DNA from: Kiritimatiellia bacterium
Lineage (GTDB): Bacteria > Verrucomicrobiota > Kiritimatiellia > RFP12 > UBA1067
NCBI GenBank assembly: GCA_017525225.1
Contig: JAFXTB010000176.1
Span: 1 to 49,566 of the forward strand
Reading direction: 5' to 3'
Length of the DNA stretch: 49,566 nucleotides
Shown: positions 1 to 49,566 of the stretch, piece after piece
Layout of the letters: every line of letters begins with the position of its first letter
How positions within the stretch are numbered: position 1 is the stretch's first letter
Program-made: the position numbers and the translations under genes
The notes under the pieces: generated by a model
Database searches by the model: none
Told to the model about the DNA's origin: nothing
The model's input: only the letters and a program-made list of their open reading frames with translations

Positions 1-54
1 GGATTATAGAATGCAGGCGGACGACAGTGCCGACACTGCGCATAGGAGAAAGAC

Positions 55-174
55 ATGCATCAAGCAACCCGGGCGGGAAATGTGGAAATCGCCAAAGCGA
101 TTTTGCCTATTGACATCTGTTCTCATAGGAGATGCGCCCCGACAAGAAAGTTTATCAATTTCTCCATTGCCTAG
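55..174 (+). CDS. Possible 39-aa small ORF, ankyrin-like start
   Basis: A short open frame begins at an ATG that sits 7 bases after an AGGAG ribosome-binding-site-like sequence (43-47) and ends at TAG 172-174. Its first 17 residues (MHQATRAGNVEIAKAIL) resemble one ankyrin repeat, while the rest has no recognisable pattern. It ends where the -35 box of the next promoter lies. It may be a real small peptide, a decayed remnant, or chance. Only the initiation signal and the weak repeat resemblance support it. Confidence 0.2.
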   Translation: MHQATRAGNVEIAKAILPIDICSHRRCAPTRKFINFSIA

Positions 175-196
175 CGAGGGTGTTATATTGTATAAT
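167..196 (+). promoter_or_regulatory. Sigma70-like promoter of the Tad/Flp operon
   Basis: A -35 box TTGCCT (167-172), an 18-base spacer and a perfect -10 box TATAAT (191-196) lie 44 bases before the first pilin start. The predicted transcript begins near 203. This is the only good promoter I see before the pilus genes, and it probably drives the whole locus. Confidence 0.6.
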
Positions 197-239
197 TGGC
201 GGCGTCGGAGAGCAAAGGTTCAAGGAAGGGAGGTCTTGA

Positions 240-401
240 ATGAACAGAAAAGGCAAACGAGGCACGTCGTTTCTTGAGTATGCGCTTCTTGCGGCGCTCG
301 TTGGAATCGTGGGCGCGGTGGGCGTGATGAAGTACGGCAGCGCCATAAGCGAATTCTTCTCGTCGCTGGCCACCAAGACCTCCGACGTAACCCCGAAGTG
401 A
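240..401 (+). CDS. flp: Flp-type major pilin subunit, copy 1
   Basis: This is a 53-residue Flp prepilin, the subunit polymerised into the Tad pilus. A short basic leader (MNRKGKRG) is followed by TSFLEYALLAAL. The leader Gly, the Glu at mature position 5 and the Tyr at position 6 match the processing motif used by TadV-type peptidases. A single hydrophobic helix follows, with a short polar tail ending TPK. The ATG is preceded by GGGAGG at good spacing. It is the first gene after the 167-196 promoter and lies 59 bases before a second pilin gene. The assignment rests on the complete leader, cleavage and helix signature plus the Tad neighbours. Confidence 0.88.
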   Translation: MNRKGKRGTSFLEYALLAALVGIVGAVGVMKYGSAISEFFSSLATKTSDVTPK

Positions 402-460
402 CGGGGGCCAGGGCATCTTTCACGTGGCCGAAAGGCCGCATAACAAAAAGGAAAAAAGCA

Positions 461-694
461 ATGAGCAAGCAGAGAAAGTTCGGTTCCCGCAAGGGTGCAA
501 CGTTCATCGAGTACGCGCTTCTGGCCGGCCTCGTGGCAATCGTCGTCGCGGCTGCGGCGATGATCTTCGGCGACGACCTGCAGAAGCTCTTCACCTCGAC
601 CGGGAAGCAGACGGAATCCGTCCAGCAGGGCGTTGACAAGGTGAATCTGACCACGACGCTGAACGCCGCGGGTGGCGGCGAGAAGAAGGAATGA
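461..694 (+). CDS. flp: Flp-type pilin subunit, copy 2
   Basis: This 77-residue prepilin has leader MSKQRKFGSRKG followed by ATFIEYALLAGLVA. The pre-cleavage Gly and mature Glu5-Tyr6 are intact. The helix is followed by a longer C-terminal tail rich in Thr, Gly, Lys and Glu (ending GGGEKKE) that copy 1 lacks. I start at 461 rather than the in-frame ATG at 398. The later start has AAGGA upstream and gives a normal Flp leader, while the earlier one would add 21 residues and overlap the stop of copy 1. Two pilins with different tails could be major and minor subunits, or could be used under different conditions. Confidence 0.87.
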   Translation: MSKQRKFGSRKGATFIEYALLAGLVAIVVAAAAMIFGDDLQKLFTSTGKQTESVQQGVDKVNLTTTLNAAGGGEKKE

Positions 695-706
695 TCGGAA
701 CCGATC

Positions 707-892
707 ATGCTTAGGCGCTTTAGGCGGCGCATCGCGAGCGAACGGGCGAGCGTGTATCTCGAGTACGCGCTCGTGACCTCCATCACTCTCGCGGTCGCCG
801 CCGCGGCGTTCAATCCGGAAAGCTGGTTCTTCAAGGGACTGGGGGTGGATTACGCCTTTCGCGAGGTGATGATCAAGCTCCCAATCTTCTGA
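707..892 (+). CDS. Pilin-like (pseudopilin) small protein
   Basis: This 61-residue protein has a very basic start (MLRRFRRRIASER), then ASVYLEYALV and a hydrophobic Ala-rich helix. The Glu-Tyr of the Flp motif is kept, but the residue expected just before cleavage is Ala, not Gly. The mature tail is short, ending KLPIF. Its stop overlaps the tadV start by one base (TGATG), so translation is likely coupled. It is probably a minor pilin or pseudopilin of the Tad system. Its leader resembles those of the large TadE/TadG-like proteins downstream. Confidence 0.7.
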   Translation: MLRRFRRRIASERASVYLEYALVTSITLAVAAAAFNPESWFFKGLGVDYAFREVMIKLPIF

Positions 893-1386
893 TGCCGATC
901 GTCTGGATAGCCCTGCCGTTCATTCTCGCTTTCGCCTGCTACGGCGAGATCAGGGAAAGGAGAATCCCGAACTGGCTCACGCTGGGCGCGATTGTGCTCG
1001 GTCTGGGGGCCGCCGCGATAGAGGGCGAGGTGGATGGGCTTGTGGATTCGGCGCTCGGCCTTGCGATAGCGGGAGGGTTGTTCCTCCCGTTCTGCCTTCT
1101 CGGGGTCGTAGGCGGCGGCGACATGAAGCTCATGGCGGCCGTCGGCGCGATCGTGGGCTGGCCGATGGTGCTTCGGGTCGTGTGCAACACGTGCATCGCG
1201 GGCGGCGCGATCGCGGTGGCGATCATGGCGTGGCACGGCATACTGCTGACGACGCTCGCGAACACGTTCCGCATCATGGTCGGGATGCAGCGGCGTCCGC
1301 AGGGCCTGCGCAATCCGCCCATGGTGCCGTACGCGCTCGCGATCACCATCGGCACGCTCATCGCCGTGTTCGTGCAGGGGTTCTAG
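892..1386 (+). CDS. tadV: Prepilin peptidase TadV/CpaA (A24 family)
   Basis: This 164-residue polytopic membrane protein is a short TadV-type peptidase that would cleave the leaders of the Flp pilins and pseudopilins on the cytoplasmic face of the inner membrane. The A24 landmarks are present: the RRIPNWLT motif (residues 23-30) and the GGGD motif (74-77) holding the second catalytic aspartate, D77. The first catalytic aspartate, normally D-x5-IPN, is replaced by Glu19 (codon GAG). Four or five hydrophobic segments fill the rest, and the length is normal for TadV. The start is coupled to the upstream pilin-like gene. The D-to-E change leaves an acid in place, so activity may be kept but altered. 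Confidence 0.88.
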   Translation: MPIVWIALPFILAFACYGEIRERRIPNWLTLGAIVLGLGAAAIEGEVDGLVDSALGLAIAGGLFLPFCLLGVVGGGDMKLMAAVGAIVGWPMVLRVVCNTCIAGGAIAVAIMAWHGILLTTLANTFRIMVGMQRRPQGLRNPPMVPYALAITIGTLIAVFVQGF

Positions 1387-1447
1387 TCTTACAGGTCTCT
1401 ATCCAGGTCTCTAGGCTTCCGGATTTCCGGACTTCCAGGAGGCAATC
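1387..1447 (+). repeat. Short spacer with imperfect repeats before the large TadE-like gene
   Basis: The spacer holds CAGGTCTCTA twice (with one inserted base between the copies) and TTCCGGA-type units, then AGGAGG (1437-1442) five bases before the TTG start at 1448. I see no promoter or terminator here. The ribosome-binding site is the strongest in the operon and decides the TTG start. Confidence 0.4.
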
Positions 1448-4030
1448 TTGCTTAAATGGCTGACGAGAAACGACGGCGCTCGGATGGCGCGGGCGAAGAG
1501 GCGGATGGCCTCCTCGCGGGCCTCCGTATACGTCGAGTTCGCCATGATCGCCCCTGTCGTGGCGCTCGTGTGCAGCGCGCTCATCGAGATCGTCGGCCTC
1601 TGGGACGCGCAGGTGGTGGCGAACCACGCCGCCTGGACCGTGGGGCGCATCGTGATGGTGCGCGGGTCGGACGGGCTTGCCTTCTCCAACGACCTTGCGA
1701 AGAAGACCAAGACGGGGATCATCAGCGGAAGCGGGATGCCGGAGGAGATCAAGAAGGCCCTCGCGGACATCGATTCCATCGTAGCGGGCGCGGGCAAGTT
1801 CAACGACCGGGCGAACATTGCGACGCTCTTCCTGATGTCGACGTGCGGCATCGGCTACTACGGCTACTCCCCGAGGGCCGCGGCGACCAAGATCTTCGAG
1901 ACGCTCTGCACGGCCGGAGTGAAGGCGCTCACCGAGGGCATACCGGCATGGATCTCGGGGCTGGTGAACAACATAGAGTACCCGTCGTTCATCGGCGGCG
2001 GAGGGTCGGCGATAGCGGAATTCGTGGACGATCTGGTGAAGGGCATCCTGAACAAGATAGTGGATGCGGTCCTCAAGCCGATAGCCAACGCGCTCTCGTC
2101 GCTTCTGATGGATGCGTTCAACAGGATCATGGACGCGATAGACCTGGACGGCCTCTTCGACGGCGACAGCGCGGCGGCGCGGCGCGCCAGGCAGATATAC
2201 GGCGCGGCGGTGCGGATCGTGCGCGCCAAGTCCACGATCGGCAAGGAAGTGGTGACGGTCAAGGACATGGACGACCTCAACGGCTACTTCATCTTCGCCG
2301 AGAAGAACTCCCACAGGGAATTCAGGCATCTCGCCTATCCGCAGGTCGTGGACGCCGGGGCCAAGAGCGACGGCTACTTCGTGAAGGACTACCACGGTTG
2401 GCCGGCGAACGCCCAGGGTCACGCGATGGTGCATGTGGAGGTGAACTGGCCGTACGAATCGGGCTGGCTCTTCCCGATCGTCTCGGCGCGCGCCGACAAG
2501 TCGACCGGATCCCCGCCCGTCGCGACAGGCCACAGCATGGTGTTCCCACAGCCGAACATCGCCAACGACAACCTCTATTCGGAAGGCGCCACGGCCTTCG
2601 ATCCGGGCGAATACACCAACAACACCACGGCCGCCTACCAGGATATCGTCGACGACATGAGGAACTACATGAGGTTCGTGCTGTTCGGCATGAAGTACAG
2701 GATAAGCGACGAGACGCTGACGCTTAAGGACGGCCCGTACCGCGTGATCCCGGCGCAACACTGGAAGTACATCTCGCAGCTCAAGGATCTCTGGCCGTTC
2801 AACGTCAAAGATCGGGACAGCTATCCAAGGGAAGGAGACTACAAGAGGTGCTGGTCCGCAATCACCGACAATAGTTCCCAGGACAGGGTCACCAGAGAGC
2901 TTAAAGGCTACTTCAAGGCGTCGAGCTACCATTCGCGCGACTATTTCTTCTGGGACGGCCAGCACTTCAAGTACAAGATGTCCAGCGGCAATGCCGGGCT
3001 GATGTACTGGTACGCAACCAACCCGAAGTACACGTATGCCGACGACAAGTCCAACCTCTACAACATCCGTTCATCCGCCTCGGCATGGGCATTCGGCCGG
3101 TTTGGCGGCATGGGCGCGGACTATGACGAGTTCAGCAGGCTGTACGGCAGATACAAGAAACAGCTGAAGAAGGCGCTTCCGGACGCCTGCTCAGAGGACC
3201 TGCTGCGCAGCACGATAGGCAAATTCGCCGCCAGGCACAGCATCAACGTCGCTAACATCGTCAAATGGCAGCAGGGCCGCAGCTACGACAAGTGGGTGGA
3301 GATGGACAAGTCCATCCAGATTCTGGCGATGAAGTCCGAAGTCGCCTTCCCCAAGATACTGAGCCTTGTCAGATCGGAGATAAAGGAGGTCGAAGACATC
3401 GTCAACGGCGGAGGCGAATACGAGGGTAACCCTGAAGACCCCGTGATAACGCCGGAAGACGAATCTACGATGGCGGATCCCGATGCCGCCGCCGCGAAGA
3501 CGAGGGAGAAATGGGAGGCCATGAAAAACGCGCTGAAGGCGAAGCTCGCCGAGGTGGACAACGCCGTGGTGGCCCTGAGGAATTCGTGGTCGGCCTACAG
3601 AAACGCCGCCGACGCTTTCACGAGGGACCGCGAGAAGTGCGTGCCCACGTACTTCATCGAGACGTGCTTCAAACTTATAATAGAGAAACAGAGCCTGGAC
3701 ATGTTCAAGGAAGGGAGCTCGTTAGTCCTTCCCGACAGCGTGATGGTGTACAACGTCTACGACAAGACCCAGGAGATGCTCGGCAAGGTGGACGACTACC
3801 ACACGAAGCTGGATGATGCATACCAGAGGGAGCTGGAATACGGCTTGCTCATGGGACTCCAGAGCGCAGGAAAAGCGCAGCGCGAGGGCAAGTCGATCGA
3901 CGAGGCGGTGGATTCCGCCGGCGATCCCTCCGACGACAATCCCGGATCGCTCACGCCCGGCTCGGACAAGGACGCGATAATCAACAACGACCATCAGGAG
4001 TTCTCTGGCGGCAAATGGGGGTGGAAATGA
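1448..4030 (+). CDS. Very large TadE-like pseudopilin/tip protein (860 aa)
   Basis: The N terminus is TadE-like: basic leader, RMASSRASVYVEFAM, one hydrophobic helix, then a soluble region of more than 800 residues. Typical TadE proteins are under 200 residues. Residues about 175-235 hold amphipathic helical segments. The middle is rich in aromatic and charged residues, and residues about 640-760 include an acidic low-complexity linker (EDPVITPEDE region) and a predicted coiled coil. The TTG start is chosen because AGGAGG lies five bases upstream. The alternative ATG at 1484 has no such signal. The stop is in an ATGA overlap with the next gene. It could cap the pilus or act as an adhesin. I recognise no enzymatic motif in the large domain. 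Confidence 0.72.
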   Translation: MLKWLTRNDGARMARAKRRMASSRASVYVEFAMIAPVVALVCSALIEIVGLWDAQVVANHAAWTVGRIVMVRGSDGLAFSNDLAKKTKTGIISGSGMPEEIKKALADIDSIVAGAGKFNDRANIATLFLMSTCGIGYYGYSPRAAATKIFETLCTAGVKALTEGIPAWISGLVNNIEYPSFIGGGGSAIAEFVDDLVKGILNKIVDAVLKPIANALSSLLMDAFNRIMDAIDLDGLFDGDSAAARRARQIYGAAVRIVRAKSTIGKEVVTVKDMDDLNGYFIFAEKNSHREFRHLAYPQVVDAGAKSDGYFVKDYHGWPANAQGHAMVHVEVNWPYESGWLFPIVSARADKSTGSPPVATGHSMVFPQPNIANDNLYSEGATAFDPGEYTNNTTAAYQDIVDDMRNYMRFVLFGMKYRISDETLTLKDGPYRVIPAQHWKYISQLKDLWPFNVKDRDSYPREGDYKRCWSAITDNSSQDRVTRELKGYFKASSYHSRDYFFWDGQHFKYKMSSGNAGLMYWYATNPKYTYADDKSNLYNIRSSASAWAFGRFGGMGADYDEFSRLYGRYKKQLKKALPDACSEDLLRSTIGKFAARHSINVANIVKWQQGRSYDKWVEMDKSIQILAMKSEVAFPKILSLVRSEIKEVEDIVNGGGEYEGNPEDPVITPEDESTMADPDAAAAKTREKWEAMKNALKAKLAEVDNAVVALRNSWSAYRNAADAFTRDREKCVPTYFIETCFKLIIEKQSLDMFKEGSSLVLPDSVMVYNVYDKTQEMLGKVDDYHTKLDDAYQRELEYGLLMGLQSAGKAQREGKSIDEAVDSAGDPSDDNPGSLTPGSDKDAIINNDHQEFSGGKWGWK

Positions 4031-5220
4031 CGGGGAAGGAAGAACGTGGAACGGGGGCGCTGATGCTGGCGAGGGTCTCCTCCGAGCGCGGCAGCGTGGG
4101 CGTCGTGATGGCGTTCGTCATATTCGTGGTGCTGGGGATGCTCACGATGACGTGGAACACGGCGCAGCTGTCGAAGGCGAAGATGCGCCTGCAGAACGCG
4201 GCGGACTCGGCCGCGCTCGCCCACGCCGTGTGGCAGGCGCGCGGGATGAACGCGGTGCAGAACATCAACGACGAGATGTACGAGGCGCTTTCGCTATCGG
4301 TCAAGCTCAGGAAGATCTCGGCGGTGCTGGAGGGTATCGCGATAGGGTTCGACGCGGCGTCGAACATCCCTGTCGTGGGGCCGATATTCAAGGGGCTCGC
4401 CGTCGTGTTCCACCTGTTCGGCGTCCTCTCCGGCGCCCCGGCGGGCTGGATGGCGGCCCGAATATGCGACAAGTTCCTCAAGTACATACAGCAGGCGTAT
4501 GTGTACGGTTCGGCTCTCTTCGGGCTGTGGAACGCCCAGCAGCTCGCCGCGCAGAACGAGGCGGATCCGCTCGCGAAGCTTGAGTCCACGAGTTCGGGGG
4601 GGACGGACTCCTGGCATTTCGGGATATACACGCTGGGGCTTTCCTGGCCGCTGAAGGACGCCTTCATGCTGCCGCTTGGAAAATCCGGCAAATGCGACGA
4701 CTCGCCATGGACGGCGCAGAAGCTCGACATCTACGACGGCTCCACCCAGCCGTGGAAGACGATATACAACATCGCCGGCACCCCTGAAGGATGGAATATA
4801 AAGCCGTACGTCTCCAAGCGCGGCGACAAAGAGGGGATCAAGGTGGAGAAGAAGACGAAGGACGGCAAGGAAGTCACCGTGGTCGACGAGCAGGGGGTGC
4901 TTCCCGGACCCACCATGTGGATCGCGTTCAAGCTGGGCAAGAACATCCAGACGCTTCCCCTCGACGGGTTCTGGAACGCGGACGACAAGAACCGAGGCTC
5001 GCATTCGCTGCCCATGTTCGCGGTTGCGGCGGCGCAATGCATCACGGGCGACGTGGTGCCGCACTCGGAAGGGACCAAGGACGGCGTTACGAACCAGAGG
5101 CCGGAAGGCTTCGGCGCCGGGGCGACGGCGAAGCTGGTGCCGGTGTCGCAGGTGTTCTACGCAATGAGCAAGGCAGGGAAGGTGGCAGGTACCGTCGTGG
5201 ATGCGATAGTGTACCATTGA
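4027..5220 (+). CDS. TadG-like pilus assembly protein
   Basis: This 397-residue protein has an N-terminal helix in the context SERGSVGVVMAFVIFVVLGM, followed by the signature NTAQLSKAKMRLQNAADSAALA of the TadE/G-like (Tad domain) family. The family anchors in the inner membrane and reaches into the periplasm to support Flp assembly. Residues about 105-180 are hydrophobic and amphipathic. The C-terminal 200 residues are soluble with no known motif. I start at the ATG that forms an ATGA overlap with the previous stop, preceded by GGGGGTGG. An in-frame ATG at 4015 would add four residues. The glutamate typical of the TadE motif is absent here, as is usual for TadG. Confidence 0.72.
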   Translation: MTGKEERGTGALMLARVSSERGSVGVVMAFVIFVVLGMLTMTWNTAQLSKAKMRLQNAADSAALAHAVWQARGMNAVQNINDEMYEALSLSVKLRKISAVLEGIAIGFDAASNIPVVGPIFKGLAVVFHLFGVLSGAPAGWMAARICDKFLKYIQQAYVYGSALFGLWNAQQLAAQNEADPLAKLESTSSGGTDSWHFGIYTLGLSWPLKDAFMLPLGKSGKCDDSPWTAQKLDIYDGSTQPWKTIYNIAGTPEGWNIKPYVSKRGDKEGIKVEKKTKDGKEVTVVDEQGVLPGPTMWIAFKLGKNIQTLPLDGFWNADDKNRGSHSLPMFAVAAAQCITGDVVPHSEGTKDGVTNQRPEGFGAGATAKLVPVSQVFYAMSKAGKVAGTVVDAIVYH

Positions 5221-5235
5221 GAAGGTGTGAAAGAG

Positions 5236-6039
5236 ATGGATGAAGAAGCAAGGATGCTGGGACGCCTGAAGAGGCGGCTTGCGAGCGCGCGGGCGAGCGT
5301 GATGCTCGAGTTCGCCTTCGTGGCGCCGCTTGTCGCGGTCGTCGCCATATTCGCCGCGGACTTCACGCGCATCCTCCGCACCGAGCAGCAGCTGGAGATC
5401 GCCAACCGCCTCGCCGCCGACGTGGAGGCGCACATGGCGGACTACTACGCCAAGGGCGAATCCCCCGGCTTGCAGGCGAAGAACATCTGCAAGCGCTACC
5501 TGGTGAAGGTGGCGCATGTCGCCACGGAAACGGGGAAGGTCTACATGAAGGGCGGGTGCGGGGTTATAAAGAATCCCATCTCCGTGGCGATCGCATGGGT
5601 GGCGGATTTCCTGGACGGTTCGATGTTCGACGATGGAAGCCTCTTCCTGAAGATCCTGGGCAAGCTGCTCGGCGGCATCATGAACTTCGTGACGTTCGGG
5701 ACGGTGAAATACCTCACCGACGTCGTCCCCCACGACCACGAGGTGTGGGTCTCGACGGCGGCCTACATCCCCACGATCCTGCCGGCCGGGTCGTACGGGT
5801 GGCTGACGCTGAGCGAGCATGAGGACAAGGGGATCGGCGTCTGCCAGTTCGCGCCGGACCTGGAGGCGTCGAGCGCCGCCGCGACGGCGTGGAGCCTCAA
5901 GCTCAACGCGAAGAAGCGCCATCGCGTCTACTGCTACATGCCTGTGGTGGACGCCGTCCCGGTGGCGCCTGTGACCTACGTGAGGAAGTTCAAGAGCTGG
6001 TGCGCGAAGCAGAAGTGGGCGAAAGGACTCATCGATTGA
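5236..6039 (+). CDS. TadE-like pseudopilin
   Basis: This 267-residue protein has the TadE pattern: a basic leader, RLASARASVMLEFAFVAP, a single hydrophobic helix and a periplasmic domain. A second hydrophobic stretch (region around NPISVAIAWVADFL and LFLKILGKLLGGIM) resembles the amphipathic segments of the 860-aa and TadG-like proteins, so the three probably share an architecture. The start is uncertain. The ATG at 5236 has AAGG ten bases upstream, GTG at 5227 and ATG at 5254 are alternatives, and all keep the helix. The stop overlaps the next gene's TTG start (TTGA). Confidence 0.72.
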   Translation: MDEEARMLGRLKRRLASARASVMLEFAFVAPLVAVVAIFAADFTRILRTEQQLEIANRLAADVEAHMADYYAKGESPGLQAKNICKRYLVKVAHVATETGKVYMKGGCGVIKNPISVAIAWVADFLDGSMFDDGSLFLKILGKLLGGIMNFVTFGTVKYLTDVVPHDHEVWVSTAAYIPTILPAGSYGWLTLSEHEDKGIGVCQFAPDLEASSAAATAWSLKLNAKKRHRVYCYMPVVDAVPVAPVTYVRKFKSWCAKQKWAKGLID

Positions 6040-6935
6040 GAAGGAAGCTCTATAGAACGGCGTTTTCGCTTGCGGTCGTCATAGGCGTGGTCCTGGTGGC
6101 GCGCTGGACGATCCGCACGGCGGTGACGCGCGCGTACCGCGCCGAAGGCGCGTTCAGCGCCGCGGAGGTGCCGGTCGCGCCGGCGCCCAAGGTGTGGTCG
6201 CTCGCGCAGATCGTGCCGAAGGAGCTTCACGTCAACATCGCGGGGCTGGCGGTCGGCCGCCATGCCGAGCGGCTCGGCATGCCGTACGCGCTGGCGGTGG
6301 ACGTGGCGGACGAGAAGGCGAGGAGCGCGGGCTGGGAGCGGCTCGACAACGAGAACGCGATCACGCTCAAGAACCTGTCCGGCATGGAACGGATATACAG
6401 GACGCCTGGGGGATCGATAGTGCTCCGCGAGGTGAGGGCGGTCGTCGGCAACGACTCCATCATGGAGGATTTCACGATGCCGGTGGAGATGGTCCAGGAC
6501 TGCAGCGAGCAGACGACGCCCGATGTACTGGCGAGGCGGAGCGCGGCGAAGGTGAAGGCGCTGATGCCGCCCGTGCTGCGCGACGTGATCACGGGCAGTC
6601 CCATGCTGACGGAGCTGATCGAGCGCGGCGGCGGCGCGGCGCTGATCGTCAGGTGCGCATCCGACATGCCGGCGGACGCAACGACGCGCGCGATCGAGTC
6701 GGCGGCGAGGAAGGCCGGGTGGGCGGAGACCCGCTACGTGTCGCCGCCGGGCGTGAAGATCCCGGCCGCCGCGTCCGGGGCCGCGGGCGCCCCGCCTGCG
6801 TCCTGGGCGAAGAGGAACCTGTCGTTCCACTTCGAGGTCGTGCCGCGCAGCAACGGTGGCGGCTGCGACGTGAACTACCGCTTTACAGACGACGAATCAT
6901 TCATACCAACGAAAGGAAAAGCAGATGAAGACTGA
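6036..6935 (+). CDS. Unknown membrane-anchored Tad-locus protein
   Basis: I do not recognise this 299-residue protein. A TTG start overlaps the upstream stop (TTGA) and has GAAAGGA nine bases before it. It gives the N terminus MRRKLYRTAFSLAVVIGVVLVARW, a single membrane anchor. The rest should be periplasmic, with two alpha/beta-looking halves and a Pro/Ala-rich linker near residue 245. The C-terminal end overlaps cpaB by 11 bases. Sitting between TadE-like genes and cpaB suggests a structural or assembly role in the pilus machine, possibly replacing periplasmic components such as RcpB that are missing here. Function is not supported by any motif I can name. Confidence 0.6.
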   Translation: MRRKLYRTAFSLAVVIGVVLVARWTIRTAVTRAYRAEGAFSAAEVPVAPAPKVWSLAQIVPKELHVNIAGLAVGRHAERLGMPYALAVDVADEKARSAGWERLDNENAITLKNLSGMERIYRTPGGSIVLREVRAVVGNDSIMEDFTMPVEMVQDCSEQTTPDVLARRSAAKVKALMPPVLRDVITGSPMLTELIERGGGAALIVRCASDMPADATTRAIESAARKAGWAETRYVSPPGVKIPAAASGAAGAPPASWAKRNLSFHFEVVPRSNGGGCDVNYRFTDDESFIPTKGKADED

Positions 6936-7731
6936 CAACCATACCAAGATCGCAGTGGTGGCTGCGGTGCTGGTGGGCCTGTTCGCGGTGGTGGCCGTGA
7001 ACAAGTACATCAAGAACCGCACGTCCGTGGCGCCGACGCCCAAGGCGTCGATCCTCGTGGCGACGATGGAGATCAAGGAAGGCTCCGAGATCGGGGAGGA
7101 GATGCTCGGCTCCGCCGAGATACCCTTCGACTCGCTCTCGAACATGCACATCGCCCTGCCGGCCAAGAACGACCCCGGATACCAGAAGGCGTTCTCCGAC
7201 GTGCTCGAGAAGATAGTCAAGCGCAAGACCAAGCGCCTCGTGGCGGCCAAGACGCCCATCTTCTGGATCGACATCGAGACGGAGCAGAAGAAGCCGTTCG
7301 CCGACCTCATCGCCGACGGCCACCGCGCCGTGACGGTGCCGGTCGATTCCGTCAGCTCCGTATGCGGGTTCATCAGGCCGGGCAGCCGCATCGACGTGGT
7401 GCTCACCGCCACCGAGGAGAAACTCGGCCTCGTCACAGGCCAGGCGGCGAAGGAGACCGGTTCGCGGATCGTCTCGAGCGTCATCCTGCAGAACGTGCCA
7501 GTGATCGCGACCGACCGCGAATACGACCTGCAGAGCGAATCCTCCGGCTACGGCACCATGACCCTCTCGCTGCCTACGAAGGCCGCGATCATGATGGTGC
7601 AGGCCCGCACGATGGGCCAGATAACCTATCTGCTGCGCAACGTGCGCGACACGAAGACGGAGCAGGACCGTACCAACGTGACGGTTGCTCCGGGCGGCTC
7701 GTTCGGCGAGACGGTGAGGTCCTTCCAATGA
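6925..7731 (+). CDS. cpaB: Flp pilus assembly protein CpaB/RcpC
   Basis: This 268-residue protein has an N-terminal membrane anchor (about residues 9-26) and the CpaB/RcpC layout. A SAF-type beta-clip domain begins at the SILVATMEIKEGSEI region, and the second part contains the conserved RAVTVPVDSVSSVCGFIRPGSRIDVVLT block typical of CpaB. CpaB is periplasmic and works with the secretin in Tad pilus export. AAAGGA lies upstream of the ATG. The gene overlaps its upstream neighbour and is separated from the secretin gene by the repeat array at 7739-7890. Assignment to the family is confident. Confidence 0.87.
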   Translation: MKTDNHTKIAVVAAVLVGLFAVVAVNKYIKNRTSVAPTPKASILVATMEIKEGSEIGEEMLGSAEIPFDSLSNMHIALPAKNDPGYQKAFSDVLEKIVKRKTKRLVAAKTPIFWIDIETEQKKPFADLIADGHRAVTVPVDSVSSVCGFIRPGSRIDVVLTATEEKLGLVTGQAAKETGSRIVSSVILQNVPVIATDREYDLQSESSGYGTMTLSLPTKAAIMMVQARTMGQITYLLRNVRDTKTEQDRTNVTVAPGGSFGETVRSFQ

Positions 7732-7738
7732 ATTAAAT

Positions 7739-7890
7739 CGGGCAAAGCCCTTTAAATCGGGCAAAGCCCTTTAAATCGGCCTTCGGCCTTTAAAGATTTA
7801 AAGCCGCGAAGCGGCGATTTAAAGCAGAGCGATTTAAAGCAGAGCGATTTAAAGCGGAGCGATTTAAAGCGGAGCGATTTAAGGCAAAGC
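7739..7890. repeat. Composite intergenic array of GC mini-hairpins joined by TTTAAA spacers
   Basis: TTTAAA-containing words alternate with short GC-rich inverted repeats. GGGCAAAGCCC occurs at 7740-7750 and 7759-7769, GGCCTTCGGCC at 7778-7788 and GCCGCGAAGCGGC at 7803-7815. Five 15-bp units follow (7816-7890) of the form GATTTAAAGCrrAGC, where the spacer word is GCAGAGC, GCGGAGC or GCAAAGC. It fills most of the gap between cpaB and the secretin gene and ends before the secretin ribosome-binding site. No protein on either strand is credible: one minus-strand frame merely repeats Ser-Ala-Leu-Asn-Arg because the unit length is a multiple of three. Confidence 0.85.
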
Positions 7891-7913
7891 GATAAAGTGA
7901 AAGGAAAACGGAG

Positions 7914-9518
7914 ATGAGAAAATTGACATTGTTGGCGGCGATTCTGGCGGCGCTTGCCGCGGATGCCGTGGTGGTGCGCAAGCTGCCGAGCTTGATGGTC
8001 GTCGAGAGCGAGACCATGGCGACGGACGCGATGAAGGCGACGTCCGTGAGAAGTTCCAACCCGGCCGTGTTCGGCGCCGCGCTGCGCGAGACGGGCGAGG
8101 CTGTGCTGACGGGGTCGCGTCTCGGCGAGGCGGTGCTGTCGTACGTGGACGCGAGAGGCGTGTTCGCTTCGCGGCCCGTGATGGTGGTGCCGGCCTACTG
8201 GGACGTTCTCAGGGGGATGTTCTCCGAGGATCCCGAGGTCACGATCTCGATCGTCGGCGACAAGGTGGTGGTGGGCGGATCCACGGCGAACGTGGATACG
8301 CTCCGCCGCGTCGATGCGGTGAAGAAGCTCGACGCCACGCGGATCATCACGCAGGTGACGTATTCAACCGCGCAGATAGGCGAGCTGGTAAAGGACTTCC
8401 TCCTGCGATCCAACATCACGAACATCGGCGTGAACGTGGTGGGCCACGAGGTGTGCCTCTCGGGCCGGATGTACGACGCGCAGTCCATCGAGCAGCTTCA
8501 GAAGCGCGTGGGAGGGTTCGTGAAGGACTTCCCCGGCATCACGGTGAACGTCGACGGACTGAAGATCTACAAGCAGAAGATACTCATCAACATCGAGTTC
8601 GTGGCCTACAACGACAACCTCTCGCGCAATCTGGGGTTTGAAGGCCCCGACTCCATCACGGCCGGCGCCGACTGGAAGTTCGGATACACGCACCAGAAGA
8701 CGACGGGTGGCGGACGCAGCGGGAACACCACCACGACCTACAAGAACGAGCGCTCGGGCACCAGGGGGTACGAAACCACGCAGAACACCGAGACGGATTC
8801 GAGCGGCAACACGAAGAACACGGGCACGACGTCCCAGACCCCGACCGACAGCGAGAACAACACGGGAACGTTCACGCGCGACATCTCGAACACCCTCACG
8901 AGCGACAAGAACTGGTCGCACAACTGGAGCGGGGGCGCGAACGCGAGCGTCGAGGGGGTGCAGGCGACGATCAACCTGCTCAAGCGCAACGGCGCGGCCA
9001 AGTCGCTCTACTCCACGACGCTCTCCACGCAGTCGGGCATCGAGGCCGAGTTCCAGAGCGGCGGCACGTTCAACAGGATGACGACCCCCGGCGCGCAGTC
9101 GAACGGCGAGATGGTGTCCATAGAATACGGCTACATCATCAAGGCCACCCCGCTCATCATCGATGCCAACACGATCAACCTCGACTTCAACCTCGACAAC
9201 AAGGAGCCACTCGACAACGCGGGCGAGCACATCACGCGTTACCAGACGAAGTCCAAGTACCTCATACGTCCCGGCGAGTCGATCGCCATCTCCGGGTACA
9301 AGCACAACAGCGAGAGCGAGGAGAAGAAGGGCACGCCGTGGCTCTCCAAGATCCCATGGATAGGGGAGTATCTCTTCGGCAACACCCAGAACACGATGGA
9401 GATGAACGACATGCTGCTCGTGGTGACCGTCAACTGGTCGGTCGAGGGCGATTCTGATGCCGACGTCGCGCGGCTGAAGGAGCTTAAGGAGCGCAAGGTG
9501 GAAGTGGAGATGCCGTAG
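7914..9518 (+). CDS. cpaC: Tad pilus secretin (CpaC/RcpA)
   Basis: This 534-residue outer-membrane secretin would form the pore through which the Flp pilus leaves the cell. A signal peptide covers about residues 1-18. The pilus-specific N domain and BON-like repeats span about 60-215. The secretin core begins near 220 (IYKQKILINIEFVAY) and ends with the hallmark GTPWLSKIPWIGEYLF (473-488) and MLLVVTV (500-506). Residues about 260-345 form a low-complexity insert rich in Thr, Ser, Asn and Gly inside the core. The final TP of most secretins is replaced by VNW, and about 30 charged residues follow. AAAGGA and GGAG precede the ATG. Confidence 0.85.
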   Translation: MRKLTLLAAILAALAADAVVVRKLPSLMVVESETMATDAMKATSVRSSNPAVFGAALRETGEAVLTGSRLGEAVLSYVDARGVFASRPVMVVPAYWDVLRGMFSEDPEVTISIVGDKVVVGGSTANVDTLRRVDAVKKLDATRIITQVTYSTAQIGELVKDFLLRSNITNIGVNVVGHEVCLSGRMYDAQSIEQLQKRVGGFVKDFPGITVNVDGLKIYKQKILINIEFVAYNDNLSRNLGFEGPDSITAGADWKFGYTHQKTTGGGRSGNTTTTYKNERSGTRGYETTQNTETDSSGNTKNTGTTSQTPTDSENNTGTFTRDISNTLTSDKNWSHNWSGGANASVEGVQATINLLKRNGAAKSLYSTTLSTQSGIEAEFQSGGTFNRMTTPGAQSNGEMVSIEYGYIIKATPLIIDANTINLDFNLDNKEPLDNAGEHITRYQTKSKYLIRPGESIAISGYKHNSESEEKKGTPWLSKIPWIGEYLFGNTQNTMEMNDMLLVVTVNWSVEGDSDADVARLKELKERKVEVEMP

Positions 9519-9532
9519 ACGGAGGCGCAGCG

Positions 9533-11158
<1,626 letters not shown>

Positions 11159-11162
11159 GAAC

Positions 11163-11894
11163 ATGCCGGTTGATCTGATAGTCGCGTTCGTCGCGATAGC
11201 CATCCTGTCCATACTGGCGGGCGTGGCGGTGAACGGGCTTCTGAAAGCCTCGCGGGACGATGTCGCGTCCGGCGACGACGTGATGGCGCGCGCCGCGCAC
11301 GTGGGCGACAGCCGGATGCCCGAGTTCATCGCCGCAAGGATGCGCGCGCGCCGCGCCATGAAGGTGCGCGCCGAACTGCCGGACGCGCTGGACATGGTCT
11401 CCAACTCGCTCTCCGCCGGCCTGACGCTGCCGCAGGCGCTCCTGAGGAACATCGACCACTTCCCGCCGCTCGTCGCGGAGGAGTTCGCGCGGATACTCTA
11501 CGACACGCGCCTCGGCTACTCCATCGGCGGCGCCTTCGACAACTTCGGCAGCCGCCTGCCCATAGCGGACGTGCAGATGGTGGTGATAGCCTCCAAGATC
11601 GGCGTCGCCCACGGCGGCAACCTGGCGGAGAGCTACCGCATGCTCTCTACCCTGCTGAGGGACAACATGGCCTTCGAGGACGAGCTGAGGGCGATGACCA
11701 CGGAAGGGCGCATGCAGGCCCTGGTCATGAGCCTGCTGCCGCTGGTGATGATCGTGCTGCTGGGCCTCGTGAAGCGCGACCTCGTGTCGCCGCTGTTCAC
11801 CACGATCGCGGGATTGTGCACTCTCGCGGTTCTGCTGACGATGCAGGGCCTCGCATATCTCTGGATACGGAAGATCGTGGACATAAAGGTGTGA
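11163..11894 (+). CDS. tadB: Tad inner-membrane platform protein TadB
   Basis: This 243-residue protein has an N-terminal membrane helix (about residues 4-22) and the T2SSF/GspF-like platform domain, including the diagnostic ELPDALDMVSNSLSAGLTLPQAL segment (about 75-97). Two C-terminal membrane helices follow. TadB and TadC form the inner-membrane platform that couples the TadA ATPase to pilin polymerisation. The ATG follows the tadA stop closely with AGGA just upstream. The same frame is open further upstream inside tadA, but there the sequence is a basic nonsense shadow, so I start at MPVDLIV. It is shorter than many TadB proteins because little sequence precedes the platform domain. Confidence 0.86.
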   Translation: MPVDLIVAFVAIAILSILAGVAVNGLLKASRDDVASGDDVMARAAHVGDSRMPEFIAARMRARRAMKVRAELPDALDMVSNSLSAGLTLPQALLRNIDHFPPLVAEEFARILYDTRLGYSIGGAFDNFGSRLPIADVQMVVIASKIGVAHGGNLAESYRMLSTLLRDNMAFEDELRAMTTEGRMQALVMSLLPLVMIVLLGLVKRDLVSPLFTTIAGLCTLAVLLTMQGLAYLWIRKIVDIKV

Positions 11895-11898
11895 CGCA

Positions 11899-12792
11899 AT
11901 GAAGATCGACATTCTCATAGCAATCGCCTGTTCGGCCATAGCCGCGATGATGCTCGCGTTCATCATCGTCAGGGGGCTGCTGCGCTCCACCTCCGCCGAC
12001 TCCTCCGGGGACAGGAAGGCGGGCGGCTCCTCGCTGCGGTCCATCCTGGCGCCGATCGCGCTCTTCGTGGAGCACCGGCGCGGGATGGATCCCGAGCTCA
12101 ACCGCACGCTCGAGCGCCTCGAGAAGCTGGTGGTGCAGTCCGGCGGCAGGTTCCTGGAAGGCGCCACCGCCGCCGAGATATTCGCCGCGAGGTTCGTCCT
12201 GCCGATCGTGGCGCTCGCGGTCATAGTGCCGCTGGGCCTGATGCTGAAGCTTTCCGGCGGCCTGGTGCTCGTCGGCGCGGCGTTCTTCGCGGTGCTGCTC
12301 TACGCCTATCCCGAGAACGGCCTCAAGTCGGCGGCGGCCGAGCGCACGCGCCAGTTCACGCGCGACCTCCCCGGCTCGCTGGACGTGATGCGGCTCGTCG
12401 CGCAGTCCGGCGGCGACCTTCTCTCCGCGATACGTTCCGTCATTGAGGTGACGCCCAAGGGACCCGTGCGCGACGAGCTGTCGCGCGTGGTGGCCGAGAC
12501 CACCATCGGCACATCGCTCGTGGCGGCGCTCAACAATGTGGCCGAGCGGGTGGGGACGAACGAGGCCAACGCCGTGTTCTCCACGCTCGCGCAGTCGCTG
12601 GAGATGGGTACGTCCGTGGCGGAGAACCTCCAGAGCGCGGCGCAGCTCATCCGCCACGCCGCCCGCGTCAGGGCCCAGGCCCAGGCGCAGAAGGCCGTGG
12701 TGAACATGTCGTTCCCGCTGCTGCTGCTGATCCTTCCGGGGATTTTCATAGTTCTGTTCGCCCCGCTCGTCATACAATTCTTCAATAGGTGA
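11899..12792 (+). CDS. tadC: Tad inner-membrane platform protein TadC
   Basis: This 297-residue partner of TadB has an N-terminal membrane helix, a pair of helices around residues 100-125, a T2SSF domain (TRQFTRDLPGSLDVMRLVAQSGGDL, with AQSLEMGTSVAENLQSAA further on) and a final membrane helix (LLLLILPGIFIVLFAPLVIQFF). The order tadA-tadB-tadC is that of Tad loci generally. The start lies four bases after the tadB stop. The stop TGA overlaps a GTG of the next frame, which indicates the operon continues. Confidence 0.86.
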   Translation: MKIDILIAIACSAIAAMMLAFIIVRGLLRSTSADSSGDRKAGGSSLRSILAPIALFVEHRRGMDPELNRTLERLEKLVVQSGGRFLEGATAAEIFAARFVLPIVALAVIVPLGLMLKLSGGLVLVGAAFFAVLLYAYPENGLKSAAAERTRQFTRDLPGSLDVMRLVAQSGGDLLSAIRSVIEVTPKGPVRDELSRVVAETTIGTSLVAALNNVAERVGTNEANAVFSTLAQSLEMGTSVAENLQSAAQLIRHAARVRAQAQAQKAVVNMSFPLLLLILPGIFIVLFAPLVIQFFNR

Positions 12793-12797
12793 AAGTC

Positions 12798-13886
12798 ATG
12801 CAGAAGAACAGTTTCAAGCCCGTTCTGGTGCCATCCGTCTATTCGATGCGCGTGGTGCTGTGGTCGCTCGTGCTCGTGGCGCTCTTCGGCGCCCTGATGG
12901 GCGGGTACTGCGCCTGGGGTGCGCTGGTCAAGGCGCGCGAAAGGCTGGGCGAGCCGGTACAGAAGTCGGTGTCCACGCCGATGTTCACCGTAAGGCTGCC
13001 GCTCGGGTGGGAGGCGTACAGCACGAATGTGAACAAGCTTGCCGTGTTCCGCCAAAAGGGGCAGGACATCCCGATCATCTTCCTGCTTGCGGAAAGGGAT
13101 CCGGGATTCCCGTACCACGCCCTCGACATGAACCCGTCCATCCTCTTCCACCATGTGGAGGAGGACATCCTCGCGGAGCATCTCTCCGGCCTGCCGGACG
13201 AACTGCCCACGAAGGTGTACGGCACGGAGCTGCTGACGGTGCGTCCCGGGGTGGTCGCGGCGCGGATGCTCTTCGACGTCGGCATCTACGACGGCGAGGC
13301 GATGCTGTTCTATTCCGGCGACGTACGCTACGTGCTGTGGGCGCTATGGAAGGACGAGGACACCAGGATGGCCGCCGAGATACACAGGTTCTTCCGCCAC
13401 CTGTTCGAGGATTTCGACATCCCGGAGCTGCGAGAGTCCATCGACCGCCCCGTGGTGCATTCCGGCCGGTTCACGGCTGAGATCAACGCCGCCACGCACC
13501 TGAAGGTGGAACGCGAGATGGCCCTGTGGCGGCTCTTTGCCGCCCGTGCCGAGACGGAGCCGGGGACGGCGCTTCTGCCCGCCCTGCAGCACTACCGCGA
13601 GGCGCTGCGCCTGCTTTCGTCGATCAGACAGGAACGCATCGCCCTGGTCTCGGACGACTTCAAGCTCTACCAGCGCCTGCTTGAAAAGCGGCGCAAGGAC
13701 GTGGATGAATGGTTCGTGGTGCTGGACAAGGCCGTGGCGATGGGCGACTGGACGCGCGCGCGCCGCCAGGCGAAGTGGATAATGTCGCACGCCACGCTGA
13801 CGGGCGAGCGCGTCGACGTCCGCCGAGCCGCGGAGATCCTCGCCACCAAAATCCCGGCGGAGGACGCGGGGGGCACGAAGAAGTAG
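12798..13886 (+). CDS. Unknown single-pass membrane protein of the extended Tad operon
   Basis: I do not recognise this 362-residue protein. After a short cytoplasmic start, a strong membrane helix spans about residues 18-42 (VVLWSLVLVALFGALMGGYCAW). The remaining 320 residues should be periplasmic: a mixed domain to about residue 200 (TPMFTVRLPLGWEAYSTN, a fold often seen in stress- or surface-associated lipoprotein-like domains), then a helical region with many charged residues. The ATG at 12798 has AGGTGA five bases upstream. A GTG at 12789 overlapping the tadC stop is possible. Its place directly after tadC implies a pilus-related role. Confidence 0.55.
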   Translation: MQKNSFKPVLVPSVYSMRVVLWSLVLVALFGALMGGYCAWGALVKARERLGEPVQKSVSTPMFTVRLPLGWEAYSTNVNKLAVFRQKGQDIPIIFLLAERDPGFPYHALDMNPSILFHHVEEDILAEHLSGLPDELPTKVYGTELLTVRPGVVAARMLFDVGIYDGEAMLFYSGDVRYVLWALWKDEDTRMAAEIHRFFRHLFEDFDIPELRESIDRPVVHSGRFTAEINAATHLKVEREMALWRLFAARAETEPGTALLPALQHYREALRLLSSIRQERIALVSDDFKLYQRLLEKRRKDVDEWFVVLDKAVAMGDWTRARRQAKWIMSHATLTGERVDVRRAAEILATKIPAEDAGGTKK

Positions 13887-13912
13887 CCGCAAAGGAAAGG
13901 TCATCGCAGACC

Positions 13913-15715
13913 ATGGAAAAACTCAGGATATTCTCCGCAGACGGAGACACGGTGCTGGAACGCGACCTCACGGAGGTCGCAAAGCCCCTGATGCTGCTCG
14001 CCGGCGAAAAGCCGCAGCTGGTGGAGACGGTGCCTTCAGGCGCGGAGGTGCTGGGCGCCCTCGTCAGGGACGAGGACGGCTGGACGCTCGCCTCGGCGAA
14101 GGACGATATGCCCGTATCGTCTGGCCCCAAGACGGGCACCGATTTCCATCTCACCGCAGGCATCGCGTGCGCCCTCGGGCCGTGGGTGTTCCGGATCGAG
14201 CGCGAAGGCGCGACCACGGGCACCGTGCTGCTCTGGCGCGTGGGCTCCAGCGCGATCGCGGCCGACCCGCTGATCCAGGGCAGGAACCAGGTGGCCTCGG
14301 CCAAGGATGGCGCGTACGCGATCAACCCCGCCGTCTCGGGCGCCGAGCTGTGCTCGATCTTCCCGACTGCCGACGGCGTGGACGTGGTCGCCGCCAACGA
14401 TGCGCAGCGGCTCTCTGTGCCGTTCGCCACGCTTTTCGCGGTGGGGGCGTTCCAGGGCATGGCGCTCCGCGCGGCGGACGCTACGGCCGCCGTGAAGAGC
14501 GGCCACCCCTTCGGCTGGCCTGCCCGCCGGACGCGCCAGGGCCTGATGGCGATGCTGCTGCTGGCGGCGCTCATCGGCCTCGGCGCACTCGCGCTGGTGA
14601 AGGAGAAGAATATCGTGGACGCGGCGATCGCCTCGAAGATCGGCCCCGTGCTGGTCGATCGCACGCTCGCCGGGGCCGACGCGGTCAACACGGACGAGGA
14701 CGCCCTCGTCTACCAGAATTCCTTCTACCGCTCCCTGCCGCTCATCCTCAAGGCCGAGCGCTCGCCCATCACGCGCGACCTCATCCAGCGCGGCCGGCAG
14801 ATATCCGGGCATGTGGGCGGCGCCAAGGCGGCCGAGAACGAGGCGGCCATAAAGGACATAATCCGGTTCCTGAAGGCGCTGGACGAGATACAGGCCGCCG
14901 CGCAGAGGGGCGACTGGCCCGCGTTGAAGGATACGCTCGCCACCGCCGACAAGGCCATGTTCACCCGATGCGATGCCGACAAGTTCTACAATGATGCGCA
15001 GGTGATCGTGGACTTCGTGACTGTCGCCCTGCCGAAGTTCTTCGTCTCTGCGGTGGAAGTCGGCGCGGGCGGGTTCTCGGATGCCGAAAAGCGCATGAGA
15101 TCCTTCTTCGAAAGCCTGAAGGACAACGTGTTCATGTCCGGCGAGATAGTCCGCCGTGAACGCGACAGCGCCCAGATGCGCTGGCGGGCCCTGGCCGGCT
15201 ACGTGCCGATACGCGAGAAGTTCCTCGCCGGCTCGGACGAGACGGGGCTCGGCGCAGCCCTGCAGGATGCCTGGGCGAACCTCGTGGACGCGTTCGACCC
15301 CGAGGACGAGACGTTCGCCCCGATGATCAAGCATGAGCGCGAACGGCTCGTGGAGGCGATACTCAAGCGCGTGGACACGGCGGATTCGCTGGAGCTCATC
15401 CGCCTGTGCGCGCTCGGCGAGGCGGTGGGCGTGGACAATTCGCGCCTCGCGCAGTGGCGCACCCGTGCCGCCGCCACGCGCAAGGAGCTTGCGCGCAAGT
15501 ACCGCGAGATGTATTCCGACTACCGCATGCGCTCGGCGGTCGCGCCCGATGCGCCGGATACGCTCGCCGTGCTCGACAAGATGATCGCGCTCGGGCTGGA
15601 GGACAACCATTTCCACCAGTGGGCCTTGCGCGAGAAGGTGCGCGTGCAGACCAAGAAGGACGAGTCGAAGAACGGCAAGGACGGCGGACAGAGCAAGAAA
15701 GAAGGTTCGAAATGA
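13913..15715 (+). CDS. Unknown membrane protein with beta-rich cytoplasmic N terminus
   Basis: This 600-residue protein has two beta-rich segments (about 1-100 and 105-200) that could be degenerate FHA-like domains, one membrane helix (about 215-235, LMAMLLLAALIGLGALALV) and a long helical C-terminal domain ending in a Lys-rich tail (KKDESKNGKDGGQSKKEGSK). The layout of FHA-like, membrane and extracytoplasmic domains resembles inner-membrane ring proteins of the YscD type, but sequence support is weak. The ATG has AAAGGAAAGG 12 bases upstream; the same frame is open further upstream only as a shadow of the previous gene. The stop is in an ATGA overlap with the next gene. It may pair with the FHA-like TadA. 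Confidence 0.55.
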   Translation: MEKLRIFSADGDTVLERDLTEVAKPLMLLAGEKPQLVETVPSGAEVLGALVRDEDGWTLASAKDDMPVSSGPKTGTDFHLTAGIACALGPWVFRIEREGATTGTVLLWRVGSSAIAADPLIQGRNQVASAKDGAYAINPAVSGAELCSIFPTADGVDVVAANDAQRLSVPFATLFAVGAFQGMALRAADATAAVKSGHPFGWPARRTRQGLMAMLLLAALIGLGALALVKEKNIVDAAIASKIGPVLVDRTLAGADAVNTDEDALVYQNSFYRSLPLILKAERSPITRDLIQRGRQISGHVGGAKAAENEAAIKDIIRFLKALDEIQAAAQRGDWPALKDTLATADKAMFTRCDADKFYNDAQVIVDFVTVALPKFFVSAVEVGAGGFSDAEKRMRSFFESLKDNVFMSGEIVRRERDSAQMRWRALAGYVPIREKFLAGSDETGLGAALQDAWANLVDAFDPEDETFAPMIKHERERLVEAILKRVDTADSLELIRLCALGEAVGVDNSRLAQWRTRAAATRKELARKYREMYSDYRMRSAVAPDAPDTLAVLDKMIALGLEDNHFHQWALREKVRVQTKKDESKNGKDGGQSKKEGSK

Positions 15716-16656
15716 TCAAGAAGATCAACACGCTACTGGTCGTGGCGTTCGTCGCCATGCTGGCCCTGAAGGGGGTCAAGGTGCTCAAGGACTCCCGCGC
15801 GGCGGCCGCGCAGTCGCATAAGGCCGCGACCTCCGAGCGACAGGACGCCTCCCAGCTCGCCCCGTGCGTCTGCTACGGGTACTGGGCCGGGTATTCCATA
15901 GAGAATCCGATATCGAACAGGAATGGCGTCCTGCTGGACATGATGCGCGCCATATTCCCCAATGCCACCTTCCGGAACGTCCATGGCAACGTGGACGAGT
16001 TCGCGAAGATACTGCGCGAGGATCCCAAGGCGGTGGTGGTGGGATTCGGCGAACATCCATCGTTGAAGGGCATGAAGATGGCGCCAACCCCGCTGATGCA
16101 TTGTCCGCTCGTGCTGATGACGCTCCGCACGAATCCATGGCGATACAAGGGGCCGACGTCGCTCGACGGGCTGAGGATAGTCGCCAACGAGGCGTTCCTC
16201 GACTACAAGGTCATCAGGGATCTGCGCGACCGGATCGGAAACGACAAGAAGCGCCTGCGCTTCCTGCCGTCGTCCATCACAAAGGTCGAGCTGGCCGAAC
16301 TCGTGGAGAAGGGCGAAGCGGACGCATTCGTGATGGCCGGGATGAAGAACGACCAGGGCGAGCTCCTGGACGGATTTACGTCCATACAGCTAATCAGGGA
16401 GTTCCGCAGATCCGAGGCGATCGGCAACGACGGCACTTTCCTGTACGTGTCCGGCGTGGACGCCGATCTCGCCAGGCGGACGATCGACGAATTCGAGAAG
16501 GGCATGAGGCGCATCGACGCAAGCGGCGAACTCCGCCGCATATTCGAATACTATGGCATATCGTACGAGCCACCCTCCCAACCTTCCCAACCCTCCCAAC
16601 CTTCACAACCTTCCCAACCCTCACAACCTTCCCAACCCTCTTCAGATGGTAAATGA
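15712..16656 (+). CDS. Periplasmic-binding-protein-like protein with Pro-Ser-Gln tail
   Basis: This 314-residue protein has a signal anchor (about residues 4-22) and then a fold consistent with family 3 solute-binding proteins: NGVLLDMMRAIFPNATF near the start of lobe 1, TSLDGLRIVAN at the lobe crossover, and ELVEKGEADAFVM and LARRTIDEFEKGMRRI later. The C terminus is a tandem (Pro-Ser-Gln)7 tail (16573-16638) ending SSDGK. It overlaps both neighbours by ATGA. No transporter genes are adjacent, so it is more likely a ligand sensor or structural partner of the pilus machine than an importer component. The family call is from sequence pattern only. Confidence 0.55.
   Translation: MIKKINTLLVVAFVAMLALKGVKVLKDSRAAAAQSHKAATSERQDASQLAPCVCYGYWAGYSIENPISNRNGVLLDMMRAIFPNATFRNVHGNVDEFAKILREDPKAVVVGFGEHPSLKGMKMAPTPLMHCPLVLMTLRTNPWRYKGPTSLDGLRIVANEAFLDYKVIRDLRDRIGNDKKRLRFLPSSITKVELAELVEKGEADAFVMAGMKNDQGELLDGFTSIQLIREFRRSEAIGNDGTFLYVSGVDADLARRTIDEFEKGMRRIDASGELRRIFEYYGISYEPPSQPSQPSQPSQPSQPSQPSQPSSDGK
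16573..16638 (+). repeat. 9-bp tandem repeat encoding Pro-Ser-Gln
   Basis: Seven imperfect 9-bp copies of TCC CAA CCY encode Ser-Gln-Pro at the C terminus of the binding-protein-like gene. The third base of the Pro and Ser codons varies (CCT/CCC, TCC/TCA), so the array has diverged at silent sites while keeping the peptide. A 9-bp unit allows copy-number change without a frameshift. Confidence 0.9.
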
Positions 16657-17183
16657 AAATGGCGGAACAGGAGGATCTATTTGCGGCAATGCTGGGGTCG
16701 GAACGGCCGCCAGTGGAGCGAATGTCTCCGAGGTCGCGCCCGAATGCCGATGACGACCGTGTATCGGATGCGCTTGAGATCCAGAAGCTTGTCGTAGAGG
16801 AGATGGCGGCCGACAAGGCTGCGCTGGAGGTCGAGAAGGCCGAGCTGGTATCCGCCAAGGCCGAGTTGGAGACCGCCAAGGCTGAGTTGGAGACCGCCAA
16901 GGCCGCGCTCGAATCCGCGAACGCGTCGCTGGCGGCGGAAAACGCCTCTCTGGCGGCGGAGAAGGCCGCTCTTTCTTCCGCTAACGCGTCGCTGGCGGCG
17001 GAGAAGGCCGCGCTGGAGACCGAGCGGGGTGAACTCCAGAAGCGCGTCGGCGAACTTGAGCAGGATGCGGCCAGGCTTGCCGCCGAGAACGGCGAGCTTG
17101 AGGAGAAGCTGGCGCGGATGGGACGGTCGCTCGCGGCTGCCCGCCGCGCGGCCGCCGGGAAAGTGCTGGAGTCACGGCATTGA
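16653..17183 (+). CDS. Coiled-coil protein closing the Tad operon
   Basis: This 176-residue protein has about 50 residues of Pro/Arg/Asp-rich N terminus, then an uninterrupted heptad region (about 45-165) built from near-identical Ala/Leu/Glu/Lys units such as AELETAK and SLAAEKAAL. The DNA shows matching 21-bp repeats near 16861-16902. No membrane segment or signal peptide is visible, so it is probably a cytoplasmic rod or scaffold. It starts in an ATGA overlap with the previous gene (a second ATG lies six bases on). It is the last gene coupled to the pilus operon, as the next gene encodes a secreted protein with a different style. Function unknown. Confidence 0.6.
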   Translation: MKMAEQEDLFAAMLGSERPPVERMSPRSRPNADDDRVSDALEIQKLVVEEMAADKAALEVEKAELVSAKAELETAKAELETAKAALESANASLAAENASLAAEKAALSSANASLAAEKAALETERGELQKRVGELEQDAARLAAENGELEEKLARMGRSLAAARRAAAGKVLESRH

Positions 17184-17197
17184 CGTGATTATAAATC

Positions 17198-18532
17198 ATG
17201 AAGACAACAAGTTTGATGCTGGCCTGCATGGCTTATCTAATCCCTGTGTGCGGCATGGGCGCCGTGGATGGTGGACGTGAAATATACTACCTGGCGGCGA
17301 ACGGCAACGATGCCGCCGATGGACGCACGCCGGCCACCGCCTGGCGCACTACGTTGAAACTGAACGCCGCGCTCCCCGCTGGCGCAGAGGCTCGTCTGCG
17401 CAGAGGCGATGTGTTCTACGGACCAGTAAAGCTAAAGAACGGCCCTGATGCCGATCACCCCACTGTCCTCACTGCGTTCGGCGAAGGCCCGAATCCCGAA
17501 ATCAGCCTCTACAGGGTGGCGGTTCCCAAGCCCGGGACATGGGAGAAGATAGGCGACAACCTGTGGCAGATCGACCTTCTTGACGATACGCGCGTGGGTG
17601 GCAATCCAGTGAAGAACGGCAACATCGGCTTTCTGCTTGTGGATGGCGTCATCCATGGCGTCAAACGTTTCGACGACGACGTGCTGTCGCGTCAGTGGGA
17701 ATTCAAGGACGACCATAGGAAGCTGCAGGTGTGGTCTGCCAGGAACCCCGCCGAGATGTCCGCCGACATCCGCTTCGCGCCGCGCGTCTGCGGCATTCCG
17801 TTCGTGAAGAACGCCGTGATCAGCCATGTGACAGTGCGAGGCACCGGTGCGCATGGCTCGAACGGAGTGGGTGAGAACATGGTATTCCGCGACTGCGTCT
17901 TCCGCGAGATCGGAGGCTCCTGGCTATACGGCGGACCTGGGCACCGTGTACGCTATGGCAACGGCGTGGAGTGCTGGACTGGATCGACGCGCATCACGGT
18001 TGAGAGATGCAGGTTCTTCGACACATACGACGTGGCCTTCACCATGCAGGGCCCGAATCCCCCACGCAGCTGGGAGGATGTGCATGTGCGCGACTGCGAG
18101 ATGACGCGCTGTACCCAGGCGTTCGAGATATGGACTACGAAGTGTACCCCAGGCATCGGCATGAAGGGCTGTTCCTTCGTGCGCAACCGCTGCATCGATA
18201 CTGGTTGTTGCTGGGGCTACGACGTGCGGCCCAACAAAGACGTGTCCACGCCCCTGCTGATCTACAGGATGGAGACGGACACCTGCGACATCCTTGTGGA
18301 GGGCAACACGTTCGTCAACAACCGCCTTGGCCTGATATACAAGGCCGGCGGAATTGGATGCCTCCCCGCCGGCTATATAATCAAGGGCAACACGATCCGT
18401 AACAAGGAAGTTCATCCGATAGGCAATTTCGGCGGCAAGGAACACTTCGCAAGGGACTCCAAGGTGGCGGCAGCCATAACGGCGAACAACACATTCGATC
18501 CACCTCAACCCCCTCCGCCTACGTCGCCCTGA
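17198..18532 (+). CDS. Secreted right-handed beta-helix protein (polysaccharide lyase/glycosidase-like)
   Basis: This 444-residue protein has a signal peptide (about 1-22), then IYYLAANGNDAADGRTPATAWRT, a start typical of parallel beta-helix carbohydrate-active proteins. The region from about 200 to 410 repeats short strands with Gly/Asn turns (VTVRGTGAHGSNG, VFRDCVFREIGG, ITVERCRFFDTYDVAF, ILVEGNTFVNNRLGL), consistent with a pectate-lyase-like helix. The C terminus is Pro-rich (DPPQPPPPTSP). The exact substrate and CAZy family cannot be read from the sequence. The ribosome-binding site is poor. It lies 14 bases after the coiled-coil gene and before a strong new promoter. Confidence 0.65.
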   Translation: MKTTSLMLACMAYLIPVCGMGAVDGGREIYYLAANGNDAADGRTPATAWRTTLKLNAALPAGAEARLRRGDVFYGPVKLKNGPDADHPTVLTAFGEGPNPEISLYRVAVPKPGTWEKIGDNLWQIDLLDDTRVGGNPVKNGNIGFLLVDGVIHGVKRFDDDVLSRQWEFKDDHRKLQVWSARNPAEMSADIRFAPRVCGIPFVKNAVISHVTVRGTGAHGSNGVGENMVFRDCVFREIGGSWLYGGPGHRVRYGNGVECWTGSTRITVERCRFFDTYDVAFTMQGPNPPRSWEDVHVRDCEMTRCTQAFEIWTTKCTPGIGMKGCSFVRNRCIDTGCCWGYDVRPNKDVSTPLLIYRMETDTCDILVEGNTFVNNRLGLIYKAGGIGCLPAGYIIKGNTIRNKEVHPIGNFGGKEHFARDSKVAAAITANNTFDPPQPPPPTSP

Positions 18533-18533
18533 A

Positions 18534-18569
18534 TTGACAGGGGAGAAAAATTGCGTATAATATACGCAA
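18534..18569 (+). promoter_or_regulatory. Near-consensus sigma70 promoter with palindromic operator over the -10 box
   Basis: TTGACA (18534-18539), a 16-base spacer and TATAAT (18556-18561) match both consensus hexamers exactly. The -10 box lies at the centre of a perfect inverted repeat, TTGCGTAT-AAT-ATACGCAA (18551-18569). A protein bound there would block RNA polymerase, so I read it as a probable operator. It directs the 1432-aa protein gene that begins at 18594. Confidence 0.75.
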
Positions 18570-18593
18570 ACAGCCGGAGAGAGGTAGAAATCC

Positions 18594-21500
18594 ATGACAA
18601 CAGGTAAAGTGCCCGAAGGAAAGAAAGCATTGTTCTGCATGTCGTTGGCTTGCGCGTGCCTTGCGGCATCGGCGGGCAATTTCATCTGGAACGGCGGAGC
18701 CGGCGACGGGCTCTGGACCAGCGAGGGGAATTGGGACAGGAACTCCGGCTACCCGTCATCGCCAGGCGACATCGCCACTTTCACCAATACGGCCTCCGCC
18801 ACGATCGACACGGGAAACACCATCAATCTCGACTATATGAAGGTTGCGGCGGGGACGGTGACGATCGACGCGACGGAGGGTTCCGCGTTCAACAGCACGA
18901 AGGCGGTGGCGGGCAGCGGGAGCGGGCTGGTCGTCGCCAGTGGTGCAACGCTCGTCATGAAGGCCCCGCTGGCGCTTGTCCAGCGCCTGGACAAGTGGGA
19001 GGCGGGCGAGCTCGTCTTCCGCGATTGCGCGATCACCAATACGGGCTCCGCCACTTCCTACTTCGCCTGCGGTCCCGTTTCGTTCGAGGGGTCTACCGAG
19101 GTCGTCATGGCCCGGTGCGGCATGGTCTTCGGCAACGGCAAGCCGTACGGGCCGATGCCGGTGAACATCCTCGATTCCACGAAGATATCCGCGACCGGCC
19201 TTGGCACGGGCGGCAGCACAGCGGGGTCGTCGTCGGCGCATTTCGTGCAGAATGGCACTGATACGGTCGTTTCCATCTCCGGCAACATTTCCCTCGCCAG
19301 GCGTCCGGAGAGCCTTCAGCGCTATACACTCAAGAGCGGGACGCTCTCGGCCAACAAGATTGAAGCGGACTCCCTTTCGCCCACGAATCTCCAGTACGTG
19401 CAGGAGGGCGGTACGTCGACGTTCGCGTCGGTCCAGTTCACGGGTGGCTCCTGCGCGTTGCGCGGCGGTCTCATGCGGTTCACCACCGCGCACGCCGAAA
19501 CCATCACGATGGGCGAAGGCACGCATTTCGACATGGCGGGCGGAATCCTCTACTGGCCCGGAAACTTCAATCCTGCCTCGCCGCTCTTCGCGAAATTCCG
19601 CTGGTCCGGGAATTCCGGCATCGCGATCCCCAACACCCTGAAGAGCGACGGGAAAACCTACCTCTACACCTTCGCCTGGGACTGGTCGCGCTCCGCCGTC
19701 GCACCGGGCTTCGTGTTCGTGTACGACATCGAAAGCAACTTCTTCTTTGCGCGCGACATCTCCACGTACGGCGTCGGGCTGGAGGTCGCCCCCGGCAGGA
19801 CGGTCGCCGTGGACGCGAATTCGGACATCACCGCGCCTCGCGGATCGCTGGCGCCCTGGAAGCTCATTCTGGACGACGGCTCCACCTTCAAGCTCCAGAA
19901 CGGAACGGCGCGCGTCTCGGTGCCGCTCGATCTGGAGGTGCACGGGACGGGCAGGATGTGGTTCAACGGCTTCCGCGGCGTGGTGGTGGCGCACCGTCTC
20001 GTCGTCGACGGCGTCGAAAAGGCCAAGGGGCGCCACAGGGCGACGGGCAACAGCTTCCTCTATGCCGGAGACAATGCGAACGTCAACAACGGGGCGTCAA
20101 TCTTCGTGCCGACGGTCTGGACCGGCGAGGGTGGCGACAACCGCTGGAGCAATCCCGACAACTGGGACGACAACACGGTGCCGAACGGCACGACGGCGGT
20201 GGCGGACATCTCCCGCGCGACATCCATCGTTCTCGATGAGGCCGTCACGCTCGACGCGCTCATCGCGATGCCCAACGGCATGGAGCGCAAGGTCTCGGTT
20301 TCGGGCTCCGGATCGATCACGCTGAACCAGTCTGTCGCATTCGAATGCGCCATCTACGTGGCCAAGGATTGCGAGCTCGATCTGGACGTAGATCTTCTGC
20401 GCAACAACCGCAACGTCGACGACGAAGTCTCGTCAATGCTTGGCGGCGGCCGGCTTACGGTCCGGAAGAAATTCCCTGCCGGTTGCTCCGGCTCCAAATA
20501 TCTTCCGTGGATGAGCATCGATGGCACGCTCGCGGTGGCGGGATCGTCGGCAACGGTCTCGAACACCGGCTACGATGCGTTGAACATGTGGGGGGCGGAT
20601 TCCGGCGCGCCAAGTGAATTCCTGATAGAGGACGGTGTGACGTTCAACTCGTCGCGCCTCTGGGTCGGGTTCAACAACTATGTGCAGCCCTGGTACTTCC
20701 GCCAGACAGGCGGCACGTCGACGTGGGGGAGCTTCTATCTCAACTGCGGCAGCTCGGCCGGGGGACGCCCGATCTTCTATCTCGAAGGCGGAACGATGAC
20801 GGTCAACAACGGCGTAGGGCTCAACATCCCGCTCGCCGGCAGCGAATCGGGCGAGCTGAAGAACAGGCGCGACCGCTATCCGGGTGGAAGCTTCGAGATG
20901 TCCGGCGGTAAGCTTGTGTGCAACGGCGGCTTCGCCAGCTGCGGAAACCAGAACTACGTCCGCCTCTACGGAGGGGACGTCGATCTGAACGGCAACATGA
21001 CCATGGATTTCAAGTATCCCTCTTCCATCAAGGTCACGAACAGGAACGACTATGTCTACTATCTTGGCGGGGTGAAGATCAAGCCCAAGTCGGCGAAGCG
21101 CGAACTTACTGCCGGAAACATCTGGCTTGACGGACGCAACGGAGACTGCACGATAGACGTGTCGGAGCAGGGCTTCAATCTCAAGACGGGCAACACCGTG
21201 GCGGGGCCGGGGGGACTCGTCATCACAGGCGCGGAGGGCAAGATGGTTGAAGCCTCGTGCGCCCTGCGCTTCACGGGGAAGATCACCATAAAGGGCGGCG
21301 AGCTGTGGTGCTACTCGGGTTCGACCGTGGACGGACCTTCCGGGGTGATCGTGGAGAATGCGGATTCGAAGGCCGTGTTCGGCCACGGCATAGTGAACAC
21401 CCTCGAGCGCATCGAACTCGTCCAGGACTCCAACCTCTTCGTCTCCGCCGGGCAGGCAGTCACCACGAAACGGCTGATCGTGGGCGGCGTGGACGTGCCC

Positions 21501-22892
21501 GCCGGCGAGTATGTGGACCGCTTCGGCGCCGGAACGGTGACGGTCCTTGCCGCGCCGGCATCGTGGCTCGTCGGGGATTCTGCCGACCTTTCGCGCGAGG
21601 TGGACGGCGCTACGCACTCGTTCGGCGAGGCGACAAACCTCTCTTCGCTCGTCTACGCGCCTGCCGGAACCGGGCATACGAACACGCTCTCCGGCGCGGA
21701 CGTCACATTCCTCGACGGCGCGACGATACACGTGACGAAGGGCAACGCGCTTGTCGTCGGCAACGATGTGGTCCTGGGCGGCAAGGTCTCCAAGACGGGC
21801 GAAGGCGAGGTGTTCTTCAACGGGAGCGTGACGGCCGGCGTCACTCCCGCCGCCAGCGTGGGCGGACGCTGGCTCGTCGTGCGGGAGGGTGGCGCCACGT
21901 TCGACGGCGCCGTCAAGTGCGTGCGGCTTGCGACCTGCGGGACGGGAACGCTTCCCGTAATAACGCTGAACCAGAATTGCAGCGTGACGGACTATGCGAT
22001 CGTCCTTACGGCGTGGGGCGTCGACGGGACGGAGCAGAACGTCATCGGCGAGACGCGCCAGAACGGCGCGACGGTGGACTATTCCGGAGGGCTCTTTGAC
22101 AATGTCGCCGGGGCAGGGAACAACGTGTGCCCGTTCTCCGACCCGTACGGCGGATTCGGGAGATACGTCATCAACTCTGGCACGCTCACCACGTTTGGGG
22201 GCTGCTCGGCGTCGTTTCTGCGCAGCTACGAGTCGAAAGGCTCGTTCGAGTTCGTCCAGAACGGGGGCGTCGTGAGCTTCCCGGCGAGCGTCATGTTCAC
22301 CCGCGCATCGACGGACATGACGATCACATACACGCTGAACGACGGGGAACTTACCTTCGGGGGCACGTATCTCGCCGGCTACAGGCGTGACATGAACTTC
22401 ATCAACCTCAACGGCGGTTCGATCACGTTCGCCAATAGCACCACCTTCGCGGAAAGGCAGTTCTTCACGGTCTCTATCGGCGGCGACGTCACGTTCCGCA
22501 CGGCCACCGCCGCAGGCTGGGCGAGCTTGCCGAACGACTATGGCGGCGTCGGCAGGATAACGATCGATTCGGGGACGTTCAGCTTCGGCGGGATGTTGAA
22601 CGTTACGGCCCTGGACGTGAAGACCGGTGCCACGGTGGAGATCGGGGAGGACATGGCGGTCGCGTCGGACGGCGGGACGGACCTTGTGATCGCCAAGACA
22701 GGCGCCCTGCTGCAGCTCGGCAACAGCACGCGCGCGAAGTTCAAGACGCTCAAGGTCGGCAACGTCAAGCGTGTGGCCGGAGTCTATTCGACGAGCGTCG
22801 GGGCGACGTCCGTCAGGAGCGTGCTCTCGGGCGAGGGCGAGATCGAGATCCTCGAAGGTACGGGACCGGGCACGGTGCTCCAGCTGCGCTGA
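18594..22892 (+). CDS. Giant secreted beta-helix protein with autotransporter-associated-type repeats
   Basis: This 1432-residue protein has a signal peptide after a short basic start (hydrophobic about 12-27). The mature part has three modules. The first two open with a Trp/Asn motif (FIWNGGAGDGLWTSEGNW near residue 30, VWTGEGGDNRWSNPDNWDDN near 507). All three close with an L-x-V-x-G-V, G-x-Y and G-x-V-like motif near residues 490, 975 and 1410. Between them are Gly/Thr/Asn-rich strands (GGSITFANSTTF type) expected of a long parallel beta-helix. There is no beta-barrel translocator. The protein ends GTGPGTVLQLR, similar to the 898-aa protein. It probably acts at the cell surface or is released. 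It starts 33 bases after its promoter, with GAGAGG upstream. Confidence 0.7.
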   Translation: MTTGKVPEGKKALFCMSLACACLAASAGNFIWNGGAGDGLWTSEGNWDRNSGYPSSPGDIATFTNTASATIDTGNTINLDYMKVAAGTVTIDATEGSAFNSTKAVAGSGSGLVVASGATLVMKAPLALVQRLDKWEAGELVFRDCAITNTGSATSYFACGPVSFEGSTEVVMARCGMVFGNGKPYGPMPVNILDSTKISATGLGTGGSTAGSSSAHFVQNGTDTVVSISGNISLARRPESLQRYTLKSGTLSANKIEADSLSPTNLQYVQEGGTSTFASVQFTGGSCALRGGLMRFTTAHAETITMGEGTHFDMAGGILYWPGNFNPASPLFAKFRWSGNSGIAIPNTLKSDGKTYLYTFAWDWSRSAVAPGFVFVYDIESNFFFARDISTYGVGLEVAPGRTVAVDANSDITAPRGSLAPWKLILDDGSTFKLQNGTARVSVPLDLEVHGTGRMWFNGFRGVVVAHRLVVDGVEKAKGRHRATGNSFLYAGDNANVNNGASIFVPTVWTGEGGDNRWSNPDNWDDNTVPNGTTAVADISRATSIVLDEAVTLDALIAMPNGMERKVSVSGSGSITLNQSVAFECAIYVAKDCELDLDVDLLRNNRNVDDEVSSMLGGGRLTVRKKFPAGCSGSKYLPWMSIDGTLAVAGSSATVSNTGYDALNMWGADSGAPSEFLIEDGVTFNSSRLWVGFNNYVQPWYFRQTGGTSTWGSFYLNCGSSAGGRPIFYLEGGTMTVNNGVGLNIPLAGSESGELKNRRDRYPGGSFEMSGGKLVCNGGFASCGNQNYVRLYGGDVDLNGNMTMDFKYPSSIKVTNRNDYVYYLGGVKIKPKSAKRELTAGNIWLDGRNGDCTIDVSEQGFNLKTGNTVAGPGGLVITGAEGKMVEASCALRFTGKITIKGGELWCYSGSTVDGPSGVIVENADSKAVFGHGIVNTLERIELVQDSNLFVSAGQAVTTKRLIVGGVDVPAGEYVDRFGAGTVTVLAAPASWLVGDSADLSREVDGATHSFGEATNLSSLVYAPAGTGHTNTLSGADVTFLDGATIHVTKGNALVVGNDVVLGGKVSKTGEGEVFFNGSVTAGVTPAASVGGRWLVVREGGATFDGAVKCVRLATCGTGTLPVITLNQNCSVTDYAIVLTAWGVDGTEQNVIGETRQNGATVDYSGGLFDNVAGAGNNVCPFSDPYGGFGRYVINSGTLTTFGGCSASFLRSYESKGSFEFVQNGGVVSFPASVMFTRASTDMTITYTLNDGELTFGGTYLAGYRRDMNFINLNGGSITFANSTTFAERQFFTVSIGGDVTFRTATAAGWASLPNDYGGVGRITIDSGTFSFGGMLNVTALDVKTGATVEIGEDMAVASDGGTDLVIAKTGALLQLGNSTRAKFKTLKVGNVKRVAGVYSTSVGATSVRSVLSGEGEIEILEGTGPGTVLQLR

Positions 22893-22950
22893 AGATGCGC
22901 ATGGAGTTGCTGCGCTCTATGCCTTCTGGGTGTCTGAAAGGAGCCATGCC

Positions 22951-24189
22951 ATGATGCCTGGATGCGTTCTCGCTGCCGCGCTGGCGTCGTCCGCCATCGC
23001 GTCCGCCGCGGTGTTCGAGAAGATCGCGCTCGTCGATAGCTACGATTTCGCGACGCATTGCGACATTGAAACGCGCGGCGGCACGGCGGCGGTGATAGAC
23101 CATGTCCTCGGCACCGGCGCGACGGCCGTCTACTGGCGCAACCAGACCGCCGCGTGGCCGCGCTATCCAAGCAGGGAGGAGGACCGCCGGCAGATGGCCC
23201 CGCCGCTCGACAAGCGGCGCAGGTCCGGCTGGAACATCGTCTTCGGATGGCTTCGCATCGACCGTGGAAGGGATGTGGAGGATCTCATGTCGGACGCCTT
23301 CTCGCAGCTCCGCGCGCGCGGCGTTGATACCGGCATACATCTTACCTTCGAGGAGGTGCACTGCAGGATCGCATGGACCTTCTCGCCGTGGAACCTCGAC
23401 CACCCGCAGTACTGGACGCGCCGGCGGGACGGCGTCCCGTACGCGGGAAGATGCAGCTTCTACTACGACGAGGTCCTCGCGCACAAGATGCGCCTCCTGG
23501 ACGAGATCCTTGCGATGGACGCGGATACGGTGTATCTCGACCTCTACCGCGCCGGATGGTGGACCCCGGCGGACGAATACGTACCGGGCATGTGCGCGGA
23601 ATTCCGCAAAAGGTATGGCGCCGAGCCTCCGGCAGACCCGAAGAATCCGCGCTGGCTCGAACATGTCGGACGCTACATGGAGCGCTACCTGCGCTCGATA
23701 CGCGCGCGGATCGACGCCTCGCCCCGCAGGCCGAGGTTCATGATCGGGCTTTCGGTATGCGGCGGCGGACTCAACCGCCCCACGGCCAAGATGCTGCCCG
23801 ACGTGGAGACGTACGACAGGATGTGCCTCGAGAACCTCGCGCTCGACTGGAAGAAGCTCGCGGCGGAGGGCCTTTTCGACGCGATAGTGGCGATGAGCCC
23901 GGTGATAGACGAGTCCGACCGTGACCCGTGGACCAAGGTGGCGCAGCTGTACGGGCACGTCCGGGCCCACTGTGGAAAGGCGGCCATGTACGGCCACTGC
24001 TCCATGTACGACTACCAGCTCTGCGGAATCAAGCGGTGTGCGAAGGCGGCCGGGGTATCCGAGCCTGAGGCCGCCCGCAGGCTCCTGGAGACGGCGAAGT
24101 CGTGCGGCGCGAAAGGGGTTGTCATGGAATGCGTCGACTACGGGAACTATCCGCCCGCGACGATGGAAGCGATAAGGAGCTTCAGATGA
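22951..24189 (+). CDS. Secreted TIM-barrel-like putative glycoside hydrolase
   Basis: This 412-residue protein has a signal peptide (MMPGCVLAAALASSAIASAA). The mature sequence has the rhythm of a (beta/alpha)8 barrel: GWNIVFGWLRI, GVDTGIHLTFEE, ADTVYLDLYRAGWW, RPRFMIGLSVCGGG, GLFDAIVAMSPVIDES and KGVVMECVDYG. Acidic residues at several predicted strand ends (HLTFEE, YLDLYR, VMECVDYG) are possible catalytic positions. I cannot name the family with confidence. The start at 22951 follows AAGGAG by eight bases; the frame is open upstream but there only shadows the giant-protein gene. The stop is in an ATGA overlap with the next gene, so the two are co-translated. Confidence 0.62.
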   Translation: MMPGCVLAAALASSAIASAAVFEKIALVDSYDFATHCDIETRGGTAAVIDHVLGTGATAVYWRNQTAAWPRYPSREEDRRQMAPPLDKRRRSGWNIVFGWLRIDRGRDVEDLMSDAFSQLRARGVDTGIHLTFEEVHCRIAWTFSPWNLDHPQYWTRRRDGVPYAGRCSFYYDEVLAHKMRLLDEILAMDADTVYLDLYRAGWWTPADEYVPGMCAEFRKRYGAEPPADPKNPRWLEHVGRYMERYLRSIRARIDASPRRPRFMIGLSVCGGGLNRPTAKMLPDVETYDRMCLENLALDWKKLAAEGLFDAIVAMSPVIDESDRDPWTKVAQLYGHVRAHCGKAAMYGHCSMYDYQLCGIKRCAKAAGVSEPEAARRLLETAKSCGAKGVVMECVDYGNYPPATMEAIRSFR

Positions 24190-25679
24190 ACGCCATCGCC
24201 CCGATAGCGGCGCTGGCCGCGGCCCTTTCGGCGGCGGCGTTCGCGGACGCGCCCGCGGTGAGCAACGCGATCAACGGCGCGTTCGCGCCTGACGGCCGCA
24301 GGATCGCCTTCCAGCGGCACAATGGAAACGATTTCGACATCGGCATCGCGGATCTGGAGTCAGGCGAAACGGTCTGGGTAGAGAAGGGGCCGGCCGAGTC
24401 GGCATTCCCCTCGTGGTCCAGGGATGGCAAGCTCGTGTATGTGAGCCATCCGGAGTCCGAGACGGCGTTCGTGGCGAAGAAGCGCGGTTCCTCCCAGGGG
24501 TTCAACGTGCATGTCTGGCGGGACGGCTGGACGAAACGCCTCACCGAAGGGCGCGAGTTCGATTCCTCCCCCGCGTTCTCGCGCGACGGCCGGCACGTCT
24601 ACTTCTGTTCGGGGCGCGGCACGCGCTACCCAGTGTCCAACCTGTGGAAGGTCGATGTGGAGGGTTCGTCGCCGCCCGTCAAGGTGCGCCAGATATTCTT
24701 CCCCACGACGGCTTCGTACGGAATCTCCCAGCCTTCGGAATCGCCGGACGGAAGATATCTTCTCTGGGCGGAGGCGTTCTGGCCGCGGGATGCGTGGGCG
24801 CTCGCGGTGTGCGACAGGGAGCAGAGGAAGAGCGCCTTGCGCCTGACCGGCCCGATGGCCCCATCCTACGCCCCTTGCTGGCATCCCCAGGGCGAATACA
24901 TAGCCTTCACCGGCTATCGCGACGGCGACCCCGGCTGGGGGATATACATGATGCACATCCGGTCGATGTCGGAGAAGCGCCTCTTCGCCGGCATGAACCC
25001 ATGCATCTCGCCAGATGGCAAGCGCATCCTCTACGACAACGGGCGCGACATCTTCATCCGCGAGCTCGCCCCCGGAGACTTTCCGCCGCCTGGGGAGGTG
25101 GTGGAGAGGTCGGACGAATGTTCGCAGCCCGAGAAGATGGCGTTCCGCCTGGACAATCCCGCCACGGGAAGTGGAGGGGCACTGCCGCGCGACATGAGGT
25201 TCGGCACGGACGAGACGGTGTTCGTTCGGGCGGAGATAACGGTGAACGGCGCGCCGGGCAGGGTAGCGACCGTGTTCAACGGCCGTGACGAGCTCGCAAA
25301 CAACGCGCTTCTCGTCTATCTGCGCGATGGAATTCCGTGGTTCGCGACGCGTGACGCGGCGCGTAGGTTCACTGGCGTGCAGGCGTATGCGCCCGTGGAG
25401 CTGCGGAAGGACACGATCCTCACCGGCATACGTGCTGGCGGGCGCCTCTACATCTCGGTCGACAACGCGCCGCCCGTGGGGAACTCGCCTCCGGACGTCG
25501 ACCGTCCGCACCTCCTCAAGCTTGATCTCATGCCGCTCGACCGGCCATCCGCCTACAATGTCGGCGACGGCAAGGGGAAGGACCCGTTCACGGTGAGATC
25601 TGTCGAGGTCGGCCGGGGCTGGCCCGCCAACGTGCCGCCTCTCGCCTCGCCCTCCAGGATGTTCGGGGAAAAGAAGTAG
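24186..25679 (+). CDS. Secreted beta-propeller (TolB/WD40-like) protein with lectin-like C terminus
   Basis: This 497-residue protein has a signal peptide of about 21 residues. About six PD40-like blades follow, each marked by a (S/A)-x-DG-(R/K) turn: GAFAPDGRRIAFQ, SWSRDGKLVYVS, AFSRDGRHVYFCS, SESPDGRYLLW, CWHPQGEYIAFTG and CISPDGKRILYDN. From about residue 330 a jelly-roll-like domain (ALPRDMRFGTDETVFVRAEI to VEVGRGWP) resembles LamG/concanavalin-type carbohydrate-binding modules. Propellers of this kind can be lyases or binding proteins. The ATG overlaps the previous stop and has AAGGAG seven bases upstream. It probably works with the TIM-barrel protein on the same glycan. Confidence 0.65.
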   Translation: MNAIAPIAALAAALSAAAFADAPAVSNAINGAFAPDGRRIAFQRHNGNDFDIGIADLESGETVWVEKGPAESAFPSWSRDGKLVYVSHPESETAFVAKKRGSSQGFNVHVWRDGWTKRLTEGREFDSSPAFSRDGRHVYFCSGRGTRYPVSNLWKVDVEGSSPPVKVRQIFFPTTASYGISQPSESPDGRYLLWAEAFWPRDAWALAVCDREQRKSALRLTGPMAPSYAPCWHPQGEYIAFTGYRDGDPGWGIYMMHIRSMSEKRLFAGMNPCISPDGKRILYDNGRDIFIRELAPGDFPPPGEVVERSDECSQPEKMAFRLDNPATGSGGALPRDMRFGTDETVFVRAEITVNGAPGRVATVFNGRDELANNALLVYLRDGIPWFATRDAARRFTGVQAYAPVELRKDTILTGIRAGGRLYISVDNAPPVGNSPPDVDRPHLLKLDLMPLDRPSAYNVGDGKGKDPFTVRSVEVGRGWPANVPPLASPSRMFGEKK

Positions 25680-25858
25680 TATGGGGTCTGACAGAAAGGT
25701 CTGAACTGTTTTACCTCAAACCCCCCGCGACTGCCGGCAGTCTGTTCGTCCTGTCCAAGGGTTCACCAAATAGCGAACGAAGTGAGCGCATCCGATTCTT
25801 CAATTCTTCTGCTTTTCTGCCTGGCAGGCGAGGCAAAAGTAGATGTTCCTTGCCTCTA
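25680..25858. other. Non-coding spacer with a 14-bp palindrome
   Basis: The spacer holds a perfect palindrome GACTGCCGGCAGTC (25729-25742), a direct repeat of GGTCTGA, and the words AGGCAA and TTGCCT that could form a 6-bp stem with a 13-base loop. No run of T follows the palindrome, so it does not look like an intrinsic terminator. I see no gene or tRNA here. Confidence 0.5.
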
Positions 25859-25887
25859 TTGACAAAAAGTCAGGAGAAGGATAGAAT
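25859..25887 (+). promoter_or_regulatory. Sigma70-like promoter of the 898-aa giant protein gene
   Basis: TTGACA (25859-25864), a 17-base spacer and TAGAAT (25882-25887) give five of six matches in the -10 box and all six in the -35 box. Transcription would start near 25894, after the first possible ATG at 25888. This rules that ATG out and supports the start at 25948. Confidence 0.65.
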
Positions 25888-25947
25888 ATGGGCGTTTTGC
25901 GACAATCGTCGCTATCGGCGGTGGACGAAGTGAAGGGAACTCAGGTC

Positions 25948-28644
25948 ATGAAGAATACGATAGTTGCGCTCTGCGCGGTGCTGTACGCGTGCGCGCTTTC
26001 TGCGCGCGAACTCGTGTGGACGGGCGCCGTCAGCGCCAACTGGGCGGGGGACGCGAACTGGAAGGATTCGACCACCGGTGAAACGGGGCTCGTGTTTGCA
26101 GATGGCGACAGCGTGCTGATCGACGACACATCGTCCGACACGAAGATCACCGTCACGGGACGCGTGAATCCGAGCAATGTCGTCTTCAACGTGACGCGCG
26201 ACCTAGAGCTGAACTTCAGCGCGGGGTTCGGCAGCGCCGTGAAGTCGATTGAGAAGCGCGGAAGCGGAATGGTGGTGTATACCTTCTCCTCCGGCGCCTG
26301 GAGCAACACCGGGGCCCATCTCAACACCTGCCCTATCGACATCTATGGCGGCACGCTAACGGCGACCACGCGCGCAGTGTACAATTCATACGGAGACAGC
26401 CGCGTGCCTTTCACCGTCACCGTGCACGACGGCGGCAGGCTCTGGCTAAGGCACCACTGCACCACGGGCGTAAACAACGGGGACGATGCCGCATCGCATA
26501 GCGGCAACATGAATATCGTGGTACATACGAACGGCATCCTCGACGCATGGACGGATCTCGCCAAGGGCACCAATCCTATCGGCTGGCTCACGCTTGACGG
26601 AGGAACGTTCAATTATGGCACTGGATGGGACACAAGCTCGGGAATGCTAGTGATAGGCCGCGGCATGCGCTTCAGGGGTCCTGCGCCGTATGTGTTCGAC
26701 TACGATCCCTTGCACGCGCACAACGACACCGGCGACTATCCCGTCCAGGCGATTTCCTTGCGCATCCTGCCGGACAAGACGGACAATCTTGTCGATTTCG
26801 ACGTGCCGGATCTTTCGGGCGGCGACGGGGCGGACGTCACCTTCAACATCCCGGTGATACACGACTACAATCTGCCAGTCGCCGCGAACGTGGGGTTGCG
26901 CAAGATCGGTGCCGGACATCTCGTCCTTGGGACGAACGTGACCTTCGCCGGCTACACAGCCGTAGGTCCGAATGCCGGCGTGCGCCTGGAGGAGGGGATC
27001 CTCGAGATGGCGAAGTACACCGTGCTGAATCCGTACGCGGCGCAGGAGGTGTTCGTCTCGACGAATACGGAGCTGCGCCTCTCGGACAAGAACGCGTTCA
27101 ACTATATTGAGAGCGGGCGTGGACGCAACACGGGCGACGTCTCCGTGGTGGTGAGCCATGGAACCTTGAGGATAACCGATCCCACCCCTGGCTACGCGTA
27201 TCTCGGCAGCCTCACGCTCGACCACGCCACCTTCGAGCCGCACGCGAATCCGGCGGACAGCGGACAGCTTAGCGATGTCCATTTCGTGTTCGGCAAGCTG
27301 CTGAAGATACTGTCCGATACTCCTGTCGCGTTCGAGGGCAAGAATGCGCTGTACGACGTGGCGCATGGGGGAACGGAGATATACGTCGGGAAGACGGTCG
27401 GCGACAATCTCTGGGACCTTCTTATCAATACGCTCGTCAACCACAGGGACGACGCACGTCAGTACTGGAACATCGGCGGTTTCACCAAGACGGGGCCTGG
27501 CACGCTTGCTCTGGAGGGCAACAAGAGCAAGTTCGCCTCCCCGATCCGCATCGAGGAGGGGACGCTGCTCGTGGGCACGAACACGATAGACCGCACCGGC
27601 AGCTACGCGGGCGACTATTCCATCCTCGGGAATTTCTCGGGCAAGGCGGAGACGGGGCTCATGACGACGAACAGGGTGAGCGAAGTGTTCGTCAACACGA
27701 ACGGGACGCTCCGGTTCCACTGCCGCAACGTGTTCCCGAACTACGGCGACATAACGAACGGCACGTCCATAGGGCGCGGAACCGTGGCCGCGCTTCCCGT
27801 CACGGTGCACGTGTGTGGAAAGATGAAGTTCGACGAAGGCGGCACCATCCAGGCGTTTCCGAACCTGACGATGGAGAACGGCACGATCGAATACGGGACC
27901 GGGTTCGGCAGCTATGGCCTTTTCAAGGTGCAGGAGACGTTCAAGGTGATCGGCACGCAGCCGCTGCATCTGACGGTTGATCCTTCAAAGTCGTATCAGT
28001 TCATCAGCCTCAACGCCGTCCCCAGCACGATCTTCGACATAGCCGACGTTACGGGCGACTCCGCCCCCGACGCCATCTTCGACACGTCGCTGATGATACA
28101 GGGGGGCTTCAACATCGATGGTGTCAACACGAGCTATTCCGCTCTGCGCAATGAGGTGAAAGTCGGGTTTGTGAAGCGCGGCGCCGGAACGATGCGGCTG
28201 AACGGCTCGGATTCCTACACGGGAGGCTATGCCCCGAACGGTCCGGTGGCGGTGGAGGAGGGAACGCTCGAGATGAACGGCACGATGGGGTCGCTGTCTG
28301 GCATTTCGGTGTCGGACGGCGCGTTCATCGGCGGCTCCGGAACCACAACCAGCGTGACGATCCTGCCTGGTGGCGGTTTCGCCGCGTGTGCCGGGCAGAA
28401 GACGCCGCTCAGGCTTACGGGGAACCTGACGCTCCCGGAGCATGGCGTCGTAAGGCTCGACAATCCGGAAGGGCTCCCGAACAAGGCGCTCAGGGCCGAG
28501 CTTGCCGAAGTTGCCGGGACCATCACGGGGGATGTCTCCGGCTGGACCGTCGAAGGCGACGACACGGGGCGCATCATGATCACTCTCTCGAACAAGCGCC
28601 TTGCCGCGCATTACGTCACAGGGACCGTCATGTATCTGCGCTGA
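25948..28644 (+). CDS. Large secreted beta-helix repeat protein
   Basis: This 898-residue protein has signal peptide MKNTIVALCAVLYACALSA, then the Trp motif ELVWTGAVSANWAGDANWKD that also opens modules of the 1432-aa protein. The rest is a long array of Gly/Thr/Asn strands with repeated phrases such as LRKIGAGHLVLGTN, FTKTGPGTLALEGN and FVKRGAGTMRLNGSDSYTGG, the hallmark of autotransporter-associated beta-strand repeats. No outer-membrane barrel is attached. The end HYVTGTVMYLR matches the end of the other giant protein. The start at 25948 is preferred over an ATG 60 bases upstream, because the upstream one lies before the predicted transcription start and the later one gives a clean signal peptide. 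Confidence 0.72.
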   Translation: MKNTIVALCAVLYACALSARELVWTGAVSANWAGDANWKDSTTGETGLVFADGDSVLIDDTSSDTKITVTGRVNPSNVVFNVTRDLELNFSAGFGSAVKSIEKRGSGMVVYTFSSGAWSNTGAHLNTCPIDIYGGTLTATTRAVYNSYGDSRVPFTVTVHDGGRLWLRHHCTTGVNNGDDAASHSGNMNIVVHTNGILDAWTDLAKGTNPIGWLTLDGGTFNYGTGWDTSSGMLVIGRGMRFRGPAPYVFDYDPLHAHNDTGDYPVQAISLRILPDKTDNLVDFDVPDLSGGDGADVTFNIPVIHDYNLPVAANVGLRKIGAGHLVLGTNVTFAGYTAVGPNAGVRLEEGILEMAKYTVLNPYAAQEVFVSTNTELRLSDKNAFNYIESGRGRNTGDVSVVVSHGTLRITDPTPGYAYLGSLTLDHATFEPHANPADSGQLSDVHFVFGKLLKILSDTPVAFEGKNALYDVAHGGTEIYVGKTVGDNLWDLLINTLVNHRDDARQYWNIGGFTKTGPGTLALEGNKSKFASPIRIEEGTLLVGTNTIDRTGSYAGDYSILGNFSGKAETGLMTTNRVSEVFVNTNGTLRFHCRNVFPNYGDITNGTSIGRGTVAALPVTVHVCGKMKFDEGGTIQAFPNLTMENGTIEYGTGFGSYGLFKVQETFKVIGTQPLHLTVDPSKSYQFISLNAVPSTIFDIADVTGDSAPDAIFDTSLMIQGGFNIDGVNTSYSALRNEVKVGFVKRGAGTMRLNGSDSYTGGYAPNGPVAVEEGTLEMNGTMGSLSGISVSDGAFIGGSGTTTSVTILPGGGFAACAGQKTPLRLTGNLTLPEHGVVRLDNPEGLPNKALRAELAEVAGTITGDVSGWTVEGDDTGRIMITLSNKRLAAHYVTGTVMYLR

Positions 28645-28714
28645 CGGGCGGCAGTCGTAAAAGGGCAGACGCTACTGCAATGGTGGATTCAAGACAAAAA
28701 GAAAGGTTAGAACC

Positions 28715-30733
28715 ATGTTGAATGGAACTGTAAAAAGGTATGGTGGAACAGCTGCTGCAAGGTTTGTCCGGCGGACGCTGCTCGCTGCGGCGGCGCTGTG
28801 CGCGGCTGGGCAGGCCGGCGCAGAGGAGAATCTGCTGTCAAACGCGGGGTTCGAGGCCGGCACGTCTGGCTGGGTCCGCCTCGACCCGCCCCTCTTTAAA
28901 GTTGTGGATGGACAGGGATACGGCGGCACCAAGGGACTCGTGTGGGAAAACGACGATCCCAGGCGCTGTCTCTATCCGAGGCAGATAGCCAAGGTTAAGG
29001 TGGGACATGTGTACCGTTTCTCCGGTCTGGTCAAGACGGAGAGCCTGAAGGGCAAGGGGAAGGTGGTCGTCTGCTTCGAATGGGTCACGAAGGAGAACAA
29101 GTGGTCGAAAGGATTCCAAGCCAAGCCCGTGGACGACAACGGCATGCTTCGCGACGGATGGGTGCGCTACGAGGGCGTGACCCCGCCGATGCCGCCGCCG
29201 GCCGAAAGAGGCGCTGTGATCCTCTATGTGGAGGGATCCGTCGGTCGCGTGCGCTTTGACGATTTCACGCTGGTCGAGTGCGAGAGGCGCGTGATCGACG
29301 GCATCATGTCCAGCAGGGTCCGCGACGAGGCCGTAGACGGCGAGGTCCGTTTCGCCGCCACGCTCAATCTGGACGTAGCGGAGCGTCCGCTGTCCAGCTA
29401 TGCCGTGGATCTATCCTACCGCGACTCGAACGGGGCGGCGAAGATCGCTAAGCCGTCGACGTTCACCGAGGAGCAGGCTGTCTTCAAGCTCGACGTGGCG
29501 GATCTCGCGATGGGGGTGCAGGATCTGGAGCTTGCGGTGAAGGAGAACGCCGGCGGCAGGACGATCGCCAAGGCGGCGCACCGCTTTACGCGCCTCGCCG
29601 CGCCGTCGCGGCGGCGTGTCTCGTTCGATGCGCGCGGCAGGATGCTTCTCGATGGCAAGGTGGTCTTCCCGCTAGGCATGTACACCGGCCGCATGAGCGA
29701 GGAGGATCTGGAGATCTACGGCAAGGGTCCGTTCAACTTCGCCACGCAGTACGGAAACATCACGCGATCCGATCTCGACGGATACGGCAAGATCGGCGTG
29801 TACGTGGCTACGGATGTCCGCGCCATGGTATACGGCTACAGTTATTCGGCGAAGAGCAGGTACCAGACGCTCGAGCAGTCGAGGGAGGCGTTCAAGGCGA
29901 AGCTGGCCGAGATAGGCGACCATCCCGCGCTCGCGATGTGGTACCTCAACGACGAGGCGCCGCTCACGTTCGTGAAGAACGTTACGGATATCCACAACCT
30001 GCTGCATGAGATCGACCCGCAGCACGCCACGCTGACATGCCTGTGCCATCCGGACACCGTCAGGAACTTCATGCGCAGTTTCGACGTGCTGGCCGTGGAC
30101 ACGTATCCGATAGGCTACCGCCGCAGCAAGGGTCCTGAACAGTTCCAGTGCGTCTGGCAGCGGCAGCGCACTTCGGACGACGGCATGCTCTCCATGCGTC
30201 CGCACTGGTACATACCGCAGGCGTTCAACTGGCGCTGGTTCCATTCCGACGAGACCGTGAAGAAGAACGCCATACCAGAGTCCGACATGTACTTCCCGTC
30301 GCGCAGGGAGATGATGAACATGAACTGGCAGGGGATCGCTGCCGGGGCGAACGGCATCCTGACGTTCTCCTTCGGCACCATGCGCAAGAACCTGAAGGGC
30401 GAGGAATTCTTCAGAAAGTGGGAGGACGTCCTGTCCGTCGCCAACGAGCTGAAGAAGTTCGAGTCCGTGATCCTGGCCGATCCGCTCGAGACGGCGATGA
30501 AGCCTGCGGAGAAGATCGCCGCGCGCGCATGGCGGAAGGATGGTTCCGACTGGTATCTCATCGTCAACCTCGTGGATCTGCCGTCGAAGGGGACGGTGAC
30601 TCTGCCGTGCAGGGCGGAATCGTTCAAGACCGCCGTGGGAGGCGGTGTAAAGCCGTCGGCGGACGGGATGAAGCTGGAGTGCGATCTCGTTCCGCTCGGA
30701 TATGCGCTGGTCGAGTTGAACGCCCGCAAATGA
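28715..30733 (+). CDS. Secreted glycosidase-like protein: carbohydrate-binding plus TIM-barrel domains
   Basis: This 672-residue protein has a signal peptide (to about residue 36). A jelly-roll carbohydrate-binding domain of the CBM4/9 type follows, beginning NLLSNAGFEAGTSGW (about 39-190), then an Ig-like domain (about 195-305) and a barrel domain starting with DARGRMLLDGKVVFPLGMY. That opening is typical of clan GH-A enzymes, as is MWYLNDEAP with a candidate acid/base Glu near residue 413. Later strands (VLAVDTYPIGY, NWQGIAAGANGILTFSFG) fit the same fold, and a short C-terminal beta domain closes the protein. The family is uncertain. It lies 70 bases after the 898-aa gene with AAAGG before the ATG, probably in one transcript. 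Confidence 0.68.
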   Translation: MLNGTVKRYGGTAAARFVRRTLLAAAALCAAGQAGAEENLLSNAGFEAGTSGWVRLDPPLFKVVDGQGYGGTKGLVWENDDPRRCLYPRQIAKVKVGHVYRFSGLVKTESLKGKGKVVVCFEWVTKENKWSKGFQAKPVDDNGMLRDGWVRYEGVTPPMPPPAERGAVILYVEGSVGRVRFDDFTLVECERRVIDGIMSSRVRDEAVDGEVRFAATLNLDVAERPLSSYAVDLSYRDSNGAAKIAKPSTFTEEQAVFKLDVADLAMGVQDLELAVKENAGGRTIAKAAHRFTRLAAPSRRRVSFDARGRMLLDGKVVFPLGMYTGRMSEEDLEIYGKGPFNFATQYGNITRSDLDGYGKIGVYVATDVRAMVYGYSYSAKSRYQTLEQSREAFKAKLAEIGDHPALAMWYLNDEAPLTFVKNVTDIHNLLHEIDPQHATLTCLCHPDTVRNFMRSFDVLAVDTYPIGYRRSKGPEQFQCVWQRQRTSDDGMLSMRPHWYIPQAFNWRWFHSDETVKKNAIPESDMYFPSRREMMNMNWQGIAAGANGILTFSFGTMRKNLKGEEFFRKWEDVLSVANELKKFESVILADPLETAMKPAEKIAARAWRKDGSDWYLIVNLVDLPSKGTVTLPCRAESFKTAVGGGVKPSADGMKLECDLVPLGYALVELNARK

Positions 30734-30792
30734 TTTCTCCAACACATGAGGAAAGATGTAGAGTAGAGTAAGGCGACAGCCGGAGATTCATC

Positions 30793-32340
30793 ATGCATAG
30801 CAACAGACAATGGATAGCCATACTCGACTATGGCTCCCAGTACACGCAGCTCATAGCGCGGCGCATCCGCGAACAGGAGGTATACTCCGAGATAGTCCGC
30901 TGCGACACGACGGCGGCGGAGCTGGCGGCGAACCCGCCTGTGGGCATAATACTCTCCGGCGGTCCGAACAGCGTGTTCGAGGAGGGTGCGCCAACGTGCG
31001 ACCCCGCGATCTTCGAGATGGGGCTGCCCGTCCTCGGCATCTGCTACGGCATGCAGCTGATGAGCCAGCGGCTTGGCGGCCGAGTGGTTCCGGGCGTGGA
31101 GCGCGAGTACGGTAAGATGCCCATCGAGATACTGCCGGGCAATCCGCTATTCAAGGACATCCCCGGCACCATCACGGTGTGGATGAGCCATGGCGACCGG
31201 GTGGAGGCCATCCCCGCCTCGTTCGAGCGCGGGGCCGTCTCCGCCACATGCCCGTTCGCGGCGATGTTCGACAATGCGCGCCGCTTCTACGCGCTCCAGT
31301 TCCACCCGGAGGTGGTGCATACGCAGTACGGCACGGACATCCTGCGCAACTTCGTCTTCGGCGTGTGCGGCTGCCGCAAGGACTGGAAGCTCACGACGTG
31401 GGTGGAGGATACGGTCGAGCGCATGCGCGCGCAGATCGGCGACGACGAGGTGGTGCTGGGCCTCTCGGGAGGCGTGGACTCGTCCGTGGTGGCGGTGCTA
31501 CTCAACAAGGCCATCGGCCAAAGGCTCCACTGCATCTTCGTGGACAACGGGCTGCTCCGCTGGCGCGAGGCGGAGCAGGTGGAGGAGATGTTCAGGAAGA
31601 ACCTCGGCCTCGACCTCACCGTGGTGCGCGCCGCGGAACGCTTCTACGCGGCGCTGAAGGGGGTGGACGAGCCCGAGGCCAAGCGCAAGATCATAGGCAG
31701 GCTCTTCATCGACGTGTTCGCCGAGGAGGCCAGGCGCTTCCGTGACTGCCGCTACCTCGGCCAGGGAACCATCTACCCCGACGTCATCGAAAGCCGTTCG
31801 CCGCGCAAGGGGCCGTCGCAGACGATCAAGAGCCACCACAACGTGGGCGGGCTGCCGCCGGACCTGAAGTTCGAGCTGGTGGAACCTCTCAAGGAGCTGT
31901 TCAAGGACGAGGTCCGCGCGGTAGGGCGGGTGCTGGGCATGGCCGACGAGCTTCTGGACAGGCAGCCGTTCCCCGGTCCCGGGCTAGGCGTACGGATCCT
32001 CGGCGAAGTGACAGAGGAGAAGGTGAGGCTGCTCCAGCAGGCGGACGTGCGCGTGCAGGAGGAGATCCGCAAGCTGCCGGACTACAAGACCATCTGGCAG
32101 ACCTTCGCCGTGCTGCTGCCGGTGCGCAGCGTGGGCGTGATGGGCGACCAGCGCACGTACGAGTACACCTGCGCCATCCGCAGCGTGAATTCCATCGATG
32201 CGATGACCGCGGATTGGACGCGCATCCCGTACGACACGCTCGCCCGGATGTCCAACCGCATCATCAACGAGGTACGCGGCATAAACCGCGTAGTGTACGA
32301 CATTTCATCGAAACCGCCTGCCACGATAGAATGGGAGTGA
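30793..32340 (+). CDS. guaA: GMP synthase (glutamine-hydrolysing)
   Basis: This enzyme converts XMP to GMP using ATP and glutamine in the cytoplasm. The 515-residue protein has the normal two-part layout. The class I glutamine amidotransferase domain (1-190) has the nucleophile in GICYGMQ (Cys84) and the catalytic His-Glu in FHPEVV (H171, E173). The ATP-pyrophosphatase domain has the PP-loop GLSGGVDSS (about 223-231), and the C-terminal dimerisation domain ends NRVVYDISSKPPATIEWE as in characterised GuaA proteins. The ATG follows a short 59-base spacer with CGGAG upstream. I see no purine riboswitch in that spacer. Confidence 0.97.
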   Translation: MHSNRQWIAILDYGSQYTQLIARRIREQEVYSEIVRCDTTAAELAANPPVGIILSGGPNSVFEEGAPTCDPAIFEMGLPVLGICYGMQLMSQRLGGRVVPGVEREYGKMPIEILPGNPLFKDIPGTITVWMSHGDRVEAIPASFERGAVSATCPFAAMFDNARRFYALQFHPEVVHTQYGTDILRNFVFGVCGCRKDWKLTTWVEDTVERMRAQIGDDEVVLGLSGGVDSSVVAVLLNKAIGQRLHCIFVDNGLLRWREAEQVEEMFRKNLGLDLTVVRAAERFYAALKGVDEPEAKRKIIGRLFIDVFAEEARRFRDCRYLGQGTIYPDVIESRSPRKGPSQTIKSHHNVGGLPPDLKFELVEPLKELFKDEVRAVGRVLGMADELLDRQPFPGPGLGVRILGEVTEEKVRLLQQADVRVQEEIRKLPDYKTIWQTFAVLLPVRSVGVMGDQRTYEYTCAIRSVNSIDAMTADWTRIPYDTLARMSNRIINEVRGINRVVYDISSKPPATIEWE

Positions 32341-32352
32341 CGGCCTGGAGCC

Positions 32353-33069
32353 ATGAACCGGATCCTCTTCGAGGCGGATGAACTGTCCGCGGACGGCCTT
32401 GCGACGTTCGGTGGCGTTCGCGCGGAGCATGTGCTCGGCGTACTGCATGGCGAGGTGGGCCAGACGCTCAAGACGGGCGTCGTAGACGGTCTCGCGGGCA
32501 CGGGCGTGATCGAACGCATAGATGGCGGCGAGGTGACGGTGCGGTGCGTGCACGACACCCCGACCCCTCCGCCGTGGCTGGACCTCGTCCTTGCGCCCCC
32601 GAGACCGCGAGCGCTCAAGCGCCTTCTGCCGCAGTTTGCGGCGCTGGGCGTGGGGCGGATTGTCCTTGTGGGCGCGGAGAAGGTGGAGAAGGCGTTCTGG
32701 GGCGCGCAGCTTCTGCGGGAGGAGGTACATCGCCCTCTGCTGGTGGAAGGGTTGATGCAGTGCGGCGCCACCACGCTGCCGACGATCGAGCGGCAGAGGT
32801 CGTTCCTCCGGTGGATGGAGGGCGAGTTCGAGACGCAGTTCGCCGGCAGTCCGCGCCTGGTGGCCCATCCGGCCGAGACGGCCTGCATTCCGCCGATGCC
32901 GGCCGCCGGAAGGCGTCCGGTCCTGGCGATCGGTCCGGAAGGCGGATGGACCGACCGCGAGCTTTCGCTTCTCGAGTCGCATGGCTTCAGGCGCTGTTCC
33001 CTCGGACCGCGTATCCTGCGCACCGATACCGCCGCGATCGCGCTCATCGCCAGGCTGATTCCGCAATGA
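32353..33069 (+). CDS. rsmE: 16S rRNA (uracil-1498-N3)-methyltransferase RsmE
   Basis: This 238-residue SPOUT-class methyltransferase would modify U1498 of 16S rRNA with S-adenosylmethionine. The N-terminal PUA-like domain spans about 1-70. The knotted catalytic domain carries AIGPEGGWTDREL (about 194-206) and SLGPRILRTDTAAIA (about 219-233), the SAM-binding trefoil-knot signature. Length is normal. It lies 12 bases after guaA with CTGGAG upstream of the ATG, so the two probably share a transcript. Confidence 0.93.
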   Translation: MNRILFEADELSADGLATFGGVRAEHVLGVLHGEVGQTLKTGVVDGLAGTGVIERIDGGEVTVRCVHDTPTPPPWLDLVLAPPRPRALKRLLPQFAALGVGRIVLVGAEKVEKAFWGAQLLREEVHRPLLVEGLMQCGATTLPTIERQRSFLRWMEGEFETQFAGSPRLVAHPAETACIPPMPAAGRRPVLAIGPEGGWTDRELSLLESHGFRRCSLGPRILRTDTAAIALIARLIPQ

Positions 33070-33138
33070 CCATTCCGCCGCCGCATGATCCTGGCCATGG
33101 GCAAGAAATCTGAAAACCCACTTTTTTCATTTCTGGGG

Positions 33139-33168
33139 TTGCCTGAATGGGGCAGATTATGGTATCAT
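33139..33168 (+). promoter_or_regulatory. Sigma70-like promoter of the exopolysaccharide locus
   Basis: TTGCCT (33139-33144), an 18-base spacer and TATCAT (33163-33168) lie 56 bases before the first gene of the polysaccharide export locus. The -35 box and spacer length are identical to those of the Tad promoter at 167-196. A GATTATGG stretch precedes the -10 box. Confidence 0.55.
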
Positions 33169-33224
33169 ACGCACTGAAACTTCAAGGCGGATTGTCGTCT
33201 TGAGGGCTGATTGAAGTTGTTCAG

Positions 33225-33899
33225 ATGAGATTTATAGGTATAATTGCGGCGTGGATGACGCTTGCGGCCGCCATGTTTGGCGTGGCCGGATGCGCCAATC
33301 TGCAGTCGTTGCTAGGCGGTGAATCGCACAACGATGTCGATCCCAACGTCCTCGCGACGTACTTCGACGGACCGAAGGTGCGGCCTGGCATTGCGCTGAA
33401 CATCGTGGTCACGGCAACTGGCACGCAGGGCGGCAGTTCGCGCCAGTACTTCGTGGATGCCGACGGGTGCATCACCATGGATCTCATCGGCCAGGTCAAG
33501 TGCGATGGTCTCACGCTCGTGGGCCTGCAGCAGAAGATAATGGCCGCGTACAAGGAATACTATGTCGATCCGCACGTCACGGCGACGTTCATCTACCAGA
33601 GCGGCCAGAACATGGTCTCGCCCTGGGGAACGGTGACGGTGCTGGGCGAGGTGTCCCGTCCCGGGCCCGTGGACGTGCCTGCGACGATGGATCTTCGGCT
33701 CACGCGCGCGCTCCAGCTGGCTGGCGGCGCCACGGCGGTTGCGGACAAGCGGCGTGTCCAGGTGACGCGTTGCGACAGGGATGGTAAGCAGACCAAGACC
33801 CGCGTGGATCTCATCGAGATCGGCGAGGAGGGCCGGCCGGACAAGGATATGCTCCTGAAGGCTGGCGACGTCGTCTGGGTGCCTATGAGCTGGTACTGA
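33225..33899 (+). CDS. Short outer-membrane polysaccharide export (OPX/Wza-like) lipoprotein
   Basis: This 224-residue lipoprotein has signal sequence and lipobox FGVAGC, so Cys23 is the likely lipidated residue. The Poly_export domain runs from about 45 to 130 (VRPGIALNIVVTA, FVDADGCITMDLIGQVK, LQQKIMAAYKEYYVDPHVTATF). An SLBB-like domain follows (VTVLGEVSRPGPVDVPATMDLRLTRALQLAGGA), ending LLKAGDVVWVPMSWY. It is much shorter than Wza of E. coli (about 380 residues) and has no C-terminal amphipathic helix to span the outer membrane. A separate beta-barrel encoded two genes downstream may supply the pore. Confidence 0.85.
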   Translation: MRFIGIIAAWMTLAAAMFGVAGCANLQSLLGGESHNDVDPNVLATYFDGPKVRPGIALNIVVTATGTQGGSSRQYFVDADGCITMDLIGQVKCDGLTLVGLQQKIMAAYKEYYVDPHVTATFIYQSGQNMVSPWGTVTVLGEVSRPGPVDVPATMDLRLTRALQLAGGATAVADKRRVQVTRCDRDGKQTKTRVDLIEIGEEGRPDKDMLLKAGDVVWVPMSWY

Positions 33900-33939
33900 A
33901 AGGTAGAGAGAGTCTAATTTGCAAAGAAAGGAAATGGTC

Positions 33940-35100
33940 ATGATGAAAAGAGTTGTAGCAACGATGGCGGTTGCGTTTCTAGCGGCCGTGGCCGGTGCCG
34001 CGGACATGCCGCGCAGCGAGTGGCAGGCGAAGGTAGGCGATTGCGCTCAGGATCCCGCCATGTTGAAGGAGACGATCGGCAAATTGTCGGCATCTGACCA
34101 GACGGCGTTTCTGGCGGAGGTCAACGACGCCATCTCCAAGATGCCTGGATCCGACGAGGCGAAGGCGGCCGCGTTCCTCAACGCCAACCGCGCCGCGGTG
34201 TCTGGGGCGTCGAAGGAGAACCGCACGGCGGTGCTGGCGGAGGTGTTCGCCACCGTGCCGCCGGAGTACCTGACGGTCATCAATGAGAGCTTCGCGGGCG
34301 ATCTGTTCAATCGAAACGCCAATCCGTCGCGTCCTTTCACCGACGAGGAGTACAAGGCGCTGGCGACCAGCACCATGGCGGCGATCGTCGCGCGGTGCGC
34401 AACGGCCGAGAACTCCGCCGTGCGTGACACGTTCGCGGCCTTGATGTTCGAGCGCGCCTCGGGTGGCTCGCCTTCCGATCTGCGCGATTCGCTCGTGGCC
34501 ACGCTGCCGGCCGGTTCGCAGGAGACGGCGAAGTCTGAATGGATCCCTGCGGCGATGGGCGAAGGCCGCGAGAAGACCTATGATCCGATGCTGGGCGTTT
34601 CGGAGTCTGGCGAGGAGCCTAACCATGCGGCGGTGCTGCAGCTTGCCGGCCCGCAGATCGGCCAGGCGCTTCTGGCCGACATGCAGGCGGACGGTACTGG
34701 GGCGTCGTCCGGCGGCCTCGCGTCCGGTGCGTTCACCTCGCCCGGGATCGTCGGCACTGCGGACATCAATGATCCTGTAGACAATGGCCTGAGCCGCGTG
34801 CCGCGCGCCAGTGTGCTCAGCACCACGCCGCTCGGCCTCAAGCCGGTGAAGGACGCCATGGGCAACGTGATGCGCGACGAGAACGGCCGCGAGATGTACT
34901 ATGGACCCAACGGCGGCATCGTCTACAAGACCACGGACCTTTCCGGCAACACGGTATATGTGGATCAGGACGGCGCCGTGGTGGAGAACCCGACCGGCGG
35001 CGGCAAGCGTCGTGGCAGCGACAGGCGTACCGGGAACATCCCGGTCGAGGACGAGGGCGATACCCCATCCCCGAAGCCCGAGCCCATTCCGTATCCGTGA
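33940..35100 (+). CDS. Unknown secreted protein of the exopolysaccharide locus
   Basis: I do not recognise this 386-residue protein. A signal peptide (MMKRVVATMAVAFLAAVAGA) is followed by an Ala-rich helical region to about residue 230, a Gly/Ser-rich linker near 240, and a C-terminal part with repeated DxxGNVMRDENGREMYYGPNGG turns. A Pro-rich tail ends PSPKPEPIPYP. AAAGGA lies seven bases before the chosen ATG; in-frame starts at 33919 (TTG), 33934 and 33943 are alternatives. Its place between the OPX lipoprotein and the outer-membrane barrel suggests a periplasmic or surface accessory of polysaccharide export. Confidence 0.55.
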   Translation: MMKRVVATMAVAFLAAVAGAADMPRSEWQAKVGDCAQDPAMLKETIGKLSASDQTAFLAEVNDAISKMPGSDEAKAAAFLNANRAAVSGASKENRTAVLAEVFATVPPEYLTVINESFAGDLFNRNANPSRPFTDEEYKALATSTMAAIVARCATAENSAVRDTFAALMFERASGGSPSDLRDSLVATLPAGSQETAKSEWIPAAMGEGREKTYDPMLGVSESGEEPNHAAVLQLAGPQIGQALLADMQADGTGASSGGLASGAFTSPGIVGTADINDPVDNGLSRVPRASVLSTTPLGLKPVKDAMGNVMRDENGREMYYGPNGGIVYKTTDLSGNTVYVDQDGAVVENPTGGGKRRGSDRRTGNIPVEDEGDTPSPKPEPIPYP

Positions 35101-35152
35101 CCTGATGTTTGCGGGCTGAAGCTATAGAAATCGCAAAGGAGAAGAGGAAACC

Positions 35153-36394
35153 ATGAACAGCAAGATGTTTAGCCTGGCGGTAGTGGTGTCGTCGGTGGCG
35201 TCAATGGCATTTGCCGGCGAGAGCGTGGCCGACAAGCCTACCGGCTTCCGGTTCTTCAACAACCATCTGACGATCAAGCCGTACGTCTCGCTTGCGTACA
35301 CGTACGACTCCAACGTCGATACGACCAAGCATGCGTCCGACGACAGCATCTTCATGGTCAACCCCGGGGTTGACTTTGAGTGGAAGGGTGATCGCTGGTC
35401 GCTGGTCGGCACGCTGTGGTATCGCTACAACGCATACTGCGACTACAGCGACGAGCTTGGCGAGAACAGCTACGGCGAATCGCTGAAGTACAACTGGACG
35501 ACGTCCAAGCCCGGCGAGAAGGGCTGGTCGCTGGCGTTGGCCGAGCGCTATGCCTACATCTCGCAGAACGACAGCCTTACGTCCGGCGACGGCCGCGGCC
35601 TCTGGCGCGACCGCGAGCGTTTCGACGCATCCGCCGCCCTGGAGCGCAGATTTACGGAGCGCTGGCATTCCGACCTGATGGGCCAGTATGACTGGCTCGA
35701 CTACAAGAACGACACCGGTCGGTACGCCCCTCTCTACGGCTGGCAGGAGTTCTCGGCCGGTCTCGAGGCGGGTTTCGCCGCTTCCAAGTGGACCGATCTG
35801 CTGGTTGCCGGCGGCTACAGCGGCTATCGCCAGAAAGGCGGTTCGGGCGGCGAGCGCAACTACAGCAACGAAAGCCAGGTGTGGACGGTCATGGGCGGTA
35901 TCGGAACCCATGCGACGGAGAAGATCCAGTACCGTCTGCTCGTTGGTGCCTCGTGGCTCGAGTATGGCGGCCATAGAGGTGCCGACAGTGGCTGGACGTA
36001 TCAGCTCTCCGGCAACTGGCGTGTCACGCGCCAGGTGCAGCTGTCGCTGCTCGGGTCGAGCTACTACCAGCCCAGCGAGCGCACCTGCGGCTCGGCCGTC
36101 AAGGTCTCCTCGCTCTCGGCAGGCGTCTCGTACCTTACGCTCGGCGACAAGCTCAACCTCAACGCCAACATCGCGTTCCGCTACGAGGAGAACGTCTATT
36201 CGGACAAGTATCTCGCCTCTGGCAACGACTACGACGAAGAGATCCTTTCCGCCCGTCTCGGTGCGACCTACACCATCAACCGCTGGATGTCGCTGTTCGC
36301 GACGCTCTCGTGGGAAGAGGAATGGTGCGAGGATCACGACGACTACGACTACGACCGCTTCCGCGGCACCGTGGGCGTAAGGTTCCACTATTGA
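35153..36394 (+). CDS. Outer-membrane beta-barrel protein of the exopolysaccharide locus
   Basis: This 413-residue protein has a signal peptide (about 1-21). The mature part, from FFNNHLTIKPYVSLAYTYDSNV on, is a regular alternation of hydrophobic and polar residues with many aromatics at strand ends, and it finishes VGVRFHY with a C-terminal aromatic residue, the signal read by the BAM complex. I count about 14-18 possible strands. It resembles the BBP2-type barrels found in polysaccharide loci. AGGAG plus GAGG lie just upstream of the ATG. The likely role is the outer-membrane channel for the polymer delivered by the short OPX protein. Confidence 0.75.
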   Translation: MNSKMFSLAVVVSSVASMAFAGESVADKPTGFRFFNNHLTIKPYVSLAYTYDSNVDTTKHASDDSIFMVNPGVDFEWKGDRWSLVGTLWYRYNAYCDYSDELGENSYGESLKYNWTTSKPGEKGWSLALAERYAYISQNDSLTSGDGRGLWRDRERFDASAALERRFTERWHSDLMGQYDWLDYKNDTGRYAPLYGWQEFSAGLEAGFAASKWTDLLVAGGYSGYRQKGGSGGERNYSNESQVWTVMGGIGTHATEKIQYRLLVGASWLEYGGHRGADSGWTYQLSGNWRVTRQVQLSLLGSSYYQPSERTCGSAVKVSSLSAGVSYLTLGDKLNLNANIAFRYEENVYSDKYLASGNDYDEEILSARLGATYTINRWMSLFATLSWEEEWCEDHDDYDYDRFRGTVGVRFHY

Positions 36395-36404
36395 TAGTGC
36401 GGAG

Positions 36405-36440
36405 GCACGCGCGTGCGATCAAGCTTAGGGCACGCGCGTG
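36405..36440. promoter_or_regulatory. Pair of CACGCGCGTG palindromes upstream of the Wzy-like gene
   Basis: GCACGCGCGTGC (36405-36416) and GCACGCGCGTG (36430-36440) lie 25 bases apart in the short gap between the barrel gene and the Wzy-like gene. Each is self-complementary. They could be a double protein-binding site, or could pair with each other as an RNA hairpin. No run of T follows. The second ends 11 bases before the ATG at 36452, so either use would affect the start of that gene. Confidence 0.5.
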
Positions 36441-36451
36441 GACTGGGTTGA

Positions 36452-37933
36452 ATGCTCCTGAAGGTCATCACCAAATATGGGCTGGCGGTACATCTGGGCA
36501 TCCTGGCTGCCTTCCCTGTAGCTTTCGCGCAGTTTCTTGAAGCAGGTGCGCTAGGGCGCGTCATACTCTGGCTGTCGCTCTTCGCGCTGATCTGGGTGCT
36601 TTTCGAGCCTTCCATTCGGCAGGGGGAGCGTTCTTCCGATGCGCGCGAGCGCGTGCGCGATTCAATCATACGTGATCCTGTGTTCTACTTCTTCCTGCTG
36701 GCCATCGGCTTTGCGGTTGTCCGCTGGCTGAACACGGGCATTGCCCTGTGGTATGATCCCGAGCGTGCCGTCTGGACGGTCAAGGATTCGTTTGCGCCGA
36801 TGCTGCCTGCATCGGTCGGGTCGAAGGGGTTCCTGCCGATGGCGGCGTCCGTTGGGCTAGGCGTGTTCGTCATAGGGGTGCGCCATGGACTTGGGCTTTC
36901 CGCGCGGCGGTTCTGCGGCATGACGATGGTAACGGTCGCGGGCATCGGCGGATTGATGGCATCGGTGTGCGCATGCCTGGGGGCGTTTCCGGAAATGGTG
37001 CAGGCGGCAAGGTCGAGCTTCACGACGCTGCCGTTCGCAGGTACTCCGTTCGGCGTGTTCCTCATACTCTCGATCGTGTTCGGGGTGGACAGTGAAAGCC
37101 ACAAGTGGCCGCTGGCTCGGCTCCCGTTCATCCTTGCGGTGGGTGGATCGTCGTCGGCGCTAGTCATCTTCTCGCCGCCGTTCGTGGCGGCGGTGTATCT
37201 TCTGGTGACCCTCCTGGTGGTCATTTTCTCGCTTGCCTACAATGCGCGCGTCGGCTCGATGGGCGGCTTTGCCCGCAGCGCGGTGTTCACTCTGCTCGGG
37301 CTCTCTGTTCCCGCCCTGCTGATCATGGGACTTTCCTCGCCGGAGCTGCAGCAGTTCAAGCTGCATGGGCTGGATCCCGAATCTGCCATGCCAGTGGAAT
37401 ATGGTCCCTTGACCGACGCGCTCGCGCGCATCGCGAAGAAGATGTGGCTGGAACGTCCGTGGTGCGGCGTGGGCGTGGGCGCGTTCGGCCTACATGCGCC
37501 CTTCATCGCGGCCAAGCCGGACTGGGCCTTTCTGCCGCCACATCCCGTGGATGCGGTAAGCGGCTACTGGACGATCCTCTCGGAGCGCGGCATCGTGGGC
37601 TGCGGGCTGCTCGCCATCGGCGTGGGGCTGCTGGTGTGGTCGTGGGTGATGCGCCTTGTGGAGGCGCTGGCGTACCTGCGCGGGAACGACGAGGGCGAGC
37701 GGCTGCCTTTCGCATGCCCTCCGGTCGTGTGGACGGGGCCATTCATCCTCGGCCTTGCCGTGGCGGAGCTTTTCTTCTCGCATCTGTTCGCATCTGTCCC
37801 GGCGGTCTTCGCCGTGGTCTCAGCCTTTGCGCTGTCGGCCGCGTCGTTCCCGCGCAACGTGTGCGCCACGTTGGAAACCGCCGGGGCGTCAAACCAGGGT
37901 TCTGAAGGACAGGAAGGTAAAGATGGCCGCTGA
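36452..37933 (+). CDS. Wzy-type polysaccharide polymerase / O-antigen ligase-like membrane protein
   Basis: This 493-residue polytopic protein has about ten to twelve hydrophobic segments. The O-antigen ligase/polymerase (Wzy_C) signature is in the periplasmic loop near residues 330-385: KKMWLERPWCGVGVGAFGLH, then HPVDAVSGYWTILSERGIVG, which matches the usual G-x-G-x-F ... HN-x-hLxxhxExGhhG pattern with changes. It would join repeat units of the exopolysaccharide or ligate them at the periplasmic face of the inner membrane. The ATG follows the double palindrome, and the ribosome-binding site is weak. The end overlaps the start of the tyrosine kinase gene by 11 bases. Confidence 0.72.
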   Translation: MLLKVITKYGLAVHLGILAAFPVAFAQFLEAGALGRVILWLSLFALIWVLFEPSIRQGERSSDARERVRDSIIRDPVFYFFLLAIGFAVVRWLNTGIALWYDPERAVWTVKDSFAPMLPASVGSKGFLPMAASVGLGVFVIGVRHGLGLSARRFCGMTMVTVAGIGGLMASVCACLGAFPEMVQAARSSFTTLPFAGTPFGVFLILSIVFGVDSESHKWPLARLPFILAVGGSSSALVIFSPPFVAAVYLLVTLLVVIFSLAYNARVGSMGGFARSAVFTLLGLSVPALLIMGLSSPELQQFKLHGLDPESAMPVEYGPLTDALARIAKKMWLERPWCGVGVGAFGLHAPFIAAKPDWAFLPPHPVDAVSGYWTILSERGIVGCGLLAIGVGLLVWSWVMRLVEALAYLRGNDEGERLPFACPPVVWTGPFILGLAVAELFFSHLFASVPAVFAVVSAFALSAASFPRNVCATLETAGASNQGSEGQEGKDGR

Positions 37934-40433
37934 CGGTACGCAATACGGAAAGAAGCCCCTATACTACGGCTCGACGAGGAAGTCGCCGATCTACTATGGT
38001 TCGGCGAGGACGCCCATGTACTATGGCGGCGGCGGCGGCAGCTACGGCGCCTCGCCGTACTACTACGGCGGCAGCTACGGCGGCGCATCGCCCTCGCAGG
38101 ACGCCGATTCGCTCGTGGGCACGATCACGCTCGGGCGCATCCTGCGCGTCATCGCGCAGCGCTGGATCTCGGTGCTGGTGTTCCTGTTGATCGGCCTGGT
38201 GGCCGCGTTCGCGGTGTACCGCATCTCGCCCACCATCTACGAGGCGACGAGCGAGTTCACCATGGACATGCGCCGCCCGTCCAACTCGGGCCCCGGAATC
38301 GGCCAGATAGACATGCCTGACTACGGTACTTCCTACGAGGAGGTGTTCAACACCCGTCTTTCGGACTGGCGGTCCGACAAGATCGTGACGAAGATCATCC
38401 AGCAGTACCGCGCCAACTATCCTGCATCCACCGTCACCGACGCCGAGCTGGTCTCCACGCTCGGATCCTCGGTGCTCGACCTCATACGCCATTCGCGCCT
38501 GATCACCATTTCCGTGCGCTCGCACGTGCCGGCGATCGCGGCCGCGCTCGCCAACGCCTACGCCGAGGCCATCGAGTCGTTCACCGACGACGAGAACAAG
38601 ATCCGCTGCGACAAGGCCGTGGCCCAGATCCACGAGGCCGTGGAGAAGCAGCGCCGTGCGGACGAGAAGGTGGCCAAGGCCCTCCTGGACTTCCGTACCG
38701 CCAACAAGATAGACCATCTGCATTCCGAGCGCGAGATCCTCCAGCAGAGCCTTACCAAGACCACGGGCGACATGCTTTCGCTGGAGACCGAGATCACCGC
38801 CGCTGCTGAATGGGAGAAGGTGCTGGAGGCCGCGCAGGAGACCCCCGAGGACTTCGGCGCGCTGCCTACGGCCGTGCCGCGCTCGTCGGAGATCGGCCAG
38901 GCCTACACCACTCTGCAGAACGCCAAGATGGAGCATGGCGCGCTGCTCGCCAAGTTCACCAAGAGCCACCCCGAGGTGCGCGTGAAGGAGAAGGAGCTTG
39001 AAGTATACAAGCGCCAGTTCATCGAGGCGGTGTCGCGTGCGCTTGCCACGGCGAAGGGGAACCTTGCGGCCTACCGTAACCAGCTGGCCGTGTTCCGCAA
39101 GAAGAACGAGCAGCAGCGCGCCGATCTCGCGACCATCGAGCAGAAGATCGTCTCGGCCGAGGCTGGCCTGCAGCAACTCGAACGCGAGAAGGACGTGTCG
39201 TCCACTCTCTACAAGGATCTGCTTCAGAAGGAGAACGAGGCCCGCATCGCCGCCGAGGCGAACAACGAGATCGTGCGCGTGGGCCGTCCGGCTCTGGTGC
39301 CCACCAAGCCGGTGCTGCCCAACCCGGTGATCATATTCGCCTCCGGCGCGGTGCTGTCGCTTGCGCTCGGGCTGCTGTTCGTGTTGGTGCTGGACCATCT
39401 GGAGGACACGATCGTGTCGCTTTCCGACATCGAGGGCCGCCTTGGGCTCAAAGTGCTCGCGGTGCTGCCGCACATCCGCCGCAAGAAGCGCGAACAGGTG
39501 GCAAGGTTCATCTCCGAGAACAAGTACTCGCAGTTCGCCGAGGCCATGGCAGGGCTCCGGAACATGCTGGACTCCCCGCGCTACCAGGCCACGAGCCAGG
39601 TGCTGCTGCTGATGTCCACCCAGCCGGGCGAAGGAAAGACGATCACCTCCTGCTCGCTAGCGATCTCCTCTGCCCAGGCCGGCAAGCGTACCCTGCTCGT
39701 GGACTTCGACCTCAGGCGACCGCGTCTGGCGCGCGTGTGGGGGCTCGAGATGGACATGCAGCACTCCTTCTCGCATCTGCTCTCCAGCAAGCATTCCTTC
39801 GACTTCTCCAAGCTGCCGATGGATTGCGGCGTCGAGAATCTGCATGTGATAGGATCGCTGGCGCCGGACAACGTGAACCCGTCCTCCATCATGGGTTCGT
39901 CCATCCTCGGCGACTTCTTCAAGTGGGCGCGCGAGAACTACGACCGCGTGATCATCGACTCACCGCCGTTCGGCATCGTGGGCGACGTGATGACGCTGGC
40001 GTCGCTGGTCGATTCGGTGATGATCATGTGCTGTCCGGACCGTACCCACTTCAAGCCCATCCAGCATGCGGCCCGCACGCTGGGCGAATCCGGCGCCACG
40101 GTGATAGGCATCATCGTGAACGACGTGGAGATGGGCGGCTCCGCCGGCGCCTTCTCGCCGGCCGGCCACTCATACGGCTACAACTACGGGTACGGCGGCT
40201 ATCGCGCGTACGGCGCGTATCGTCCGTATGGCCCCTTGAAGGACAAGGACTCCAAGGCGAAGGACGGAGAATCCAAGGACTCCAAGACCAAGGACGGCGA
40301 ATCCAAGGACGATGGGGCCGCCAAGGATGGCGCCGCCAAGCCCGAGGCTGACAAGGATGCCGCGTCCGATACCGAGGCGGAGGCGGCGGAATCGCACAGG
40401 GTGCCACGGCCGGAGATAGCAGATGAAGCGTAG
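37923..40433 (+). CDS. Wzz chain-length regulator fused to bacterial tyrosine kinase
   Basis: This 836-residue polysaccharide co-polymerase with a BY-kinase domain controls polymer length and export. Residues 1-56 are a Tyr/Gly-rich segment with repeated YYG units. The Wzz domain has membrane helices at about 81-99 and 463-492, with a long coiled-coil periplasmic region between. The kinase domain has Walker A QPGEGKT (about 566-572), Walker A' [10 protein letters not shown] (about 590-600) and Walker B VIIDSPP (about 674-680). The C-terminal Tyr cluster [21 protein letters not shown] (about 750-770) is the usual autophosphorylation site, and a Lys/Asp/Ser-rich tail follows. GGAAGG precedes the ATG. 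The N-terminal Tyr segment is unusual. Confidence 0.88.
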
Positions 40434-41487
40434 GCGGATAATCGTTACAGGTGCGGCCGGGTTCATCGGTTCGGCCCTCGTGCGCCATCTCGTGAGGGAT
40501 ACGGACGCATCGGCGGTACTGGCGATCGACAAGCTCACGTATGCGGGCAACCTCGAATCCCTCAAGGAGGTGTCGTCTTCGCCGCGCTACTCGTTCCTGC
40601 AGGCCGACATCTGCGACCAGGAGGCGATGGACGCGGCATTCGCCGGGTTCAGTCCCGACACGATCTTCCATCTCGCGGCGGAGTCGCACGTGGACCGTTC
40701 GATAGACGGCCCCGGGGAATTCATCCGTACGAACGTCACCGGCACGGCAACGCTGCTGCAGGCGGCGCTTCGGCATTGGCGCACATTGGAAGGTGCCTCA
40801 CGCGACGAGTTCCGCTTCCAGCACATCTCCACCGACGAGGTCTACGGCTCTCTTGGCGAAACGGGCTTCTTCACGGAGAAGACACCATACGCGCCGCATT
40901 CGCCATATTCCGCGTCCAAGGCGGCATCCGACCATCTCGTGCGCGCCTGGCACGATACCTATGGTTTGCCTACCCTGATAACGAACTGCTCCAACAACTA
41001 CGGCCCATACCATTTCCCGGAGAAGCTGATTCCGCTCGTCATCCTGAACTGCCTCGACGGCAAGCCCCTCCCCGTATACGGCAAGGGAGCCAACGTGCGC
41101 GACTGGCTGTATGTGGACGACCATGTGGCGGCGCTCTGCCTCGTGAACGAGAAGGGTGTGCCCGGCGAGACGTACAATGTGGGCGGGCACAACGAGCGGA
41201 CGAACCTGGAGGTCGTGCAGACGGTCTGCCGCATCCTCGACGAGCTTCAGCCGCGCGTGGACGGCTCGAAGTACGAGTCGCTCATAACCTATGTCGCCGA
41301 CAGGCCGGGGCACGATCTGCGCTACGCGATAGATCCTTCCAAGCTGATGGGCGAACTCGGCTGGCGGCCCACGCGCACGTTCGATACCGGCATCCGCGAG
41401 ACGGTACGCTGGTATCTGGACAACAAATGGTGGTGGGGCCCCATACACGAGAAGAAGTACGCGGGTGAACGCCTAGGCAGAGGGTAG
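40423..41487 (+). CDS. rfbB: dTDP-glucose 4,6-dehydratase
   Basis: This 354-residue NAD-dependent short-chain dehydrogenase makes dTDP-4-keto-6-deoxyglucose, the precursor of dTDP-rhamnose and related sugars. The Rossmann motif GAAGFIGS spans residues 10-17. The catalytic STDEVYG (136-142) and the YSASK motif with Tyr162 and Lys166 are intact. [15 protein letters not shown] (191-205) is typical of the subfamily. The ATG overlaps the kinase gene by 11 bases with GGAG upstream. No rmlA, rmlC or rmlD gene follows, so the remaining steps must be encoded elsewhere or another dTDP sugar is made. Confidence 0.94.
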
Positions 41488-41496
41488 AGAACGGAA

Positions 41497-42786
41497 TTGA
41501 CCGTCCAGACGACCGACCGTCCGCTGAAGGGCACGGTTGAGGTGCCCGGCGACAAGTCGCTGGCGCACAGGGTGGCTCTTTTCGCGGCGCTGTCCGAAGG
41601 GACGTCCGAGGTCAGCCACTATCCTGATAGCGGCGTCACGCGCGCCATGCGCGGTGCGCTCGGATCGCTTGGCGTGCCGTCTTCGCTGGAGAATGGTGTA
41701 CTTCGCCTGAAGGGGAACGGCTTCAGGCCGTTTCCGGTGGAAGGCGCCAGGGCGTTCTGCGGCAATTCCGCGACCACCATGCGCCTTCTGGCCGGCGCCC
41801 TTGCGGGCACCGGGTCCACAGCCACGCTCGATGGCAGCGAGGGCCTTCGCCGCCGGCCGATGGATCGGATCGTAGAGCCTTTGCGGGCGATGGGCGCGGA
41901 TGTGCGTGGTACGGAAGGTACATCTGCGGACGGCCGCCGTGTCGCCTGCGCACCCCTCTACTTCAAGCCGGCGCCGCTCACAGGCATCGAGCATTCACTC
42001 GGCATCGCCTCGGCGCAGGCGCTCAGCTGCCTCCAGATCGCCGCTCTCGGTGCGACGGGCGAGTCGCGGTTCACGGCCCCGGGTCCGGTGCGCGACCATA
42101 CCATACGCCTGCTCAGGGCAATGGGCGCGTCAATCGTGGATGGACGGGTCGCGCCGCTGGATTCCCCGTCGTCGCTGCGTCCGATAAGGGGACGGCTTCC
42201 GGGGGACATCTCGTCTGCGGCGTTCCTTCTTGTGGCGGCGGCAATCGTGCCCGGAAGCCGGATAACGGTGCGCGGCGTGTGCGTCAATCCCACGCGCACG
42301 GGTGTCCTGGACATCCTCAAGGCCATGGGTGCCTGCGTGGATATTTCCGGCGAGCACGAGGAGATGGGCGAGCCGGTGGCGGATGTCACCCTGGAATCCG
42401 GACCTCTGAAGGCGGTGGTGGTGGAAGGCGACATGGTGGTGCGCGCGATAGATGAAATGCCGGCGCTCGCGGTTGCCGCGGCGTTCGCGGAAGGCGAGAC
42501 GGTGGTGCGGGATGCGCGCGAGCTCCGTTACAAGGAGACCGACCGCATTGCCGCCATCGTCACCCAGCTGCGGGCGCTCGGTGCGGAGGTGGCGGAGCAG
42601 GATGACGGCCTCACCATCCGCGGCGGTACCGTGCGTGGCGGCATTGCCCATGCCAACGGCGACCACCGCCTCGCAATGTCGATGGCGGTCTGCGGGCTGC
42701 GCGTGCCGGTCACCGTGGCGGGCGCGGAGATACTCGACGAATCGTTCCCATCCTTCGCGCCGACCCTGCAGGCGCTGTGCAGGTAG
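41497..42786 (+). CDS. aroA: 3-phosphoshikimate 1-carboxyvinyltransferase (EPSP synthase)
   Basis: This enzyme joins shikimate 3-phosphate and phosphoenolpyruvate in aromatic amino-acid synthesis. The 429-residue length is standard. Conserved blocks are VPGDKSLAHR (16-25), FCGNSATTMRLLAG (87-100), DGSEGLRRRPMDR, SAQALS, LPGDISSAAF, DEMPALAVAAAF and LRYKETDRI, then the DHRLAMS block near the C terminus. In the second block the residue that is Gly96 in E. coli AroA is Ala92 here. The best start is the TTG at 41497, nine bases after rfbB, because no ATG or GTG precedes the conserved N terminus in frame. Its stop overlaps or touches the kinase gene that follows. Confidence 0.93.
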   Translation: MTVQTTDRPLKGTVEVPGDKSLAHRVALFAALSEGTSEVSHYPDSGVTRAMRGALGSLGVPSSLENGVLRLKGNGFRPFPVEGARAFCGNSATTMRLLAGALAGTGSTATLDGSEGLRRRPMDRIVEPLRAMGADVRGTEGTSADGRRVACAPLYFKPAPLTGIEHSLGIASAQALSCLQIAALGATGESRFTAPGPVRDHTIRLLRAMGASIVDGRVAPLDSPSSLRPIRGRLPGDISSAAFLLVAAAIVPGSRITVRGVCVNPTRTGVLDILKAMGACVDISGEHEEMGEPVADVTLESGPLKAVVVEGDMVVRAIDEMPALAVAAAFAEGETVVRDARELRYKETDRIAAIVTQLRALGAEVAEQDDGLTIRGGTVRGGIAHANGDHRLAMSMAVCGLRVPVTVAGAEILDESFPSFAPTLQALCR

Positions 42787-42797
42787 GGCCTTCCGCC

Positions 42798-44081
42798 GTG
42801 AAGCCGACAGCCGCGTTCACCAGCTACCTCCTGCGGATCGTTGTGCCGGCGATCATTGTGGCGGGCGTAGGGCTGGACATGCTGATGCGCCAGTATCGCG
42901 TCGACGAGGAGAATCTCGAGACGATGCGCCAGGCGCGCGCCCTCAATGTGGCGGACGACCTGCGCGATGCGATGCGCGAGGCAAGGGACCTTGTCCGTCA
43001 GAAGGAGGTCCTCCTGTCCATGCTTGAAGGGACCACGAATTCCGTAAGGCCCTCCGGTGCGTTCGCATGGGAGCCGAAGGCATCGCTAGTCTGGCACAAG
43101 GGCGGCCCTGGCGGACTGTGGCGCATGCTTGCGGAGCGGACCCGCTGGAACGAATGGGCCGGACAGCGGAAGAAGCCGCCTCAACGCGCCCTGGAGACGT
43201 TCAATGTCGACGGTTCGACGGCATACGTGGTATGGGGACGCGTGGATGGCAGGCTCTTCGGCCTTGCGTACGGCGAGTCTCCCGTGCCGGTGGATTCCTG
43301 GACATGGCTCTGGATCGCCGGCATCTGCCTGGTGGTACTTCTCGTCGGCTTCCTCCTCTTCGAGGCGGTGCAGCTCTGGAGGATGGCGGAGAAGGCCCGC
43401 CGCGACGATGCGTTGAAGACCCGCTTCGTGTCGGACGTGTCGCACGAGCTGAGGACGCCACTCGCGGCGCTGGGCGTGTGGGCGGACATGCTGGCTGGCG
43501 GACGGCTGGTGGATGCGGCGCGCCGCCAGCATGCGCTGGACGTGATAGTACAGGAGAAGGGACGGATGCTGCGGATGGTCGACACGCTCCTGGACTACAC
43601 CAGGCTCGAGCAGAAACGCCGCCGCTACGTTCCCGTCGAGGTGGACGTGGGCGAGGTCGCCCGCGAGGCAGCAGAGCTGCTGCGGGGCGATTTCGCGGAC
43701 GGTGGCGTGACGGTGTTGGCAGGCGAGAATGTGCGCGCCACGGCTGACAGGGATGCCGTCAAGGAGATATTCCTCAATCTGCTGGGCAACGCCGCCAAGT
43801 ACGCGGGTGAGGGTCCGGTGGAGGTGGATGTCTCGCGCGACGGCGGGCGGGTGCGCGCCGTCGTCGCAGATCGCGGTCCGGGCATTCCAGACGAGGTACG
43901 TGCCAGGATGTTCGAACGCTTCTACAGGGCGGAAGGCCGTGGCGCCGCCGCGAAAGGCGGGTTCGGGCTGGGCCTTCCGATCTCGCGCCGGCTCGCGCGG
44001 GACATGGGCGGCGATCTTACGGCGGAAGCGCGCGATGGCGGTGGAAGCGTGTTCATTCTGGAGCTTCCGGCAGTTTTGTGA
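42798..44081 (+). CDS. Membrane sensor histidine kinase without an adjacent response regulator
   Basis: This 427-residue kinase has membrane helices at about 9-29 and 167-191 (residue numbers from this start) bracketing a small periplasmic sensor domain. A HisKA domain follows with VSHELRTPLAALG (phospho-acceptor His), and an HATPase domain with N box NLLGNAAKYA, G1 DRGPGIP and G2 GFGLGLPISRR. All catalytic boxes are intact. I start at GTG 42798, which has a GTAGGG sequence ten bases upstream. GTG 42777, overlapping aroA, would add seven residues. No receiver-domain gene lies nearby. The polysaccharide locus upstream and the rhamnose genes downstream are possible targets, but this is only location-based. 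Confidence 0.85.
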   Translation: MKPTAAFTSYLLRIVVPAIIVAGVGLDMLMRQYRVDEENLETMRQARALNVADDLRDAMREARDLVRQKEVLLSMLEGTTNSVRPSGAFAWEPKASLVWHKGGPGGLWRMLAERTRWNEWAGQRKKPPQRALETFNVDGSTAYVVWGRVDGRLFGLAYGESPVPVDSWTWLWIAGICLVVLLVGFLLFEAVQLWRMAEKARRDDALKTRFVSDVSHELRTPLAALGVWADMLAGGRLVDAARRQHALDVIVQEKGRMLRMVDTLLDYTRLEQKRRRYVPVEVDVGEVAREAAELLRGDFADGGVTVLAGENVRATADRDAVKEIFLNLLGNAAKYAGEGPVEVDVSRDGGRVRAVVADRGPGIPDEVRARMFERFYRAEGRGAAAKGGFGLGLPISRRLARDMGGDLTAEARDGGGSVFILELPAVL

Positions 44082-44087
44082 TATAAT
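44079..44087 (+). promoter_or_regulatory. Extended -10 promoter of the rhaD-GH2 unit
   Basis: TGATATAAT (44079-44087) is a perfect extended -10 element (TG-n-TATAAT). It begins inside the last codon of the histidine kinase gene. No good -35 box lies 16-18 bases upstream, as expected for this promoter type. Transcription would begin near 44094, about 15 bases before the rhaD ATG, so the leader is very short. Confidence 0.55.
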
Positions 44088-44108
44088 GCAGGCAAAAGGA
44101 GAACAACG

Positions 44109-44930
44109 ATGAAGATTCTGGATATGGCGTGCGTCAAGGGCTTCATGCGCCTGGCGCAGGATTCGGTGGATAAAGGCTGGCACGAGATGAACGGCGGCAA
44201 TCTCAGCTACCGCATGACCGATGCCGAAGCGGAAAACGTTCGAAGGACGTGCAGGAAACCGGCTACCGGGTGGACCGCCATCGGCGGCACCGTGCCGAAG
44301 CTTGGCGGACAGTTCTTCATCGTCACCGGTACCACGCGCTTCATGCGCAACGTCATGCGCGACCCCGAGAACGCATTCGGCATAGCCGAGATAGACCCTA
44401 CGGGCACGCAGTACCGCATCTGGTGGGGGTTGACGGATGGCGGTCGGCCGACGAGCGAGTTCGCCCCGCACCTCCGCTGCCATGAGATCCGCATGACGCT
44501 CACGGATGGCGCCAACCGCGTGATCTACCATTGCCACCCGCCGGCCGTGATAGCGCTCACCTTCATCCTGCCGCTTACCGACAAGGCGTTCACGCGTACG
44601 CTTTGGAGCGCCATGACGGAATGCCCCGTCATCTTCCCCGAGGGCGTAGGCGTCGTCAAGTGGATGGTTCCTGGCAAGGACGACATCGCGCGTGCAACGC
44701 AGAAGCTCATGGCGAAGTATCGCGTCGTCATCTGGGCGCACCACGGCCTCTTTTGCGCCGGGGCGACGTTCGACCAGGCGTTCGGCATGATGGAGACGGT
44801 GGTGAAGTCGGCGGACATCGCCCTCAAGGTGATGTCCACGGGCCGCAAGGTTCGCCAGACCATAACCTCTGCCGACATCCGCAAGATCGCCAAGGACTTC
44901 AAGCTCACCATCAACGAGAAGTTCCTGTAG
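44109..44930 (+). CDS. rhaD: Rhamnulose-1-phosphate aldolase
   Basis: This class II zinc aldolase splits L-rhamnulose 1-phosphate into dihydroxyacetone phosphate and L-lactaldehyde, the last step of L-rhamnose breakdown. The 273-residue protein aligns with E. coli RhaD along its length: KGWHEMNGGNLSYR, FIVTGTTRFMRNV, PTSE with catalytic Glu117, HCH with zinc ligands His141 and His143, FPEGVGVVKWMVPG, and HHG with His212. These residues have the same numbers as in E. coli RhaD. AAAGGAG precedes the ATG. No rhaA or rhaB gene is adjacent; the next gene is a secreted GH2 glycosidase. Confidence 0.9.
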   Translation: MKILDMACVKGFMRLAQDSVDKGWHEMNGGNLSYRMTDAEAENVRRTCRKPATGWTAIGGTVPKLGGQFFIVTGTTRFMRNVMRDPENAFGIAEIDPTGTQYRIWWGLTDGGRPTSEFAPHLRCHEIRMTLTDGANRVIYHCHPPAVIALTFILPLTDKAFTRTLWSAMTECPVIFPEGVGVVKWMVPGKDDIARATQKLMAKYRVVIWAHHGLFCAGATFDQAFGMMETVVKSADIALKVMSTGRKVRQTITSADIRKIAKDFKLTINEKFL

Positions 44931-44943
44931 GAGACAACTGCTT

Positions 44944-47733
44944 ATGAAAAGCATGACCATTGCCATGTGCATTGCGCTTCCGCTGGCGCTGAACGCTTCA
45001 GGTCCAAATGCGGTGGCGCGACAAGCCTTCCACGTTGGCCTGCCGGAGGAGGAGCTTGCCGATACATGGGGTGCGCGCAAGGCGCATCCCGCGGTGGTGA
45101 ATCCGGCGTTGGGATACGAGCCTGGCACGGTCGTATCCCTGCGCGGCGAATGGGAGTTCTTCGTGCCGGAGAAGGAGCGGCCGTGGCGCAACGGCGTCTG
45201 GAAGCATCTCTACAAGAGCGAGTGGCCTGGTTCGCGCAGGATACAGGTGCCGGGCTGCTGGGAGGCGCAGGGTGTGGGCAAGCCTGGCATGAGCATCTCG
45301 TGGGATCCTACATGGGACGAGAACTCGAAGATGATCCGCTACAAGCACATGGGCAGATGCTGGTACCGCAAGACGGTGGCGATCCCTTCGTCGTGGTCCG
45401 GCAGACGCATCTGGCTCAAGATCGGCGGGGTGAAGTCCAGGGGATGGTTCTGGGTGAACGACAGGCAGGTGGCGCTCGTCGACAACTATTGCGGCACGTA
45501 CAAGTACGAGGTGACGGACCTCGTGACGCCGGGGTCGAATGCGACCGTCGTGGCGCAGGTGAGCAATCTGGCGCCGTCGCGCAAGGGACTTCTCAGCGCA
45601 ATGCACCGCTGGGGCGGCATCTACCGCGACGTCGAGTTCGAGTCGACGCCGCATGTGTTCATCGATGACGCCTGGGTGCGCGGGGCGTTCGATGAAAAGG
45701 CGGCCGACGTGCATGTGGACATGGCCTTCGGCGAGGCGCCATCCAGTCGCTCCGCGGTCCACCGGACACTTCGCGTCGCCATCGGCGGAGCGGTGGAGGA
45801 GCGGACCGTGGCGCCAGGCGGCAGCCAGGTGGTGAGGGTGAAGCTGCCTGACTTCCGCGCCTGGTCGCCGGAACACCCCAACCTTTACACGGCAAGGGTC
45901 GACCTGGTGGAGAATGGGAAGGTGGTTCATACGCGTCGCGAACGGTTCGGGGTGCGGAAGATCGAGGTGCGCGGTAAGGAATTCTTCCTCAACGGCAAGC
46001 CGCACTGCATGCGCGGGTTCGGCGACGACCACATCTATCCCATTTCGGGGATCACGCCTGCTGACCATGCCGAGCACCGGAGTCATCTCGGCAGGGCCCG
46101 CGAGGCAGGCTTCAACTTCGTTCGTCTGCATACGCATTGCGAGGTGCCGGAGTATTTCGACGCCGCCGACGAGCTCGGCATCATGATCCAGGCCGAACTG
46201 CCATACTACAGCGACGAACCCACCGAAGGCTTCGAGTTCGATCCGAAGCGGGATGTCACCGAGCTGTACCGGAACTTCCGCCGGCATGTGTCGTTCACCG
46301 TGTACTCCATGGGCAACGAAGGCTCGTACGGCGAGGAGCTGGACCGTAGACTGCACGCATACGTGAAGGCGATGGACCCCGACCGGCTGAAGATCAACCA
46401 GGACTGCAACCAGGAGTGGATAAACCCGCCCGATGCCTCGGACTATCTTGGCGGCCCCATCAAGCCCTGGAACCGCGGCAGCGTGAACCCAGACCGCCCG
46501 TTCGTGACGCACGAGTACCTGAACCTGTGCATCAAGTCCGACGCGCGCGACGAATCCCTCTACACAGGCGTGTGGGTGCCGCCCGTCACCCGCAAGGCGC
46601 GCAAGGACTGGCTTGCGCCGCGCGGCCTCGATCTCGCATGGGACGACCGCCTGCAGGACGCCCAGAACAGGTTGCAGAGGCACTACCAGAAACGCGGCAT
46701 CGAATGGGCGCGCAAGGACCCGTATTGCGACGGATACTGCTTCTGGACGATCGTGGACGTGGTCGTGGGGCAGAACGACACGTTTACGGCGCAGGGTCTC
46801 TTCAATCCGTTCTGGCAGACGAAGCGCGGCGGATTCACGGTGGCGGAGTTCGCGCGGTTCAACGGCCCATCGTGCCTGCTGATGGACACTCCGGACGAAA
46901 ACCGTGTATACACCTCGGGTGAAAACCTCAATGTGGATTTCCTTTTCGCCCATTATGGCGAGGCTCCGATACGAGATGCGAGGCTGTCGTGGCGGTTGAT
47001 GGCAGGCGGTGCCGCTCTCAGGCAGGGGGAGGTGTCCATCAAGGAGGAGATCGGCCTTGGACCGGCCAGGAAGGTGGCGTCGGTCAGGTTGGATTTCCCG
47101 GCGCTCGAGAAGCCCGTAAAGGCGACACTCGAGGCGAATGTCGGCGAGGTCTCGAATTCATGGGACTTCTGGCTCTTCCCGAAGCGCGCCCGGAGGGATG
47201 GACGCGACCTGGCGGTGGCGCCGTCGCTTCGGGCGGCGATGGAGAAGCTGTACGATGGTTTCTCCATCATAGGCACGCCAGGGGCCGCTGGGGCGAAGGT
47301 GGCCGTGGTGGACGATCCGTCCTGCTGCGATGCCAATGGCGGCGGGGTGCCATTGAAGGTCGTGGTCGTCAATCCCGCGAAGGGCGTTCCCAACGTGAGC
47401 CTTGGCTGGTGGTGGATGGGGAACCAGGTGGGCACGGCCATGCTGCGGCATCCGGTGCTGGGATATCTGCCGCACGATGGGTATCTTTCGCCGCTTCTCT
47501 TCCGCATTCTTGGCAGAGGCCGGGCGTTGAACGTCGAGCCCCGCTACAAGGGTGAGTTCTTCATGGTTGGAGAGGGTGGGAGCGACTGCTTCGTATATCT
47601 AGCGCGCCGCGCCATAGGGTCTTGCGACGTCCTGGAGAGCTTCGGGCTGGATCTGCTTTCCGGCAAGCCGGAGGGTACCGCCATCCTTGACGGAATGATC
47701 GACTTCCTACGCCAGGGCACAACCGGCGATTGA
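44944..47733 (+). CDS. Secreted glycoside hydrolase family 2 enzyme
   Basis: This 929-residue enzyme has a signal peptide (about 1-19). The sugar-binding jelly roll spans about 60-230 (VPGCWEAQG, WYRKTVAIPSSWSGRRIWLKIGG). An immunoglobulin-like domain leads to RKIEVRGKEFFLNGKPHCMRGF, and the barrel domain has acid/base Glu459 in YSMGNEGSYG and nucleophile Glu524 in VTHEYLN. Both catalytic glutamates are in place. About 300 C-terminal residues form extra beta-rich domains. The domain layout is that of GH2 beta-galactosidase/beta-glucuronidase-like enzymes, but the sugar cannot be told from sequence. It lies 13 bases after rhaD, so its products may feed rhamnose metabolism. Confidence 0.85.
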   Translation: MKSMTIAMCIALPLALNASGPNAVARQAFHVGLPEEELADTWGARKAHPAVVNPALGYEPGTVVSLRGEWEFFVPEKERPWRNGVWKHLYKSEWPGSRRIQVPGCWEAQGVGKPGMSISWDPTWDENSKMIRYKHMGRCWYRKTVAIPSSWSGRRIWLKIGGVKSRGWFWVNDRQVALVDNYCGTYKYEVTDLVTPGSNATVVAQVSNLAPSRKGLLSAMHRWGGIYRDVEFESTPHVFIDDAWVRGAFDEKAADVHVDMAFGEAPSSRSAVHRTLRVAIGGAVEERTVAPGGSQVVRVKLPDFRAWSPEHPNLYTARVDLVENGKVVHTRRERFGVRKIEVRGKEFFLNGKPHCMRGFGDDHIYPISGITPADHAEHRSHLGRAREAGFNFVRLHTHCEVPEYFDAADELGIMIQAELPYYSDEPTEGFEFDPKRDVTELYRNFRRHVSFTVYSMGNEGSYGEELDRRLHAYVKAMDPDRLKINQDCNQEWINPPDASDYLGGPIKPWNRGSVNPDRPFVTHEYLNLCIKSDARDESLYTGVWVPPVTRKARKDWLAPRGLDLAWDDRLQDAQNRLQRHYQKRGIEWARKDPYCDGYCFWTIVDVVVGQNDTFTAQGLFNPFWQTKRGGFTVAEFARFNGPSCLLMDTPDENRVYTSGENLNVDFLFAHYGEAPIRDARLSWRLMAGGAALRQGEVSIKEEIGLGPARKVASVRLDFPALEKPVKATLEANVGEVSNSWDFWLFPKRARRDGRDLAVAPSLRAAMEKLYDGFSIIGTPGAAGAKVAVVDDPSCCDANGGGVPLKVVVVNPAKGVPNVSLGWWWMGNQVGTAMLRHPVLGYLPHDGYLSPLLFRILGRGRALNVEPRYKGEFFMVGEGGSDCFVYLARRAIGSCDVLESFGLDLLSGKPEGTAILDGMIDFLRQGTTGD

Positions 47734-47760
47734 TCGCGATCCACTGGTTTTGGACATAAT
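47730..47760 (+). promoter_or_regulatory. Weak candidate promoter before the YbjQ-family genes
   Basis: TTGATC (47730-47735), overlapping the GH2 stop codon, and CATAAT (47755-47760) are separated by 19 bases, longer than ideal. This is the best match in the 55-base gap before the next gene. A promoter is expected here because gene content changes, but the match is modest. Confidence 0.3.
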
Positions 47761-47788
47761 TCCGGGTAAACGCTGAAAGGAGAAAAAG

Positions 47789-48103
47789 ATGACGATCGTC
47801 AATACTGAGACAATCCCAGGCAAGACAGTCGTTGAGGTGAAGGGGCTTGTACAGGGCAATACGGTTCGCGCCAAGAACATTGGACGCGATATTGCCGCCG
47901 GGTTCAAGAACATGGTAGGCGGCGAGCTCAAGGGTTATACCGAACTCCTCACCGAGTCGAGACGCGAGGCGATGTCCCGTATGATCGCCCAGGCCGAGGC
48001 GCTTGGGGCCAATGCTGTCGTCAATGTCCGGTTCTCGACGAGCGCGATCACATCTGGCGCTTCCGAGATGATGGCCTACGGAACCGCCGTTGTCGCGGAG
48101 TAG
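47789..48103 (+). CDS. YbjQ family (UPF0145) protein
   Basis: This 104-residue cytoplasmic protein matches the YbjQ family throughout: VKGLVQGNTVRAKNIGRDIAAGFKN, then VGGELKGYTELLTESRREAM, and GANAVVNVRFSTS near the end. Family members form pentamers, and their function is not established. GAAAGGAG lies seven bases before the ATG. The next gene encodes a diverged paralogue with an added membrane anchor, so the pair probably arose by duplication. Confidence 0.9.
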   Translation: MTIVNTETIPGKTVVEVKGLVQGNTVRAKNIGRDIAAGFKNMVGGELKGYTELLTESRREAMSRMIAQAEALGANAVVNVRFSTSAITSGASEMMAYGTAVVAE

Positions 48104-48111
48104 TCGGCGGA

Positions 48112-48627
48112 ATGAAGGCAATGGACGCGGAATCAGCATCTGTGGCAGTCATGCTGCTGTTTTACGTCGGGCTCCCCGCGCTTGTTCTTTTCGTAGGGTG
48201 GTTTGTCGGCTATCTGTCAGAGACGAGGCACGAACGGTCGCTCGCGGAGTGCGAGGAGGCGTTGAGGGACGTAGAGACTACGGACATGCGCAATCCGCCG
48301 GGTTTTGCCGTTGCGGAAGGTCCCTGCATGCTTGTGAGCGGCGAAGCGGTGGTGGCGAGCGACACGTTCAAGTCATGGGTGTTCGGTCTCAAGAACATCG
48401 TTGGAGGGGAATCGAAATTCTTCACCCGCCTCTTCGAACGGGCTCGGCGCGAGGCGCTGCTACGCATGAAGAAGCGGGCTCGCGAGCTTGGCTGCAATGC
48501 CGTATGCAACGTGAGGTTCGACAGTGCGGACATTGGTGGAAATGCGTCAGGCATGAAGAAGAAAGGCTCGAACATGGCTGTCGCGCTAGTTTCTGGTACG
48601 GCGTGGCGGCGCCCTGTCGTGGCGTGA
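48112..48627 (+). CDS. Membrane-anchored YbjQ-family paralogue
   Basis: This 171-residue protein has an N-terminal membrane helix (about 10-34), a short charged linker, then a YbjQ-like domain (about 70-160). LKNIVGGESKFFTRLFERARREALLRM and GCNAVCNVRFDSA line up with FKNMVGGELKGYTELLTESRREAMSRM and GANAVVNVRFSTS of the upstream gene. Two cysteines have appeared in the second block. It starts nine bases after the upstream stop; an in-frame ATG at 48121 is an alternative. The anchor would place the YbjQ domain at the inner membrane, on the cytoplasmic side if the orientation is N-out. Confidence 0.78.
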   Translation: MKAMDAESASVAVMLLFYVGLPALVLFVGWFVGYLSETRHERSLAECEEALRDVETTDMRNPPGFAVAEGPCMLVSGEAVVASDTFKSWVFGLKNIVGGESKFFTRLFERARREALLRMKKRARELGCNAVCNVRFDSADIGGNASGMKKKGSNMAVALVSGTAWRRPVVA

Positions 48628-48631
48628 CGTA

Positions 48632-49306
48632 ATGACGACTGGGGTTGAGGACGAGCCTGCGCTTGCAGGCTTGCCGCAGGCGGGTGGCGTTGGCGCGGAT
48701 GCCATTGGCGGCGAGGTCGCGCTGGCGGGCGTACCGGAGGCCGTTTGCGACAAAGCGCGCATGGATGCCGTTCTGCGCGGTAAATGGGAAGCTCCAGTAC
48801 GCCATGGCATTGAGCCGCGCCTTCTTGGGCTTTATGCGGCGTCTGGTTTGTTCGCCCTGATCTGTACATTCGCGAAGGGCGCACTCGGCTTCGGACTTCT
48901 CGCGGTGGCCGCCGGTGCGCCGGTCGTCGAGGAGATGGCGAAGGTTGTTCTTCCCTTGATGTTGCTCGAGAAGGAGCCGTGGCGTTTTAGAAGCGCTGGC
49001 GCGATAGTGCTTTCATGTCTTGTGTCAGCATTTGTCTTTGCTGCTGTCGAGAACATGCTCTATTTGAATGTATACATCCCGGAGAACAGGCTCACCTCCG
49101 GAATAATATGCTACCGCCTGATCGTCTGCACGATGTTGCATCTCGGTTGCACGGCGGTTTCAGCCTGTGGACTGGCCAAGGCTTGGCGCAATGCGAGGGA
49201 CGGTTTGCGAATGTTCTCCGCCTCCACCAGCACGCCGTATCTTGTCGTCGCGATGATCGTACACGGACTGTACAATATCTTCGCCGTACTGTTCAGTTTG
49301 GTGTAG
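48632..49306 (+). CDS. PrsW-like intramembrane metalloprotease
   Basis: This 224-residue protein has about 60 N-terminal soluble residues and then five or six membrane segments. PrsW-family motifs are present: EEMAK (Glu100-Glu101 to Lys104), AAVENMLY (Glu140), a His in MLHLG (His170) and HGLYN (His211). In Bacillus PrsW such a protein cleaves an anti-sigma factor; other family members have unknown targets. It begins four bases after the anchored YbjQ gene, so the three genes form a small unit. The N-terminal extension is Ala/Gly/Val-rich without a clear domain. Confidence 0.75.
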   Translation: MTTGVEDEPALAGLPQAGGVGADAIGGEVALAGVPEAVCDKARMDAVLRGKWEAPVRHGIEPRLLGLYAASGLFALICTFAKGALGFGLLAVAAGAPVVEEMAKVVLPLMLLEKEPWRFRSAGAIVLSCLVSAFVFAAVENMLYLNVYIPENRLTSGIICYRLIVCTMLHLGCTAVSACGLAKAWRNARDGLRMFSASTSTPYLVVAMIVHGLYNIFAVLFSLV

Positions 49307-49340
49307 TGACGTATTTCTTGGTGTAGTGACGTATTTCCTG
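49301..49340. repeat. 20-bp tandem duplication across a stop codon
   Basis: GTGTAGTGACGTATTTCTTG (49301-49320) is followed directly by a copy with one change (49321-49340, C for T at position 18). The first copy contains the last sense codon and TAG stop of the PrsW-like gene, so the second carries a duplicate of the gene end. Confidence 0.9.
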
Positions 49341-49446
49341 CGCAGGCGGTAGTTTGATCCTCAACAGTCTCCTGTTGATCTCCAACTGTCTCCTGCCACC
49401 AACAGTGGCGATTCGCAGATCCTTAAACCTAAGCGTCGCAGTTGAG
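49341..49446. other. Non-coding stretch with repeats and a small hairpin
   Basis: CAACAGTCTCCTGTTG (49362-49377) can fold as a 6-bp stem with a 4-base loop. The related word CAACTGTCTCCTG (49383-49395) lies 21 bases downstream of the first. No open frame is credible. It may be the 3' leader of the terminator that follows, or part of a small RNA. Confidence 0.4.
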
Positions 49447-49477
49447 AGGCCGCAATCGAGATTGCGGCCTTTGTTTT
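49447..49477 (+). terminator. Strong intrinsic terminator
   Basis: AGGCCGCAAT (49447-49456), a CGAG loop and ATTGCGGCCT (49461-49470) form a perfect 10-bp GC-rich stem followed by TTGTTTT (49471-49477). It is the clearest factor-independent terminator in the window. It ends the transcript of the PrsW-like gene or of any RNA between 49307 and 49446. Confidence 0.85.
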
Positions 49478-49499
49478 CGGGGGGACGATGAGCTTGCGG

Positions 49500-49520
49500 T
49501 TTTCACCATGTGGGTGAAAA
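49500..49520. promoter_or_regulatory. Inverted repeat upstream of the exit promoter
   Basis: TTTTCACC (49500-49507) and GGTGAAAA (49513-49520) form a perfect 8-bp inverted repeat with a 5-base centre. It covers the -35 region of the promoter at 49534-49542, so it could be an operator for the gene beyond the window edge. Confidence 0.5.
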
Positions 49521-49533
49521 GAAAAGTCGTTCG

Positions 49534-49542
49534 TGCTATACT
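49534..49542 (+). promoter_or_regulatory. Extended -10 promoter for a gene beyond the window
   Basis: TGCTATACT (49534-49542) is an extended -10 element with a five-of-six TATAAT match. The window ends in GGAAAGGAA (49558-49566), which looks like the ribosome-binding site of a gene starting just outside. Confidence 0.5.
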
Positions 49543-49566
49543 TTCAGTGACCAAACTGGAAAGGAA

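What the first reader, a model, noticed from the sequence alone, without database searches (positions are those of the whole stretch)
240..17183. Tad pilus operon with missing standard parts and at least five unrecognised partners
The core genes (flp, tadV, cpaB, secretin, tadA, tadB, tadC) are present in one direction. TadZ/CpaE, TadD and RcpB are not seen. In their place are an unknown 299-aa anchored protein before cpaB and four genes after tadC (362, 600, 314 and 176 aa) joined by short gaps or ATGA overlaps. This may be a lineage-specific form of the Tad machine with its own sensing or positioning module.
Basis: partly seen in the sequence, partly recalled or inferred. Interest (0 to 1): 0.7.

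Follow-up and report, generated by a model that had tools for sequence, protein, structure and literature searches.

The report
Distinct Tad pilus machine with extra scaffold
This gut-bacterium operon builds a Tad-type (type IVc) pilus of a distinct, inherited subtype whose motor is accompanied by membrane proteins not described for any Tad machine, one of them resembling the inner-ring protein of type III secretion systems; it gives a concrete place to ask how a Tad pilus works without its usual TadZ and TadD parts.

Summary
The operon at 240-17183 is real and the core of the finding holds, with corrections. No tadZ, tadD or recognisable rcpB lies in it or just upstream of intact relatives. 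Four of the five 'unrecognised partners' are inherited parts. x362 and x600 follow tadC in 19 of 19 loci, spread over two classes of the phylum. x299 precedes cpaB in both classes. x314 follows x600 in 12 of 12 loci, in the window's order only. The fifth (x176) occurs only in this genome. x299 is an enlarged relative of a small protein that precedes cpaB in the ordinary Tad loci of the order. x600 carries two degenerate FHA domains (SctD/YscD-like), one membrane helix and a helical periplasmic part. x362 is a membrane-anchored PsbP-like plus helical protein. x314 is a membrane-anchored SBP_bac_3-like protein. TadA trees put this type apart (98/95) from the ordinary Tad (100/100) that the same genome also carries. 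The ordinary locus lacks tadZ and tadD too, and Myxococcus Kil already shows a Tad machine without TadD and RcpB. Verdict: a new variant of a known kind. The scaffold role is inferred.

The parts
167..196 (+). promoter-like site TTGCCT-18-TATAAT, 43 bp before flp1
   Evidence: the number of such sites in the region is no more than chance, so only the position is suggestive
240..401 (+). flp1, 53-aa Flp pilin
   Evidence: sequence; PF04964 E 4.5e-5, below cut-off; conserved in relatives
461..694 (+). flp2, 77-aa Flp pilin
   Evidence: PF04964 E 7.8e-9, above cut-off
707..892 (+). 61-aa pilin-like protein (minor pilin?)
   Evidence: no Pfam match; conserved at the same place in relatives incl. 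the sister class
892..1386 (+). cpaA/tadV prepilin peptidase
   Evidence: PF01478 E 1.8e-19
1484..4030 (+). large TadE-type minor pilin, 848 aa
   Evidence: PF07811 E 0.005, below cut-off, residues 16-50; conserved position
4027..5220 (+). TadG-type minor pilin, 397 aa
   Evidence: PF13400 E 2.8e-9, above cut-off
5254..6039 (+). TadE-type minor pilin, 261 aa
   Evidence: PF07811 E 6e-4, just below cut-off
6036..6935 (+). x299: one TM helix plus two helix-GW-strand domains; enlarged relative of the small gene before cpaB in ordinary Tad loci
   Evidence: no family; sister-class homologues hhalign E 4.2e-11; link to the short pre-cpaB family E 6.2e-7, controls 0.07 or worse
6925..7731 (+). cpaB/rcpC alignment-complex protein
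   Evidence: PF16976 E 2.8e-21
7914..9518 (+). secretin (RcpA/CpaC type)
   Evidence: PF00263 E 4e-22
9533..11158 (+). tadA/cpaF motor ATPase with a degenerate N-terminal FHA-type domain
   Evidence: PF00437 E 3.5e-58; TIGR03819 326.7 bits, below its cut-off of 373; FHA signature lost
11163..11894 (+). tadB platform protein
   Evidence: PF00482 E 2.8e-12
11899..12792 (+). tadC platform protein
   Evidence: PF00482 E 2.2e-15
12798..13886 (+). x362: TM helix (about 14-50), PsbP/Mog1-like domain (52-211), C-terminal helical domain
   Evidence: AF2 pLDDT 80; PsbP 2xb3 Z 13.1, rmsd 3.0, 144 residues; next to tadC in 19 of 19 loci
13913..15715 (+). x600: two FHA-type domains (1-99, 103-194), TM helix (about 205-241), C-terminal helical TPR-like part
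   Evidence: AF2 pLDDT 80; FHA Z up to 9.6, T3SS PrgH FHA Z 8.0; sister-class orthologue FHA E 1.1e-14 and YscD cytoplasmic domain E 6.7e-11, both above cut-off
15712..16656 (+). x314: TM anchor plus SBP_bac_3-like periplasmic domain; found in the window's order only
   Evidence: orthologue L099 PF00497 E 1.4e-4, below cut-off; hhalign to true SBP_bac_3 proteins E 1.1e-5, controls 0.26 or worse
16653..17183 (+). x176: coiled-coil ORF, not a conserved part of the system
   Evidence: absent from every related locus

Best explanation
The locus encodes a Tad (type IVc) pilus machine of a distinct subtype inherited in at least two classes of the phylum that contains Kiritimatiellota. Flp pilins and three TadE/TadG minor pilins are matured by the linked prepilin peptidase, polymerised by TadA on TadB/TadC, aligned by CpaB and exported through the linked secretin (known Tad biology, inferred here from homology). 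The extra conserved proteins form the inner-membrane and periplasmic scaffold. x600 has its two FHA-type domains in the cytosol beside TadA, which itself carries a degenerate FHA-type domain, then crosses the membrane once and extends a helical TPR-like arm into the periplasm, much as SctD frames the motor of a type III system. x362 (PsbP-like plus helical) and x299 (two small domains, always before cpaB) sit in the periplasm around CpaB and the secretin. In this order an SBP-like protein, x314, has been added. The most likely role is to anchor the motor and to join the inner-membrane platform to CpaB/secretin, taking over work done by TadZ and TadD elsewhere. Shown: gene content, conservation, one TadA clade, domain architecture (predicted models). 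Inferred: topology, FHA-FHA contact with TadA, replacement of TadZ/TadD, pilus function.
For: Linkage: x362 and x600 directly follow tadC in 14 loci of the window's order and 5 of the sister class. No copy of x362 was found elsewhere in 288 genomes of the class (12 hits, all at such loci). One TadA clade for both classes, 98/95, apart from the ordinary Tad, 100/100. Architecture of x600; sister-class orthologues match FHA and Yop-YscD_cpl above cut-off. x362 fold. x299. x314. Hydrophobic segments: one near the N-terminus of x299, x362 and x314; in x600 the strongest lies at about 211. No ParA-type gene in the operon or next to it in four relatives. Purifying selection between the window and G027: dN/dS about 0.2 for x362 and x600, about 0.15 and 0.36 for x314 and x299. 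Published in situ model: CpaE/TadZ rings the motor CpaF at the inner membrane in Caulobacter (PMC13170226), the place where the x600 FHA domains would lie.
Against: No interaction, localisation or pilus has been shown. pTM of the x600 model is 0.46, so the relation between its domains is unknown. TadZ could lie elsewhere in the genome: PF16968 was not a sensitive test, although PF13614, which rings in all 14 controls, finds only three places in this draft genome, one of them the Wzc-like protein of the window. TadD was not searched genome-wide. The ordinary Tad of the order lacks tadZ and tadD without having x362/x600 beside it, so the loss does not by itself require these partners.
Confidence: 0.5

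Rival explanations
1. A contact-responsive Tad weapon or adhesin like the Myxococcus Kil system: the FHA proteins and the SBP-like x314 form a signalling relay that triggers pilus assembly on contact or on sensing a ligand, and the large minor pilins form an interchangeable tip.
For: Kil also has an FHA-fused motor ATPase and several FHA proteins and lacks TadD and RcpB (PMC8460266); Tad tips are built of TadE/F/G-type minor pilins with variable domains (PMC12075869); here tadE1 is the least conserved gene (49.8% identity to G027 against 93% for tadA).
Against: The TadA FHA-type domain of this order has lost the G-R, S-x-x-H and N-G signature that the ordinary TadA of the same genome keeps, and x600 of this order shows no such signature either. 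Kil is reported to lack TadG, which is present here. No kinase gene lies in the operon.
Confidence: 0.2
2. A Tad-type secretion or uptake machine rather than a surface pilus: x314 binds a solute or peptide in the periplasm and the pseudopilus moves cargo.
For: SBP_bac_3-like x314 in 12 of 12 loci of the order; own secretin and peptidase in the operon.
Against: x314 is absent from the sister-class loci, so it cannot be essential to the basic machine; Flp pilins of ordinary length are present.
Confidence: 0.1
3. The four extra genes are accessory and dispensable, travelling with the operon without being part of the machine.
For: The ordinary Tad locus of the same genome has no x362, x600 or x314 beside it.
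Against: Co-inheritance of x362 and x600 in the same order in two classes, purifying selection, and absence of x362 away from Tad loci in 288 genomes.
Confidence: 0.12

Closest known systems
Canonical Tad/Flp (type IVc) pilus, e.g. Aggregatibacter flp-tad-rcp, Caulobacter cpa
   Same: Flp pilins, A24 peptidase, TadE/TadG minor pilins, CpaB, secretin, TadA, TadB, TadC in one operon
   Different: no tadZ, tadD or recognisable rcpB; x299, x362, x600 (and x314) instead
Shorter Tad locus of the same order (C60 in the own genome)
   Same: flp, TadE/G, small gene before cpaB related to x299, cpaB, FHA-TadA, TadB; no tadZ or tadD
   Different: no peptidase, secretin, x362, x600 or x314 at the locus; TadA keeps the phosphothreonine-binding FHA signature; separate TadA clade
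Myxococcus Kil system
   Same: FHA-fused motor ATPase, several FHA proteins, no TadD or RcpB (PMC8460266)
   Different: TadG present here, a single operon, no needleless T3SS looked for; sequence comparison not possible with the tools left
SctD/YscD/PrgH inner-ring protein of type III secretion
   Same: cytoplasmic FHA-type domain(s), one TM helix, large periplasmic part
   Different: periplasmic part of x600 is predicted all-helical, TPR-like; partners are Tad, not T3SS, genes
CpaF class III (FHA-IDR-CpaF)
   Same: N-terminal FHA domain on the motor (PMC12019362)
   Different: here the FHA signature residues are lost

Membership tests
Tad/type IVc pilus | Flp pilin and prepilin peptidase | tested here: met
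   PF04964 above cut-off for flp2; PF01478 E 1.8e-19
Tad/type IVc pilus | TadA-type motor and two separate TadB/TadC platform proteins | tested here: met
   PF00437 and two PF00482 proteins above cut-off; TIGR03819 is best but below its cut-off
Tad/type IVc pilus | CpaB/RcpC and secretin | tested here: met
   PF16976 and PF00263 above cut-off
Tad/type IVc pilus | TadE/F/G minor pilins | tested here: met
   PF13400 above cut-off; two PF07811 matches below cut-off but in place
Tad/type IVc pilus | TadZ/CpaE in the locus (usual, not universal: Kil is published as a single-ATPase system) | tested here: not met
   only Walker A in the operon is TadA's; none upstream in four relatives; Kil precedent
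Tad/type IVc pilus | TadZ/CpaE elsewhere in the genome | tested here: inconclusive
   PF16968 absent but its Caulobacter control failed; three PF13614 places only
Tad/type IVc pilus | TadD pilotin and RcpB | tested here: inconclusive
   no lipobox TPR gene found in the operon; not searched genome-wide, and no sensitive RcpB model was used
Kil system | FHA domain fused to the motor | tested here: met
   TadA N-terminus aligns with FHA-TadA; sister-class orthologue PF00498 E 4.3e-7
Kil system | lacks TadG; two gene clusters | tested here: not met
   TadG-type gene 4027-5220; one operon
Kil system | common ancestry with Kil proteins | not testable with these tools
   no Myxococcus sequence could be reached after the caps
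SctD/YscD | cytoplasmic FHA-type (Yop-YscD_cpl) domain and one TM helix | tested here: met
   PF16697 above cut-off in the orthologue L128 only, none in the window protein; fold match Z 7-9
SctD/YscD | T3SS gene neighbours | tested here: not met
   neighbours are Tad genes in every locus read
SctD/YscD | periplasmic ring-building domains | tested here: inconclusive
   periplasmic part predicted helical, but it was not folded alone and fold lists do not exclude a family
SBP_bac_3 | profile match above cut-off | tested here: inconclusive
   best member 22.1 bits against 26.4; profile-profile E 1.1e-5
PsbP/Mog1 fold | fold match | tested here: met
   x362 residues 53-209, Z 13.1, rmsd 3.0, 144 aligned; no sequence match

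The most novel reading that the evidence does not exclude
x600 is a Tad counterpart of SctD: a double-FHA single-pass protein that rings the TadA motor through FHA-FHA contacts and reaches CpaB and the secretin with a TPR-like arm, so that this Tad lineage replaced both TadZ and TadD with one envelope-spanning scaffold.
Probability: 0.25. Interest if true: 0.75.

Novelty: new variant of a known kind. Interest (0 to 1): 0.5.

Why it matters
Current Tad models rest mostly on proteobacterial machines with TadZ and TadD. A second, long-kept design with other envelope partners would show which parts of the machine are replaceable, and it hints that FHA-type inner-membrane scaffolds recur in pilus and secretion machines. 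It also gives a place and an architecture to four families that are otherwise 'hypothetical' in gut and rumen Kiritimatiellota.

Tried and rejected
x176 as a partner: rejected, no relative at any related locus. Sequence search of x299, x362 and x600 against solved structures: nothing useful; the hits of x600 to the designed 'Cake' proteins cover 35 residues only. PF16968 as a TadZ test: its Caulobacter control failed, so the empty answer says nothing. tblastn with one TadZ protein in the own genome: empty, without a control. Defence families (PADLOC): none. x362 and x600 on plasmids: no match. Weak far hits: the x600 hit in G192 lies in no Tad locus, the x314 hit in G238 is on a 3.7-kb contig without other hits, and the x314-like hits in G124 are ordinary SBP_bac_3 proteins. 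The reading that all five extra genes are unknown inventions of this locus: rejected for x299, which has a relative in the ordinary Tad loci. Literature: no paper in the open-access library links 'Tad pilus' with Kiritimatiellota.

Full report
Observation. The window is contig C74 (from base 1) of a 4.2-Mb draft genome. Genome contigs that carry the closest relatives are titled Kiritimatiellae/Kiritimatiellaeota, Lentisphaerae or uncultured-bacterium MAGs, several of them 'RUG' isolates, which I read as rumen MAGs. From 240 to 17183 all genes run on the + strand with overlaps or short gaps. Profiles confirm Flp (PF04964), prepilin peptidase (PF01478), RcpC/CpaB (PF16976), secretin (PF00263), TadA (PF00437) and two T2SSF platform proteins, TadB and TadC.

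Conservation. A search with x600 in 60 relatives, then with its alignment in the class and the phylum, found the same operon in a minority of genomes of two families of one order (7 of 60, 14 of 288 and 7 of 388 genomes with a match; some of these are remnants or weak hits). x362 gave 12 of 288 genomes, each at such a locus. The gene order flp-flp-p61-cpaA-tadE-tadG-tadE-x299-cpaB-secretin-tadA-tadB-tadC-x362-x600-x314 is complete in G057, G038 and G266 and on two contigs in G027. Fourteen distinct loci of the order show tadC-x362-x600, and x314 follows in all twelve that are long enough. x176 is in none of the relatives.

Sister class. A weak hit in another class of the phylum (G333) led to a Tad locus with the same order and diverged x299, x362 and x600. 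A search of 198 genomes of that class found four more, including one on a 3.2-Mb single contig. There the operon ends with x600. The conserved subtype therefore consists of the Tad core plus x299, x362 and x600; x314 is an addition of the window's order.

Two Tad types. The own genome has a second cpaB on C60. That locus, of a type common in the order (53 of 60 genomes have a cpaB of either type), holds flp, TadE/TadG genes, a small gene before cpaB, cpaB, FHA-TadA and TadB, with no secretin, peptidase, tadZ or tadD beside it. A tree of the TadA core puts the window type of both classes in one clade (98/95) and the ordinary type in another (100/100). The sister-class rows are not a clade of their own, and the two outgroup rows have long branches, so vertical descent and transfer between the classes are not told apart.

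The partners. x299: one TM helix and two small domains with a conserved GW. The sister-class form is clearly homologous (hhalign E 4.2e-11). Its C-terminal domain is related to the small gene before cpaB of the ordinary loci (E 6.2e-7; unrelated controls 0.07 or worse). x362: AlphaFold2 mean pLDDT 80, TM helix, PsbP/Mog1-like domain (Foldseek E 2.7e-6; Z 13.1 to 2xb3) and a C-terminal helical domain. x600: mean pLDDT 80, pTM 0.46; residues 1-99 match FHA domains (Z up to 9.6, rmsd 3.0, 88 residues), residues 103-194 match the FHA-type domain of a Salmonella type III protein (4g2s, which I take to be PrgH; Z 8.0), followed by a TM helix and an all-helical part. Its sister-class orthologue L128 matches FHA (E 1.1e-14) and the YscD cytoplasmic domain (E 6.7e-11), both above cut-off, which supports the assignment by sequence. 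x314: one orthologue reaches PF00497 E 1.4e-4 (below cut-off), and the family aligns with true SBP_bac_3 proteins at E 1.1e-5.

FHA signature. The ordinary TadA proteins of the order keep G-R, S-x-x-H and N-G in nearly all of ten sequences. The window type reads G-S or G-T, A-x-x-Q and D-G in all sequences of the order. x600 of the order shows no signature either. A phosphothreonine switch on these domains is therefore less likely than a structural use, as in SctD; this is inference.

Missing parts. No tadZ, tadD or recognisable rcpB lies in the operon or upstream of it in G027, G038, G401 and G479. Genome-wide absence of TadZ is not shown: PF16968 missed its Caulobacter control, and PF13614 finds three places, one of them the Wzc-like protein at about 37956-40433. 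The lack of TadD and RcpB has a published precedent, the Kil system of Myxococcus, whose motor is also FHA-fused (PMC8460266); FHA-fused CpaF is a known class (PMC12019362).

Mechanism. The Tad core is assigned by homology. The scaffold role of x600, x362 and x299 rests on linkage, predicted topology and folds. In Caulobacter, CpaE (TadZ) is modelled as a ring around the motor at the membrane (PMC13170226); the FHA domains of x600 would occupy that place. Contact with TadA, CpaB and the secretin is not shown.

Verdict. Real, conserved and so far undescribed as far as the open-access library shows, but a variant of a known machine.

Noticed in passing
window 1-141: A 141-bp sequence shared (99-100%) with the ends of six other contigs of the genome: the edge of a dispersed repeat at which the assembly breaks, so the true upstream neighbour of flp1 is unknown in this genome.
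   Followed up: partly
L054 7733-8323 (G035 C185): A 196-aa ORF fuses a piece of x600 to the C-terminal part of x314, with no other operon gene on the fetched stretch: a decayed remnant of the operon.
   Followed up: partly
window 16653-17183: x176, a low-complexity coiled coil whose start overlaps x314 by 4 bp, seen only in this genome; in G027 a 911-aa ORF begins at the same place (L055 9012-11747).
   Followed up: partly
window 18534-18569: A perfect TTGACA-16-TATAAT site and an inverted repeat (18551-18569) just before a 1432-aa ORF (18594-22892) that matches no Pfam family.
   Followed up: no
window 25888-28644: 918-aa ORF with a passenger-associated-transport repeat (PF12951), autotransporter-like.
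   Followed up: no
window 37956-44081: Wzz/Wzc-like protein, GDP-mannose dehydratase-like gene and a histidine kinase downstream of the pilus operon: probably a polysaccharide cluster.
   Followed up: no
L051 and L066 (G054 C16): The two Tad types lie next to each other on one contig in this genome.
   Followed up: partly
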